Of a stretch of DNA of 64,000 nt, positions 1 to 64,000 are shown one piece after another. The first letter of the stretch is position 1. Every line of letters begins with the position of its first letter. Both the position numbers and the translations under genes were made by a program. The notes under the pieces are model-generated. The model was given only the letters and a program-made list of their open reading frames with translations. It was not told the DNA's origin and did no database searches. This DNA is from Gracilaria domingensis (taxonomy: Eukaryota > Rhodophyta > Florideophyceae > Gracilariales > Gracilariaceae): the NCBI GenBank assembly GCA_022539475.1, contig VCMS01000318.1, positions 32,091-96,090 on the forward strand, written 5' to 3'.

Positions 1-116
1 AAAACTTACAGAACCGTCAATTTCAATCGCAATGAGTGATGCGCCATGCTGGAAGCACCAATATCTGCGAAACACCATCCGCTGCCTCGGAGATGTCGAG
101 CGCTGGGTCTCGGTTC

Positions 117-1232
117 TCACTTCAGAGTTCGTTTCGACGATGATGGTTTCAGCATGTCCTGTGCTTTCGGCTGCTGACCAATTTTCGAAGCACTTTTTGC
201 TTTCGATCTTGTTGTCATTCTGTGAATTGGATTTCTTGTAGAACAAGAACGTTTGCCGCCAGTTACTTTTGCGAAAGGCTCCGCATGCTTCGAAGAGAAT
301 GTTCTTCCAGACACAGCATGATTCACAGAGACAGCCTCTCCGAGCATGGTCTCCACCACCGTTTTCCTCACATATCCCGCTTGCGTCGGCGTAGGGCTGA
401 TTCTTTCCTGCCCAACATGGGGGGTGCAAGCCTTTGGATTCTGTTGTGATGTACCCCGATTGAGTGATATCGGTGACGTCTTACCAGTACTATGTGCACT
501 TATATGACGCTTAAAACCTCTTACACGAACTCGAGAAGGTCGTGCTGAACTCAACTTTGGATTGGTGCTCCTCAGTCTTGCAGAATTAACCGAACTGAAG
601 CCAATTTGGCGTCTATGCATGTTGACCCGATAAAATGGCGTTACGCCATGCCCTGCTAAGGGAAAGTTATGTCCAGATATTTTTGACCCTATGGCATGCC
701 AGTCAAAGGTACGACCACATCGACAATGAATTGAGCCACAGCCTCCATTTTTGTCCACAAGGACATTGCAGTTCGGACAGTTTTTCCATCCTTTTATCGC
801 TGCAAGCTTCATTAGCTTCTGATAGTTTTGAAAATCTTCAGTGGACATGAGGACGCAAGGTTGATTCTCTCTCGTAATGGGCGGCTTGGTGATCACTTTG
901 TAATGCTTCGCGTCGAGTATATTGAGCAAGTGTAGATGAAGAATAGGAGAATTACACATTTCACCGGGACAACGAAGTGGCAACATTGTACTGTCTCGTA
1001 CAGCATGTTGTGCGTACCGACGAAGACAATCATTGCAGATGCTACTCTGACAATTCGCACAATCATACCGCAAATTCTGTTCGGAAACTGTCGTGAAACA
1101 AGTTGCGCAATTCCCTTTCTTCTTTAGCGCGTCCTTTGTTGCTTGCGTTCTCGCCGGTTCAGTCTTCGACATCACGTTTCGCTGCTGGGGGGTAAGATGA
1201 AATGTTGAACGAAAAGATCGTTTGCCACCCAT
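117..1232 (-). CDS. RBR-type (RING1...Rcat-like) E3 ubiquitin ligase-like protein, 371 aa
   Basis: Intact single-exon ORF. A RING1-like cysteine array is visible at C42, C45, C58, C61, C66, C69, C88 and C93. A second module follows at C152, C155, C165, C170 and C172, ending in a Gly-x-x-Phe-x-Trp motif. The spacing C152-x2-C155-x9-C165 within KNGGC matches the Rcat/RING2 domain of RBR ligases, where the third cysteine is the ubiquitin-accepting residue, so C165 is the candidate catalytic cysteine. No full IBR domain is seen between the two modules. The C-terminal 190 residues are basic, Ser/Thr-rich and probably disordered. An internal Met at residue 21 (position 1172) could be the true start because the first 20 residues look like leader noise. 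Predicted role: ubiquitin transfer in cytosol or nucleus; substrate unknown. Its intactness beside dead transposons suggests a host gene. Confidence 0.72.
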   Translation of the reverse strand: MGGKRSFRSTFHLTPQQRNVMSKTEPARTQATKDALKKKGNCATCFTTVSEQNLRYDCANCQSSICNDCLRRYAQHAVRDSTMLPLRCPGEMCNSPILHLHLLNILDAKHYKVITKPPITRENQPCVLMSTEDFQNYQKLMKLAAIKGWKNCPNCNVLVDKNGGCGSIHCRCGRTFDWHAIGSKISGHNFPLAGHGVTPFYRVNMHRRQIGFSSVNSARLRSTNPKLSSARPSRVRVRGFKRHISAHSTGKTSPISLNRGTSQQNPKACTPHVGQERISPTPTQAGYVRKTVVETMLGEAVSVNHAVSGRTFSSKHAEPFAKVTGGKRSCSTRNPIHRMTTRSKAKSASKIGQQPKAQDMLKPSSSKRTLK

Positions 1233-1898
1233 GCTACGTTTATATGTAGGGCGATCGTTGACTTGGGGAACTTGCTTTTCTAGGGATTGTCGCGGTGGCT
1301 AGTTCGCGAGGTCTTAAGTGGCTTTGATTTGTAGTAGCTGAGTTCCGAAAAACAGAACCTATCAAAGAGCTGTATTCCACACAAGGTGATGACATGGTCT
1401 GGAACTTTCAAAGACGAGAAAGCCGAACTGAAAAATCCAGCTCGAAGTTCGGACTGCCACCGATTCAAATTAGAACTGGACGAGTTACCGTCTTAACTTT
1501 CGGTGGGCAACTGGGAACAAATTTTCGACGCCAGATGATTCAATCATCGTCTGCGATGTCTTGCATGAGAGGTAGACATAAGATAACCACATTGCGTGTA
1601 TACGACGCGCGCAGCGCGAATTTAGCACCGATAAAGCTTTTAGGCTGCTTTGTCTGTCGTGCTCGTACTGTCTTGTATCTATATTGCTGTTCGCGAGGAT
1701 GGAAACCGCACGGTGAGGAGACCCGGGAACCTGACATGCTTTGCGAATTTAGACACATGGCACGACATCGATGTCGAAGCTCAAGAGCGTACTGAGGCGC
1801 CAAAGGCAACAGCGACGACATGCGGCAGAGCGTGGTGTCGCCGCCGGGCAACAGAATAAAGCAAACCGACCTTCGAGCGCTCTCCGAAAAGGAGGAGA
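1233..1898. other. Intergenic, no gene seen
   Basis: About 670 bases between the RBR-like gene start and the 3' end of the first non-LTR element. Only short overlapping ORFs on both strands occur, with no recognisable domain. It should contain the promoter of the minus-strand RBR-like gene, but I could not assign a TATA box with confidence. Confidence 0.5.
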
Positions 1899-1914
1899 GA
1901 TGATGATGATGATG
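1899..1914. repeat. (GAT)n tail at the 3' end of the non-LTR element
   Basis: Five tandem trinucleotides (ATC on the element's sense strand) lie directly after an AATAAA-containing stretch on the minus strand. Short simple-repeat tails are typical 3' ends of non-LTR retrotransposons that do not use poly(A), so this is taken as the 3' boundary of the first copy. Confidence 0.55.
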
Positions 1915-1988
1915 TTGGCTTTATTTACGACGGGCTGGGTGGGTCTCGACCGTTTGTCAGACCGTTGTAGGCAAAAGGCGCCTTTGAT

Positions 1989-3086
1989 TTACAGCGGCCG
2001 CGGTGTACTGGAGTACAGTACGCTCCATTCGGAGTAGTACTGTGTTGTACTCCAGTGCGGGGTTTGTAGTACAAACTTTGTACCGCGTAATGTGCTGGTG
2101 AACTCTGCCAGTTCTCGTACAAAGGCCTTGCCTTCGCGCCCCACTCCCCCGTGGATGTCAAAGCCGAACGGCACCAGGCGCACGCCGTTTGTTTCACACT
2201 GTGCAGCGTATTTTGTACGCTTGGTTTTCTCAGCTCTTGACGCGGAGCCTCCGGCCTCCTTTGCCGCTGTGGGCAAATATGCAGCCGTTTTGGGGCTCAC
2301 AACCGTAACATCGATGCCAATTGGAACATTGCTCAGTCTCGAATCATCGATCAGCAAATCTAGTCAGGCTCGTTTGCACTCTGGCAGAGAGCTTTCCGAA
2401 GGGAACTTCCATTCTCTGCACACATTCAGACACAATGGCGGTCTTTCGAGTAAGGTATAAAGATCATCGCGTAAGGTGTTGTGCCTGCGCGTGGCTCCTA
2501 CGTCTACTGGACACACCATGGCGTGGTAACCCAGTTTATCCAGATTTGGAACGGTCGTGTAGGCCGCCGCGGCGCAGCTTGGACAGGGTGTGTTGCCGCT
2601 GAACATAACTTCACCGACGCGCAATTCAATCATTGTTTTCCAAATCTCCGGACTTGTGGTCGGCTTAAAAACTGCATTCACGAAGGACGTCAATGGCCAG
2701 CAGGCTTCATTGGTGCTCGTTGAGCGCATTCTCGCTATTCGCATGCGCACATGCTGCGCTGTGGAGTCCCATTTTAGTGCTTGCTTGTCGAAGATATGGT
2801 TGATAATTCTCTCGCTGTAGGTGTGTTGGAAGTGCGGAATCGCGCCGTTCTGTTGCGCCATCGTCATAAGGTGGTCATAGGAGAACTCAGTGGGAAGATT
2901 ATACGTGTTTTGCACGGAGCCTGCTATTCGGGCTAGGTCGATTTGGTAAGAGGATACGACCTGGAAACGCGTGAAAGCGGTGTGCCGAGCACTTTGTATA
3001 AGTGACCAAGAAGCCAAAAAGGACGAAGTGTAGGCTGCTTGGTAAATCCATTCGAGTTTAGTCAGTCCCATTCCGCCTTTGCCCAC
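1989..3086 (-). pseudogene. C-terminal half of non-LTR polyprotein: RT thumb, CCHC knuckle, nuclease-like domain
   Basis: Continues the RT ORF after a frameshift near 3,070. It contains a Cys-x2-Cys ... Gly-Tyr-His-x3-Cys knuckle followed by an Arg-Arg-His-Asn motif, as seen downstream of RT in R2/CRE-like elements. An in-frame TGA at 2,364-2,366 replaces what is an Arg codon in copy 2. Beyond the stop, the frame carries Leu-x-x-Asp-Asp, then Gly-Ile-Asp-Val-Thr-Val-Val-Ser-Pro and a Lys/Ala-rich helix ending Lys-Tyr, consistent with a PD-(D/E)XK fold. The frame closes at 1,989 within a region rich in short GTAC repeats. Confidence 0.65.
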
Positions 3087-4837
3087 GGGAGACAGGCCTG
3101 CTCCCAGGCGGGCGGCGAAAAGTTTCTATGCAGTGTTTGGAACGCACTTCGCTGTGCCTTGTCAAAGAGTTTGACAATATCACCGGTCAAATGCGGCGGT
3201 GTCGTTCTCACTGTGTAGATCATTTTGCACGTTCCGGCGCAGAATCGTAGCAGAAAATACGCCATGTGTGGATCGTTCCAGGAGGCTAATGCGTTCACCA
3301 ACCGTTCCTGTTTCTTGATTCTTTCTTTCATCATTACCGTCGAAGCATCGGCATGACCGAGCGGAGAGCCGAGAACTGGGATTGCCGCTGCATATGAAAT
3401 GGTAGCTTGGAAAGAAGGGATTGTTGGCTTTGCCCACCACCAAGCGTGTGTTTTCTCAAGGTTGGGTACGAACCCAATTTTCTCGCCTTTCTGTACGATG
3501 TAATTCATCACAGCTGTCGCTTCTAATCTTGGGACAAGTAGGGTGCCGTCATCCGCAAAGAACAAGTTGAGAATAGGGCTGAACCTCGACTGGATGTCCA
3601 GGATTAATGGGTGAAGCGCGAGCGCGAACAAAAGTGGACTGAGCGGGTCACCCTGTTGGGTACCTGTTACGCTGTTGATGACGAACTCGCCAAATCGAAG
3701 CGGTATTGTTGAACCGTAGCAATAATGGATAAAGCGCGCAATACCCGGGCAATGTTGTGTGACCTCGGATAGAATACATTGACGTTCTATTGAGTTGAAC
3801 GCGTTTCGCGCATCAATGCTGATCACCACGAGGTCCTTTTGTCTCAGTTTGTTGCATGTTGCGCGGAGTATGTGTATAACCGCCTCGGTTCCGCATGGCA
3901 TTCCGACTGCAAATTGGTGGGGTTTTAGGTACGCAAGCAAGTCCGGGTCGCGAGACACACTGACGGCCAGGACTCGTGCGACAAATCTTCTCCAAACCAG
4001 ACCCATTGCGAGCGGTCTAAGTTTCGAGGGGTCTTTTTTTTGGATGCCAATCAAGGTTCCAGTAGCGAACCAGGTTTGCGTTCCTTGCGGTAGTTTACCC
4101 GCTATGATGGCGTTCGTAAACTTGGTCAGCTCTTGGCATATCGGTCTATCGGGGGGTTGACCCCCTGGATATGCCAGAAGGTACTTCAAGAACCTGGGAC
4201 GCATGCCGTCAGGACCGGGGCCTGGAGTGACAGCCATTCGACGAATGGTTCTTCGAATTGTGTCTTCTCCTATCTTCAGCGGGGTTGGCAGGTGTTGTCG
4301 GGGGGTGGGGCTGACGGGGATCGTGGGCTGTGGATGGAGCTCCTGGAGAGTGTCACGGGCCTGGTAGGATGGTGCCACTGGTGGCGTGTGTGAGCAAAGG
4401 GCGTTGGTGGCCTTTGTGTACTCTCCTGCCATGAAGGCCTTGCGGCAGCGACGAAGGTGTGGGTCACGTTGCTGATGTGGGGTGGTGGGCTGTTGCATGT
4501 GTGCCAATAACGCTTCGTCGAGAAGGGTAGTCCATTCTCTTCTGAGTGCCATCGATATGCGACGTTTGATGCACCGATGGAGTGAGGGTGTATTGCGGTT
4601 TCGAGGCTCTCGTTTACCATTCTTCCGGAAAACGAGTTTGGGTGTCGCAATTATCCGATTAAGGCAGTGGTGTTGGATGGTGATAGAGTGTGCGGTGTTG
4701 TAATTGTGGAGGAGATGAAAGTAGAGTTCTATAAAGTCGCGTAGAAGCGTGCGAGGAACGTACTCCATCGTGGGGATTCTGTAGTTGAATATATGATCAG
4801 GATGGGGGCAGTCACCTACGGTTGGAGGTAGAGACAT
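3062..4837 (-). CDS. Non-LTR reverse transcriptase, 591 aa (copy 1)
   Basis: Long ORF with the fingers/palm motifs in order: a PGPGPDGMRP motif, Asp in SIDARNAFN (motif A), GTQQGDPLSP (motif B) and FADD (motif C). The catalytic aspartates are present, so this copy kept an intact active site. Upstream of the palm lies a basic N-terminal extension, which in this class binds RNA or DNA. Role: target-primed reverse transcription of the element RNA. The ORF is cut at its C-terminus by a frameshift into the knuckle/nuclease region, so the full protein cannot be made from this copy without recoding. The start at 4,837 gives an MSLPPTVGDC leader that matches copy 2 (PPVGDCP), supporting this start region. 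Confidence 0.8.
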   Translation of the reverse strand: MSLPPTVGDCPHPDHIFNYRIPTMEYVPRTLLRDFIELYFHLLHNYNTAHSITIQHHCLNRIIATPKLVFRKNGKREPRNRNTPSLHRCIKRRISMALRREWTTLLDEALLAHMQQPTTPHQQRDPHLRRCRKAFMAGEYTKATNALCSHTPPVAPSYQARDTLQELHPQPTIPVSPTPRQHLPTPLKIGEDTIRRTIRRMAVTPGPGPDGMRPRFLKYLLAYPGGQPPDRPICQELTKFTNAIIAGKLPQGTQTWFATGTLIGIQKKDPSKLRPLAMGLVWRRFVARVLAVSVSRDPDLLAYLKPHQFAVGMPCGTEAVIHILRATCNKLRQKDLVVISIDARNAFNSIERQCILSEVTQHCPGIARFIHYCYGSTIPLRFGEFVINSVTGTQQGDPLSPLLFALALHPLILDIQSRFSPILNLFFADDGTLLVPRLEATAVMNYIVQKGEKIGFVPNLEKTHAWWWAKPTIPSFQATISYAAAIPVLGSPLGHADASTVMMKERIKKQERLVNALASWNDPHMAYFLLRFCAGTCKMIYTVRTTPPHLTGDIVKLFDKAQRSAFQTLHRNFSPPAWEQACLPWAKAEWD

Positions 4838-4869
4838 TGTAATCGGTTAGCGAAAAGGGAGGTTTTTGA

Positions 4870-6421
4870 GGGTTCTACTCAAGCGACAAATCGTTTTCGC
4901 CTGCCCAGTCCTCTGGGTTGTTTGCCGCCTCAGCAGCACCCAATGCGCTGAAGCGGTTGTTTGAGTCCCCAACCTGTGCTGCGTTGGGCACCATTACAAC
5001 GTCGTTCGTATTCGATTGCTCACGCTGGGATGGAGGTAGCCGTGAAGCTCCGCTCAGCGTCGACTTGCGTCGGAGGGCAGGTGAACCAGAAGGGATGGGG
5101 GGCGTCTCTTCGGCTGTGTTGCGCAAAGGGTTGTATAAAGAGGCATCAGTTCGTTGAGCTGCATCCGTGGCTGTGGTGCGTCGGCGTAGCAGTTCTCGTT
5201 GTGAGCGGTCGTTTTCACCATTTCCTCCATCGTTGGCGGCTTGACGGCTTCTGGCGGGAGGAGGTGGATTGATTGGTTGTAGGTTTGAGTCGGGGTGTCT
5301 GTTCTTGAACTTGTTTTAGCAGTCTTCCTCATGCAAACGTAGGGCGTCGGAGAAGTACTGATTGGGCCTCCAAGAGAGCGTTTTGTTTTCCAAACGGTAT
5401 ATTTCGGAGCGGAGACTGTGGATTATGTGGAAGAGTTCGGTGCCATTCTCAGCGCCTTCGCAGAGGTCAGTTATGTTTTGTAGGACTTTAGCCTTTAACG
5501 GAGGAAGACCGTGGAAACCGCCTTGGCGGATGATTCACTCACGGAAGCGGGAGTACGCTTGCTCTATGTTCGGGAGGCAACTGAGTGGTGCGTAGGCCAG
5601 GAACGTGTGGGTGTCTGACGTTTTCATAAGGGTGAGTGGAACCCGCAGTCCACCTCTGGCTAAAATAGATGTGAGGAACTTTGCATGCGAAGGGCCGGGA
5701 AGTTGGGATGAGTATGGAGCAAGGCAAATCCTTTTTGTTCGTACCCACAGGCGCCAATTGCAATGCGGCGCATTTGTTTGAGACTTTTGTGAGATATCGT
5801 GAAGTCGTTGAAGTCGATATCTTTCTCCTGCTCTTCTGAATCAATATTGGGATTGATGCTCGGGAGCCGAGACGGCTTTGGGGTGGCTGCTGGGGGCGGG
5901 AATTGGCGGCGGACCATGGATGCATACGTTATATCGTTTGCGTTTGGTTCACTGAGTGTGTGCGCGGTATGACCTTCTGTGGGGTTGTCGTTACTGTGGT
6001 TGGAAACTTGTGGGGGCTGCAAGTTTTTGTCTCCATCGAAGAGCATGTTCACAAGCGCGGTGACGGTGGCAAACTTGCCAAAGGCTAAGTCTTTGGCTCC
6101 AACAATTGAGGGGAAGCTTCTCTTGGCTTTCTTCGTAAACTTTTGAAGACTTTGTGGCTTATCGAGAGAAGCAAGCGGGCGCAATATTTTCTCGATTCTG
6201 ACCTGCAGGTCAAACAGTTCATGGCCAATTTTGGACACGGCCTCATCGTAGGGATCGATAGCGGTAACCGGGGGCTCCGGCGGGCTTACTTTGATTGCCA
6301 TGACGAGGGAAGAAGGTTCCCTCGTCATGGCAATCGAAGTAAGCGCGGAGAGAGACGGAGAATCTACGCCCTGTGAGAACTGTCGCAAAAGTCCCCTAGA
6401 TCCTCTTCGTCTATGTAACAA
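4870..6421 (-). pseudogene. ORF1-like region of non-LTR element, copy 1
   Basis: A 253-aa ORF (6421-5660) followed by broken frames (5925-5539, 5332-5054, 5126-4875) gives a Pro/Ser/Thr-rich, weakly conserved protein. Its last segment (NRFSALG...) resembles the end of ORF1 in copy 2 (NRFTALVN...), so these frames are taken as one decayed ORF1. No RRM or CCHC motif is visible. Role by position: RNA-binding chaperone of the retrotransposon. Part of the coding sequence lies in a near-perfect palindrome at 6,284-6,344. Confidence 0.45.
6284..6344. repeat. Near-perfect palindrome, about 27-bp arms
   Basis: GCTTACTTTGATTGCC... is followed after a 6-7 base loop by its reverse complement with one mismatch. 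It lies at the 5' end of ORF1 of non-LTR copy 1, so the RNA would form a strong hairpin near the start of the message. Confidence 0.85.
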
Positions 6422-7929
6422 ACGAACGAACGGGACCTTTATTTAAGGGTATTTCTACTCACGTTGATTACGCATAAGCTACGTGGGCGCTATTGGATAA
6501 CAGCCAGCGACGCTGATTAACAGCGGCTGCTGTCAGCTGCAGTACCGTTCGTTCCAGGCGCAACACCAGCGCGTGGTACTCAGTAATGGGATTTGTGCCT
6601 CGTACGCTACTGACGTACTGCGCTACGCGCCACGAGAAGTTTCTCTCAGAGTCACCGAGCGCGCCATGCACGTCGAAGGCGAAAGCAACGAAGTAGACAT
6701 TGTCTGTGATGCATGTGGACGCCAGTTTGGGGGAGACAGCGCGGGTGGTGACAAACCCAAGGAGAGCGACACAATAAACGCTCGAGAGTACCAGCCCAAA
6801 AGGGGCGACAAGTTAACGTAGCTCAGATGCCTGCAAGAGCAGACAAAATAACCCCAAGGTAGAAACTCTCCGCTAACAGGAAACAGAAATATTAATTAAA
6901 CAAGAGTGTGGTTCGGCGGCCAATGCCGAATACCAACACAACGACAGAATGCAGCGCCAACAGAGCAACATACCAAGGCTCTCGGTAAAACAGTCCAATA
7001 GGCAGGGCTAAGGCGTTCGTTCCTGTCGTCAATACCACCAGAAACCTAGTAACCAGGCGAGGTGACGACAGGAAGGGAATTAGTGCAATGCGTACCATTG
7101 CCGACGTTCGTTTGGGAGAACGGGGATGTAGATATGATCGCAATGTGCCGACGCGCCCAATAGAGGGCAGTACAAGGCGACTGTGTAGGGAATGGCGGGA
7201 GACCGGGCCGCCGGGAATAAGGAAATGTAGGGGGAAATGTTGGTGGCAGAGAGGTGCAGACTGCACTGAGGGAAGATAGGATTGCCAAAGGAAACAAGGT
7301 TGGTGACGAAAGAAAGGGAGGAAGAAAGGCGAGAGAAGCAAGGATGGGGGGGTCGTCGAGGGGGGAAGTGGTCTGACCCCGTTGAGTTGGCGACGAACGC
7401 CTGAACTCGGGGGTTTATATCTACAATTCTTGTGGTTCGTATACCCTAAGTCGTAACTTGCTCACCCTCTAGTCGTAAATACCCTAGTGCTGCTGACCAT
7501 CCATAGCATGTAGTGATGTCAACTTACGATCCTCTATTATGTAGGTCGATGGTTGGCCGTTGGTGATCTGGTGCTTCAGTCATGTAGGGGGGTGTCTTGG
7601 GCATTGTCACATTGGGGTGTTAATTTGTTCGTCTGTGCTACCGAAGGCCATCTCAAGGTCCGAGTATATCGCCGGGCGCAGCGTGCGAGTAGCTTTACGG
7701 CAGACAGCGGGCGTGCAATGGATTTGCACGGGCAGCACGCGACGCGCCAATCATCCAGTAGCCGCAGCCCCACTTCCAGAACAGTAACAGTCCCACAGCA
7801 GCGGTAGCAACAGTGTCCCACAGCGCTTTCCCTTATTTCATTTCGTTCACAGTGGAAGCGTCCGTGCCCGTCCCTAGCAATACAGAGGCATAGCAGCACG
7901 AGAGGCGCAACACCAGTACAGAGCCAGTG
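6422..7929. other. Spacer without a confident gene
   Basis: A 149-aa minus-strand ORF (7341-6892) has two hydrophobic segments near its C-terminus (LVTRFLVVLTTGTNALALP and a second around WYVALLALHSVVVLVFGIG) and could be a small membrane protein, but it has no recognisable family and its N-terminus is low complexity. The rest shows only short ORFs. It separates the two non-LTR copies. Confidence 0.3.
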
Positions 7930-8270
7930 GTACCATCCTCAGTTTCAGGCACACCGCAGCGCACGGCGCGCAACCTCATCGCCCTCTGCCTCAGAGGCGC
8001 CGCGGCGCGCGGTGCGCGACTTCATTGTTCTCGTCCTCATGCGCGCCGCAGCGCGCGGCGTGCGACCTCATCGTCCTCATGCGTGCCGCAGCGCGCGGCG
8101 CGCAGCCTCCTTCTCTTTGCCGGCGCGCCGAAGCGCGCCACCTCATCATCTTCGGCGACGCGCCACAGCGCGCGGCGCGTAGCAGTGAGCGCAGACGAAG
8201 GGGCAGACGCACGGCAGCGACGGGGTGGCAGACGCACGGCAGCGAGCGCAGACGGGGCGGCGACGGGCGC
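7930..8270. repeat. GC-rich degenerate tandem repeat
   Basis: About six imperfect units of roughly 40-46 bp share the core GCCGCAGCGCGCGGCG followed by (C/T)GCGACCTCATCGTCCTC. They are followed by shorter repeats of GGCAGACGCACGGCAGCGA. Each unit contains a small GCGCGC palindrome. All six frames stay open through it, producing spurious Arg/Ala-rich ORFs. Confidence 0.7.
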
Positions 8271-8290
8271 AGTTCAGGGGTGGAGGGTGA

Positions 8291-8322
8291 TTTTATCTCC
8301 GGAGCAATCTCCGGAGATAAAA
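8291..8322. repeat. Perfect hairpin, 14-bp arms, CAAT loop
   Basis: TTTTATCTCCGGAG, CAAT, CTCCGGAGATAAAA. It is followed by A-rich sequence and a second small inverted repeat (GGGAGTG TGGG ACACTCCC) at about 8,345-8,365. It lies where non-LTR copy 2 loses similarity to copy 1 and may mark the end of a small inserted element or the transposon 3' end. Confidence 0.8.
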
Positions 8323-9804
8323 AAAATCTTTTGGCCGTGTCCAAGGGAGTGTGGGACACTCCCCTGGAATCGACTCAACAATGCGTAAAGCGCTGTACTT
8401 CGCGCGCTTGGCGGCCTCCGCTTTTGATGCTGCACCTCGTGCTGTTTTAGAAGCAGCCACTGTGTAGGATCGGCTATTCGGACTCACAATAGTGACGTCT
8501 ATTCCCACTGGTCGTGAATTGAATCTAATGTCGTCAATCACAAGATCCAAGCGCCATTGTTCGTTTTCTTGCAGGTGCTGCTGTGAACGAAAAGGCCATT
8601 CCCTGGAGACTTGTAGGCAAAGCGGTGGTTGTCGAAGGAATGTATAGAATGAGTCGCGCAAAGAGTTATGTCTCCGTGTTTCTCCAAGTCCGACAGCACA
8701 AACCATCGCGTAGTAGCCAATCGTATCCAGTTTGGGGACCGTCATGTAATTTGCCTGGGCGCAAGCGGGACAGGGCTTCTCAGGGAAAAGAGGCTCTCCA
8801 AGTCGGAAGTCTGTCATGGTTTTGAATATTTCTGGCGGCGGTGACGGGTTATGTACGGGGTGTATGAAAGACGTAAAGCATAATGACGCTTCAACCGAGC
8901 ACACTGAATTCAGACGAGCACGTTTAAACCTTGATACCTGGGAGCTCTGCCGCGTCGGGCTTTGACGCTCTGCTAGATGATCCACTATTGCATCTTGATA
9001 AAGATGCTGTAGCTCTGGTATTGATCCGTTTTCATCTGCTATGGCGGTCAAGGAATCAGAGGAGAATTCGTCAGGGAGACCGAAGGAAGATTTCAGGACG
9101 GCGGTTATTTGCGCAAGTCGAACCAAGTGTGTGGGAACCATGTGGAAGGGTTGCAGGGCGTGCTGAATTTCCCCATTGACGAGTGACCATGCCGCCATGA
9201 ATGAAGAGATGATAGCAGCACGGCGTACCCATCTTGCACTGGAAAGACCTAGGCCGCCTTTGCTGAATGGCAAACGGACATTATTCCAACTTTCATCCGT
9301 CACCTCCCAATGAATTTGCTGAAACACCCTTCGCTGTTGCTTGTCGAATTCGACGACTTCAACCTTGGTTAAATGCGGGGGGGTGGTTCGCAAAATATAC
9401 GTGAGCTTACTGGCTCCTGCGCAATATCTCAGTAGGGTGAGGGCCATGTGTGGATCGTTGAGGGCGATGAGTTCTTCACATAGAGCTTTATGTTTTTTTC
9501 TGTGGGACTTTAAGAGCGTTTTGACAGCAGCCCCGTGTCCTAGTGGGGCCCCTAGGACGGTTATTGCTTTTGCGCGATTGATTGTGGCTGGGAAGTTTGA
9601 GATAACAGGGGCGTGCCACCACCACGCAAATGTTTTCTGTAGGTTCGGAGTGAAACCGATTTTTGCTCCTTTTGAGTTCAAAGCGTGCAGAAACGGTACT
9701 GCCACTTGTCTTTTGATCACGACATTGCTTTCATCGGCGTAGAAGAGATTTAGGACTGGCTTGAAGCATTGACTCAATTTCAGGACGAGAGGCTGTAATG
9801 CCAT
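8293..9804 (-). pseudogene. RT motif C to nuclease-like domain, copy 2 (503 aa frame)
   Basis: Covers the end of the RT palm (motif C as FYADES), the thumb, the Cys-x2-Cys knuckle and the GIDVTIVSP nuclease-like segment. The second catalytic Asp of the RT motif is Glu and the knuckle His is replaced by Tyr, so neither active site should work. The last 30 residues are unrelated to copy 1 and are translated from the hairpin region. Confidence 0.7.
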
Positions 9805-9897
9805 GGCAAACAGGAGTGGACTGAGTGGGTCTCCTTGTTGCGTTCCTGTTTTGCTTTGGACAATGAAGTCGCCAAAGCGAAGCGGGATACTGCTGCC

Positions 9898-10320
9898 CTA
9901 GCAGTAGTGCACGAATCTGGCTATCGAAGGGCAGTGCTCCTTTGTGGCTTGTAGAATGAGATGGCGCTCTATCGCATTAAAGGCGTTCCGTGCGTCAATA
10001 CTGAGAAGGATTAGGTCCTTTCCCCGGAGTTTGTTGGTGACGTTTCGTAGGATGTGGAGTATAGCCTCGCCTCCGCAGGATGTACCCACCCCCAGCTGGT
10101 GTGGGCGAAGGTATGATTGGACGGAAGGATCTTGCGCCATCAGTTTTGCAAGCATATGTGAGATGAACCTACGCCACACCATGCCAATGGCGAGGGGACG
10201 GATTTTTTGCGAGTTTGGTTTTGGAATCCCAATGAGGGTACCCGTCGAGAACCAGAGCTGTGAGCCTGCTGGTAATTTGCCAGCGATGACGCAGTTGGCA
10301 AAGGCAGTGACTTCTTTCAT
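9898..10320 (-). pseudogene. RT palm motifs 1-A, copy 2 (140 aa frame)
   Basis: Carries TLIGIPKPNSQKIRPLAIG, the WRRF region and motif A (LLSIDARNAFN). It ends at the TAG after HYC, where copy 1 reads HYCYG. The stretch between 9,805 and 9,897 continues in the same frame after the stop and holds motif B (TQQGDPLSP). Confidence 0.7.
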
Positions 10321-11054
10321 TATGGGGCGTCTGGAGGCTGTCCTCCAGGAGTGGCAGCTAGATATTTAAGAACGAGTGGGCGCATACAGTCCGGGCCTGG
10401 CGAGGATGCCTTGGAGGTCTGCTGTAGCGTGCGATGCACGAAGTTCTCGTCCAGAAAGAAAGAAGCCGGCAGTTGCTCCTGAGGGGTTGGACTCACTGGA
10501 ATGTTTGGCGCTGGATGGAGCTCGTCGAGAAGTTCAGATGCAGCGTGAGAGGGAGCTGTCGGGTTCGAGTAAGAACTCAAAATGGCGCAGGTCTTCGTGA
10601 ACTCTCCAGCTAGAAATGCCTTTTTAGCTCTTCGTTTCTTACTGTGTGGAGTTGCTGCCTGATGGGGAGTTCGAAGATGAGCGACATGGGCTTCTGCAAG
10701 AAGGGTTGTCCATTCGCCCCGCATGGCCATTTGAATTCTTCGCTTTATAGAACGGTGTAAGGAGGGGCGGTTTCTGTTCCGCGGTTCTCCACGGCCATTC
10801 GTGCGAAAGACGAGTTTTGGGGTGGCAATTAGTCGATTGAGGCAATTTTCTTTCAGCGTCGGTGTTCTAGCTGTGTTGAAATTATGAAGCAGGTGATAAT
10901 AGAGTTCGATATAATCAAGTCGGAGGGAGCGAGGGAGGAAATCGATGGTTGAAAAGCGAAGATCCAGAATGGTAGAGATAGTGGGGCAGTCACCGACGGG
11001 TGGGTGGAAGTGGCATTCTAGGATGCAGATGTATACGTGAACTGTGGTTCTCAA
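10320..11054 (-). pseudogene. RT N-terminal region, copy 2 (244 aa frame)
   Basis: Basic N-terminal extension and the SSPGPDCMRP motif of the fingers. It ends at a frameshift in a C-run after GGQPPDAP, where copy 1 continues unbroken. The start overlaps the end of ORF1 by four bases, as expected for tightly packed retrotransposon ORFs. Confidence 0.65.
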
Positions 11055-11812
11055 TTAAGTCGTGGTTCAGCGGTGGGAAGAGATCCTTGTAGGGTGCCTG
11101 GGTCATTTACGAGAGCGGTAAAACGATTGACATCCGTCCGCATTCTGTTAAGCGCTGGAGAGCGGCTCGAAGAGCCGTTCGGAGGCGTCGATGACCGCAT
11201 TTGTCTTGGGTGTCGGGCAAGGGTTGAGAAATCCATTTCGACTTCGTTTGTTTCATCAGTCCCGTTTATGTGTTCGCCTCCTAAGAGTTTTGGCGCTGTG
11301 GGAGCTGGTCGGCCTGTGCTTTTTTGCGCTGTACGAGGGGCAAGTGGTTGCAAAGTACAGTTTGGTTCACGTTCTTTCAGTGCGATGTAGCAGTTTTTTT
11401 CCGCTGCTCGCAATCCATCTGCAAAGTGCAATAGAGGACGCCAGTAGGTAGAGGGCGCTTCAAGGCGTTCTATCTCCTCTCGGAGTTTTATTACGGCTTT
11501 CCGAAGGTCTCCGTTTCTCTCCGATGTCGGGAAAAGATCCATGAGGTTTTTGATTGGTTGTATAGAAATCTTTGGGAGGCGAGTGAAACCACATTGACAG
11601 ACTATGATATCATGAAAGCGTTTATATGCTGGCTGTAGGATGGTTAGGGAGCTCATGGCGGCGAACACCAGAAACGACCTGGGGTCATCGGTTTTGACTA
11701 GTGTGAGCGGTTCGCGAATACCTGCTTCTGCGAAGCAGCGTGTAATATGTAACAAAACGACCAAGATCCTCCACTCCCCTCGTAGAAAGGGCTGCAACCA
11801 ATATAACTGCAA
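11051..11812 (-). CDS. ORF1-like protein of non-LTR element, copy 2, 253 aa
   Basis: Open frame ending four bases inside the RT ORF. It contains a predicted helical segment around residues 80-135 and a Pro/Ser/Arg-rich C-terminus ending near NRFTALVND, similar to the end of the copy 1 ORF1. No known domain. By position it is the ORF1 (nucleic-acid-binding) protein. Confidence 0.5.
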   Translation of the reverse strand: MQLYWLQPFLRGEWRILVVLLHITRCFAEAGIREPLTLVKTDDPRSFLVFAAMSSLTILQPAYKRFHDIIVCQCGFTRLPKISIQPIKNLMDLFPTSERNGDLRKAVIKLREEIERLEAPSTYWRPLLHFADGLRAAEKNCYIALKEREPNCTLQPLAPRTAQKSTGRPAPTAPKLLGGEHINGTDETNEVEMDFSTLARHPRQMRSSTPPNGSSSRSPALNRMRTDVNRFTALVNDPGTLQGSLPTAEPRLN

Positions 11813-13358
11813 TTAAATGCACCTCAAAACGCAATAAACAATATTTCTATATACTGGCCCTGGGAGTCGCGGGAAAAAGATCATTTACTTCAAATCAGTA
11901 CCAAAAAGATAGAAATGATCTTCTGTTGTGATGTACCTAAACGAGCTCCTCATTAATAGGTATATGTAGAATAGGAAATGCATTTGTATTGGTAACTGAT
12001 ATGCATGAAAGGACTTGTATACATAATGTACTTTTTACCAAGTTCAACATATACAACAATTATAAATGCCATATGTAAAGCCAATATATACATCTATAAT
12101 TTGAGTACCTTTTCTTTCGTAAATGTGGCGAAATAATAGTTCAATCTCAATTAAATGTAAGTAAACAAAAGAACATTGTTTTGTTTCAAACCCTTTAAGC
12201 TATGTTTTGTTAATAACTGCAACGAAAATTTAGTCACATTGCTCTATTGTGTACAAATTGTGTCAAAGTTGTTAAAAGTTTCCAAACCCAACATTTGTTG
12301 CAAGAATAAAAACCAGTAGTACCACATCAAAGCTAAGATTGTATATGTTATAGTTACAAATAAGAGATTTGATTTTTACTGAGAAATATTGAATATGAAA
12401 GAGAGCTTTTGCATACATTCATCAGTACTTGCAAAATGTTAATCTGAATTTTGAAAGATAAATAAACAGTAACTAAGCAACAACAAATTCATCGTCGTCA
12501 TTGACTTCGAAATATTCTTCGACCTTTGCTTGCTCCATACCATATCAACGTTATTATCGTTGCTCGGATGTCCTATCCAACCAAGATTATTCTCCACAAG
12601 ATATGAATGTACAGCAAAGGGAAGTAGTATCCTTGCAATAAAATATACCTTATCGGATGAAAGCTCACAAAATCTTTTCAAAAAATTGTGAAACTCTCCA
12701 AATAGAAGATGAGATGTGTCCATCACATTAATATCAAGCCACGTCTTGTGCAAAAAAGCCAACCTCCACAAACGAACGCGGCCAACAAATTCTTACCTCA
12801 AGAATACCACCATCATCTACAACCTGGAAACCAAACTTGCCTTTTTTGACTCCAAAAGGTTAAATCATTGCACAAGAAATCTTTTGCTGAGCTGTCTTTG
12901 AATCCGTTTATTCCGATAGCAGATAGAAAGGTTTGAACTGATTTGGTGCCAATAATATCCCAACGCCTTCTCTAGGTTAAAGCAACTGTTTCTCTTTAGA
13001 ACTATTATCCTGTTGTACACTGTCCTTACAACCATCCCAAGTATGGGTAAGTTTTCGCTTCAGAATATCAGCCGTATTTTCTGAAAAAGATCGATCTTGG
13101 TCAGTGACTTTGCTCAAAAATCAAATAACTGGTAAATGTACGGTTCAGATTCTTATAGGGCTTTTTCATTAAATAGTATTGAGCACAAAAAGCGTTAAGC
13201 TTATATTTCTGAAATACGGTTTCGGAACGCCTAAGCATTTTCGGCGGTTTAGTGCCTGTGATATTACATTTTTCAAGCTTTAGACATATTCTGATAGCAG
13301 GTGAGCTTTTGGTCCGTGTGGCATCTATGTAGCTTTTTGAGGCGACATGGAACGATTG
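11813..13358. other. AT-rich region with one possible gene relic
   Basis: Base composition changes sharply to AT-rich sequence with many short direct words (ATATGTA, TTGTATAC). A 110-aa minus-strand ORF (12771-12439) has reasonable amino-acid complexity (DTSHLLFGEFHNFLKRF) and could be a transposon fragment, but I do not recognise it. No other coding signal. Confidence 0.35.
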
Positions 13359-13369
13359 AGAGGTTTAAC

Positions 13370-13772
13370 AAAATGCGACGTAGGTGTGGTGCACTCCCAT
13401 GAGTTGGAAAAGAGAAGCCACGTCGCGGAAAGCGCCCCGAGAGAGTTTTTAAAACCTGCTCTCTATAGGGATAGATGCAACAGTAGAACCCTTCGATAGG
13501 GCCAGCGCAATGCCGGGTGTAAGTCCGGGTGGCCCCGATCTGAGCTTGCAGTCCGAGGTCAATGGAGAAGAATCGACGTAAGTATGCGGATGTCCGGAGT
13601 GCTACAGCGGGTGGAAATATTCCGTCCAACGGTATAAGGAAACAAAGAATCAGCAAACGAGCCGCACTGCGCAGCCCTGACTCGTGATAAACGGGAATAA
13701 GTCCCGAGACTAGTCAGTCGAAGCTGTATAACAGGGCAGAGGAACAAGAGCCGTATGACCGGAATAATAACA
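13370..13772 (+). ncRNA. Possible group II intron remnant
   Basis: A structured, non-coding stretch contains AAGGAAACAAAGAATCAGC, AGTGCTACAGCGGGTGG and, near its end, GAGCCGTATGA, which is the 5' strand of the conserved domain V in many organellar group II introns. The expected GTACGGTTC return strand is not found within the next 30 bases, where the Copia target begins. If correct, this is an organelle-derived insertion (NUMT/NUPT-like), truncated in domain V. Identification rests on short motifs only. Confidence 0.3.
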
Positions 13773-13861
13773 AATGAGTTTCAAAAAGATGTCGTAACAC
13801 TTGAAATCTGAGTAAGAGCTGGGTTTTCTAAACTCACAATACGCATGTAGTACATTCAAAG

Positions 13862-14845
13862 TGTGGAGCAAACCCGATTTTGAGGGTTTTTGTTGAAGAA
13901 GCTCTTCATACATGAGCGATGCGCCCGTGCACGTGGCACTTTACATTATGAGGTGCATCCTCTATTGGAGTCTTCAACTGTTGGTTAATTTAATCTTAAT
14001 TAGCACCCGTAGAAGGGCGTGCATGGACCAAGGCCCCCGATTGGGCGTGGACACGTGGAGGTGGAGGGCTAGTGCACCAGTGGGGTAGTTTGGGGAATAT
14101 TTTAGTTTGTCTTTATTTTCTGCCCCCTGACAGTAAGGTTGCGTACGTGTACCACCCGTACGGGTGTGCACTATTTTAATCAGTAAACCGGCCCTGCACC
14201 TGGGGTACTTAGAGGTGCAGGGGCTGCTGAACACCACCTGATGGTAAAGTAACCAAGCCTCTCCTTCGAGAACGGCCACTCGGATCAGAGGGCACTTGAG
14301 ACTCATCTTGAGTGTGGGCTCTAAGCGCTACTGCCCTTGCCGGTGTACTACTCCGCCCGGAGGGTCACCTCAAGAGGTATAAGTACGCGTACTCCTCTTG
14401 GGACGCCTAAGGAATCTGTATATACCGTGTGGTATTGACGTCTACTATTTCTATTAATTCCTGATTGCAGGACAGATCTCCGCCTCAGTATTGGGTTGTT
14501 TCTTGCTCTGTCTCCCCGACGTCGGGCCTGTTGCTCGCGTGTGCACGGCCCGCGTCTCCTGTTTGGACGTATCTCTTTTTCCCTTGTTTCTTGGGCTACG
14601 CCTCCTTCCAGAGTGTCTGGCTCACCCCTTTTCGGGTATTCCTCGCTTCTACACCGTTCTTGGCTGGTGATTCCACTGGTATTGGACTTTCCGCATTCAC
14701 CTCTGTAGACTTTCCTCAGTACACTACTGGTCTTACACCCAGGTCACCGGTGTCAACAAAGGCTCTTCCACCGAGTTACCATCCCCTAGAGAGCAGGACT
14801 TTGGACATCCTGTGCGTGTTTCACCCGTCCTGGGTTTTCACCACA
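13862..14845 (+). mobile_element. Solo LTR (984 bp) of another retrotransposon
   Basis: Begins TGTGG and ends CCACA, the canonical TG...CA inverted ends, and is flanked by 5-bp duplications CAAAG at 13,857-13,861 and 14,846-14,850. The empty site is visible in the other Copia LTR. A TATAAG box lies at 14,378, which suggests plus orientation. No internal coding region remains, so it arose by LTR-LTR recombination. Confidence 0.88.
14378..14383 (+). promoter_or_regulatory. TATA box of the solo LTR
   Basis: TATAAG in a CG-rich context about 470 bp from the LTR 3' end. It is placed as the LTR promoter by position and motif only. Confidence 0.4.
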
Positions 14846-15063
14846 CAAAGGATCAAGCAACAAACATAAGCGTCAGCTCAAATTAAAAAAAACCTTCATA
14901 CAGAAGGCAAATGCACAGTACAAGTCATCATCCTGCATACTGTAGTGTTTCAGCTTACCTAGATTCTTTTCAGTCCTGAACATAACGGCAATCCATATCA
15001 AACCCAAACCTATCCTAGTCAGGTTCGTCACAATGTCCTAGTTATTGCTCACCATTTTCAACT

Positions 15064-15072
15064 CCCTCTCTT
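15064..15072 (-). promoter_or_regulatory. Copia polypurine tract
   Basis: AAGAGAGGG on the sense (minus) strand directly abuts the 3' LTR. It would prime plus-strand DNA synthesis. Confidence 0.75.
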
Positions 15073-15079
15073 GTTTGCG

Positions 15080-16673
15080 CTATTCCTCGATAGCAAAAAT
15101 ACCAAGGGCTTCGCGGTGCACAGCAAATAGAATTCTACTCAACGGCTTCGTGACTAAGTCTGCATGCATTTCTTTTGTCGGCATGTACTGCACTGTGATA
15201 ATTTCTTGATCGATTAAGTCCTTCATGTAGTTTCCCTTATTGCCACGTGCTTGGAAGAACGTACTCCAAAACGCTCCCAATTCAAGGCGCCCTGATTGTC
15301 CTGGAATAAGACAGTAGCACTCGTACCAGGCCACCCAAGATCTTCTAACAAGCTGAACATCCAGACGACTAACTTGCAAGCCTCACTTGACGCTACAAAC
15401 TCGGCTTCAGTTGTTGATAGAGCTACAACTGATTGCTTCAGAGTTTTCCACGCTACAGTAGTTTTGCCAAGCATAATCAATATACCTTTTGTTGACTTTC
15501 TCGTCCCAGAGTCTGATTCCCAATCTGCGTCTGCAAAAGCAGCAAGCGCACCTTGCTGACCATCGAACTTCAATCCGTACGTCTCCGTACCCTTCAGGTA
15601 CCTCATGACTCGTTTTGCCGCCTGTACGTGACATTCAAGGGGCTCATGAGACTTTCTGCATAGCACCGAAACTGTCGTACTAATATCAGGCCTTGTTCGC
15701 GTAGCCAAGAAACGTAAGCTGCCAATCATTTCCTGATACGTCTGGACATCAGTGCGCTGATGACAGCAGTCTGGGGCAACACATGCCTTCGTCATTGGAG
15801 TAGATACCGGCTTACACTGTGCCATTCCAAACCTGGAAAGAACTGCAGCCAAATATTCCTTCTGATGAAAGCAAGCACCAGAATCATAACGAACGAATGT
15901 CACACCCAAGAATTTCGACATTTTCCGATGTCATTTGCATCCAAATATTGGGAAATGTCACTCTTCACGGCAACAACATCTTCCATACTTCGAGAGATGG
16001 TGATAATGTCATCGACATAGGTCATGATCCATGTGTTGTCTCGGACGTAGACACATTCGTCTGAAAGTGACGGCTTGAACTTCAGCTTTCTCATGACTTC
16101 GTTCCACTTCATATGCCATTGTCGAGGTGCTTGTTTGAGTCCATACAGGCTCTTACAAAGCTTCAATACCTCTCCTTCACTGCAAATCTTCAAACCATCT
16201 GGAGGCGTCATGTAGATTGCGTCGTCAATGTCACTATGAAGAAAAGCAGTTTTGATATCCGTTTGGTGAATCAAACGCCCCTTTTGAATAGCTAAACCCA
16301 ACACCAACCGTACAGTGTTGAAATCTACCACAGGCGCATATGTGCGCTCTACAGACCCTTGCATGTACCCTGCGACGACAAGCCGTGCCTTACAACGAAC
16401 CATATCTCCATCAGAATTCGTTTTCCTTAGAAAAACCATCCGACTCGCAATAGGCTTCATGTCGGAAGTTCTCTTAGTCGCTGTCTAGGTCTTATGTGCA
16501 TTAAGAGAGAGAATTTCATCATCGATCGCTGCTTTCCACTGTTCTGCATCTGGCATTCTTAGCGCTTCTGCTACACTAGATGGTGTCGCCATTGCTACTT
16601 GGGTAGCCTTCATAGCTTTTCCCGGATGGATCCAATCAGGTTCCCTGCGCTGACGGGAGAGATACCCTGTCAC
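15080..16673 (-). pseudogene. Copia reverse transcriptase and RNase H
   Basis: Frames 16673-16485, 16460-15900, 15921-15223 and 15379-15080 read in order as one RT-RNase H region. The RT shows CKARLVVAGY, TDIKTAFLH, the LYGLKQAPRQW motif and YVDD. RNase H shows ADADWESD and STTEAEF, and the end reads HADLVTKPLS. A TAG before the RT (about 16,485) and two frameshifts break the polyprotein. The catalytic residues are preserved. Confidence 0.85.
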
Positions 16674-16812
16674 AGAGAAGCACTTTTCCAGGGACTGACT
16701 CTGAACAACAGGAATGTATTCCTCTCCTACAGTACCATACGAAGATGTCTCAGCTGGGAAGTGAGTAAGGTACTCCTAATTTTCCTTGTCCACTTCGATC
16801 GCATAATGCTCT

Positions 16813-17992
16813 TCACCTGCATTCGGCGCAGTGATTTCTTTCGTACCGCTTGCTTCCATCATCTGCCTCATTTCCCTGATTCCACTGCCTCGTAGATTTA
16901 TGTCCTTCTTCTTCCAATTCCACTCCTTCACCCTGGTCTCCAGCAAGAACAATTCCCTCAGATGCTACAGATCGCGCTTCAGTGAGACCTGGGCTTCTAC
17001 TAGGTCTGATTTCGTGATCATCACTATTGAACCACCCACGGCCTGGAAAAGATCCCTCATCTATCACCACATCTCTTGTGATAATTACAGAGCCACTTTC
17101 TCGAAGCCAAATTCTGTACTGGCTGTTCTCTGTGAAGCCAAGTACCAGACCTTCTCTGCTCTTGGGGTCAATCTTCTTGCTCTGCTGCTTCGGAACATGT
17201 ACCCACGCGTGAGATCCAAATAATATCCGAAGGTAGTTAATCCTGGGCTTCGTTTCAATGAACAATTCATAACAAGTTGCATTTGCACGTGTGGGACATA
17301 AGAATCGATTTCTAATGTTCGCGGCATGTGTCACAGCTTCCGCTCAGAACTCTTTCGGTGCCCTGCGTGCAATAGCAAGGATCTTGCGCACTCCACAATG
17401 GTGCGGTTCGTTCTCTCAGCGGTGCCATTCTCGTTTTGAGAATATGAGGGTGAAGTCCGCCATTCAATTCCTTTCTGGCGCAAATAGTTCTCCAAAGCAA
17501 CATATTCTCCTCCAGAATTACTACGGAGCTGCTGAGTGCGGCACCCTGTCTTGCATTCAGCCCACGCCTCAAAAAGCTTGAAGTTTGAGGCAGCGTCGCT
17601 CTTCCTCGCTTTTGGCTTGATCACTACAAACCCCGAAAAGTCATCTTTGAAAGAGATATAGTATCTCGAACCTCCTAGTGATGTCACACTCTGGCATGTC
17701 CAAGACGGGCGTGCAAAAGCGCTTCATTAAAAGGTGCTCTTGCGACCTGAGCGACTTCACGTGTGTCAGGTTTGACCAGCTCACCTTCAACAAGATATAT
17801 ACATTTCTTTTCTCGTCCTTGCAGTACGATAACCCCGTTTTGGAAGCCTGAGCATTTTCTTCTACCGAAGACAATTCGTATACCTTCACCACATAGAGAA
17901 GAACATGACAGAAGAATATCGTTCATTTCCGGAATAAACAAAACATTTCGTAGAATGACATTGCGGTAGAAAATATCAGACCCTTCCCTCAC
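16813..17992 (-). pseudogene. Copia GAG-pre-integrase and integrase
   Basis: The pre-integrase HARLGHA zinc-binding region (frame 17992-17684) is followed by the integrase core (17687-17331) with FKDDFSGF, then LRSNSGGEY and NGTAERTNRT, and the C-terminal part (17334-16813). The second catalytic Asp, normally within a LRSDNGGEY-like motif, is Asn here, so strand transfer should be lost. Frameshifts lie at about 17,690 and 17,330. Confidence 0.8.
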
Positions 17993-18020
17993 TGTAGCTC
18001 GTAGAGGGGGGGCGTCTCCA

Positions 18021-18367
18021 TTAAACAGCTCGAACTGTACTGTTATCGCCTAAAACAGCAGTTCTTGGCTCGACGTGACGAACGCTCTGCAGCAGAGTGC
18101 GGTCGTTCACAATGTGCTGAGAAGCTCCTGAGTCCGAAACAAATTTAGACGGGTTTGCAACACTGCGCTGTGTTGCCATCAGAAGCATTGCCTGATGAGC
18201 AATATCTTCTTGCCCAGCATTTGCGCTCCCTGTTTCTATCATTCCATCATCACTTGGTGTATAACGTTTGTAAGGACAATTTCTGGCGATGTGACCCTTC
18301 TTGCGACAATTGTAGCAAGTTCTCCTTTCCGTTTTCCTCCTTTTCAGTCGTGCGGTGGGACGTTTGA
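18021..18367 (-). pseudogene. Copia CCHC knuckle and aspartic protease
   Basis: In frame after the gag stop, a knuckle Cys-Tyr-Asn-Cys-x4-His-x4-Cys is followed by the protease motif DSGASQHIVND. Protease would cleave the Gag-Pol polyprotein. It is separated from gag by a single in-frame TAG and from integrase by another stop near 18,021. Confidence 0.8.
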
Positions 18368-18383
18368 AGGCTTGCAGAGCATT

Positions 18384-18998
18384 CTAGATCACGTTACCGG
18401 TCATCGTAATCCCCGCCATGGCCTTCTCCTCGTATTCCTGCAGCATTCTCGCAGACAAAACCTCCCAAGACAGCCCCGTGTTCAAAGTTTCCAACGCGGC
18501 AACAGTAATACCGTAGCTAGATGTACTCTTCTCTCCGAAGAATGCCAGAAAAATAGCCACTTGGAGCTCCTCTCCAAGCACCGTCTCCATGCCTGCAAGA
18601 CGATTAGAAATTTCTTTGAACGAATCAATATAATCTTGCATAGGCTGTCCGGAATACTCCTTCCGCGTCAATCGGGTTTGAAGCTGCACCCTAGTCGTCA
18701 CGTTTGACACAGCATAACGATCTTGGAACTTCTTCCACATAAAAAACGGGTCGTGTTGATCGGCTAAACACAGCCGCAGTGGCTTATCTTCTAGTCCATG
18801 CATCAGTAGCGCGCGTGCTTTCGCTAATTCCACCTTCTGATGGTCCGTCATTTCTTTACCGTGGATGCTCACTTCATTGACAGTTACAAAACGTAGAACG
18901 CCTTCTGCCTGTAATACTGCTTCTGTTCGCGCTTTCCATGAAAGAAAGTCTTCCCCACTTCGCCCGTGGAACTTCTGTATTTTCTTGGTTTCCTCCAT
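18384..18998 (-). CDS. Copia Gag, 204 aa
   Basis: Typical UBN2/Copia Gag: F-x-G...F-x-x-W near the N-terminus, WKKFQDRYA in the middle, and a QDYIDSFKEISNRLAG segment. It forms the particle shell. It stops at TAG after NVI and continues in the same frame into the CCHC knuckle, so the stop could be a point mutation or a Gag/Pol control point; other stops downstream favour mutation. Confidence 0.8.
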   Translation of the reverse strand: MEETKKIQKFHGRSGEDFLSWKARTEAVLQAEGVLRFVTVNEVSIHGKEMTDHQKVELAKARALLMHGLEDKPLRLCLADQHDPFFMWKKFQDRYAVSNVTTRVQLQTRLTRKEYSGQPMQDYIDSFKEISNRLAGMETVLGEELQVAIFLAFFGEKSTSSYGITVAALETLNTGLSWEVLSARMLQEYEEKAMAGITMTGNVI

Positions 18999-19173
18999 TC
19001 CGGTTATAAAACAATAGAACAGAATTCTTGGAACACAACTCTTGGCAGTGTATCGAGTATTCGAAAGACTTCAAAAAACCAGAAATCCCAGTAACTGCAG
19101 TGCGCGATCAGACTCGAAGTAATACACACAGAATGGAGATAAGCAAAACGGCGTGATAGCTAGGCAAATAGGG

Positions 19174-19187
19174 CTGGGCCCATAACC
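19174..19187 (-). promoter_or_regulatory. Copia primer-binding site
   Basis: GGTTATGGGCCCAG on the sense strand begins immediately after the 5' LTR. Position and sequence fit a primer-binding site of Copia elements primed by a (half) initiator tRNA; the exact tRNA was not verified. Confidence 0.6.
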
Positions 19188-19463
19188 ACTTGAAATCTGA
19201 ATAAGAGCTGGGTTGTTTGAACTCACGGAACGCATGTAGTACATTCAAGGAATCAAGGAACAAACATATGCGTCACCTAAAATTAAACATAACCTTCATA
19301 CAGGAGGCAAATGCACAGTAAACGTCATCATCCTGCGTACTGTAGTGTTTCAGCTGACCTAGATTCTCTTCAGTCCTGAACATAACGGCAATCCATATCA
19401 AGTCCAAACCTATCCTAGTCAGGTTCGTCACAATGTTCTAGTCATTGCTCGCCACTTTCAACT
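19188..19463 (-). repeat. Copia 5' LTR (276 bp)
   Basis: Intact LTR, nearly identical to the interrupted left LTR. It is flanked outside by the target duplication GTAAC. Confidence 0.92.
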
Positions 19464-19468
19464 GTAAC

Positions 19469-21487
19469 TTCGGTCTAGAACTCCTCCGGGACAGAGGTGG
19501 ATAGCAACTCCGGGGATGCGGCGGTTTAGCCCGGTTAGGGACGAGGAACCGTTCGCATGCAGTAAGAAGCTAGAGCCAGAGGCCTTCTTGAGGTTTACTT
19601 CCCGTAGAGTGGCGGGAAGTGCCGCCACCTATACAGGGCACTTGAAAATATCAAACAAAAATATCTAACTATCCGGCGCTGCCGGCCAACACTCTTCACG
19701 TGTGAAACCGTGGCGGGCTTGCCACGGCGCACCCGGCATCGGGCCAACTCAGCACACGTGTGCAGAAACACTACCCTTCCTAGGCATACCCTGAAATGGG
19801 GCCAGACCACAATGCACCACCTCCATCGAGGGCGTTACCGCCGAAACCCCATAGAAGTGGGCATCCCCGAGAGATCATTGCTCTAAATCTCCTCATTCTC
19901 AAGACGGAAACACCCGAGAACCACCGCTTCTTCGACCCATTGTGGGCTTCTTTAGTCGGACATCCGTACTTTCGGCGTTGCTTCATCGTACCGGGAACAA
20001 TCTCCCAACCGCGCTGTAGCGGCTTTAGCAATTCCTGAACATCCCCCGAGCAGTCCTACGTTCTCCAAAGAGAGGTTCCACTGCATTAAATTGGCCGTTC
20101 TCGAGCAAAACCTCCTGACTAATATCGGCTACAGTAGCCTGTTCACCCATTTCGGTCGATCCGACTTTCCGGCTTCCCCTAACGCACGGGGCAAACTCGC
20201 TGCTCCAGTGATTTTGCTAACCCGTACGAGACGATTTAGCCTAAGAAACCCTAATTTGAAGACCGGAAAGTGCCTCAAACGAGGTCGTTTCGGTTCGGCC
20301 TCACTGTAAACAACCGAAAATCGGCGAACTGAACACCTCCGCTGGGCGGCTTGAATGCAAATGGAAGTCGGCGTTCTTTAACACTACTTGTAGCCCTACT
20401 GAAGTTCTATTTAGACGCCAGTTTCCGGAGTAATCAGCACTCGCATTGCGGAGATAACGCACTCCCAAGTTGTGCTAAAAATAGCTCAACCGAGGGGTGT
20501 TTCGAGAACGCCGTAATTTAGGAACCGTTTCAGACGGCAGTAGGCCTTCTCGGTAAAGCTTAAATCTCCGTAATTAGAGTTCATTGACGTCGAGAAGTCG
20601 GAATTTGCAGCCGATTAAGTCGGTCGAACGCGATCCTTCCAGTTCGGACATCTCGAAAGGGCAAGTTGATTGACCGACTGAGATGAATTTGGAACTTCGT
20701 GCTCGATCTTCCCAGAAGGAAAAATTACCTCACAGAGGGGCTCGATGCGCTCGAGAGAGGTGCCTTAGTGATGCCGAGATCTTAGAAAATGCCGTGTGAC
20801 GGATACAGCACAAGTCCGGTGCGGTGCACTGACAGTACTGTAGTGCTCAACCCTTCATCACGAATGAAGGCATACCTTTAACAAACGGACTACGTACATG
20901 CTCTAGAACGGTGAAACGGATTCCAGACACCCATGAGCGTTCATAAACCCCCAAAAAACTGGGTTATGAAACCGTGAACAGCTAGAACGGTTAAGCGCAA
21001 GTTCTCAGTAATGGCACATGTAAATCCGTCTTTGCGGCAAAGAAACCGAGGATACTCGGCAATGAGTGATATGTAGTGGCACCAAGGGGTGGTGTAAACG
21101 GTAAGTCATGCCTCGTATGGTAGACGTAGTTCATCAAGCCGGTGGCGGCATGGCTCAAATCTTTCTTCTTGTTCTCCCCCTTCTCAGTGGGCAATACGTC
21201 GTTCGAGGCTGTTGCGAATGGCCTAAAAGAGAGAGCTAAGTTTCCGCAGAAGCGGATGTAGCGATAAAACTTCTTAGTCTTCCTTCCAGTGTCCTGGCTT
21301 CTTCTCCTTCTTCCCAGGCTTCTTTCTTCTTCATCTTCTTCTCCACTGTAAGTGGCTTCTGGGCTCCGCCGCTTGTTTGTGCAGCAAAAACTTTCTGCAT
21401 AGAGCGGTATGTTAATATCAACGTGGGTGCATCCGCGTGCAGCGGCATTTTCCGTCTGAGACGGCATATCTCACAAGTTGTGGGTGC
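19469..21487. other. Non-coding, probably 3' region of the first Gypsy element
   Basis: About 2 kb with no supported gene; the longer ORFs have no domain. It lies directly downstream of the Gypsy chromodomain stop, where a 3' LTR would be expected, but no second LTR copy is present in the window to confirm this. Confidence 0.3.
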
Positions 21488-23086
21488 TCAATCTACTTGG
21501 GCTTTGTCCAGCGCAGCCGATATCGGTGTCCGTGTGTGACGGTGGTACTGTCGCACCTTAGATCGAGGCAAGTGCTCGATAGGCTCGTGTGTGTCCTTTG
21601 ACGAAGCACAGCCGTACCAATGAATTCGATACAATAGCTCTCCATCAGAGGCGTAGCTGTGACAGATCAGACGGTCCATAACATACTCCCTGTCGAGGAC
21701 ACGCAGCTCAGTGTGCGGTTTGGTTCCTGTTTCCTCTTCTGAGGTGTCGCTACTAGCGCTCCCTTCTGGGGCATCGTTGCCCAACGGCTTACGTTCGGAT
21801 GGCAGTGCGTTCTGTACGCCAGGTGGTCCTGGTGATGATTGTGTGTTCCTGACATTCAGGCTTCCAGATTGCTGGCTTTTCTTCCGGTGTTGTCGGGCTG
21901 TGACCTTACTTTGGTTTTCTCGAATAGCGGGCTTCCGGATTTCCGGTGAGATCTTCCGTCGTGAGGGTGAACGGTCCGCATTGCGGTGCACCAGCGAGTG
22001 GTGCTGTTGTGCGCGCCGTGGCGCTGTTTCGCTACTCACTGCTAGTGATGGGGCGTGCGCCGTTGCAGGGCTGTGCGCTGCCGATTTGAATTCGTAATTT
22101 CCGTTTTCAGCGGCCACGAGCCTTACAGTAGGCACCTGCCCGGCTCGTGTGCTGTCATCCTCCACTGGAGGTGGGGCGCCGGCGAAGCCAGACACTGGTC
22201 GCAATGTGCGCCTGCCGGCGGTTGCTTCCGTGTTGTTGACGGCTTCATCATTTGGCAAATCGCCAAAATCTCCCGAGGTTGGGTCAGCCGTAACAGCACG
22301 GTCTTTTCGGGCCTACTTCTCTCTTTTCGGACTTCCGGCTTCTCTTGATGCGTTTGCACTCCCGCTGTCCGGCTCCGACGGCCACGCGCGCGTATTTTCG
22401 GCATTCAGCGCGGTGCTTACCACACCCTTTCCCGGCGTGTCGGTCTCATGCTGCACCACAGGGGCTGGGTCCTGTGCTCCCGTCTGTGAGGGCTGTACAG
22501 TACCATCCGCGGGCGCTGCGACGGCTTCTGCAGCAGGTACGCCCTGGTGTTCTTCCGGGTTTCCGGCTTTGTGTTTCACCGAAGTTGTGCGTTCCTCCTC
22601 CAGTTTCCGAGATAGCTGCGCTTTGTTCGCTTCTTTCTGATTGTCCGGCTGTACGTCGCGCGTCCTCGTGCGTCCACCACGACTCGCGCGCGACGTCGGC
22701 ACCTGCCAAGGCACTTCCATTGACGACGGCGACGACGACAGCGAACGACTTGCTTCCTCCTTCCCCTCCTCAGTTGGAGCGTGGGGGGCGGTAGTGAGTA
22801 TGCCTCGTGGGGCTAGTATCCGCGTGCGGACGTAAGCGGGAGTCGAAACTGACCGGTCAGTTTCCGGCTTAGTCGGCAGATCAGCGAGTCCGCGGTTCGA
22901 GTGCGGCAGATAACATGGTTGGACAGGCGTTTCCGTTTTGCCAGTTTTTCCCCCCGTAGATACGGTAGCGGCCCACCAGGGCTGTTGCGATTCCTGAGAA
23001 GCAGGCTTCGGCGCAGGCGTTACGCGATTCCGCGAAAAACGCTCGTGCTCGCCTTTGATCTCAAGAACCAGCGTATTGTCGGTCAC
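21488..23086 (-). pseudogene. Gypsy 1 post-integrase linker and chromodomain
   Basis: Frames 23086-22313 and 22258-21488 encode a Pro/Thr/Glu-rich linker ending in a chromodomain-like segment, LLYRIHWYGC...EPIEHLPRSKV. Chromodomains at the integrase C-terminus direct insertion to heterochromatin. The aromatic cage position equivalent to Tyr-Asp-x-x-x-Asp-Thr is altered (CASSKDTHEP). There is one frameshift near 22,300. Confidence 0.7.
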
Positions 23087-23910
23087 AGAAATAACTCGGT
23101 AAGGGCCGTCCGCGATAAGAGAAGCTTGTGACGCTTTTCCTTCTCAGGGTTGTAGTATTCCTTCCGTATGAAGGCATAGCTGCCTTCTCTGGTCTGAGGG
23201 GCATGTTTGCGCACTCTGGCGTCAAAATTCCGCTTGTACGCGACCTGTGCCTTATCAATGTTCTGCCTAACTGTAGGAATGATGTTCTTGAGCCAGTCCT
23301 TCCAGGCGTCCCTGTGTAAACGGGGTGACGGAAACTTATCCAAAGTTGGCTGTGGTTCCATAGCCACCGAGGGTGGAACGCGTGATAGAACAAGCTCGAA
23401 CGGCGAGATCTGAGTGGTGCAATGAACTTGCGTATTGTAAACATATGTCACCACATTGGTGTATTGGTCCCATGCCGTCGGATGCTCGGCAACGAACAGT
23501 CGCAATGCATTGAGCATTGTGCGGTTAAAACGTTCAACCTGCCCATTACTCTGGAGATGATATATTGTCGTAAACCAGTTTTGGATCCGCAAGATGCGGC
23601 AGACGTTCTGAAAGAAGTTAGCCACAAACTGCCGTCCATTATCCGATAACAGATCAATTGGTGGTCCGTAGACAAAAACCCAGTGTGTAGCGAAAGCATG
23701 GGCGACCGTACTGGCGGTAACCCTCTTCAAAGGCACAGTCCGTACCAGCTTCGAAAAGCGGTCGGTGATCACAAGTAGGAACCGGTTTCCTTGTCGAGTG
23801 CGAATAAACTCACCGAGCAAATCAATAGCCACGAATTCGAGTGGTTTTCTAGGGGGGGAAGTACCAACTTCTTGGAATACTTCCGCAGTTCGACGCAGTT
23901 CTTTGCGCAA
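23083..23910 (-). CDS. Gypsy 1 integrase core, 275 aa frame
   Basis: Catalytic triad visible as Asp in VAIDLL, Asp in LLSDNG and Glu in NGQVERFN. It is followed by the GPY/F-type C-terminal region (AQVAYKRNFDARV). Upstream, the HHCC zinc domain at 23,9-24,2 kb is in other frames, so the ORF start is artificial. Role: insertion of retrotransposon cDNA. Confidence 0.8.
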   Translation of the reverse strand: MRKELRRTAEVFQEVGTSPPRKPLEFVAIDLLGEFIRTRQGNRFLLVITDRFSKLVRTVPLKRVTASTVAHAFATHWVFVYGPPIDLLSDNGRQFVANFFQNVCRILRIQNWFTTIYHLQSNGQVERFNRTMLNALRLFVAEHPTAWDQYTNVVTYVYNTQVHCTTQISPFELVLSRVPPSVAMEPQPTLDKFPSPRLHRDAWKDWLKNIIPTVRQNIDKAQVAYKRNFDARVRKHAPQTREGSYAFIRKEYYNPEKEKRHKLLLSRTALTELFL

Positions 23911-24332
23911 TCAGAACATCAACGAACAGTGGCCTACGCATCGAAAACCATCGATGGCCAGTAGAAGTCTTTCCTCAAGGTGTAGTACAACTTCCTGCCA
24001 CCAGGGTGGGCTCAGAGCTTCGCAGAGTGCGAAAGATGCAGTACTCGCGACTCAAGTTAGTGCGGAACCACAATCTGTGGCTTGTTTCCGACAGTTTAGA
24101 TGAGGAACCCTCGGTCGTTCTCGACGAAAGGCAGTCGTGCTCCACCGTTCAGACGGCTACGAATCTCCGTGCAAAAGAGGTACGTGTGCTGTTCCCGGAT
24201 GAGTTCATCCGGCTTGATCGGTACGAAAGAGCCCGGTTCGGGGTGTGTTTCTGACACGGCTAAAACAGCATCGTAGATGTACCATCCGTCCCAATCTTTA
24301 TCGGCATCACTCGAGCCGTCTTTTGCGAGGAA

Positions 24333-25084
24333 TCACGGTATCTCCAGATCATCGACTAGCCCGGCTTCAGCAGCTGTTTCCAAGCGGGGAAGCGCATCAG
24401 CCTGTGTATTCAGGAGTCCTCTCTTGTACCGAATCTCGAATTCGAACTCGACTAACCAGAATCTCCACCGCATCAAGCGGCCAGATGGCTCTGAAATAGA
24501 GAGAGAGAGAGAGAGAGAGAGAGAATAAACGCAAGGCTGAATGATCGGTATGGTCAATAATTCGATTCCCCATTAAATAGACGCGCAGTGTCTGTAGGGC
24601 CCAGGCCACTGCCAAACATTCTTTCTCGGACATCGATTAATTCCTCTCGTGAACGTTGAGGCTTCTTGACCAATGTCCAATTGGCAATCTTTCGCCATCT
24701 TCTGTAGTCCGGAATAGTGCGCAGCCAACTTGGTAGTTGCTCGCGTCCGTATCGCCGGCATACGACAAACCAGCCCTGGGTAGGGATAAGACTGGTGATG
24801 AGCTGACCGCTTCGACCAGCGATGAGAAAGCCGCAGCCATCGGTCGTCGAATTCTCCCAGTTTCACTGGCTGTTCTTCGCGAAGGAGCTCATTCAATGGG
24901 GCCGCAGTGTCCGCAAAGTTCGGTATGAAGCGGCGATAAACATTAAAAAAGCCGAGAAAAGATCGGAGTTCAGTCTGCGTCTGCGGATGCTAGCCTCTTT
25001 GAAGGATTTCACGCGAACTTCGTCTATCGATAGCCGTCCAGGGCGGATAACGTGGCCGACATACCTGACGTCAGGTAGGTGAAT
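24333..25084 (-). pseudogene. Gypsy 1 RNase H region
   Basis: Reads IPNFADTAAPLNELLRE, DTDASNYQVGCALF, SRSLNVHERN, SEKECLAVAWALQ, TDHSAL and NTQADALPRL across three frames, the RNase H of Gypsy elements. An (AG)13-type microsatellite replaces the codons between TDHSALR and the PSGRLMRW motif. Confidence 0.75.
24498..24524. repeat. (AG)n microsatellite in Gypsy 1 RNase H
   Basis: Uninterrupted AG dinucleotides. The homologous position in Gypsy 2 is ordinary coding sequence, so the microsatellite arose inside the dead element. Confidence 0.95.
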
Positions 25085-25514
25085 GGATGTCCGGATGGTA
25101 TCCATCAGAAAACCCATATTAGAATTACGAAACCTGAAGATGTCCATTTGATCTCCTTAAGATGTCCATATGATATACGTAAATGATGCTCAGATGATTC
25201 ATAAAGTATATCCAAATGATAATCACCTGATACGTATATGATGTACGAAGAGATGTCCATTGGATTTTGTGATGTCCAAGTGATGCACAGCGGATTTCCG
25301 GACATCCATGGGACATATCTTCGTCCATCATATGAAGATCATCGGAATAGTTTCTGTACATCCGAAGGACATGTAAAGGGCATCAATTAGGCGCATCCAA
25401 CGGGGTACCACGGTATATCATTCGGATATCCTGGATGCGCAGAAGATATCCTACTGATGTCCCATAGATGTCCCAATTTTTCATCCGATGGACATCCATT
25501 GCGCATCACTTTAT
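25085..25514. repeat. ATCC/GATGTCC-rich insertion in Gypsy 1 pol
   Basis: About 430 bp of degenerate GATGTCC, GGACATCC, GATATCC and ATGAT words split RT (GTVDS) from the next motif (YVGHVIRPG). At least ten GATGTCC/GGACATC cores on both strands are spaced irregularly at about 10-25 bases. Nothing codes. A second insertion of the same style interrupts Gypsy 2 at 60,984-61,400. Confidence 0.75.
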
Positions 25515-25952
25515 CTAACTGTCGACGGTTCCGCTGAAGAACTTACACTTCTTGAGCTTGAGCGTAATGCCTGCATCGCGTAGGATTCGCATCACATCCC
25601 GTACGTGGGTCAAGTACTCGTCCAGATTGATGGAGTAGACGATGATGTCGTCCAGGTAAACCAGGCAAGTCTTCCACTTGAAGCGGGCGAGCAAAATATC
25701 CAAAGCTCTCTGAAATGAGGCTGGCGCGTTTTTCAACCCAAAGGGCATCCGATTGAATCCGTGCAATTCTTCATGACAAACGAAGGCTTTCTTTTCACGA
25801 TCTTCGGCCCTCATGGCAACTTGCCAATAGCCCCAATTCGCGTCTAGGGTTGTGAACACTTTCGCGTCGCCCAACGAATGGATGCACTCATCCATTCGTG
25901 GGATATGTTATACGTCGTGGATCGTGGCCGCGTTCAGCTTGCGGTAATCGAT
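25515..25952 (-). pseudogene. Gypsy 1 reverse transcriptase palm
   Basis: From IDYRKLNAAT through DECIHSLG, TTLDANWGYWQV, MPFGLKNAPASFQRA and LVYLDDIIVYS. A TAA replaces the Tyr codon after IHDV. The catalytic Asp residues remain. The frame begins abruptly at the inverted-repeat boundary, so the fingers domain is absent. Confidence 0.85.
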
Positions 25953-25985
25953 CGTCTGTCTCTTGCAGATGCTAGGTTTTGGCGA

Positions 25986-26065
25986 GGGTCGTCCAGTAAA
26001 TCTTTTGAAAAAAATATCGAGATCAATTATTTCAAAATTTGGAGATAATTGCTTGGGTCGTCCAG
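25986..26065 (+). promoter_or_regulatory. Subterminal GGGTCGTCCAG repeats, left end (2 copies)
   Basis: Identical 11-mers at 25,986-25,996 and 26,055-26,065, within 115 bases of the tip. They are candidate transposase-binding sites by analogy with subterminal motifs of other DNA transposons. Confidence 0.55.
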
Positions 26066-26432
26066 AATCGCTGTGCAGTAAATACTGGTGGGTTTTCCAC
26101 TCGTGCTATTTCTTTAGTCGAGGGCTACCTGAACGGTATTTCGCGAAGTCTAGGTTCAGTTTCCATTAAGGTGCACATTACACGATACCTTCTGCGGAAT
26201 GATACCCTGCAACGCATGGAATACTGGTGCTTGTACAGACTATGCCCTTTTTGAAATCATACCGTTTTATTCGTATCTATTCTTCTATCGACCGCTTTTG
26301 ATAACCACTACTTCGCTATATTACATGTACCATTTCCCCATGATTGAGCGGGTGTAGATACAATCTGCGGCAGCTGCCGCGGACTGCACCTGCACCAAAT
26401 TGCGGTATCGGTAGAACACATACGCACCCCAA

Positions 26433-26461
26433 GAGGATGAGGCGCGGAGCGCCTCATCCTC
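26433..26461. repeat. Conserved hairpin in left terminal repeat
   Basis: GAGGATGAGGCGC, GGA, GCGCCTCATCCTC: a perfect 13-bp stem. The same stem occurs in the right repeat at 56,474-56,502 with a different loop, so the structure is retained. Confidence 0.9.
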
Positions 26462-26759
26462 TCGGTTCCTCAAGTAGTGAACCAAGTAAGGAACCATGCC
26501 CAGATGCATACGCGTTGCACGTTCAATTCACCTGCACCTCGTGAGCTACATCCGCATCAGAATTCATTTACCTGTATACGCAAGCAGAAAGTATCCATAA
26601 GTTAGTCAATGCTCTGTTGAATACATTTGAAATGCGATGGAGCGTACCATTGATAAAGCAAAACAGAAACGTTGCGCTAGAAGAGTCGATGTATCTAGTA
26701 AATCGCAAAAGGAAGAAGAAGGGAAGGGATCGGTTAGAATAGCAACAATCCATTCATCG

Positions 26760-27260
26760 TAAAGCGCGAAAAGTGTCGAAGCGAGAACTCACAAGCAAGG
26801 ACACCAAGAATGCCCATGCAGCAAAAATACCGCAAGATGCGATAAACGAGAGGGCAGCCTATGTCACAACCAAGTACCAGAATCGCCTATCCCGCGAGCC
26901 AGTCAATCAAGATCACCAATACAGGAAGATCAACGTAAGGCGCGAGAAGAGAGGCGAGCCTATGCCGCGACCAAGTCTACCAATATCGCCAATGCACCAA
27001 AAGTAACGCAAGACGCGAGAAAAGAGAGACGATCTTATGCCGCAACCTAGTCAACCGAGATAGCCAATGGTCAACCTATCGCGCAAGCCAGTCAACCAAT
27101 ATCGCCAATACACCAAAATTAGTGCAAGACGGGAGAAGAGAGAAGAATCTAGGCGCAACCAAGTCAACCAAGATCGCCAACAAACCAAAAGTAGCGCAAG
27201 ACGTGAGAAACTAGAGCCTATGGCGCAACAAAGTGAACCAAAAACGGCAATACAGCATGA
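26760..27260 (+). repeat. Degenerate minisatellite, about 72-78-bp period, inside the left terminal repeat
   Basis: Five to six imperfect units share GTAGCGCAAGACG(C/T)GAGAA ... GCGCAACCAAGTCAACCAAG ... ATCGCCAATA. The frames stay open and give Arg/Lys/Gln-rich peptides (SARREK, VNQDRQ), but these look like translated repeats, not a gene. Absent from the right terminal repeat, so it was gained or expanded on this side. Confidence 0.65.
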
Positions 27261-27829
27261 GAGGTTACACGAAGAGTCAGAGATAGATCTTGAGAGACGA
27301 AATGAAATCGGTGGCGTAATTACAATCGTTGGGAACGTCGGAATAAATACAAGAGAGGCACACCAAAGAGTGGTTACCTTCTTGAAGAAATAGAACGAGT
27401 TGAAAGGTGAAAACGGGAACCCGGTAACCCAAAGATTATTTTCTGCCGTTACGATGTTGCATAGCGCGAAAAAACGTGGTGAGGATGGGTTAGTTTATAG
27501 CAAAGATACGTAGAAGGATATGGAAGAACGTACGAAAAGACTGCACGGAATACATCCGTGAGATACGGATAATGTCCGCTTTATGGAGGCGTCCATTAAG
27601 CGGGGAAGCGTACCTCATTCTCTTTCTCCGCCCTCTACTTCGTAGCGAGTGCGAGGGCGGAAAAAAATACGACGGAGCGAAGTATAACGCGAGGATGTGA
27701 ATGGCACAGATCACGACGGTAATGGAAGGTCGGACGTCGGACGCGCGGGGCCGGCGGCGGAGGGAAGAGATTTGTTTTACTGGGCGAGATTGGACAGGTG
27801 TACAGCGTACAACGTTGCGAAATCACAGG

Positions 27830-28020
27830 GTGTTCTTGACAAGGTGCGACACGCGAGGGATTTGTACCCATGAATAGGGATACAGGTGGATGGGGGTATT
27901 GGACTGAGTACTGTGAAAGGAGTAGTGAAGGCTGGTGCAAACATTTCAGTTGCAGGATCTGCCATCTTTGGCTCGAGTAACCCAGCTCATGTCATATCTG
28001 GTTTTAGAAAGGTTGTTTAG
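27830..28020 (+). pseudogene. Ribulose-phosphate 3-epimerase C-terminal fragment (left copy)
   Basis: Reads the C-terminal barrel strands of RPE: VLDKVRHARDLYP, then GIQVDGGIG and [21 protein letters not shown], with an in-frame TGA after YP. It starts exactly at the terminal-repeat boundary and lacks all N-terminal catalytic residues. Inverted duplicate of 36,852-37,042. Confidence 0.85.
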
Positions 28021-28657
28021 AGATAGTAGCATAAAATTGTTGTTTATTACACTGTTATCTTTACGTGTTATCATAACTATATTCTCCGCCTCTCTTGGAG
28101 ATGTATTTCTCTTGTGTCTCAACCTGGACAGAATGTGAGAGAACATCAATATATCCCCAGTGGATGCTGAGAGCCAGGATGAACTACTCTACGTGCTATC
28201 ATTATTACACATCCGGTGTCGAGTGGTGACATATTCTTTATTTGTCACAACCCACACAGGATGTGACAGAAGAAGATGCTCCGAGTCGAGACGGAGGGTG
28301 AGCTACTCTAAGTACAATAACTACTGCCCAGCTTGCCTCCACTCGCGATATCTTCCTGTTTTGCCATAACCACCGAGTGAGGTTATGGCCGAAGAGAAAA
28401 ATATCGCCGGCTGAGGCGAGGTGCGTGGCGAGTATGTGAGCGCGAAAGAGGGGACAGAGGGGTGGCGCTTAAATAGTGGAAGGTGCAGAGGTGTACAGTA
28501 GATGTTTTGGCGGGAAAGGGGATGAGGGAAGAAGGAAAAATCATGGTGCTGGATATAGCCCGTGTGGTTGGACAGTGGGGTTGGACAGCACAGCTTAATT
28601 CGACTGCACTGTATCGCAGCGAAAACTTCGATCCATCTACTTCTCCTTCTTCTGAAG

Positions 28658-29567
28658 ATGTCGAACGGATAAGTGAAGAATGAGGAGCTGTTGGCGCTGT
28701 TGGAGCGGAAGGAGGTACCGGGGACTCCGTCACTAAGGCAGGAAGTCTGGTCGGATGTCGCAGAAGAAGGAAGTGGAAGATGAAGGAAAGAAGTGTGGGG
28801 CGAGGAGAGGGGATGGTGATGAGGTGGAGAAGAGTGTAGAATTGGATGTGGAGGGGCTCGCAATGGAGAGAGGGGGTGCGGTGCATCTGAGTCAGTTAGA
28901 AGTTGGAGACCAGATAGAGAGTGAGGGCGGAGAGGGTGACAGGGAGATGCGGCTCGTGGGTGACATGAAGGCCAGGGTGGGGATGTTGGGGTTGTGACGA
29001 AGGAGCGACTGGACGATGGCATTGTGGAGATTGTAACGGATATGGGCGGTGTGGTGCTGAGTGGGGGTGGTAGTGGTGTTTTGGGTGAGGTGATTTCGAG
29101 CCTGCGGAATTTCTTGTCTTTATCAGGAGTGGAGATGAGGAATCATGTGTATGGGATAGTGGAGTGTGCGGGAAGGGAGGTTGGAGAGTTGCGAGAGGAG
29201 AATAGGGTTCTGAACGAGAGGTTGGACGTGCTGGAGAAGGAGGTGAGGGAGCTGGGCAAGAGGCAAAGATTGGTGGAAGAGAAGAATATGAAAGGAGGTG
29301 TGGAAGGAAAGACGCAGAAGGAAAGTGCGGGAAGGGTGGCGGTGCAGAAGGGGTCCCCTATGACACCGAAGACAAAGGGTGGTGGGGTTAGCGATGGGAA
29401 GAGCCGTCTGAAGAAGAGGCGTAAGGAGGTGAAGAAGGTGGTGGAAGGTGCCGCGGGAGGGAGTCGGGGCTCCGGTGTTGACTGGGTTTAGGAGCGCGGC
29501 AGAGGTAGCGCGGACGGCGAAGGGGATTCTGAGGAGACAGGAGGAGAGAAGGATAGGAGGGATGTGA
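28658..29567 (+). pseudogene. Broken copy of the coiled-coil ORF
   Basis: Corresponds to the intact 310-aa ORF at 36,220-35,291, with early stops after MSNG and a frame change near 28,990. The central coiled-coil (GELREENRVLNERLDVLEKE) and the basic tail (SRLKKRRKEVKK) are still readable. Confidence 0.8.
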
Positions 29568-30039
29568 AGCCGTTTTGGGGCGAGGCGCGTATACGAGAAT
29601 GCGGAGAGTTGCCCACCTCACTTCTACGAAATGACGTTTGCGCAGACGGAGAGGTAGGATGCGAAAGCGTGATGTGCGAGAAATGGGTAAAGAGTAGGGG
29701 TGGTGTGGAATGGCAAGAAATGATGGGATGAGTGAATCGGGATGAATTGCGATCGGCATTTCAACATGGGAGAAAATGGAAAGGCAAACCAGCACGAGCG
29801 CAGTTTTGAGAGAGGATCGCGGAAAAGAGTGGATGGGGTGGTGCGGCGAAGTAGAACCTCTACAAAGACTAGGAGACCCAAGAATTAAACTGCGCGAGAT
29901 GGAATTTAATATTCCAAAATTTCTTAATTTTTTGAGTGCCAGTCTTAGCAACCCCCTTGCGCGCCCCAAGTAGCGCAAAAACTAGCTTAGTGTTCAAAGC
30001 GAACAGACTATATTCCACTTTGCAGAACACAGAAGTACG

Positions 30040-33000
30040 GTGCTGCTAACGATAACTCCAAGTATCGCCAGTCCAGGTGGAACGTAAATTACAATACCCA
30101 TGGGCGTTTCGGCCGTCATCCACTTGACGTACTTCATAGGACAGGAACGGGATCAAATGCGTCGAAGAAATCTTTCAACTGTGATGAAGCTGGATGTCGT
30201 GCATCCCAATGCCCGAGACCACTTGACTTTGAACGCATTGCTCGCAACAAAGCTTCCTACTTCGCCAACAAGAATGCACAAAAATCGGTGAACATGTGTG
30301 ATACTCTTGTGAAATTTGCTCGGGAACTGTATGACGAACTTGACGAGGCAAACGCGTCTTTGGATGGTGGCTGAAGCCAGTGCAGCGATGAAACGGCGGC
30401 GGCAAACTTTGAAACTTCTATGGCCTCATTGGACACCGTTTCCGCCGGACAAACCAACGGTGATTTCGAGAATGCTTTTGACGAGTGTTTTCAATGCACA
30501 GCCTACTTAGCCGCGAGACGCTGCCCATAAGGCTCAAGAATTCGAATTGATCCTCGAAGGTTGTTCAGTGCGCTCGTTGCATAGGCTACCACCGTCGTTC
30601 TCCGTTTCACCGCAAGTCCCGTATACCTGGTTGACGCCTTGTTTGCGTGAACAATATCCAGCATCCTCATCAGCCACGCTATTATTAGGATAGGTTTGAC
30701 GGAGCATGTCTCGACAGTAGTGCTGCGAAATCTGTCATTGGACTGCAACAAGCTAAGGCTTACCACCTCATGTCTGGGTTGAGAATGAAGCTGAAGCACG
30801 CATGGTACTCTTTTTTGTATGGTAATGATGTTCGGAACAGTCTAAGTAAAGCGTCCATCCGCATCCCTCCCCAATGGTGGTTTCTTACCCCTCAATGTCG
30901 ACGTCGTGTTAGCTGATGTCCACCTCCTTATTGGCTTGCACGTGATGGATCGGGAGTCTCTAGTACCGGACAATGTGGAGAACATTCTAGACTGCCGCTC
31001 TGCTGGTTGGCATACACCCATTGTGCGTAAATTTGGTCATCTTTTCGTTGAGTGGGATACTCCTCGCATCCTGTTCACGCATACCGAGCTGAAGAAACTC
31101 CACTTACTTTTTTTTCACCCCAATGTAAAGAAGTTGTACAACTTACTGCGCCGAGCACATCCCGACGACGTCAACGCGGATACACGAAAGACCTTAGAAG
31201 ATATCGCTGCCCGATGTCGCATTTTTCAGTCCATTTCGCTGCCCCATACCGCTTCCGAGTCTCCATCTCTCGGGAAAGCTCACGTTCAATCACGAACTGG
31301 CTATCGATCTGATGTGGCTCGAAGGTAATCCAATCCTTCATATTGTAGATACACATACTCGTTATCAGAATGCGATAGTACTGAAGGGTGATTCTGCACA
31401 GGACGTATGGAATGCATTTGTCGATGGGCTTCTGTATACGTCGGGTATCCAAACTGCATACGCTCCAACTCCGCTAAGATTTTACCTCTAAGTTCTGGAA
31501 CGATGTGACGTCTTTGCACGGAATTGATGTCCAGATATCTGGCATTTAGAGCCATAACTCCATTGGCCTGGGGAAGAGATACCATCACCTTCTGCGTCGT
31601 GGTTTTAAGGTTGTCCGCAGCGATCATCACTCGCTCGATCCCAAAGTTGCTCTCCGTCTCGCAGTCAAAGGATCAACGACACTATGGGCCCCGAAGATTA
31701 TGTCCCGACTTTGTTGGTATATGATGTTGCTGCCAACCGCGAACTCGAGCGCCTCAAATCCGCTCTCGAATCTTTCCGTTCTGCCCCCTGCTCCGATGTA
31801 CACGTCACTGAAGTACTCTCACCTCGCCATCCCCGTTCTTGCTTGCCCCAGTTTGACGCTGTCAAGGTAAAGGAACTTTCTGGTCCAGCAGCTCGCTCTG
31901 TTTCTGAAACTGTTTGTCGCGAGGAAGTACCCTCGGACGCCAACGTTATGGGTGGCCGTTTCGTGCTTCCTATCAAAAACAAGGGCACCGACGAAGAGGT
32001 TTATAAAGCTCGTTTCGTTGTTCAGGGCCATACGGACGCAGAAAAAGCGCTACTTGTGCATCAGAGCACTACCGTGAAGCAAAGTTCTATCCTTATGTTG
32101 ATCGTCCTCGCTGCCATCTTTGATTTTAGTCTCTGGTCTCAGGACATCTCGCAAGCCTACCTCCCTTCATCTCGTCAGCTTTTGCGCGACGCATATGTTA
32201 ATCTTAGCGATGAGTTCCATCTATCCCATGATCATCTGTTGAAGCTCTTGAAGCCCTTGTATGGACTGTCTGAAAGTGGCGACCACCGGCATGCGACTTT
32301 CGCACGGCATCTTCGTGACGACCTTTTGATGCGCCCTATTTCTACTGACCTTGCCCTTTTCTTTCGCACTATTCATGGAAAGCTGTTTGGACTCATGGGT
32401 ACTCACGTGGACGACACACTGACTGCCGGCAATGACGATTTTCATTCTGCTTCTCGCACGACTGACCAATCTTGACTCGAAGCCAAAGAAATATGATTCA
32501 TTCGTGTTTGCTGGACTTCAGGTAGAGCAGGTAGATCAAGGGTATCTTATACACCAGGAATGATACTGTAATCGCCTTTCAGTACTCTCCAAAGACTGTT
32601 CCTTCCATGACTTTCGCTGCCGTCGTCAGAGGCTGCATGGTTGTCACACACACGTCCTGACATAGCTGTGGAAGTGAATCTTCTCTCCCAAGTTACAGAG
32701 AAGACCTGGTGCCGTGATGTACTAAAGCGCGTGAACGGTATCGTGAATTACGTACAGGAAGCTCCTCGTCATGGTATTCTCCAGCAACCACTTGATCGAA
32801 GCTCTTTGTGTCTTAAAGTATTCTGTGATGCATCCTTTTCCAACGCGATCAACTTTCGTTCACAACCTGGATTTATGGATGTACTATGTGATGCTACTGG
32901 GAAGTGCAACGTCCTGCATTACGCGAGCTACAAGTCAAAGCGTGTTGTTTGTTCTGTCCTGCGTGCCGAAGTCTACGCCTTTGCCGACGCTTTCGACTTT

Positions 33001-33400
33001 GCGCACTCTTTGCGTCACAATCTAGAACGTATTCTCGGAAATTCATTCGCTGAGCATGTACACTGATTCCGACAGCCTTTTTAAGGTGCTGATCAAGAAT
33101 TCTACAACTACCGAGCGTCGAATGATGATCGATGTTGAGTCAGCACACGAGGCGTACACTGCAGCAAAAATTAGCGATATTGGCTGGATCCAGAGCTAAG
33201 ACAGCCCAGCAGACGCCTTGACTAACTATGGGCGCTGCGTAGCACTTGAAGCTCTCCTGGATAAGGGTCAGATAGATCTGGACATTTTACAGTGGGTTAT
33301 ACGCAATGATGGTTTGCAGGCAAAGCGCGACACTCCAACTTTCCTGACGTCAGACTCTGGGAAATATCGATCTACGTTGTGTCAGCAATCGTCGACGTGA
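30040..33400 (+). mobile_element. Dead Copia-like element inside the inverted duplication
   Basis: Plus-strand fragments in order: a zinc-knuckle-like CxxxxxC...C segment (30,17-30,22 kb), a pre-integrase LHLLFFHPNVKKLYNLLRRA region (30,906-31,328), integrase start (DLMWLEGNP...DTHTRYQNA, 31.3 kb), RT (31,684-32,475; FVLPIKNKG, YKARFVVQGH, SQDISQAYL, THVDDTL) and RNase H (32,641-33,066; SHTRPDIAVEV, CDASFSNA). Motif C is HVDD. No LTRs or target duplications were found. It is a different lineage from the Copia at 13.8-19.5 kb. Confidence 0.75.
31684..32475 (+). CDS. Copia-like reverse transcriptase fragment, 263 aa frame
   Basis: The longest intact frame of the dead element. It contains the RVT_2-type motifs listed for the element, with LLKPLYGLSESGDH in place of the LYGLKQAPR motif and HVDD at motif C. 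It ends at a frameshift before RNase H. Atypical residues at two conserved motifs suggest either a divergent Copia lineage or decay. Confidence 0.65.
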   Translation: MGPEDYVPTLLVYDVAANRELERLKSALESFRSAPCSDVHVTEVLSPRHPRSCLPQFDAVKVKELSGPAARSVSETVCREEVPSDANVMGGRFVLPIKNKGTDEEVYKARFVVQGHTDAEKALLVHQSTTVKQSSILMLIVLAAIFDFSLWSQDISQAYLPSSRQLLRDAYVNLSDEFHLSHDHLLKLLKPLYGLSESGDHRHATFARHLRDDLLMRPISTDLALFFRTIHGKLFGLMGTHVDDTLTAGNDDFHSASRTTDQS

Positions 33401-34314
33401 TGTGCTGTTGCATTTTACCTTATTCTTTATTGTTTGTACTTGAATTTTTATTGTTTGTGCTTGATCACGGCTCAGTTTGAGTGCAATTGAACGCAAAAAG
33501 GTTGGTGCGTGTTTGACCACGCGACCATCTGCATTGTACTTAGACTTAGGTCTCTGGTTTTCTCCAAGCAGGAACGAGGGAGAAGACGGTCATCTCTAAA
33601 CTATCGTTTTGTGTTTCCTGTACCTCGCTACTCTGAGTTCCTGTGAACTTTTCTCGTCTCGTGACAAGACCTGTAGCTCTACGATAGCGCCGACGACTAC
33701 GGTCTTGCTCGACAATAATGCATATATATCGATGGTGCTGGGCTAAAGCTCCTGAACAGAGGAAATACTTTTCATAAACGGTGACTTCGCTTCTCGCGGG
33801 CACAAATTGATCACAGCGAGAAGATGCCCTGCTTGGAACGCAGGACTGCATTCACGTAATTCTTATAAGCGATGAACCAGTATTTAACATAATTACTGCA
33901 CCCAAAATCACTCATCTGCATTCCGGCCAACCGATTCACCAATACGACACGTGTGACTACGTGGGTAAACAAAAATTCGTTCATCCGCGTGGCGTACCGT
34001 TGTGTAGGGGTGGTATGCAGATTACGGTGTATTCAATGAGAAAAGAAGTGAAAACATATAACATTTTCACGTCCTACCTTATTGATGGTTCTCTCCCTAT
34101 GGAATTAGAAGCGACATATGTATTCGTAGAAAGCAAAGAATTTCCTCAACTAAATTTTCTTTATATTTGTCGCACTTTGTACTCGACGATAACAAAATAC
34201 CCCGGCCTTCGGCACTCATGCATTTCAATATCCATCTCTCTATATTTCGGCATCAAGATCTCTTTCCGCGATATATCTGCAAAGAACTATTACAAATTAC
34301 AACGAGAACACTAA
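33401..34314. other. Spacer without supported gene
   Basis: AT-richer sequence with short ORFs on both strands, none with domain or repeat support. Confidence 0.4.
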
Positions 34315-34785
34315 ATGGATGAGGTGCTTGTTGGTTACATTTTCTGGAAGTCTAAGGAGGACGAATGTAGGGCGGATGCAGTTCGTGATGAGCAGGAAAA
34401 CGGAAAGAAGCGGCACCAGAACTTAGAGTTCTGGGCGAATCTGAAGAATCATGCTCTCGCTTCTTCTGGGAAAACATCGAAACAATTTCATGACAGAGCT
34501 CTGTCCCTGCTTCTAATAGGCTCTAATGACGAAGGAAACTCTTTGTTGATATCTGGCATGGCCCCGAAGATATCCTCACTCGGATCGAAGGATAGTTCTG
34601 ATGTGGAAGAGATACTTCCAAAACCCAGCGACGATGTTAGCGTGAGTAGAGAGATTGATACTTCTAAAAACAAGCCCATAACAGTGCCTCAATCATCAAT
34701 AGTGAATATCATCGATTGTTCGGAGGATTCAAGAACTGATGAATTTCTATCACTGTTGACAACCGAATCAGAAAAGCAATATTGA
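34315..34785 (+). CDS. Unrecognised 156-aa ORF
   Basis: Acidic, Ser-rich protein with a charged helical N-terminus (SKEDECRADAVRDEQENGKK) and phosphorylation-type Ser-Asp clusters. No known motif. It lies in the loop of the inverted duplication, just before the right arm. It could be a fragment of a larger retrotransposon or transposon accessory protein. The ORF is open and of normal composition, but nothing confirms that it is expressed. Confidence 0.3.
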   Translation: MDEVLVGYIFWKSKEDECRADAVRDEQENGKKRHQNLEFWANLKNHALASSGKTSKQFHDRALSLLLIGSNDEGNSLLISGMAPKISSLGSKDSSDVEEILPKPSDDVSVSREIDTSKNKPITVPQSSIVNIIDCSEDSRTDEFLSLLTTESEKQY

Positions 34786-34855
34786 AAAGCGGCACTTTCA
34801 CTTTGCAACTTTCTCCGGATTTTGTCACCTGTGTTCGTTCGTTACTCCCTATCGT

Positions 34856-37042
34856 CTGTGTTCTGCAAAGTGGAATATAGTCTGTTCGCTTTGGAAACTA
34901 AGCTAGTTTTGGGGCTATTTGGGGCGCGCGAGGGGGTAGCAGAGGCTGGCACTCAAAAAATTAAGAAATTTTGGAATATTAAATTCCATCTCGCGCAGTT
35001 TATTTCTTGGGTCCCCTACTTTTTGTAGAGGTTCTACTTCGCCGCATGGTCCCATTCACTCTTTTCCGCGACCCTCTCTCAAAACTGCACTCGTGCTAGT
35101 TTGCGTTTCCATTTTCTCCCATGTTGCAATGCCAATCGCAACTCATCCCACCTCAATCATCCCATCACTTCTTCCCAGTCCACACCACCCCCGCTATTTA
35201 CCCATTTCTCGCCCATCACGCGTTCATTTTGTAGAAGTCAGGTGCACAACTCTCCCCCTTCTCGTATACCCGCTTCGCCCGAAAACGGCTTCAAATCCCT
35301 CCCATCCTTCTCTCCTCCTGTCCCCTCAGAATCCTCTTCGCAGTCCGCGCTACCTCCGCCGCACTCCTAAACCCAGTCACCACCGGAGCTCCCACTCCCT
35401 CCCGCGGCACCTCCTCCACCACCTTCTTCATCTCCTTACGCCTCTTCTTCAGACGGCTCTTCCCATCCCCAACCCCACCACCCTTTGTCTTCGGTGTCAC
35501 AGGAGACCCCTTCTGCACCGCCACCCTTCCCACACTTCCCTTCTCCGTCTTTCCCTCCACACCTCCTTTCACCCTCTCCTCTTCCACCAATCTTTGCCTC
35601 TTGCACAGCTCCTTCACCTCCTTCTCCAGCACGTCCAACCTCTCGTTCAGAACCCTATTCTCCTCCCGCAACTCTCCAACCTCCCTTCCCGCACACTCCA
35701 CTATCCCATACACATGATTTCTCATCTCCACTCCCAATACCGACAACGAATTCCGCAAGCTCGAAATCGCCTCAACCGAAACACCACTACCACCCCCACT
35801 CAGCACCACACCGCCCATTTCCGTTACAATCTCCACAATTCCATCGTCCAGTTGCTCCTTCATCACCAACCCCAACATCCCCACCCTTGCCTTCATCTCC
35901 CCCACAAACCGCATCTCCCTGTCACCCTCTCCGCCCCCACTCTCTATCTGGTCTCCAACCTCTAACTGACTCAGATGCACCGCACCCCTTCTCTCCATTG
36001 CGACCCCCTCCACCTCCAATTCTACCCCCTTCTCCACCTCATCACCATCCCCTCTCCTCGCCTCACACTTCTTTCCTTCCTCAGCCACTTCCTTCTTCGG
36101 CGACATCCGACCAGCCGCCGTAATCACGTCCTCTTCCCGCTTTGGTGACGGCGTCTGCGGTACCTCCTTCCCCTCCAACAGCACCCACAGCTCCTCATCC
36201 TTCACGTATCCGTTCGACATCTTCAGAAAAAGAAGTAGTAGTTGGATCGAAGTTTCCGCTGCGATACAGTGCAATCGAGCTAAACTGTGCTGTCCACCCC
36301 CACTGTCCAACCACACGGGCTATATCCAGCACCATGATTGTCCCTGTTTCCCTCATCCCATTTCCCGCCAAAACATCCACTGTACACCTCCGCACCTTCC
36401 ACTATTTAAGCGCCATCTCTCTGTCCCCTCTTCACATAGTCCCCACCCACCTCGCCTCGACCGGCGATATTTTTCTCTTCCACCATAAACCCACTCGATG
36501 GTTATAGCAAAACAGGAAGATATTGCTAGTGGAGGCAAGCTAGGGACTAGTGATTGTACTTAGAGTTGCTCACCCTCTGTCGACTGGGGGCATGTTCTTC
36601 TTCCGTCACATCCTTTGTGGGTTGTGACAAAAAAAGAATATGTCACCACTCGACACCGGATGGGTAACAATGATAGCACGTAGAGTAGTTCATCCTCCCT
36701 CTCAGCGTCCACTGGGGATATATTTATGTTCTCTCACATCCTTTCCCGGTTGTGATACAAGAGAAATACATCTCCAATGGAGACGGAGAATTTAGTTGTG
36801 ATAACACGTAAAGGTAACAACGTAATAAACAATAAATTTATGCTACTATCTCTAACCAACCTTTCGAAAACCAGCTATGACATGAGCTGGGTTACTCGAG
36901 CCAAAGATGGCAGATCCTGCAACTGAAATGTTTGCACCGGCCTTCACTACTGCTTTCACAGCACTCAGTCCAATACCTCCATCCACCTGTATCCCTATTC
37001 TTGGGTACAACTCCCTTGCATGTCGCACCTTATCAAGAACAC
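34856..37042 (-). repeat. Right arm of the nested 2.2-kb inverted duplication
   Basis: Mate of 27,830-30,032. On this side the epimerase fragment continues to 37,172, beyond the duplicated part, so this is the parental copy and the left arm the derived, inverted copy. Confidence 0.9.
35291..36220 (-). CDS. Coiled-coil protein of unknown function, about 310 aa
   Basis: Start chosen at the Met of MSNGYVKDEELW because the upstream 32 residues are not conserved in the inverted copy. Layout: acidic N-terminus, a glycine-rich GGVVLSGGGSG segment, a heptad coiled-coil (ELREENRVLNERLDVLEKEV), then a strongly basic KSRLKKRRKEMKK tail suited to nucleic-acid binding or nuclear localisation, and a final Ala/Arg helix. 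It resembles ORF1/Gag-like proteins of retroelements in architecture, but no family is recognised. Its broken twin lies at 28,658-29,567. Nearby TATA-like or polyadenylation signals were not resolved. Confidence 0.55.
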   Translation of the reverse strand: MSNGYVKDEELWVLLEGKEVPQTPSPKREEDVITAAGRMSPKKEVAEEGKKCEARRGDGDEVEKGVELEVEGVAMERRGAVHLSQLEVGDQIESGGGEGDREMRFVGEMKARVGMLGLVMKEQLDDGIVEIVTEMGGVVLSGGGSGVSVEAISSLRNSLSVLGVEMRNHVYGIVECAGREVGELREENRVLNERLDVLEKEVKELCKRQRLVEEERVKGGVEGKTEKGSVGRVAVQKGSPVTPKTKGGGVGDGKSRLKKRRKEMKKVVEEVPREGVGAPVVTGFRSAAEVARTAKRILRGQEERRMGGI

Positions 37043-37172
37043 CCTCCATAAACGCCTGTCCTCCAAACCCTGGCTCCACCGTCATCAACAATAACATGTC
37101 TACAACTCCTTCCTTCATAGGTGCTTCTACGACCTTTATAGACGTATTCGGGCGCAATCCAACTCCATCCTT
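36852..37172 (-). pseudogene. Ribulose-phosphate 3-epimerase C-terminal fragment (right copy)
   Basis: About 105 codons matching the C-terminal half of RPE, the pentose-phosphate/Calvin-cycle enzyme interconverting ribulose- and xylulose-5-phosphate. DMLLLMTVEPGFGGQ carries the catalytic MxVxPGFGGQ motif and IQVDGGIG the second catalytic Asp; the phosphate-binding AGSAIFG follows. A TAA stands just before KDGVGLRPNT, so the N-terminal half (including the first metal-binding His/Asp residues) is absent here. It could be the last exon of a split gene or, more likely, a captured gene fragment, since its inverted copy is also truncated. Confidence 0.85.
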
Positions 37173-37569
37173 TTAATTATGGCAATCTGATTGAAGCTAT
37201 AAAACCCGTTCACCTCATTTATGAAGCCAAAATGGCTCCTTTCATCCTGTATTCAAGCTCCCCGTAATTCGTACTTTACAACTACTTTACAACTCAGGAT
37301 CGAAATCAGTTTCATTCATTGCACACTTTCTACTCTTCCACCTACCTTTCATAAAACATCATCACACTTTGTGGCTTGTCGTCTCATACAAGGCCTATCA
37401 TTCATTCCGTACAATCACATATCATACATTTCGCTCACTTTCACAAAGTGAACCATGTTCCCGTTCTGCGCTTCCCAACCGTTTGTACTTACGTATCACT
37501 CTTTACCCCAGCAGTTCTCCGCCCCATCTTCCCTTTTTATCGTCACACAAAAACAATCGAACACTTGCA

Positions 37570-38472
37570 ATGAACTCCCAGTCCGACATGCCTCCGACTC
37601 CGCCTCCGAGTCCCAGATACTCTGACGTCCCTCAGGCCTCATCTCCCGCCCGAAGGACTCGGGCCGTTATTGTTGGAAGGGGGCGTATAGGTATCATGCT
37701 GGCGAACGAAGAAGATACGGTCATTTCCGCACACGAATTCTGCAGCATGGCTGCTACCTCTCATCTTTCTGATGTACCGATACTAGTTTGTGGAAGAACG
37801 AACACCCTGGAGACCGTAATTCAGGCTTGCCCTTATTCGCTCAGAGAGAATCTCGTTTTCTTCCAGAATGGAGACATCATACCATTGCTTTCGAAGCTCG
37901 GTGTGGACAAATGTTCAAAAGTAGTCCTATACGTTGGTGTCCCCTCAAGAAACGCAGCTCCGCAGGATGGTGTCACTCCTCAAAGTCCGGATGGTCTCAC
38001 TGTCGCAACAGGAAAGTGGGCCTCCAACGTTGCAGACAGGTTTAGGTCTATGGGTCTCACTTGCGGGGTTGTCGACGAAGACACATTTCTCGTAAGCTAT
38101 TATGAGAAGCTCGTGTGGCTATCATCGTTCAACATCGTCGGGGCCTCAAGAGGTTTCATTCCTATGGACGTAGTCGCTACGGAGTGCAGTACGGTTGTGC
38201 TCACAATAATGAAAGAGCTGTTGAAGATAGTTTCGCTTAAGACAGGTACTACTTTCCACCTGGAAGAGACCGTTGGGCGACTTCTTGCATATGGGAAAAC
38301 TCTCGTTGGCTTCCCTACTTCTTTCTCCGACTTTCAGTTTAGGAACGCGTACTTCTACGACTTTTCCCGCCAAGAAAGAAACATTGTAGGCGGTGACCCC
38401 GCTCCTTTTCATACAAACTACGTCAACGTTGTTAAGGAAAAGTTATCCCCCTCCCCATTCCCCCAGCTTTGA
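37570..38472 (+). CDS. Ketopantoate reductase-like (ApbA/PanE) NAD(P)-binding protein, 300 aa
   Basis: Intact ORF; ATG at 37,570 chosen because it precedes a disordered Pro/Ser leader and the Rossmann strand. The dinucleotide-binding motif is G36-x-G38-x-x-G41 after RAVIV. A mid-protein strand and CGRTN loop follow, then ENLVFFQNGD, resembling the NGxx motif region of PanE proteins. The C-terminal helical domain begins near YYEKLVWLSSFN, which matches the Lys-containing substrate-side helix of 2-dehydropantoate reductases. Likely an NAD(P)H-dependent 2-keto acid or related reductase; true substrate unknown. It may be cytosolic or, with the 28-residue Ser/Pro N-terminus, plastid-targeted. It has no frameshifts, unlike the transposon genes around it. 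Confidence 0.65.
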   Translation: MNSQSDMPPTPPPSPRYSDVPQASSPARRTRAVIVGRGRIGIMLANEEDTVISAHEFCSMAATSHLSDVPILVCGRTNTLETVIQACPYSLRENLVFFQNGDIIPLLSKLGVDKCSKVVLYVGVPSRNAAPQDGVTPQSPDGLTVATGKWASNVADRFRSMGLTCGVVDEDTFLVSYYEKLVWLSSFNIVGASRGFIPMDVVATECSTVVLTIMKELLKIVSLKTGTTFHLEETVGRLLAYGKTLVGFPTSFSDFQFRNAYFYDFSRQERNIVGGDPAPFHTNYVNVVKEKLSPSPFPQL

Positions 38473-39098
38473 GGTTAGAACACATGACTTTTCGGTGTTG
38501 TAAACCTTTTAGAGATAGTTAAACATAAAAGTTACTCTATCGAAATGACCTGTTCCTATTACATTACTTATATTGTTCGTCCTTCTGTGGTTCAAATATG
38601 CCCCTTTAAATCCTACATCCCTTATCACTAATACCTGGCTAAGTTTTTGCTAGATGGAAAATGGTCATTCCACATCATTAAAGTGCACGATACTAGTAAC
38701 GAAACAAGTACAAAATTGTGATATTTCTGAAGAACTAAGCCTTTGCAATACTTGGGTCACCCGTGTAAAGTAAGCTAAACCTTTTATGGGTTTCAACCCT
38801 TAATGGAGGTTGTTTTACTCTTCTTGATTTCTAAGCTCATGTTGAAGATATTCATAGTTTTCTTTACCCACTTGAACCTGTTCATATAATTTATGACTAA
38901 ATCATCCTTTCTTTACTGCAAATCGATGCAACAGCTTCTCGTCGTAGTTAAGTTTTAAAACAGTGCTACAATACCCGTATATGGTCGTTCTTAGACTATT
39001 TTTATACTACGAAACACCTTGTGAACATCAATCACATCCTTCTCATTCGTATACCCACACCCATTTGCAAAACGAACCCTTTCGAAAGCTTTCAAAAC
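38473..39098. other. Intergenic spacer
   Basis: About 630 bases, AT-rich, without coding signal. It separates the reductase-like gene from the first HAD gene and should hold the latter's promoter. Confidence 0.5.
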
Positions 39099-39971
39099 AT
39101 GTATAACTCGGAAGTTAGAGCCCAAGAAGTAACTCCTCAGCAGCTGGCTAACGAAATATTCGAAAATGGCTACGCCGTGATTAGTGATGTTGACGGTACT
39201 CTGAAAAGAGCTGGGGACAACATTCCTGCCGAAACAGTCAAATGCATGAAGTACATCAACGCACGCGTTGGTTTCGGAATTGCTACTGGGCGAGATATAG
39301 AGGATGCCGAGAGTTTCATGGAGCACCTGGGTGGCTACACTTTTGGCATCTCTGGAAACCAAGGCGCACGGGTGAGATTATCCAATGGTACCGAAATTGA
39401 TCAGGACCTTGACAGGGAAGGTTACGAAAGATGTGCAGCCGAACTTGAGAGACTTGCACTCTCCTTAAATGAATCGCACGGACTTCACGAAGAGCGTCAA
39501 CAAGCAGTGGTGAGCACTAGAAAAGACAGTGGACTCCCTAACTTCACGTACAATGGACTCTCGAAGTGGAAAACAGAAGTTAACTCCGGTATTTCAAAAG
39601 TGTTGACATCCTTTCCGAACCTGGTTGCGTACCCTCAAGATGAAAACTGTGACATAGGGGACATTCGTTTCACGAAAAATAGTGGGGCGCTAGCCTTGGT
39701 TGAAAACGACCCCCAGTTCGACACACATTTAATCGTTGCTTTCGGGAATGCTTCCAATGATGGCCCTCTATATGAAATGGCAACCCTGGCAGTTCATGTG
39801 AAGGGAGAAGACCATCCAGCAGCGGTAACATATCTTGTTGATGGGGTGGAGGACGTGCATGAGACCATCAGAAGGGTGGCAGAACTGTACGGGTACAGAA
39901 AATGCAAGTGTCAATGGTTTAGAAATGCTTTTGGAATTTGTTTCCAGTGCTACGATGCCTGTAATACTTAG
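39099..39971 (+). CDS. HAD-superfamily phosphatase (Cof/SPP-like), 290 aa
   Basis: Start at the ATG of MYNSEVRAQE; the longer reading upstream relies on GTG. HAD motif I is D30-V-D32-G-T-L with both aspartates, motif II is the Thr of ATGRD (63-66), and motif IV is FGNASND. The cap region (GNQGARVRLSNGTEI) resembles Cof-type/sucrose- or mannosyl-phosphoglycerate-phosphatase-like HADs, where Asp30 forms the phospho-enzyme. Probable sugar-phosphate phosphatase. The C-terminus is Cys-rich (CKCQWFRNAFGICFQC). It is convergent with a paralogue whose stop lies 52 bases away. Confidence 0.75.
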   Translation: MYNSEVRAQEVTPQQLANEIFENGYAVISDVDGTLKRAGDNIPAETVKCMKYINARVGFGIATGRDIEDAESFMEHLGGYTFGISGNQGARVRLSNGTEIDQDLDREGYERCAAELERLALSLNESHGLHEERQQAVVSTRKDSGLPNFTYNGLSKWKTEVNSGISKVLTSFPNLVAYPQDENCDIGDIRFTKNSGALALVENDPQFDTHLIVAFGNASNDGPLYEMATLAVHVKGEDHPAAVTYLVDGVEDVHETIRRVAELYGYRKCKCQWFRNAFGICFQCYDACNT

Positions 39972-40023
39972 CTATGATATGAGATCTCAGTAATAAAAGT
40001 GTCGTATATATCTCAATACCCTT

Positions 40024-40884
40024 CTATGATTCATGGTGGTTTTTATCGTGCTGCTTTTCCTCGTAGCCGTACAACAGAGCCACCAACATAATTGTCGAAT
40101 GTACATCCTCCACGCTTTCGAACAGGTTGTGTACTCCACGCGGGATACAATCTTCTTTGACGTGAACGCTGTACACGCCTACCTCATGCAAAGGCCCGTC
40201 GCTCAAAGCACTTCCGAACGTCACGACGTCATCCGTATCAATAAATCTCGGTTCATTATCCACAAGATTTTCTCCTCCGCTTCCTTTTGTGTATCGCTTG
40301 TCCACAATTTCGCAACTTTTATCGCCGGGATAGATAACAAACGCATCCATCTTCTGCAACAGGTCCCCAATAGCAGAATCCACTTCTTCTTTCCACTGCC
40401 ACAGTTTGTTGTACACGAAATTGGGAAGGCCACTATCACTTCTGGTCTCCACGAACCCCTTGTCATCATCATTCACAATACCATGCCTCCTATTCAAATC
40501 CCTTGCCAGGAACAGTAGTCCGTCAACAGTGTGGTCAAGGGTGTGATCATTGAATGCACCCTTAATTTCCCTCTCGTCAGAGAAACGCATGAAAGCTCCA
40601 TGATTCGCCGAGACACCAAACTTATAGTCTCCGAGTCCTTCCATTTTCCCCTCCACGTCGCCCACATCACCCCCTGTGACAAGTCCGAAACCAACACGTT
40701 CGTCAATGAACTTCATACACTTCACAACTTCTTCTGGAATTGACTCTCCTTCTCTTCTCAACGTTCCATCAACGGAACTTAATATACCGTAACCATTGGC
40801 ATATATGAACTTAGACAAGGTATTTGGTGAAATTTCCGCCAAGTCTCTCTGTTCCTCTGCCATTTTTCCTGATACAGTCACCAT
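40024..40884 (-). CDS. HAD-superfamily paralogue without nucleophile, 286 aa (probable pseudoenzyme)
   Basis: Full-length paralogue of the neighbouring HAD protein, alignable from the first helix to the C-terminal HST(I)MLVALLYGY helix. Motif I reads S37-V-D39-G-T-L, so the phosphate-accepting Asp is Ser; motif II reads VTGGD; motif IV keeps FGSALSDGP. Loss of the nucleophile should abolish phosphatase chemistry, yet the ORF is unbroken, which suggests selection for a binding or regulatory role. The convergent arrangement with 52 bases between stop codons indicates an inverted tandem duplication. A second Met at residue 8 is an alternative start. Confidence 0.7.
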   Translation of the reverse strand: MVTVSGKMAEEQRDLAEISPNTLSKFIYANGYGILSSVDGTLRREGESIPEEVVKCMKFIDERVGFGLVTGGDVGDVEGKMEGLGDYKFGVSANHGAFMRFSDEREIKGAFNDHTLDHTVDGLLFLARDLNRRHGIVNDDDKGFVETRSDSGLPNFVYNKLWQWKEEVDSAIGDLLQKMDAFVIYPGDKSCEIVDKRYTKGSGGENLVDNEPRFIDTDDVVTFGSALSDGPLHEVGVYSVHVKEDCIPRGVHNLFESVEDVHSTIMLVALLYGYEEKQHDKNHHES

Positions 40885-41184
40885 ACTGCCACAAGTACCG
40901 CATAGACAGGAACTGCATATACTTCTCTTAAAAGCAACCTTAAGTGCAGTTTCAGAAGTGTTAGGACGCTACATGTTCAATTGCGAATTGAATGGTGCCA
41001 CCAATGATGTTAACGATACCGAGCATTTGGCATGTTGCAATTAGACGCAACTGGACCAAAGACGTTTGACATTTGTTCAATTACCAGCCTGCCGCACCTT
41101 TTCTATGTTCATATGTATAGCCTTGTAATAGTATACTACTCTTAATACTCGCAAGACACACATAATTTACTAATCATCTCATTC
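40885..41184. other. Short intergenic region, no gene
   Basis: About 300 bases between the start of the HAD paralogue and the end of the dioxygenase gene. No feature recognised. Confidence 0.5.
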
Positions 41185-42321
41185 TCATCCACTTCGAGGC
41201 GCTCGCAGCCTCATTATTGGCAAATCGTCATCACTACTACTCTCGAGCACTTCGGTTCTACCGGCGTCCGCTTCCACACCAATCTCCACGACCACTTGGT
41301 CTTCGTCCATGTCAACCGCCCCACCCTCCTTATCGGACAACAGTTCATCCTCCGCCTCCTCCTCCTCGTCACCATTGACAAACGTGGGTCGGAAATCCCG
41401 CACCCGATGAACAGCATCAGGTAGTGCGTAGCCCTCTGGTACCATGTACATGTGGTATCTAACCAGCAAATCCATAGACTCGGGCCTATCCACCTTGTCC
41501 TTCCCACTTGCTCCAGCATGTGTCACATCACCACGGCCCACGAATACAGAGTACGGTGGGATGATTATCTTCTTCGCTGGATACACCTCCGACATCACTC
41601 GCAACTGTTGGTTGTTCATCCCCACCAGTTGATGGCTTCCAGCGCTCACCCAGAGAGGAAAGCCCTCTTTCCCAGAGGCCATTACAAAGTATCCGGGGTT
41701 GCCAGTATTCATTGTTTCCTTCGTAACCAGACCACTGAAGTCGGTGTGCAGCGTCTGGCGCTTGCACTTTCTCGTCGTCCCCAGAAATCGACCACCAGTT
41801 TTCGGAGTGTACATCTTCACAGCTTCCCTTTCATTGTCCCATAGTCCCAAAGCCGCAGCAATTGTACCCATTCGAACATCAAGTAAAGCACGCGACCTTA
41901 CAACCCACCTGAGCTCCTCATTATCCTCCGGCTTCTCCACCGTACCCCAACGTGTCGACATCACTCTCCCCTCAAATGTTCCATCGCTACCGTCCTTCCA
42001 TCCTTCATCATCGTTGATTATTTGAACAAACGACTTCTGTTCCTCTCCTTTCCGTATATCCGGCATCGCTCCATACTCATTCTCGAAGAAGTCCACCAAC
42101 TTCCCCGACACATCTCCGAACTCCCGAACTTCTTCCAACTCCTCCCATTTAGGGACACCATTATCCGTCGCAAAGCCATCAAGCACGCAATATCCATTCT
42201 GCCTTAGCTCAGCTTGCATTCGGGCGAAGAACATTTGCCCAAATTCGTCATGCTCCTTCGCAGCAACCCACAGCACCTCTTCATCATCCATACCTGTCGG
42301 TCGAGTACGAGGATACTGCAT
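41185..42321 (-). CDS. 2-oxoglutarate/Fe(II)-dependent dioxygenase domain, 378 aa frame
   Basis: A double-stranded beta-helix dioxygenase. The metal ligands are read as H192-T-D194 in RQTLHTDFSG and H268 in GRGDVTHAG, with R288 in VRYHMYM as the 2-oxoglutarate anchor. The PPYSVFVGRGD segment is the usual turn before the distal His. An acidic tail (DEEEEAEDE, ESSSDDD) follows. Substrate cannot be fixed from sequence: protein, small molecule or DNA base are all open, but the context (KDZ transposase, DNA methyltransferase, ParB-like domain) makes nucleic acid attractive. The true start is upstream in another frame, since a frame reading LQGLNIAYGGDIWYAVSSY joins it to the preceding ORF. Confidence 0.72.
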   Translation of the reverse strand: MQYPRTRPTGMDDEEVLWVAAKEHDEFGQMFFARMQAELRQNGYCVLDGFATDNGVPKWEELEEVREFGDVSGKLVDFFENEYGAMPDIRKGEEQKSFVQIINDDEGWKDGSDGTFEGRVMSTRWGTVEKPEDNEELRWVVRSRALLDVRMGTIAAALGLWDNEREAVKMYTPKTGGRFLGTTRKCKRQTLHTDFSGLVTKETMNTGNPGYFVMASGKEGFPLWVSAGSHQLVGMNNQQLRVMSEVYPAKKIIIPPYSVFVGRGDVTHAGASGKDKVDRPESMDLLVRYHMYMVPEGYALPDAVHRVRDFRPTFVNGDEEEEAEDELLSDKEGGAVDMDEDQVVVEIGVEADAGRTEVLESSSDDDLPIMRLRAPRSG

Positions 42322-43079
42322 ACCAAATGTCTCCGCCGTAGGCGATGTTCAGCCCTTGCAGCGTGCCAAAAGACAAGATGGTGTACATCTCTGAGATTCG
42401 AGACACTTAGCAGCTCCGACCTATGTCCCTTCGGCAAGTGAATGACTCTGAGCCAGGGGTCCTTGTGCTCAATTACGTTCTTCCCTTGCCATTCCTGCGG
42501 TCTCAGCCTGGCATACCCGCACCATGATGGGTTCAGTATGCCATCATATGGGTCACCTCGAACAAGTCCGTGCTCCTCAGATTCCGGAAGAGCTGTAGGT
42601 AACTCGTCATCAAATGACCCCCCACCTGTCTCTTGCTGATCGTCTGGCGCAGCATCTTTCTCGACGGTGACAACCCGTGGAACTGTCACAGAAAGAAGCT
42701 CTTCGTCATCCACAAATGCAGAACTGCCTGCGTTCTCTGCATTCGCTCCCTCTCCCAATGCCACGAACTGAACCTTCATCGACCTTCCTCTCAGCACATG
42801 TTCATTTAGTTGAGACATCAGGTCATCCGGTGTCATGCTGTTCAGAGTAGATCGCATCTGTTGTGTGAAAGTCTTTCTCCGTTTCTTCCTCAGCGGAGCC
42901 CGCTGTTCTTCTTCAGAGCTATCCAGAACTTCTATGGCACCTCGATTTCGGCCGTGTTCGATTTCCCTATAACTCACCTGCGCCCGTTCTCGTGCACTTC
43001 TTCGCGGCTCCCCTTCTTCACTGTCAGATGTTGCAGCAGCAGCAGCGGGAGTCCTCCTCTTTGTCACGGACTGCTTCAC
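42204..43079 (-). pseudogene. Linker region between ParB-like and dioxygenase domains
   Basis: Acidic/basic low-complexity protein (SDSEEGEPRRSARERAQ; RKKRRKTF nuclear-localisation-like), then a conserved-looking NPSWCGYARLRPQEWQGKN segment. The ORF overlaps the end of the ParB-like frame by four bases and runs out of frame near 42,370, where similarity of style continues in a third frame into the dioxygenase. Best read as the middle of one long gene broken by frameshifts; separate genes remain possible. Confidence 0.5.
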
Positions 43080-44166
43080 TGGTGCGGGGGCGGAATTACC
43101 TTGAGCATCGTCCGCAATCGATTCTGAACGGAAGTCGTGGCAGTTCTAATTGAGTTCGTCCTGCTCCGAACACGCGGCAAAGTGTTGAAGTTCACAACTT
43201 GTCCCAAAAGGAACTGATACACAGCTGCCTTGTTGTCTGGGTCTTCAACGTCATCTTCATTCGATGGAGTAGAAAGACTGACTTCGCGTTTCAGGAACAC
43301 TTCCATGGACTCTTCCTCGTTCAGTTCATTCCTCACTGCTCTAGCCGCGCGGAACAGAGACACTGCTCTATCATAAAAGAAACCTCGAACCTCCTCAAAG
43401 CTTTTCCATTGCTTTGTCTTCGTCGACTTGCCCTTCAATAGAAACATCTGAAGACAATCAAGAATGAAGGAAAACTCCTCGGCATCCAAAACATATAGCG
43501 GAGTATGGGACAGATGTGTGAGACCTATGTCACTCACAGTCTCACATATATCCTCGAAATGGGCCAGCATTCCCTCACGAGACATGAGTTGCAGGGCGAC
43601 ATTGGCATATCTCAGGTACTGACGCTCTTGCACAGTCCCAATCAGTTGGCTCTCCTTCAACACTTCTGTCACTTCTGCAGGATCCACGTCTGCCGGCGTC
43701 ACCCCCTCAACATCTTCAATTAGAATGGCGACCACACTAACTATAGAGTGTATCTTGTCTGCAAACATCATCCTTCGCATGGTACTCGTCGACTCATTGA
43801 GGTACGAAGCAACACATAACAATTCCTTCATCCCAATGGGCCTCCCATCTCTTCGTATCAGCAGATTGCAACGCCAAAACTTGGCTAATCGCTTCCACTT
43901 CGGTGCACCAGTCGCTGCCAAATATTGTATAGCTTTCAGACGATGCAAACCATCTACAATGAAGCACTTCTTCGTTAGGCGTCCCTTGTCAGTATCCCTC
44001 TCTCCCGTAGTAGCATCTTGTAAGGCCACCACTGGAGAACCCATCGACTGCAATATCCCCGCTCCTCCATACTCTTCACAAGGGCTTCAACGTGGCGTTT
44101 ACTTACTCCACGGAGTAAATTGGGCGGAGTGTCCACCAGAGTGATGTCAACAGTAACAACAACCAT
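43076..44166 (-). pseudogene. ParB/sulfiredoxin-like domain protein (frameshifted)
   Basis: Two frames join: VDITLVDTPPNLLRG...HVEALVKSMEERG (44,166 onward) and, after a one-base shift near 44,055, ILQSMGSPVVAL...FIVDGLHRLKAIQYL. Together they have the ParB N-terminal signature: a LxxIxxxPxNxR strand, a helix ending in EERG, then DGxHR. In bacteria and phages this fold binds CTP/DNA or acts as a nuclease and is often fused to DNA methyltransferases. The following 250 residues are helical. In this locus it precedes a dioxygenase and is divergent to a DNA methyltransferase. Confidence 0.65.
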
Positions 44167-45097
44167 CCGGTACTGATTGAGGTTCCCTTTGGTACCTTCT
44201 GACGAATTCGTCTGTACGTCTTGCTCCGAGTAGGTGTCCCTTGTGTTCCAGACCGCTCGCCAGAAACACTTGAACGTGCCATTCTTGCGGACAGAAGCAC
44301 AACGTCATCGTCCTGCTGCTCCGCAGTTTCTGGTGCAGTTTGGGGTACAGATGGACCAGCTCCTTGCGCGGATTGCGCATCCGCGTCTGGAAGGGGACCT
44401 TTCATGATCTCATCTTCCTCCTCTTGCACAGCCGTCCCCTGCTGAACCGTCTGTTTCGACGCAGAAGTTCCCCTTGTGTCGACGGTCTGATTCATCGCAG
44501 GAGAAGCCCTTTTCGACGCAGTGGGCTTCGTAGCGGAGGTAGACTTTGTTTGACCTGTCCGCTTCGTAGCTGGGGATGCTCTCGTCTCCATAGACCGCTT
44601 CGTAATAGACGACGGACCTGCCCGCGGAGGTGCTACTGATGCGCTACCTCTCGGTGTTGATGAACTTCGAATTGGCTCCGTGCGGCTTGTCGGCGTCATC
44701 ACCTCACTCATAGCGCTCACCGTTCCTCGCTTCGACGCCGGAATGCTGGCTGCCACCGGTTCCATCATTTTCTCATCCCAAGGAGCGGCCGTCCGGAGAT
44801 CCTGGATATATTGTGGAAGATCCAGGCCCTCCGCCCGGTAAGGGTAGAACGTCTGACCGCTTCGACTGATGAGAATATTATGAACCACCACAAGACTGGG
44901 TCCAATTGCTTCCCGTGCAACTCGCGGCGTAGAACACTTCCAATTCCGTGCAACAACGCTTCCCCGACTATCACCTTTCCTTCATCCTCAATATCCATCT
45001 GCAGAGAAACCCGCATTCCACCTTGCAATAATCGAGTGCTCCGCCGAGTGCGAGGAGTCACGCTTTGCGTACGCTTTCGAACACGAGTTGGCTTCAT
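44103..45097 (-). pseudogene. Basic, Ser/Thr-rich N-terminal region of the ParB-like gene
   Basis: Frame 45097-44765 begins MKPTRVRKRTQSVTPRTRR (nuclear-localisation-like) and continues after a shift near 44,890 as VVHNILISRSGQ...LPQYIQDLR, then a long disordered stretch with repeated SPATKRTGQTK-type units, before joining the ParB frame at about 44,170. By reading direction and spacing it is the 5' part of the same gene, whose start lies at or beyond the assembly gap. Confidence 0.45.
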
Positions 45098-45116
45098 GTT
45101 GAACCGCTATTGCAGT

Positions 45117-45780
45117 NNNNNNNNNNNNNNNNNNNNNNNNNNNNNNNNNNNNNNNNNNNNNNNNNNNNNNNNNNNNNNNNNNNNNNNNNNNNNNNNNNNN
45201 NNNNNNNNNNNNNNNNNNNNNNNNNNNNNNNNNNNNNNNNNNNNNNNNNNNNNNNNNNNNNNNNNNNNNNNNNNNNNNNNNNNNNNNNNNNNNNNNNNNN
45301 NNNNNNNNNNNNNNNNNNNNNNNNNNNNNNNNNNNNNNNNNNNNNNNNNNNNNNNNNNNNNNNNNNNNNNNNNNNNNNNNNNNNNNNNNNNNNNNNNNNN
45401 NNNNNNNNNNNNNNNNNNNNNNNNNNNNNNNNNNNNNNNNNNNNNNNNNNNNNNNNNNNNNNNNNNNNNNNNNNNNNNNNNNNNNNNNNNNNNNNNNNNN
45501 NNNNNNNNNNNNNNNNNNNNNNNNNNNNNNNNNNNNNNNNNNNNNNNNNNNNNNNNNNNNNNNNNNNNNNNNNNNNNNNNNNNNNNNNNNNNNNNNNNNN
45601 NNNNNNNNNNNNNNNNNNNNNNNNNNNNNNNNNNNNNNNNNNNNNNNNNNNNNNNNNNNNNNNNNNNNNNNNNNNNNNNNNNNNNNNNNNNNNNNNNNNN
45701 NNNNNNNNNNNNNNNNNNNNNNNNNNNNNNNNNNNNNNNNNNNNNNNNNNNNNNNNNNNNNNNNNNNNNNNNNNNNNNNN
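45117..45780. other. Assembly gap (664 N)
   Basis: Unknown bases. Flanked on the right by inverted, GC-rich foldback sequence that probably caused the gap. Long frames that cross it are artefacts. Confidence 1.
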
Positions 45781-46350
45781 GACCGACCCCCTCCCGCCCG
45801 CGGGCACGTTCTGGCCACATTCTGGCACGCTCCAGAGACCTCCCAAAACACTCCTCCCGGCACTTTTTGTACCCACTGCGTCACCTTAGTGCACCATCCC
45901 GTCATCTTCACCCTCCAGACATTCCCTAATTTCCGGGATGGTGCACTGAGGTGACCATCCTGTCTTCTCCACCCTCCAGACACTCCCTAATTTCCGGGAT
46001 GGTGCACTGAGGTGACGCAGTGGGTATAGGAAGTGCCGGGAGGAGTGTTTTGGGAGGTCTCCGGAGGGTGTCAAAAAATCGTCCAAAACGTGCCTGCGGC
46101 CGGGGGGGGGGGGGGTCGGTCGTGTTAGGTAGGTACCCTAACACGACCGGACCCCCCGCCCGCGGGCACGTTTTGGACGATTTTTTGAAAAATGTGCGAT
46201 TTTATGCCCGCGGGCGGGGGGTCCGGTCGTGTTAGGGTACCTACCCCAACACGACCGACCCCCCCGCCCGCGGGCACGTTCTGGTCACATTCCGGCGCCT
46301 TCCGGAGACCTCCCAAAACACTCCTCCCGGCACTTCCGGCAGTGATTTCG
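45781..46350. repeat. Foldback/MITE-like inverted repeat cluster
   Basis: The module CGCCCGCGGGCACGTT...AAAACACTCCTCCCGGCACTT appears at about 45,795-45,870, in reverse orientation at about 46,020-46,115, again forward at 46,150-46,200, and in full at 46,262-46,340. A 60-bp tandem duplication (CCGGGATGGTGCACTGAGG) lies at 45,905-46,017. A run of 14 G occurs at 46,102-46,115 and a CGACCG palindrome around the TAGGTACCCTAACACGACC segments. This is a hairpin-forming non-autonomous element, probably several nested copies. Confidence 0.8.
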
Positions 46351-46603
46351 CTGCACACGCCGTGCACATATATCAAACTAGAGAAAACTAGCGCTTCACA
46401 CCCACTTGATCCGCGACTTTTAGCACAATACGGGACCGTTGCAATAGCTCCGAATCGCGACGTGGCCGACACGCGTCGCTATCGCACCGAGCGGACACGG
46501 ACACGGACGAGACTGGCAGTGCGCTGGGAGGAGCTGCCGAAAGCGGGGGTGCCCAGCGTAAGTCGCCATTTAAAGGCTCGCCTCCGTTGTTTGCGCTGAA
46601 GCG
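46351..46603. promoter_or_regulatory. Presumed promoter side of the methyltransferase gene
   Basis: About 250 bases between foldback sequence and the first Met of the methyltransferase locus. No clear motif; assigned by position only. Confidence 0.25.
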
Positions 46604-49111
46604 ATGGATTCCACCGATGTTGGAGAGGAGATACATCCTATCGACATGAGTGCTCCGCCTCCGGCGTTCCATGCATATGTCAGACTTTTCTTGGTTCTTC
46701 GCGATGCTTTGGCAAACAGCGATGGAGGCCCTGATCGGCCACGGGACGTGGGGTTTAGAGGGTTAATAGAGTTCTGCGCCGAGAACTATAAGGATATTCC
46801 GGAGGCAAGGAAGATGTTTGAGGAGGCCACTAACTCCAAGAACCTGCAGAACTTGCACTGCAACAGCTGCGAAAGAGTGTTGTGAATAACAAACCTGTGA
46901 ACAACGATATCTTGTAACGAAGCTTCTTGACAAGAAGGAGGATGAGGACCAGAGACTGCGCGATTTTTTCCTTCTCTCTACGGATATGGGTATATACCTA
47001 CCGGTGCGATGCCTGGTTGGTTATTTCATGACCAGGAGAAAGCAGGTTCTGAAGACGACAGTGTTCATCCCACCAACAGCTGTGAACCCATTTGAGGTCG
47101 TTATATACTTATCATACCTCGGCCACATAATGGGAGAGAACGACAACATCCGAATGATGAAGAAGAAACAACCGAAAAAGAAACGAAAAGTGAACCATGC
47201 ACCATTGTGTACATACCCGCTTTTACGTCGTTCTCCAAAGACAACTGTGATCGACTGGGATTCGGTATCAGTGAGGTCGTATGGGCATGGAGTTGTTTTG
47301 CGGCTCATCTTGGATACACGAACGTTCAGCACATGGTGAAACCATACATTTACATGAATATGCAGACGTTGAAGTATACGGCGCTAGAGACACGGGAGTC
47401 TGGTTATGCCCGCCGAGCCAGAGTACTCGATTCAACACACAGGATGTGCCACAGAGCAGTACTAGTGGATCGGTGGAGACCTTGAGTGATGAATGCGATA
47501 CAAACCTCCGAATACTGGGTAAGGAATTTTTGACAGACCTCGAAACCGTATGCACCCACGATAGCCTCTATAGCTTACGGGTGATCAGATGAGGAACTGG
47601 ATAGAGTTTTCGGACATACGGATGGATACCGTATCTGGTTCTGACTCCGTGAGTTGCCTGCTCGATTTCAGAAGTTTTCGGAGTTGCTATGGAAACCGAT
47701 ACAGGATATGCGTCATGCGGCAGGGTTCCATGTCGGCATTCACGCGAAACCTGATATTGAACTCACGAAAACCCCTAAAACTTCCGGTAATACCGAACCT
47801 TCTTCGACCAAGTCTGCCCCACCCCACCTCGTCGAGAATATATGAACCTCGTGAGCTCCGATAGCGACGAGTTCGAGAAGCCGGTGAATCTTGCGGAGCA
47901 TGAATCTCGGGTTGCTGTTACTTATCCAAAAGACTGGTATTGAGCCGCCCATGAAGGGGATATCCAGTCTCCTTCGAATGAATATGGACAAGGTGTGGAA
48001 GGGGATGAGAAAGTCACACTTTGCAGCGTACAACTGTGACATGAAGGACTGAGGCACACACACGAAACGTTTGTGAATCAGAGTGAGATTTTATGGGGTG
48101 AGGCACAGCTTGTCCTAACAGACCCTCCCTTTAACACTCGAAGGAAGAGGAAAAACGGAATAGTGGTCACGATGTCTTCAGTGAGGAAGACATGATCCGT
48201 ACGGCTGACTTAATAAGTTCCGCGCTTCGGTCAGGTGGGCACTTCATTATATTCTGTGCCATGGCACAGTTTCATGTTTGGCACAGGATACTTTCGGAAA
48301 CGGCGAGTACGAAAGATGAAGCTGGAAGCGAAGGTAAACCAGAACTCATGCCTTCGTTTAAAGTGGATGCGAATCCATTGGTGTTCATCCGGGATCGAAG
48401 TAATGTTGGCGGGAATCCACGGAAGTTTGGGATACAGCCCGTAACGGAGTACGCCGTTCATGGGTGAAGCGTGGATTGCGACCATCGGAGGAAGCCAGTC
48501 TTACTCCATTTAGGAGAACAATTTCATTCCTTCTACTTTCCCGGCTAACAGGAATGTAATTGACCGGGTGCCAAACCGAGAGCGGGGGAGTGGTTGACAT
48601 GGAAGGTACATGAGCCAAGTAGTTCAGTACCAGGTGGGCAGTACATAAGACCGGAGCAGAAGTCGAGGGAGTTGATGAAGAAGTTGATATGTGGCTTCAC
48701 AAGACCGGGTGATCTTGTCATGGACATGTTCGCGGGAACTTTTTCTGCGGGTATGGCGTGCCTATCGCTGACAAAGCATAGGAAGTTCTTGGGGTGCGAG
48801 AAGAATAGGCCATGTTTCAGCCATGCGAAGCACCATCTAACGACTCTTTTGGCGAAGTTATTCGCGGGGGGAAGAATGACATCCTGGTTGAACAGGAGGT
48901 GGTGGATGCGGCTTCAACGACCTATGAACGGGTTCCACATCGGGACCGAGGTCGGCTTGAATGGGAGGCTCCATTTGGTTACCCCCAGTACCAAGTGATG
49001 CCTGGACATATTACTCAGTTCCTAGGAAGATACTGGAAGGACTGGGACTTTGTCGAGAAGTGTGGACAGCATACTGTAGATCTTTGGGAGGAAAGTACCG
49101 AGGAGCTCTGA
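46604..49111 (+). pseudogene. Beta-class DNA amino-methyltransferase, multiply frameshifted
   Basis: N-terminal helical segment (46,604-46,885), then shifted frames with a basic stretch (KKKQPKKKRKVN, nuclear-localisation-like), then the catalytic domain. Motif IV is TDPPFNTRR (DPPF at 48,121-48,132), followed by DLISSALRSGGHFIIFC (motif V-like). Motif X/I follows: RPEQKSRELMKKLICGF, then GDLVMDMFAGTFSAGMA (about 48,705-48,755) and FLGCEKN (motif II). IV before I places it in the beta group of N6-adenine/N4-cytosine methyltransferases that use S-adenosylmethionine. At least four frame changes break it. A natural cofactor Gly (FAGTF) and the catalytic DPPF are intact. Confidence 0.7.
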
Positions 49112-49116
49112 ATCTA

Positions 49117-49722
49117 ATGGATATGCATATGCTGTTGACTGCTGAAGCCAATCGCTATCGCTTACATATAGCATCTTCTAAGATTCAACATCCCCGTGCT
49201 GGTATGGGGGTGTTCACGGAACATAAGATATTGGCTGGGGAAACTATCTGTCATTTTTATGGAACTTTGGTATACACGGATCTGACGAACCGGAAGGAAA
49301 GACACTTAACGTATGGAAGTGGCTGTCTCGGAGCAACTCCAGTGCGGTACAAGTTGTTTTCTATGATGGTCACTGTGACTGGTACGGAGTTTCTGCACCT
49401 GAGGAACAGACCAGGACAGGCTCAGGATAGAAAGGAGAGCGAAGTCTACATTTTCCCGGCGCCTTTTTGTATCGGGGGCTACATTAACGACGCCGGATAT
49501 CATGCCGGGGATCCCGATTTATCGGAGCCCCGCTCAAACAGGACTCGAAGTGCCAATGTGCACGTGGTGGAAGCGAAGTCCGTGATACAGTTTAAGTCCG
49601 ACCTTTCTAACTATGCTCTACTTCGTTGTAGAGCAGTAAGAGATATTGAGAGGTGCGAAGAGTTGTATTTCAACTACGGAGAGCAGTACGCCTGGGACTT
49701 GGCTCTGACATTGGAGCAATAG
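49117..49722 (+). CDS. SET-domain protein, 201 aa from internal ATG
   Basis: Start ATG at 49,117, five bases after the methyltransferase stop. It may be a separate ORF or, after one frameshift, the C-terminal domain of the methyltransferase. It shows SET signatures: AGMGVFTEHKILAGETI at the N-terminus, GGYINDAGYH...SANVHVVE in place of the NHS-type region, and EELYFNYGEQYAW matching the ELxxxY motif at the C-terminus that closes the lysine channel. Predicted protein-lysine methyltransferase, possibly on histones. The usual NHSCxPN motif is degenerate, so activity is uncertain. Confidence 0.68.
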   Translation: MDMHMLLTAEANRYRLHIASSKIQHPRAGMGVFTEHKILAGETICHFYGTLVYTDLTNRKERHLTYGSGCLGATPVRYKLFSMMVTVTGTEFLHLRNRPGQAQDRKESEVYIFPAPFCIGGYINDAGYHAGDPDLSEPRSNRTRSANVHVVEAKSVIQFKSDLSNYALLRCRAVRDIERCEELYFNYGEQYAWDLALTLEQ

Positions 49723-49975
49723 ATGAGTTCAGTACCGAATAGAAAGTAAATATGCTTGTGAGTGTTGCAGCTGCCTGCAATACGCGTTGTTGTACATGTA
49801 CACTGGAGCTCTTCATCTGTAACGGAGATATTTGCGACCCATTGGGCACCTCAAATTCCTAAAAAGCAGGAACTGCAGAGTCTCCCGGAATATCTGAACC
49901 ATGCACCCCCCATCTCACCCCTTACCACCCCCCCCCCCAACAATTTCGTTTCATTACCCCGTTTATCTCCACAAT

Positions 49976-51394
49976 ATGGGTATAACGCCGAGAAAGCGAA
50001 ATAGTACGCAGCGGAACAAGAGTGGACAGAAGAAGAGAAGAGCATCGGATGATACGAATCAGGCTACAAGCACCGCACTTCCTAAACGGAAGTCGTCCTC
50101 GACGAAGGAGAGAGTCAGTGGGCGTCCTTCTACAGTACTCTCTCGCCCATCTCGCAGCGGAGCGTCTTCCGGGATTGCGTCAAGAATTCGTGGATCAGCG
50201 AACGATGTCGTGCCGTCAACTGCCGATAATGCAAATCGTGCATCTGTCTCTGCTCCTCAAGAAGATGAGGTAACTCGGCCCAGCGGGTCAGGACAGGAGG
50301 GCATGACAACTGGAACTGAAGAGGTTCGTATGACACCAAAACCTTCATGTCCCCGGCCGATATCGAAGACCGGAGCTACTGGGGCGCGGGTTACGCAGCC
50401 CAGTGGATCTGGACAACAAGGGACAATGACGAGAAGTCGTGAGAGCCCTAGTATATTAAGATCGTCACGTCCATCCCTGTCTTCTAGAACTGGGGCCGCT
50501 ATGAATCGTATCATGCCTCGCAATGGGTCCGGACAAGGGAGAAAGACAATAAGAAATCGAGAGACAACTGATATACGAGTTACTCCTCGACCTTCCCCTC
50601 TTTCCAGAACGGGGGCCGTTGCAGCTCGTACGAGGCCCAATTCATCTGATATACCATGCCATGGAGGAGGACAGACACGGGAGTTGGAGCTCGGAGCCGT
50701 GTCAAGGGTGGACAAAGAACGCCTGCAGCCTCTCGTTTCTAAGGCTATGGCACATGAGGATAGTTCCGATAACGAAATAACACCGAATCCTGCGGCATTA
50801 CCGGGGCCTGTCGCCGAAGAGGCTAGGGAAATACCGGAAGATATTCACACTGGTGTGAAATCAACCTCTATGAACAGACGTGATCTTTTAATTGAACTGA
50901 ATTGCTTGAAAGAAAAGGTTAAGACGCTACAAAAGGACTTGATGGTCCGGGGAATTCTAGTGAAGGTCGCCCAAGAGCAGAGTACGGCTTTGAAAAAGAG
51001 GCTTGAAGAGAAGGATCTAGTCATTGAAGGGCTAAGAGGGGCACTGAAACAGGAGGGAGATAGGAGTACACGTGCTGGTGAACCTGGGCAGACAGGTCGA
51101 AAGAAGCATAAAATTGAGGTGTGCGACGAGTTTCGAGGGGTTGCTCGAGCAGTGTATCACAACATGCTGACGTGGGCAAGAAGAGAAACAAGTGAGCTAT
51201 GGCTCGAAGGTGAGTCGCTCACCCGAAATTGGGGTAACCGTGCCGAGAAGGTGGAAGACGCAACTGAGAGTGGGGAAGCGCTTATTGAGCCGGAGGGAGG
51301 TGGTTCATACATGGTTCCTAAAAACCCCGTGGAGCTCTTGGGCAGTTTTGGCATGTTCATACTGTCGGTAGAGGGGGGCCAGATGCTTTGCTGA
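49976..51394 (+). CDS. Nuclear repeat/coiled-coil protein, 472 aa frame, 5' part
   Basis: Start chosen at the Met of MGITPRKRNSTQRNK, which begins a basic nuclear-localisation-like leader; the upstream in-frame Pro run comes from a C-tract. Residues about 100-220 hold three tandem units of about 43 residues (PSGSGQ-x-G-x-x-T...RPS...KTGA). A coiled-coil (LIELNCLKEKVKTLQKDL and QSTALKKRLEEKDLVIEGL) follows, then an acidic segment. The frame stops at 51,394, and a shifted frame continues into a second half. No known domain. Its position between SET and transposase genes suggests a cargo or accessory DNA-binding role. Confidence 0.5.
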   Translation: MGITPRKRNSTQRNKSGQKKRRASDDTNQATSTALPKRKSSSTKERVSGRPSTVLSRPSRSGASSGIASRIRGSANDVVPSTADNANRASVSAPQEDEVTRPSGSGQEGMTTGTEEVRMTPKPSCPRPISKTGATGARVTQPSGSGQQGTMTRSRESPSILRSSRPSLSSRTGAAMNRIMPRNGSGQGRKTIRNRETTDIRVTPRPSPLSRTGAVAARTRPNSSDIPCHGGGQTRELELGAVSRVDKERLQPLVSKAMAHEDSSDNEITPNPAALPGPVAEEAREIPEDIHTGVKSTSMNRRDLLIELNCLKEKVKTLQKDLMVRGILVKVAQEQSTALKKRLEEKDLVIEGLRGALKQEGDRSTRAGEPGQTGRKKHKIEVCDEFRGVARAVYHNMLTWARRETSELWLEGESLTRNWGNRAEKVEDATESGEALIEPEGGGSYMVPKNPVELLGSFGMFILSVEGGQMLC

Positions 51395-52371
51395 AGAAAA
51401 TGGTTGAAAGCGAGTTGAAGGAGTTGAGCTGGGAAGGTATTAGAAAAGCATCTCTTATCGCCAGGTGTATACTGGAACTTTGTGCAGATATGTGCCTTAG
51501 GCAGAGAATGCGGCAGACCATGAGTGACGTCGTGGGTGTTCGTAAGAGAAAGACGAGGGATAAACTATTTCTGCTCCTGGGGTACGATCTGATTTGGAGA
51601 AGAACAAAGCTGGTAGAAGAGAATGCTGACGAACTCACAATGCAGTTGAAGGAAGCGCAGGAGAACATACTGCGTCTTGACGAAAATGGTGTACCGAACA
51701 CTTCATGGTAAAGAAAAGCCCCATTTGTTCGTCTAAAGTACTCCAATGCGGACAATGTCGAGCATATGCCGACGGAAGATCAAGACTTGTTCTTCCGAAA
51801 CCGTGTCGGGGTACAAGTACTGAAGGAGTTTATTGGGTATGATGTGGAAGACAAGGATACGGGCACCTTTTTAGATGGCACAATACTGTTGCTCGCACGT
51901 TTGGACGCTTGGGTGTTGACGGTTGTGAGCCTTCTAAGTACGGATGTGTCAAGGAGTGGCCAGAGACAGAAACTGTTTACAAAGAAGTTTGCCGAACTGC
52001 TACCTCTGTGTTTAAAGAATGTTCTGGGGGATGTTAGGCAACGTGTCTTGAGGACCAATTCCAGCGAGTTCCATAATTTTGGAACGACAACGGAAGATTG
52101 GACTAAGGTTCTTGGTAATGACATGAGAGAGGCTACATTTGGATATCGAATGCCGTCGAACGGAAGACTTTACCTCACTGTGAAAGAACAATTTTTTATT
52201 GACAGTGTGAGCCGAAGATTGGGGTCTATTAGCGATTGTTTCCTTGGTGAATGCGAGGAAGGGGATATGGAGTTCAAGGAAATGGACATGAACGATTTCG
52301 GAAGTAACACAGGATCACAAGAAAAGGCACCACAAGGCGAACATGTAGAGGATGGAGCCCTTAATGTTTAA
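51388..52371 (+). pseudogene. 3' part of the coiled-coil protein gene
   Basis: Frames 51,388-51,711 and 51,766-52,371 continue the preceding ORF after frame shifts or stops near 51,390 and 51,712. The last segment is a globular-looking 200-residue region (LLARLDAWVLTVVSLLST; TKKFAELLPLCLKNVLG) with an acidic end. It ends four bases past the stop of the convergent transposase gene, so the two 3' ends overlap. Confidence 0.45.
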
Positions 52372-55300
52372 GGCTGTACAAGATCAACGTGCTCAGTTGG
52401 TCCTTCATCTGAATCATGATAGAATCGATTGATGTAGAATCGGTGTTGGAACCATTGAAGTGGAGGACTAAAAGGTGGAGCAGGGTAGTTTGATCGAACA
52501 ACATGGACAGTTCCCTGTAGTGCAGAAGCCGGAACCATCCCGTACCAAGGAGTTAACTCTACGATAGTCTCCGCTTTGGAATGACGAGGGAACGGAAGAG
52601 TGTGGTTCTTTTCATCGTTTGTAGCCCACCGTAAAGATATGCATTTCAATATGTGGTCGATGTTTGTTGCGGGGGGTAAAACCTCGAAATACCGGACGAA
52701 TGCCACCTCTGGTGCGGTAACTGCAGAATCAAGGAGAGATATTCGAATCAGAGCGACTACCTGGGCAACCCAAGTCTCTGAATCTTCTCCGCCTACAAAT
52801 ACAGCCGAAAACTTTGGCTTTCTACTGGGACCAAATGCTGGAGAAGCGAAGACACGTTGGATGATGGGGTATTTGGGTCGTCCCAGCTTAAGTGCCTTAG
52901 AAGACGAATCGAAGTGTTCAAGAGTCGGAACGAAACCGCCTTTCACGAGCGCCGAATTCACCAGAGTTATCCTTGTCTTTTCTGGGAAGTATGTAATAGA
53001 GTGCTCATCCAGTTTTTCTTTCACGAGACTGAGGAAAGGAGGAAGGGCCTGTTCACCAATTTGGTCAAGAATCGACCTTGTGTCCGTACTTGAGAACATC
53101 TCTCTAACAGCAGTCCATGTTTTTGAACTGGACATACTTGAAACACAAGGTTGAAGAGCTCGTAAAGTGAAAGAACGCCCTCTCATTGCAAATCTAGGAA
53201 GCTGTGTGGAAGTTCCTGGTAAACCTGGATTACGCTGGTAAGGAGTATTGCCGTTCCATTGCTTTCTAACATGTCCGTATTCAATGGAGCGAATAGTCTC
53301 CTCCACAGCCGTTGCTGTTCTTCTGGACGTCTTTTTGTAGTGTCTCTTAAATAGCAGGTGTGCATGTTCGTATATGCCTGCGTCGTAGTACTTGATACTT
53401 CCCAGACGGCGAATATCGTCCACGAGATGATCGAGAAGATGAAACTTCAGAGTTCACAGTCTGGAGGGATGAAGATCCGCCAGAGTCTTTGTTGCGGAAC
53501 GCTTGAAGGCTTCAATCTCCGAACTAAGACACAGGAGAGAGCTTTCAGTCCAATACGGGTCACGATTGTATCTGAATAAGGTCGAAAGCAAGTCCGAGTA
53601 CTGAGAGAAAACGGTTGTGATTGGGGCAACGTCCTGTTCTCCACAGCATATGTCAAAGAATGCTCCTATGAAGGGAAAGACCATGTCAAGTGCTTTGTAG
53701 TTTTTGGCCTCCAGCATTCCACGGAGACCGTCTTTCGTGAAGATACCATTCAAAGATTTGCCTTTCTCCTGCGTGGAGAAATCGATATGTAAACCTTTGG
53801 CAGGAGAATCGCGTTCTATGGCAGGTAGAATTGCGTTTGCATGGTTTAGGAGTTGGGTGCGTATCGTTCGAAATGAACGCGATGCAGATGTTCCTATTGT
53901 GGTGCACAGGGTGTCTGACTGCAGTCTCTCGATTGTGGCCGTTTTTATCAACTTTGAGATGCCGAGATGCAAGTTGTGTAATGGTTCGAATGAGAACAGA
54001 CTGTATGGAGACAATCCCGGGATCATTCCAAGGCTTACGGAAGTTTCGAGGAACGAAGGAATGAGAGATATGGAATTTGAACGCATCAGAGTATCCGCTT
54101 GAGATCTCCTCTCCCTCGCACGACGTGGACGTCTTTCCGCCTCGTCTTTTTGTGCATGTCGCAAGATAGCTGTGTATGTCTTTCGGATGCTTCTCGTGTG
54201 CTTTTGAGAACGTCCGTTGAATGAGGTGGGAATAGAACTGCATAAAGATGAGCGAGGGGCTTTGCATCTATGACACGGGCTTTCCGTTTTGGTCCCATGA
54301 AGAATGGACAGAATGTCCTTAGCCTCAGGAATATCCGCACAATAACTTGCAAGCAGAGGATGGCACACTCGACTTAGTTTGTCTTCGCCGATGAACTGAA
54401 AACCTTTCTGCGTGAGATTTAGAATGGGCTCCAGGACTTGACGAAGAGATTCTTGAAGGATTTGCATCCTGGACTCGCGTAGAGACTTGCAAGAAACGAA
54501 TTGCATTGCGTCTGCTTCAGATGCGGAAACCTCGATCAGTGTGGTAGGGAAGTATGCCACTACTGTGAGGTAATCACGGATACACTTACGGCAAAGCTCG
54601 TCGGAGAAGTTGAGAAATATGACGTGAAGAGGATAGGCGGTAACCGATGTTTGCTTTAGAGTTGTTGAAGACTTATCGGTGTATACCTGCAGAAGACCTA
54701 CGAAAGATTCACTGTAACTTATTTCTTGGGAGTACCACACTATTCTACTATCCAAAGAGCCCATGACCATTTCCTTAAGTTTTGAGGTGGCGTCTCTTGC
54801 GAGAGAGCCGGACATGGGGTGAGATATTTTCGTGGAGTGGGTCTGAGGTATAGGGTGGAAGAATTTGTTTTCGTTGTTAGCCAACTGGAGCTGTTTCAAA
54901 AGTGTCTGAACGGGGTCTCTCGTGTAGAGGGTGGCGCTGAACTTACATCCTTCTGGCGAGCCAGTTCTTCGATTGAAACCGTCCTTTGAGGCATATCGTT
55001 CGAAAATGGCGTTCTTCAGTTCTGTACAGCGCTTGGAACTTGTTATGGTCTCGTTGAATCGCTTTTGCGAGAATCGCGGGTCCCGAAGTAGCCCAATTAG
55101 CTCGTCTGCCTCACGATGACCAAGGTTGGAAGCTACTGAAGCCAGACAAACCGTGAGGTAATCCATATGCAAATCACCGAGGGCCTCCTCAGAAGGCACT
55201 GAGCGGGAACTGCTTCCGTGTTCTCGCTCTAATGACGCGGGACCCGGGGGAGGAGAAACACAATGCGAAGTGTCCGGAATGGGAGGGGCGCACGGAGTGG

Positions 55301-55547
55301 AGTCGACGATGTCCTCGGACACCGGAGGCTCGGGAAGGCGACAAGGGGCAGTGACCGTTTCGGAAGATGCGGGCGCTGGTGCGGAAAGCTTTAGACGCTT
55401 GCTTCTCCGAATGGGCCGGCTATTGTCGTCTTCCAGCGCTGCTTTCAGACGAAACGGGAAATGGTTGACATGCTGTTGAAGAGATAAGACTTCTCTGCGA
55501 GTAACGAAGGGGCACCCACGCTTCTTATGTGTACAGTAGTAGACCAT
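52368..55547 (-). pseudogene. KDZ/Plavaka-like transposase, one frame with a single internal TGA
   Basis: Codes about 1,059 residues from the Met of MVYYCTHKKRG (55,547; the frame is open to 55,643). N-terminal zinc finger: Cys5, Cys12, His26, His29. A long disordered region follows, then the conserved transposase block: QTSVTAYPLHVIFLNFSDEL, YLTVVAYFPTT, VCHPLLASYCADIPEAKD, the PCHRCKAP knuckle and LFSFEPLHNLHLGISK. After TGA at 53,454-53,456 the same frame continues as TLKFHLLDHLVDDIRRLGSIKYY...EHAHLLFKRHYKKTSRR, a region typical of the C-terminal part of these transposases. Cut-and-paste transposition is expected. The stop is the only lesion seen. Confidence 0.72.
53454..53456 (-). other. 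In-frame TGA in transposase
   Basis: The codon between ...LHPSRL and TLKFHLLDH. Upstream and downstream segments are in the same frame with no other stop, so it is a point nonsense mutation, a readthrough site or a sequencing error. Confidence 0.85.
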
Positions 55548-55764
55548 GGGAAGAAGAAATGAACGAGAAACGACGACAAAGACTGCAAGGGAAGGTTGTA
55601 AGAAGGGAGAAGGAGGTCGAGCGACAGTCAAGATCGACGTCATGCTGGGAACGGAGAATATATTTTGAGTTTAAATCACGTGCTTTCGTTCAAAAAGGAA
55701 CGTAGGTACACGTCGACCTCAACACAAGGGTGTACTTCTCGTACTATCTACCACTGGTTATAAA
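55548..55764 (-). promoter_or_regulatory. Presumed transposase promoter
   Basis: About 215 bases between the chosen start and the inner edge of the right terminal repeat. It includes an AAAATATATTC TATA-like stretch at about 55,657-55,667 on the minus strand, roughly 110 bases upstream of the start Met. Confidence 0.35.
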
Positions 55765-56429
55765 CCTGTGGTTTCCCAACGTTGTACGCTGTTCACTTGT
55801 CCAATCTCGCACAGAAGAATAAATCTCTTCCTTCCGCCGCCGCCGCCGCCCGTCCGACGTCCGACCTTCTGTTACCGTCGTGATCCGTGCCATCCTCGCG
55901 TTCTACTCCGCTCCGTCGTACTTTTTTCCGCCCTCGCACTCGCTACGAAGTAGCGTGCTGAGAAAGAGAATGAAGTACGCTTCATCTCTGCTTAATGGAT
56001 TCCATTAAGCGGACATGAAGCGTACCTCATTCTCTTTCTCCGCCCTCGTCGGACGCCTCCATAAAGCGGACAGCATCCGTATCTCACGGATGTATTCCGT
56101 GCAGTCTTTCCGTGCAGTCTTTTCGTACGTGCTTCCATATCCTTCTACGTATCTTTGTTCTAAACTAATCAATCCTCACCACGTCTCTTCGCGCTCTGCG
56201 ACATGTAAACGGCAGGAAAAAGGCTTTGGGTTAGTTTTGCGAGTTACTAGGTCCCTCGAATTTTCTAGCGCAACGTTTCTGTTTTGCTCTATCAATGGTA
56301 CGTTCCATCGCATTTCAAATGTATCCAACGGAGCATTGACTAACTTATGGATACTTTCTGCTTGCGTATACAGGTAAATGACTTTTGATGCGGACGTAGC
56401 TCACGAGTTGCAGGTGCAGGTTCATCAAG

Positions 56430-56463
56430 TAGGGAACCATGCATCTGGGCATGGTTCCCTACA
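56430..56463. repeat. Hairpin in right terminal repeat
   Basis: GTAGGGAACCATGC, ATCTGG, GCATGGTTCCCTAC: a perfect 14-bp stem. The left repeat keeps only one arm. Confidence 0.9.
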
Positions 56464-56473
56464 TTAGGAACGG

Positions 56474-56502
56474 AGAGGATGAGGCGCTTCGCGCCTCATC
56501 CT
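56474..56502. repeat. Conserved hairpin in right terminal repeat
   Basis: GAGGATGAGGCGC, TTC, GCGCCTCATCCTC: same stem as 26,433-26,461. Confidence 0.9.
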
Positions 56503-56870
56503 CTCGGAGTGCGTATTTGTTCTACCGATACAGCACTATGGTGGAGGTGCAGTCTGCGGGATCTGCCACAGATTGCGCCTACACCCGTTCCATCATGGAG
56601 AAATGGTACATGTAATATAGCGAAGTAGTGGTTAGCAAAAGCGGTCGATAGAACAATAGATACGAATAAAACGGTATGATTTCATAATGGGCATCATCTG
56701 TACTAGCACCAGTATTCCATGCGTTGCAGGGTATCATTCCGCAGAAGGTATCGTGTAATGTGCACCTTAATGGAAACTGAACCTAGACTTCGCGAAATAC
56801 CGTTCAGGTAGCCCTCGACTAAAGAACTAGCATGAGTGGAAAACCCACCAGTATTTACTGCACAGCGATT

Positions 56871-56970
56871 CTGGACGACCCAAGCAATTATCTCCAAATT
56901 TTGAAATAATTGATCTCGATATTTTTTTAAAAAATTTACTGGACGACCCTTGCCAATTTCTGGACGACCC
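56871..56970 (-). promoter_or_regulatory. Subterminal GGGTCGTCCAG repeats, right end (3 copies)
   Basis: Reverse-strand 11-mers at 56,871-56,881, 56,939-56,949 and 56,960-56,970. One more copy than at the left end. Candidate transposase-binding sites. Confidence 0.55.
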
Positions 56971-57003
56971 TCGCCAAAAACTAGCATCTGCAAGAGACAG
57001 ACG

Positions 57004-57640
57004 CACGACACGTGGGTGTGCAATACCTCGGAAGAGGGTTGGAGGAAAGAAAGGGAAAAGGAAAAGGAGAGCGAGAGCACCACGGGGTGGGGCCTCGCGA
57101 CAAGGTGACGAAGGATAACGGCGTACTGCCGGGGCTTTCCCTATACAGGGGCGAACGCGACAAACAGCGGTAAAACACTCCCACAGTTGGGTTCCTTTAG
57201 AGGACGCAGGGTGGATAAACGAACCGTGTCAACGGGGAGTCTCTCCGATTAGAAGTCGAGCAGCGCCGAAGGCGTGAACGATTAGAGCCAAGACCCGTCA
57301 GTAGGGTCACCTTGGTTGGGGCACTTTACTGGTGCGACGGCGGCGACGCCGTCGCACTAAGTAGTGTCCTAACTAAAATTAATAAATAATATTAACTAAA
57401 CTTCCCACTAATTGTGGCAACCGCCGACGTGTAGTGGCCAACCTCCAATCAGCTCCACCGTGTCCCACGTGTCCGAACCATCTCAATGGCAACCACTAGT
57501 AACTACTAGTCATATAATGGTGTGTACCAGGCAAACCCGTAAACGGGAAATATGACTAAGTCCTGTCAGAATACTCATAGATGAGCGTTGCACTACATAT
57601 CCCCCTCCTTAGGCGGTAATACAACCTCGACGAGGGCAGG
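57004..57640. other. Non-coding flank with hairpin; possible LTR or promoter region
   Basis: GC-rich then AT-rich sequence. A palindrome GTGCGACGGCG-GCGA-CGCCGTCGCAC lies at 57,332-57,357. CATATAATGG at about 57,510 could be a TATA box for the plus-strand ORF starting at 57,641. No matching LTR copy is inside the window. Confidence 0.35.
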
Positions 57641-59575
57641 ATGGCGCCGAGCCAAGAAGGTATAAGTGCAGCGCTCCCCGCTCCTCCGGTATGTTCTTCT
57701 CCTTCTCCCGTCATCGACGTGCTCCCTGCTCCTGCAGTAGCAGCACCTCCTCAGAGTACCGAACTCTCTCTCGCTTCTGCGATCAACTTTCCTCCGACAC
57801 CGGAACTAGACCTCACTATGAGTGGTGTTCCACCGAACCAGCCTCCGAACCAACCACCGTTTCCCAAAGGGGGCCTCACCGGATTCCGCTCCGTTCCGCT
57901 GCCTCAACAGGGCTCCAACCCGTCCGCGAGGCAATCGAACCCTGCCGCAGGATCCTCCGCGCAGCATGCCGCTCTCGCGGGCCCCGTCCTCGGGTTCCAT
58001 CCAGGTGTGGTCTGGCCGTCTTTCAACTTCCTTGTAGGGCTCAACCCGGCGAACCGGCAACATGCGAGGCGCTTCCGGCTCGCACCGTGGTTCCACCCAA
58101 CTGCGGTGTTCAATGAAAGCCTCATCACTGAGTATGCCGACGGACGCAACACCCTTCCGGGGGACCTCCCGGCAATGGTGACCACTTCGCGGGATTGGCG
58201 CATGCGCATCGCGATTCCTGTCCATCAGGTAGCGCGGGAGAATCGACAATCCCGGGAAGAAGCCCATGCCAACTTTGTCATGGTGGCTTACAAACGGCAA
58301 GGCCGGGCGCCGTTCGAGTTTCCTATCCCACCAGGGATGGACTTCGATGTGGCGTTTTACCGCACCCGCCGGGAAATCAGTTACTGTGACCGCCTAGCGG
58401 AGTTGGAAACCTTCGCCTGGCGGGGAATCCCCGTTGCACGGCAGGAAGCCATGTGCTGGACAAGACCGATTCTTCGGGCTGAGTTTCGATATCTCCCCCG
58501 CCGTTCGCGGTCTAACTTCCTTCAGAACTTCATCCGCCACGAGAGGCGGTCTCGATCCCAATTTGGGTACTTCCCTTCATATCAGAACGTGGAGATCCGC
58601 CATATCGCGGCTGCGCACCGACAGGGTCGGTATGTACCTCTGCCAGAGTGGTGGAGTTACCTCGAGGCATGCCGGGGGTGCTACATCGAGTTGCCCCCGG
58701 TGTTCACCTACCTAGGGTCATACCTGCTCACAGATCCCAGGACTAGGGTGTGGTCGGTTGTCGTCACCGAATGGGCTGTCCGCACCGCGGCGTTTGACCT
58801 CGCTGAGGCATATGACCAGTATCGACTGTGGTTCATCCCTCCCCGCGTGCGGGCGGCCATCCGAAGTTTGGATTTGGAAGTCCCCCTCGGAGGTCGTGCC
58901 AACAACGACGAGGTGTTGAGCCTTCTCGATTATATCGATAGTATCGACTGGACCGAAGTGCCTCTTTCTCAGAGTAGTCGCAGTGATTCGCCGAACGCGG
59001 GTGGATACGGCCCAGGTCTGGGAAGAAATACCGCTCTTGCGGGCGATTATGTCTTCTTCGACCCGTGGGATTATCGGGAGATTACCGCTGAGGAAGCGGG
59101 TGAGCTCCGTTCTGCTCCCCGGCGCGTGCCGGCCGATCACCCAACTGGGTTTGTGAACTCGGATGAGTATTACCGAGAGTACCTCGGGGGAGATCCAATG
59201 GTGGATAATCAGCCCGAGGACACGGGCGGTGACGATATCGAGATGATCGAAGAGATCGACGCAACCCCTGCGGGGGAGAGCGCCGGCTCTGCTCCGCTTG
59301 TCGGCTCCGCCTCGGCGGCTGACTTCATCGCTCCAACTCCGGTTCCCATTCCGGTACCCATTCTGGCTCAGCCGGCTCTTCCCGCTGTTGCGGCTGCTGC
59401 AGCTCATCCCCCGCCAGCGGGTGTGGACGAAGGTGCGATTATCGCTCGCTTCCTCCGCGGCGCGGGTTTAAGTGCTAGTGCGGCCTCTGGCGACGTCACC
59501 GCTATAGCGGATGCCTTGGCTCAACGCCTTGGCGGTATGCCTCCTCAGAATGAGGGCGATGGCGACGGCCAGTAA
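57641..59575 (+). CDS. Intact 644-aa protein of unknown function, antisense to Gypsy 2
   Basis: Long, GC-rich, unbroken ORF. N-terminal 110 residues are Pro/Ser/Ala-rich. A well-structured core follows from about 115 to 430, rich in Trp, Arg and Tyr (PWFHPTAVFNESLITEYADG; WRGIPVARQEA; VVVTEWAVRTAAFDLAEAYDQ), then an acidic linker (DDIEMIEEID) and an Ala/Pro tail with a helical end. No family recognised. Position beside the 3' end of Gypsy 2, similar GC content and architecture (disorder, helical core, acidic tail) make a Gag-like or additional retroelement ORF possible, but no CCHC knuckle is present. A host gene cannot be excluded. Confidence 0.6.
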   Translation: MAPSQEGISAALPAPPVCSSPSPVIDVLPAPAVAAPPQSTELSLASAINFPPTPELDLTMSGVPPNQPPNQPPFPKGGLTGFRSVPLPQQGSNPSARQSNPAAGSSAQHAALAGPVLGFHPGVVWPSFNFLVGLNPANRQHARRFRLAPWFHPTAVFNESLITEYADGRNTLPGDLPAMVTTSRDWRMRIAIPVHQVARENRQSREEAHANFVMVAYKRQGRAPFEFPIPPGMDFDVAFYRTRREISYCDRLAELETFAWRGIPVARQEAMCWTRPILRAEFRYLPRRSRSNFLQNFIRHERRSRSQFGYFPSYQNVEIRHIAAAHRQGRYVPLPEWWSYLEACRGCYIELPPVFTYLGSYLLTDPRTRVWSVVVTEWAVRTAAFDLAEAYDQYRLWFIPPRVRAAIRSLDLEVPLGGRANNDEVLSLLDYIDSIDWTEVPLSQSSRSDSPNAGGYGPGLGRNTALAGDYVFFDPWDYREITAEEAGELRSAPRRVPADHPTGFVNSDEYYREYLGGDPMVDNQPEDTGGDDIEMIEEIDATPAGESAGSAPLVGSASAADFIAPTPVPIPVPILAQPALPAVAAAAAHPPPAGVDEGAIIARFLRGAGLSASAASGDVTAIADALAQRLGGMPPQNEGDGDGQ

Positions 59576-59965
59576 ACGGGAGCCGAGCTTCCCCATGCGT
59601 GGGTGATTACCTGTTCACAGTAGTATAGCCTTGAGATAAAAAGATTTTTTGCTTCATTCACGTCTTCGACGGTGTATTCCTTCCTCACCGGCATAGCCGG
59701 CTAATGTAATGCGATGCGATGCGCTGCGAAAAATGCACCCTTCCGAGGGAAAAACCATGTTCATGGTGTGGCAGCGAGACCATTACCAGCGAGCTGGATG
59801 AAAAACCCTCAGGAGTGAGCCTTCCTTCCGAAAATCGGTGTTCTCACGGCTCGAGCCGGTCGAACCGTCAATGCGACAGGCATTCCACCTAGATGGAGTG
59901 GACTCAATCCCGTCGCATGACGTGTGTGTGCCAACGATCTGACTTCCTCCGTTTCCACGGCAACC
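59576..59965. other. Spacer between the unknown ORF and the Gypsy 2 end
   Basis: About 390 bases with short repeats (GCGATGCGATGCG) and no gene. The 3' end of Gypsy 2 is expected here, but the LTR could not be delimited. Confidence 0.4.
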
Positions 59966-60634
59966 TCATCCCACTTGGGCTTGATCCAGCGTCCCTGGCG
60001 GTGCAGTACCCGTTTTTCGGTGATAACTAATGACCTTCGAGCGAGGCAGGTGCTCGATTGGCTCAAGAGTATCCCAACTTGGGTCGTAACCGTACCAACG
60101 GACGCGGTATAACAAGATGCCCTCCTGGTCCCAGGTATGCCCGACAATGTCGGCGACAACGTACTCCTGAACGTACACTTGCCGGCCTTGCCGTGTTGTA
60201 GTCACATCTCCTTGCGACAACCCTTGTGGTGGTGCGATATCCACGAGTGGAACTTCCGCGCGGCTTGCCGTAATTCGTGCGATTGCTTCACCTCTTAGGA
60301 GGCGCTCAATACCCGAATCACGGTGGTCGCCTCGCCTTCTCATGGCGCGCATTTCTGCCTGCGCAGTATCCCGCTCGGCGGTGGCAATTCCCTTTTGAGG
60401 GGTGGTGACGCTAGATGAGCTGGCGACGCCTTGCCGTCGTACGGCAAGTTTGCGTGGATCCTTCCGTCGTGACGGTTCAGTCGGTGCCGCAGCGGCTTGC
60501 TGATCGCCGTTTCCGCTTGACGCGGGAGATGCCTCCTCACGGGGCTCGACCACTGTGCGTGCACGTGACTGATCCAACGGTTGGTTTCCACGCTCCCTTG
60601 GGAGAACCGCCTCCCTGTTACAGGTGTCGCTCAA
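59966..60634 (-). pseudogene. Gypsy 2 C-terminal region with chromodomain, 222 aa frame
   Basis: Basic, low-complexity linker, then YVVADIVGHTW and the chromodomain LLYRVRWYGYDPSWDTLEPIEHLP, which keeps the Tyr/Trp cage positions that bind methylated histone H3 tails and guide integration. It is cut off from integrase by the upstream ATCC-rich insertion. Confidence 0.8.
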
Positions 60635-60983
60635 CGGCGCAGCCGTTGAATTTCCAATTTTTCCAACTTTTTGATTCCGGTTCTGAACGGCTACGTCCGG
60701 GTTACCGGGGCTTTTGACACCGCTGGCGGCGTTCGATCTCCCGATCTCGACGCGCGGCTGCGCCTGCGCCGATATTTTTTACCCAGCACTTGGTGATTTC
60801 GTACCGTCCTTGACGTGAACTCTCCCCGGAGCGTCCGGCATTCCACCAACGGTGGTGTCAGTGTATACCGAGGCACTTGGGGTCCCTTTTTTTCCTGCTT
60901 GAGGCTGCTCCGCAGTATTTCCCATGGTTCCTGGTCCTTCTGCATCGCGTTGCGCGGTGGGTTTCGGTGTCGCTGCCCCAGTG

Positions 60984-61400
60984 AAGTATACGGATGCTCA
61001 AATGATACCCCGTAGATTTGAAATCCGGATGTCTTTCGCATATCATCTGGATATCTTACGTATATCCATGATATCCCTGTGACATCCAGTAGATATGACA
61101 GATGATGTACGAAATGATACTCTTTTGATGCCCTTGAGACATGCATCAATTACTTTGAAAGATATAACAGTAGATATGACGAATGATTTTGAAAACCAAA
61201 TTTGCTTCTCTTGGAATTGCTCGGACATCATTCGGACATCCAGAAATCAGACGAATATAATTGGTATGGATATTGTGAGCATGTTCGTGTATCCTATGTA
61301 CATCGGCCGTATATCCAATTTCAAAAATGAGATGGGTATCCGAGAAATCACTCGGATATCCAAAGCATATCTAAGGAATATCAAGCGGATATCAAAGTAT
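60984..61400. repeat. ATCC/GATATCC-rich insertion in Gypsy 2
   Basis: About 410 bases of degenerate GATATCC, GGATATC, GGACATC and GATGAT words between the integrase linker and the chromodomain frame. AAGTAT occurs at both edges (60,984-60,989 and 61,395-61,400), a candidate 6-bp target duplication. Same style as 25,085-25,514 in Gypsy 1. Confidence 0.7.
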
Positions 61401-62417
61401 TTCCCTGGGTGCGCTTTCCCCAGTGGGGCTTCGTTCCGACGACGTCGGCTTTATGCCGGCGACATCATTCGACTCCGTTTGACCCAGCGCGGCTGGTAAA
61501 CCACGAGTTTCTTGTGACTTCAATGATTCCGCTTCTGCGTGAGTGCCCTCAACCGGCGACGGTGTAGACTTCCCGTGGACCGGCGTATGTTGCGATCGTT
61601 GCCAGCGCGTGGTCCCTTCACTGACCGGAACATCTGGGGATGTCGTACCAGTCCGTGCTGCACGGTTGTTCTCACGACGCGACGTCGGAATTGAATCCTC
61701 AGCAGAGCGGATATCCTCCTCCCCCTCCTTAGATGGAGCGGCGTGGGGAGTGGCAGAGCGTCCCGCATCGCGGGTTAGCGAACCCAACGATGGGGTACAA
61801 ACGGGGGTGCCAGTGTGGCTATTGTTTTCCGACGCAGTCGGGTGATCCGACTCCACCGGGAGGTCTGTAAGGCCTCTGTTGGGGTGGGGCATAACTGAAG
61901 GTCTTTACACCACATTTGTTTCCGGTTGTAGCGGTGTTTTTGAGTCCGTAGACACGGGTTCCGTATGAGACGGGGTAACCTCAGACGAGGGTGGGCGGGC
62001 CAGTACCACGCGGTCGCGGGAGATCGGCTCCTGCGCGTCAGCGACTTGTACCACCAAAGTGTCCGGTGTAACCGAGATTACCTTGAAGGGTCCATCCGCC
62101 ACAGGCGAGAGCTTATGACGTTTATCCCTTTCAGGGTTGTAGTGTTCCTTCCGTACGAAGACACGGTGACCCACAGTAAGTGGTTCAGGGGTTCTTCCTC
62201 GCAAGCGAGCATCAAAATCACGCTTGTAAGCGACTTGGGCTTTTGCCATGGACTTCCGAGCAGCGGGGACTAACTTCGTTAGCGAAGCCTTCCATTTTTG
62301 GCGGTAATCACCCACGGATGGGAAATTGCCGAAGGTAGCTTGTGATTCTAACGCCACAGGCGGGGGTGTTCTTGACAAGACCAGTTCGAATGGGGAAACA
62401 CCAGTAGTCCTGTGCAC
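61392..62417 (-). pseudogene. Gypsy 2 integrase C-terminus and linker
   Basis: Frame 62417-61905 continues integrase after the duplication (HRTTGVSPFELVLSRTPP; AQVAYKRDFDARLRGRTPE; RKEHYNPERDKRHKL) and frame 61892-61392 encodes the Ser/Thr-rich linker (HAAPSKEGEEDIRSAEDS). Equivalent to 23.5-21.5 kb in Gypsy 1. Confidence 0.75.
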
Positions 62418-63769
62418 CTGCGGGGGGAAACACCAGTAGTCCTGTGCACCTGCGTGTTATACGCAAAGGTTAACGCGTCAGTGTATAAGTCCCATGTTTT
62501 TGGGTGGTTAGCAACGTAAGAACGGAGAGATGCCAGCATCGTACGGTTATACCGTTCAACCTGCCCATTACACTGGGGATGGTAAGTGGTTGTGAAAAGA
62601 TTTTTCACGTCCATGATGCGGCAAACATCCTGGAAGAACCGGGATGCGAACTGCTTTCCGTTATCGGATAATAACTCCACAGGAGGGCCGTACACAAAGA
62701 TCCAGTGCGTGGCAAATGCCTTCGCGACTGTGAATGCGGTAATCCTCTTGAGAGGTACTGTCCGAACCAGTTTCGAGAACCGATCGGTGATAACGAGAAG
62801 AAATTTGTTACCTCTCCGGGTGGTAAGCAATGGTCCGAGGATATCGATTGCCACAAATTCAAGCGGCGCCCTGGCAGGGAATAGTTTCACTTTTTTCGAA
62901 TTCCTTCGGAGTTTCACGCGATTCTTCGCGCACTCGGTGCAGAACCGCACCGTAGCGTAACAATCAACCGCCATGGCGGGCCAGTAGAAGTCTTTCCTTA
63001 AAGTGAGGTACAGTTTCATTCCACCTGCGTGGCCGCCTAGCTTTGCGTAATGCGAAAGGTGTAGGATCCTCGTTTGCAACGAGTGTGGTACCACAACTTG
63101 TGGGTGTGACTCGACTGTCCTCACGAGGTAGCCGATGTCGTTAACCTCGAATGGGAGGGTATCACCACCGTTAAGTCGGGCACGGATCCTGATGCAAAAC
63201 GGGTCTCCATGTTGCTCTCGGATCATCTCTTCCGGTGCTACCGGGACACAATTCCCCGGTAGGGGCTTTGCACCCTCATTTTCGCCTGCAGCAAGCAGTT
63301 CGTCAATGTCAGCGTCCATATCATCCCAGTCTTCTGGCCAGTTGTCAAACTGCCATTCCGGGGGTTCCGGGTTATTATCGTCAACGACGAAGCAAGGTAT
63401 TTCCTCGTCTTCGGCAACAACAGTCTCCCCATCAGTGGGTAAGCGTGACAACTCGTCCGCCTGAGTGTTCAGGGTCCCCTTCTTGTATACCACCTCGAAG
63501 TCGAATTCCGCAAGGCGGAGTCTCCACCGCATGAGGCGGCCTGATGGATCGCAAATATTCATCAACCACCTCAACGAGGAATGATCCGTGTACACGGTAA
63601 AGTGCACACCCAAGAGATAGGGGCGGAGAGTAGAAAGTGCCCAAACAACTGCGAGACACTCTTTCTCCGAAACGGAGTAGTTCCGTTCGTGAACGTTCAG
63701 CGAACGTGACCCATAACCAATTGGCTTTCGTTCTCCTTCAGGAGTGGTTTGGAACAATGCGCATCCCAC
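62348..63769 (-). CDS. Gypsy 2 RNase H-integrase, 473 aa frame
   Basis: RNase H (GYGSRSLNVHERNYSVSEKE, TDHSSLRWLMN, NTQADELSRL), then the integrase zinc domain (HLSHYAKLGGHAGG...FCTECAKN) and the catalytic core with Asp in VAIDILGP, Asp in LLSDNG and Glu in NGQVERYN. All catalytic residues are intact. A 32-bp duplication at 62,392 shifts the frame after TTGVSP. Upstream, a TAA at 63,770-63,772 separates it from the preceding connection region that reads DTDSSDH. Confidence 0.85.
   Translation of the reverse strand: MGCALFQTTPEGERKPIGYGSRSLNVHERNYSVSEKECLAVVWALSTLRPYLLGVHFTVYTDHSSLRWLMNICDPSGRLMRWRLRLAEFDFEVVYKKGTLNTQADELSRLPTDGETVVAEDEEIPCFVVDDNNPEPPEWQFDNWPEDWDDMDADIDELLAAGENEGAKPLPGNCVPVAPEEMIREQHGDPFCIRIRARLNGGDTLPFEVNDIGYLVRTVESHPQVVVPHSLQTRILHLSHYAKLGGHAGGMKLYLTLRKDFYWPAMAVDCYATVRFCTECAKNRVKLRRNSKKVKLFPARAPLEFVAIDILGPLLTTRRGNKFLLVITDRFSKLVRTVPLKRITAFTVAKAFATHWIFVYGPPVELLSDNGKQFASRFFQDVCRIMDVKNLFTTTYHPQCNGQVERYNRTMLASLRSYVANHPKTWDLYTDALTFAYNTQVHRTTGVSPRRCTGLLVFPHSNWSCQEHPRLWR
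62392..62455. repeat. 32-bp tandem duplication in Gypsy 2 integrase
   Basis: The unit starting GGGGAAACACCAGTAGTCC occurs twice back to back. The extra 32 bases shift the reading frame of an otherwise open integrase. Confidence 0.95.
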
Positions 63770-63980
63770 TTAGTGGTCGCTTGAGTCCGTGTCCACAGAG
63801 AACGGCAGGCCGGGTTGTGGTAAAGATAAGATCGGTGCTGATGTGACAGCCTCCTTTAAGGAGTTAAATGCTTCCGCTTGTGCGGGCGTGAATGGGTCCA
63901 GTTTTGGTGACGGACCTTTCCGCAAGAGTGCGTTTAAGGGAGCCGCAATGTCCGAAAAGTTCGGCACCAACCGTCTGTAG
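63770..63980 (-). pseudogene. Gypsy 2 RT-RNase H connection region
   Basis: Reads PNFSDIAAPLNALLRKGPS and ILSLPQPGLPFSVDTDSSDH, then TAA, after which VGCALF continues in the same frame. It is cut by the window end. Confidence 0.8.
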
Positions 63981-64000
63981 ACGTTGACCAGCCCCTAAGA

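Follow-up and report, generated by a model that had tools for sequence, protein, structure and literature searches.

The window analysed here, a stretch of 64,000 nucleotides from the genome of the red alga Gracilaria domingensis, contains genes predicted to modify DNA and chromatin that lie next to a transposase gene and between inverted ends. This arrangement raises two questions: which part of the window is the mobile unit, and does that unit bring along a modification system of its own?

Boundaries of the element

The original prediction described a single 31-kb transposon, 25953–57003, bounded by inverted ends with identical tips. Such ends do exist: the inverted repeats 25948–27829 and 55765–57008 are 87–93% identical in pieces, and the tips at 25953 and 57003 are the same (CGTCTGTCTCTTGCAGATGCTAG). 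However, these are both 'B' ends and belong to two separate copies of the same family lying side by side, one deleted and one full-length; the partner of the B end at 57003 is an 'A' end at 34853, so that the actual element measures 22.15 kb. The features of the window are:

25953–30033, opposite orientation: internally deleted neighbour copy, B end (25953–27829) joined to A end (27827–30033)
30034–34852: spacer between the two copies, 4.8 kb, with a Copia reverse transcriptase remnant at 31609–32472 (RVT_2, 3.4e-12)
34853–57003: full-length element, 22,151 bp, ends CGTCTGTGTTCTGCA... and CGTCTGTCTCTTGCA...
34853–37045: left ('A') end region, from the inverted-repeat comparison and other copies
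36855–37172, minus strand: ribulose-phosphate 3-epimerase gene fragment (Ribul_P_3_epim, 2e-24), inside the A end region
37369–38472, plus strand: open frame without family match, Rossmann-like motif by eye
39021–39971, plus strand: HAD-IIB hydrolase (Hydrolase_3, 5e-13)
40024–40884, minus strand: second HAD-like hydrolase (Hydrolase_3, 7e-5)
41185–45097, minus strand: ParB-2OG fusion gene (ParB-like and 2OG-Fe(II) dioxygenase-like domains), frame broken here
45117–45780: assembly gap
45781–46339: GC-rich nested inverted repeats
46604–49722, plus strand: methyltransferase (MTase)-SET fusion gene (PF01555, PF00856), frame broken here
49898–52368, plus strand: coiled-coil-like protein, open frames without family match
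52371–55670, minus strand: Plavaka transposase gene (PF18759)
55765–57003: right ('B') end region, with short direct repeats at 56868–56977

Four other copies (C315, C218, C51 and C20) were mapped end to end. All have the ends and interior of 34853–57003, in a gapped match, and in all of them the element spans from A to B. A 31-kb unit would account for the inverted B ends, their identical tips and the enclosed cargo, but other copies run from a 34853-type A end to a B end, and no outer B end was found in about 11 kb outside A in any of the four (matches of at least 150 bases, E 1e-10). In addition, positions 27827–27829 are the B/A junction of a deletion, with a 3-base overlap (AGG), and no target duplication is present at 25953/57003. 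The 31-kb unit was rejected on the A-to-B layout of the four copies, and we regard it as exceedingly unlikely. The assembly gap is 664 N long, as predicted. ParB-2OG and MTase-SET are divergent genes, and the gap lies between them together with the nested inverted repeats, which are possibly a separate foldback repeat.

Transposase and transposon class

The Plavaka domain of the transposase (53457–55670) scores above the cut-off (PF18759, 1.3e-17 and also 1.1e-18). The gene has one in-frame stop in the window and a 1100-codon open frame in other copies; 21 of the 123 Plavaka-domain matches listed lie in such stop-free frames. Transposases of this family and of a second one, described below, contain CHRC and HLLDH with flanking acidic motifs, in a D, D, C(2)C, H(3)H, E pattern whose catalytic residues were assigned by eye. 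Within the family, the dN/dS of the transposase is moderately low (0.44–0.63), on few changes. Giant transposons of the Starship type have a tyrosine recombinase as captain; no such recombinase was detected in the frames scanned, a subset of all frames.

Pfam includes a KDZ profile, and a Pfam scan with E up to 10 reported only Plavaka for this transposase. The element had been labelled KDZ/Plavaka-like; the Plavaka assignment holds but the KDZ one does not, as Plavaka is set apart from KDZ in a 2025 paper (Kojima 2025, PMC12730594). The termini given there for fungal Plavaka subgroups are TGT..ACA (PlavakaA) and CATCA..TGATG (PlavakaB). The tips CGTCTGT of the Gracilaria family match neither, and the family may represent a further Plavaka subgroup.

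Two fusion genes and other cargo

The predicted methyltransferase of the beta class and SET domain are both present, but as one fused protein and not as two genes. The window copy matches the N6_N4 methyltransferase domain at 3.3e-10 and the SET domain at 2.4e-7. A single public protein, P0001, which aligns to the window in pieces, contains both PF01555 (9.9e-19) and PF00856 (7.8e-6), and a second-family copy, L117, encodes both domains (1.2e-14 and 2.2e-6, respectively) in a single open frame that runs for 1020 codons or more. Residues 642–1010 of P0001 are found in a single frame in loci L015 and L019, and 8 of the 150 methyltransferase matches listed have stop-free frames of 1055 codons, which at the level of length fit the fusion. 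The SET region of P0002–P0004 was not recognised by Pfam. In the methyltransferase part, DPPY/DPPF precedes the SAM-binding FxGTF, which is the beta-class order; because of the DPPY/DPPF motif, and because the relatives of P0001 with solved structures include CcrM and DpnA, the enzyme is probably of the adenine type.

Likewise, ParB and the dioxygenase had been taken for separate genes, and both parts were found, in a single fused protein. The ParB-like domain has weak matches to the PHROG ParB family (6e-4 and 7e-4; PHROG 3264 at 7e-4 in one of six members) and none in Pfam; its DGxHR motif is invariant in all six members. Over the matched ParB-and-linker part, 21 of 52 scored copies are stop-free, with frames of up to 1308 codons (the query did not include the 2OG part). 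Relatives with both halves are P0008, P0009, P0012, P0013 and P0014, the 2OG part of P0008 being cut short. The other half is a putative 2OG-Fe(II) dioxygenase at the motif level: HxD is invariant in all 11 family members, and HxD, the distal His and the Arg in all seven aligned domains, an alignment that leaves out P0008 and P0011 (both without a readable distal part), P0007 and P0015. Gracilaria record P0007 has Gly at the distal Arg position, and P0015 retains the HxD...H and distal Arg residues. Searches of Pfam, NCBIfam and PDB sequences gave no match for the 2OG-like domain. The proposed link to TET/JBP dioxygenases was not supported: the Tet_JBP profile (PF12851) matched neither this domain nor any of the 11 family members.

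Among the remaining genes, the HAD-IIB hydrolase also matches TIGR01484 just above the cut-off in copy C315. The window copy is interrupted by a stop and by frameshifts, and stops are also present in many of the other copies. Introns in the cargo genes were suspected and then dropped, as other copies have long single frames.

Copy number, ends and insertion sites

Six probes matched at least 202 separate loci in the genome, each with some part of the family. The tip CGTCTGT is common to 35 ends, chosen because their match started at the tip, and these lie in 34 different flanks. Since so many ends share a tip in different flanks and the family occupies at least 202 loci, the pattern is not due to chance. 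Single-base variants of the tip are seen at the right end of C315, the left end of C20 and in the deleted window copy. A complete element is approximately 22–24 kb long; besides the deleted copy in the window, shorter copies include C115 (~10.6 kb) and C231 (~10.7 kb). In three sets of genome segments, the partner end was present in 4 of 5, in 1 of 12 and, in the third, as 3 ends among 8 segments. Partner ends are thus often missing, so many of the ends must belong to copies of other length or to broken copies. It is not the case that every other copy consists of bare ends or of ends with a different interior: four enclose the same cargo between A and B. Deleted and shorter copies exist too.

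Plavaka transposons duplicate 2–3 bp of their target. For this family, support for a 2-bp duplication is partial: the bases match in four of 13 copies (p=0.08), or in 5 of 15 once C139 and C178 are added; a 3-bp duplication matches in none of 13. The flanks show a preference for C at position −3 (28 of the 61 ends; p=4e-5 without correction). A second-family copy is inserted within a first-family 2OG gene, and an empty-site search of 1 kb there did not find its other end. The CpG observed/expected ratio within the element is 0.90; with no marked depletion, nothing indicates prolonged silencing by 5mC from which the element would have to escape.

Conservation of the three-gene module

The second Plavaka family has a transposase 49.6% identical to the first over 672 amino acids and carries all three genes, unchanged in order and orientation, with their motifs retained at 29–39% protein identity. 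Among the matches listed, 14 of the 22 pairs from the first family have the methyltransferase 5324–5360 bp from the Plavaka domain, and 8 of the 9 pairs from the second have it at 5519–5581 bp. All 30 ParB-2OG and methyltransferase neighbours within 8 kb are divergent. The second-family ParB-2OG gene adjoins MTase-SET and is split over several frames in the copy examined. Plavaka matches with no methyltransferase in that arrangement within 12 kb number 64 of 86 in the first family and 28 of 37 in the second, again among the matches listed.

Relatives carrying these fusions occur in other public sequences. As the three genes are shared by two families and the fusions recur elsewhere, the module appears to be ancient and to have been retained by the transposon lineage. 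A prokaryotic origin of the fusions was considered and rejected: the patterns used retrieved only generic methyltransferase cores from prokaryotes, and nothing for the 2OG family.

Proposed function and alternatives

This repeated family has defined ends, a definite gene content, two fusion genes and a module conserved in two families, in agreement with the prediction that DNA- and chromatin-modification genes are part of a giant mobile element, the same cargo being present in four other copies. We consider it fairly probable that this is a giant cut-and-paste family of the Plavaka type, highly multiplied in G. domingensis, in which a write/erase pair sets the chromatin state of the element. 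The transposase, judged by its family, would act on the CGTCTGT ends and move the element. MTase-SET may mark both DNA, most likely with 6mA, and histone lysine at a single site, whereas ParB-2OG would bind element DNA and oxidise a methyl mark, leading to its removal or alteration. Divergently transcribed, the two could form a pair that keeps the element transcribable against host silencing or that ties transposition to its methylation state. A bolder reading, which we offer tentatively and lean against, is that an old transposon lineage might own a complete epigenetic circuit: a writer of adenine and nearby histone-lysine marks plus a ParB-guided oxidase that takes a base mark away, so that the element labels its own chromatin independently of the host and possibly with a mark that the host does not use.

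Dam methylation controls the transposition of some bacterial transposons, and the modification genes might likewise govern transposition itself (its timing, end recognition, self-immunity or copy-number restraint) rather than act against host silencing. A writer and an eraser on one element, the repeats near its ends and the absence of a heavy 5mC silencing signal are consistent with such a role, which we nonetheless judge rather unlikely, as a SET domain suggests chromatin and not DNA ends alone. Chance capture of functionless passengers could explain the epimerase fragment and the HAD genes, which look captured, as well as the many broken copies. Three genes with a common order and orientation in families whose transposases are 50% identical, motifs retained at such low protein identity and the recurrence of the fusions in other publicly available proteins all argue against it and make it quite improbable.

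Intron-poor genes, as well as adenine methyltransferase and SET genes, are also found in large viruses. In Amoebidium, giant repeats derived from viruses exist alongside those of the Plavaka type (PMC11244446, Sci Adv 2024). Both points could suggest a remnant of an endogenous large DNA virus or a Polinton-like element. However, no capsid, polymerase B or packaging genes were detected in the frames scanned, a subset of all frames; peptide patterns in viral contigs retrieved only generic methyltransferase pieces, P0009 had no match in phages, and the element has a transposase with matching ends. Given that neither viral contigs nor phages lent support, a viral origin was rejected as very improbable. 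The write/erase pair on a Plavaka element is the reading that we prefer, and it makes the family a candidate mobile element controlling its own silencing. The family offers a direct way to test if selfish DNA operates an epigenetic system of its own. The family is also a possible source of DNA-plus-histone writers, and it explains two oddly named Gracilaria protein records.

Comparison with known systems

A fungal host was considered and rejected, because proteins match those of the red alga Gracilaria domingensis. One close likeness is to fungal DNA transposons (Plavaka, KDZ and others) that bear TET/JBP genes (Kojima 2025, PMC12730594): they share the Plavaka transposase with its C(2)C and H(3)H motifs and an in-transposon dioxygenase gene whose predicted target is methylated DNA. 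In contrast, the Gracilaria dioxygenase is unmatched by TET/JBP and fused to ParB, an MTase-SET fusion is added, and the tips are CGTCTGT and not TGT or CATCA. The oomycete HarbingerS and MuDR elements, cited in the same paper, are DNA transposons with a SET histone methyltransferase, but they belong to other transposase families, and the passage on them mentions no fused DNA methyltransferase. In Amoebidium, the genes that are named for the giant Plavaka repeats encode tyrosine recombinases, and 'ParB', '2OG' and 'SET domain' are absent from the main text of that paper (PMC11244446), whereas here the ends and a three-gene core are defined. N4CMT of bdelloid rotifers is, in its published description (PMC8885841), likewise a bacterial-type N6_N4 methyltransferase fused to a chromatin domain in a eukaryote. 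N4CMT, however, is a host gene with a chromodomain and has transposons as its targets, while the Gracilaria gene resides on a transposon and has a SET domain.

The combination of cargo, which the original prediction did not recall as described, was not found in the open-access literature searched either. Single anti-silencing or chromatin genes on transposons are already known; here, an MTase-SET and a ParB-oxidase fusion have been retained side by side in two or more diverged families of transposons.

Structure of the element and its deleted neighbour

The inverted ends on which the original prediction framed a single 31-kb transposon (25953..57003) are borne out (25948-27829 against 55765-57008, in pieces 87-93% identical), but the structure becomes clear from another inverted pair, in which 27827-30033 matches 34855-37045, also in pieces 87-93% identical. 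When the stretches around five other copies in the same genome were compared with the window, homology ran from window position 34853 to 57003, with some internal gaps, on contigs C315, C218, C51 and C20; the copy on C169 runs off its contig. Where both ends of a long copy were found, its length is 21.5-24.3 kb, the left end beginning CGTCTGTGTTCTGCA and the right end CGTCTGTCTCTTGCA. At 25953-30033, a right end abuts a left end, the two sharing three bases (AGG) at the junction. This stretch is an internally deleted copy in the orientation opposite to that of the full copy, 4.8 kb away across a spacer in which part of a Copia reverse transcriptase survives (RVT_2, 3.4e-12). The 31-kb frame is therefore not one unit but joins the right ends of two neighbouring copies.

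The window covers positions 32091-96090 of contig C318, in a genome that comprises 77.9 Mb in 680 contigs; PMC10388701 quotes 78 Mb for Gracilaria domingensis. The assembly is a draft with gaps, and its frame-breaking differences may be errors.

Two or more types of right end exist: in one, a ~335-bp stretch matching window 26564-26894 is repeated in tandem, and another resembles window 25953-27829 (seen at L016 and L025, the right ends of the C218 and C169 copies). A Gypsy-type reverse transcriptase gene (25518-25952, RVT_1 5.7e-26) ends where the deleted copy starts; no other half of it was recognised in the window by comparison with C51. Farther out, the open frame at 120-1298 has an IBR/RING-like match below threshold (0.0012), and at 3065-4846 a reverse transcriptase gene (RVT_1 1e-17) seems to be a non-LTR element.

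Features of the element besides the two fused cargo proteins
36855-37172, left end region: ribulose-phosphate 3-epimerase gene fragment (2e-24)
52371-55670, minus strand: transposase gene (Plavaka profile, 1.3e-17)
Within the element: two HAD-like hydrolases
Within the element: Rossmann-like open frame (motif by eye)
Within the element: coiled-coil-like protein

The epimerase fragment is probably a captured piece of a host gene. The transposase matches the Plavaka profile, as predicted; the KDZ half of the proposed "KDZ/Plavaka-like" label falls away, since PMC12730594 separates Plavaka from KDZ. A single in-frame stop interrupts the window copy of this gene; two fetched copies read through all 1100 codons, and stop-free frames of that length occur at 21 of the 123 Plavaka matches listed in a whole-genome scan.

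The CpG observed/expected ratio is 0.90 in the element and 1.00 and 1.07 in its flanks; there is no marked depletion and hence no hint of heavy 5mC. Nested GC-rich inverted repeats lie between divergent genes at 45781-46339, and their core motif is present in four fetched copies too. Because similar letters flank the C51 element, they may be a separate foldback repeat and not a shared promoter or ParB site.

Copy number, ends and target site

DNA probes from the transposase, the methyltransferase and SET, the 2OG and ParB parts, and both ends gave at least 40 matches each, and a protein probe of ParB and linker, without the 2OG part, at least 52 scored copies. With probe matches merged within 26 kb, the family occupies at least 202 loci on 171 contigs, ParB-2OG being present at 90 or more of them. 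Its spread is recent, because full-length ParB-2OG DNA matches are 96-100% identical.

The tip CGTCTGT is common to the 35 ends fetched first, which were selected because the match started at the tip and have 34 different flanks; one-base variants occur at a few other ends. With both ends pooled, the flank has C at position -3 in 28/61 (p=4e-5, uncorrected) and A at -2 in 28/61 (p=1e-3, uncorrected), as expected if the target is palindromic and 2 bp of it are duplicated. Of 13 copies, four have such a duplication (p=0.08, with a chance of 0.13 for each copy) and none has one of 3 bp. Inclusion of the copies on C139 (none) and C178 (AT) gave 5/15, namely both the ~10.6- and ~10.7-kb copies and three of 12 long copies. 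The 4.1-kb deleted window copy lacks it. Where duplications are missing, the cause may be recombination among repeats that are nearly identical, or joins made in assembly.

Two fused cargo proteins

The ParB-like, 2OG-dioxygenase-like, methyltransferase and SET domains originally listed are all in the element, but as two fused proteins instead of four genes. Methyltransferase and SET form one protein. Both Pfam domains are present in a related public protein, P0001 (1015 aa), whose residues 642-1010, from methyltransferase through SET, lie in a single frame in the fetched stretches L015 and L019; in a copy of a second family (L117), PF01555 and PF00856 lie in the same open frame, which is 1020 codons long or more. 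Stop-free frames of 1055 codons, a length that fits the fusion, occur at 8 of the 150 methyltransferase matches listed. With a DPPY or DPPF motif, and with CcrM and DpnA among the solved structures related to P0001, adenine N6 is the likelier target; for the N6_N4-type domain of rotifer N4CMT, PMC8885841 describes repeated evolution of 6mA or 4mC specificities. Three of six methyltransferase genes compared (L015, L019, L026) share a frame change at one spot (~residue 642 of P0001), which a mutation in common, an error or recoding may explain.

ParB and 2OG likewise form one protein, and both parts are present in five relatives of 993-1102 aa (P0008, P0009, P0012, P0013, P0014), P0008 stopping short of the distal histidine. 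DGxHR is invariant (6/6), as are HxD (11/11) and the set of HxD, distal H and R in seven of seven aligned domains; outside these seven stand P0008 and P0011 (distal part unreadable in both), P0007 (Gly for Arg) and P0015 (residues kept). In four of six copies (window, L019, L022, L026) the halves are out of frame with each other by a one-base difference, and L011 reads through. The matched ParB-and-linker part is stop-free in 21 of 52 scored copies, the longest frames reaching 1308 codons (query without the 2OG part). A TET/JBP type finds no support. No Pfam profile recognises the dioxygenase part, solved structures gave no convincing sequence match, and P0009 matched no NCBIfam profile. The layout (HTD, a GSH motif, GRGDxxHAG) is reminiscent of phytanoyl-CoA-type dioxygenases.

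One cargo protein matches a record of the red alga Gracilaria domingensis at 100% identity across 90% of the query region, and another record of that species at 93% across 99%; together with the genome size, this points to G. domingensis as the host. Two public Gracilaria records of ParB-2OG (P0005, P0006) bear the names SasA-like cell-wall protein and Mediator subunit 15-like, and neither sequence has the dioxygenase catalytic core.

A second Plavaka family with the same core

The whole-genome scan gave two kinds of Plavaka match, told apart by their span on the profile; the window copies belong to the first. Across 672 aa, the second-kind transposase on C12 (L120) shares 49.6% identity with the first, and D, D, C(2)C, H(3)H and E motifs are common to both. 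Among the matches listed, a convergent methyltransferase match lies within 12 kb of 22 of 86 first-family transposases (14 of the 22 at 5324-5360 bp) and 9 of 37 second-family ones (8 of the 9 at 5519-5581 bp), and six pairs within 12 kb are arranged otherwise; this count took in 131 of the 150 listed methyltransferase matches. No such partner was found within 12 kb of 64 first-family and 28 second-family matches among those listed, for part of which unlisted matches, deletions and contig ends may account. ParB-2OG and methyltransferase neighbours within 8 kb are divergent in 30/30.

On C12, a divergent ParB-2OG of the second family (P0008 match, 1.7e-85) comes after the second-family MTase-SET gene; it is spread across several frames there, with LIDGAHR, LHTDF, GRGDVFHAG and RYHMY present. 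First-family MTase-SET is 37-39% identical to P0001 versus 29% to the second family, and first-family 2OG 49-50% to P0008 versus 39%. Both families would therefore predate the split from the source species of P0001 and P0008, if those species differ from the host. Within-family dN/dS values (ParB part 0-0.30 on 0-5 changes, transposase 0.44-0.63 on 15-65) rest on too few changes for proof of constraint; the argument for selection is based on conservation between the families.

One second-family copy sits inside a first-family 2OG gene (L119:3855), with the tip CGTCTGTGTTTCC; the right end of that family was not recovered in the sequence around the copies fetched.

Possible role and relation to known systems

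Plavaka transposases move their elements by the ends, and the transposase here would be expected to do so. Judged by predicted activities, the MTase-SET protein would place one methyl on DNA and another on histone at the same place, and the oxidase, which the ParB part would keep on element DNA, could remove or alter a methyl mark there. PMC12695648 reports that, in eukaryotes with AMT1, 6mA is located downstream of transcription starts, between nucleosomes that carry H3K4me3; by analogy, an adenine and lysine methyltransferase on a transposon could imitate this permissive state. The main rival to such self-promotion is the opposite use, in which the modification genes would restrain or time transposition.

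PMC12730594 (Kojima 2025) reports TET/JBP genes in many fungal DNA transposons, Plavaka among them, and cites SET genes in oomycete HarbingerS and MuDR; PMC11244446 reports giant Plavaka repeats with tyrosine recombinases in Amoebidium. In the open-access literature we found no description of an MTase-SET or ParB-2OG protein in a transposon, in line with the original remark that the combination is not known to have been described, although this is not proof of absence. A DNA transposon carrying epigenetic cargo is known, and this much the element shares with the fungal Plavaka; apparently new to us are both fusions, their co-occurrence in one element, and the host.
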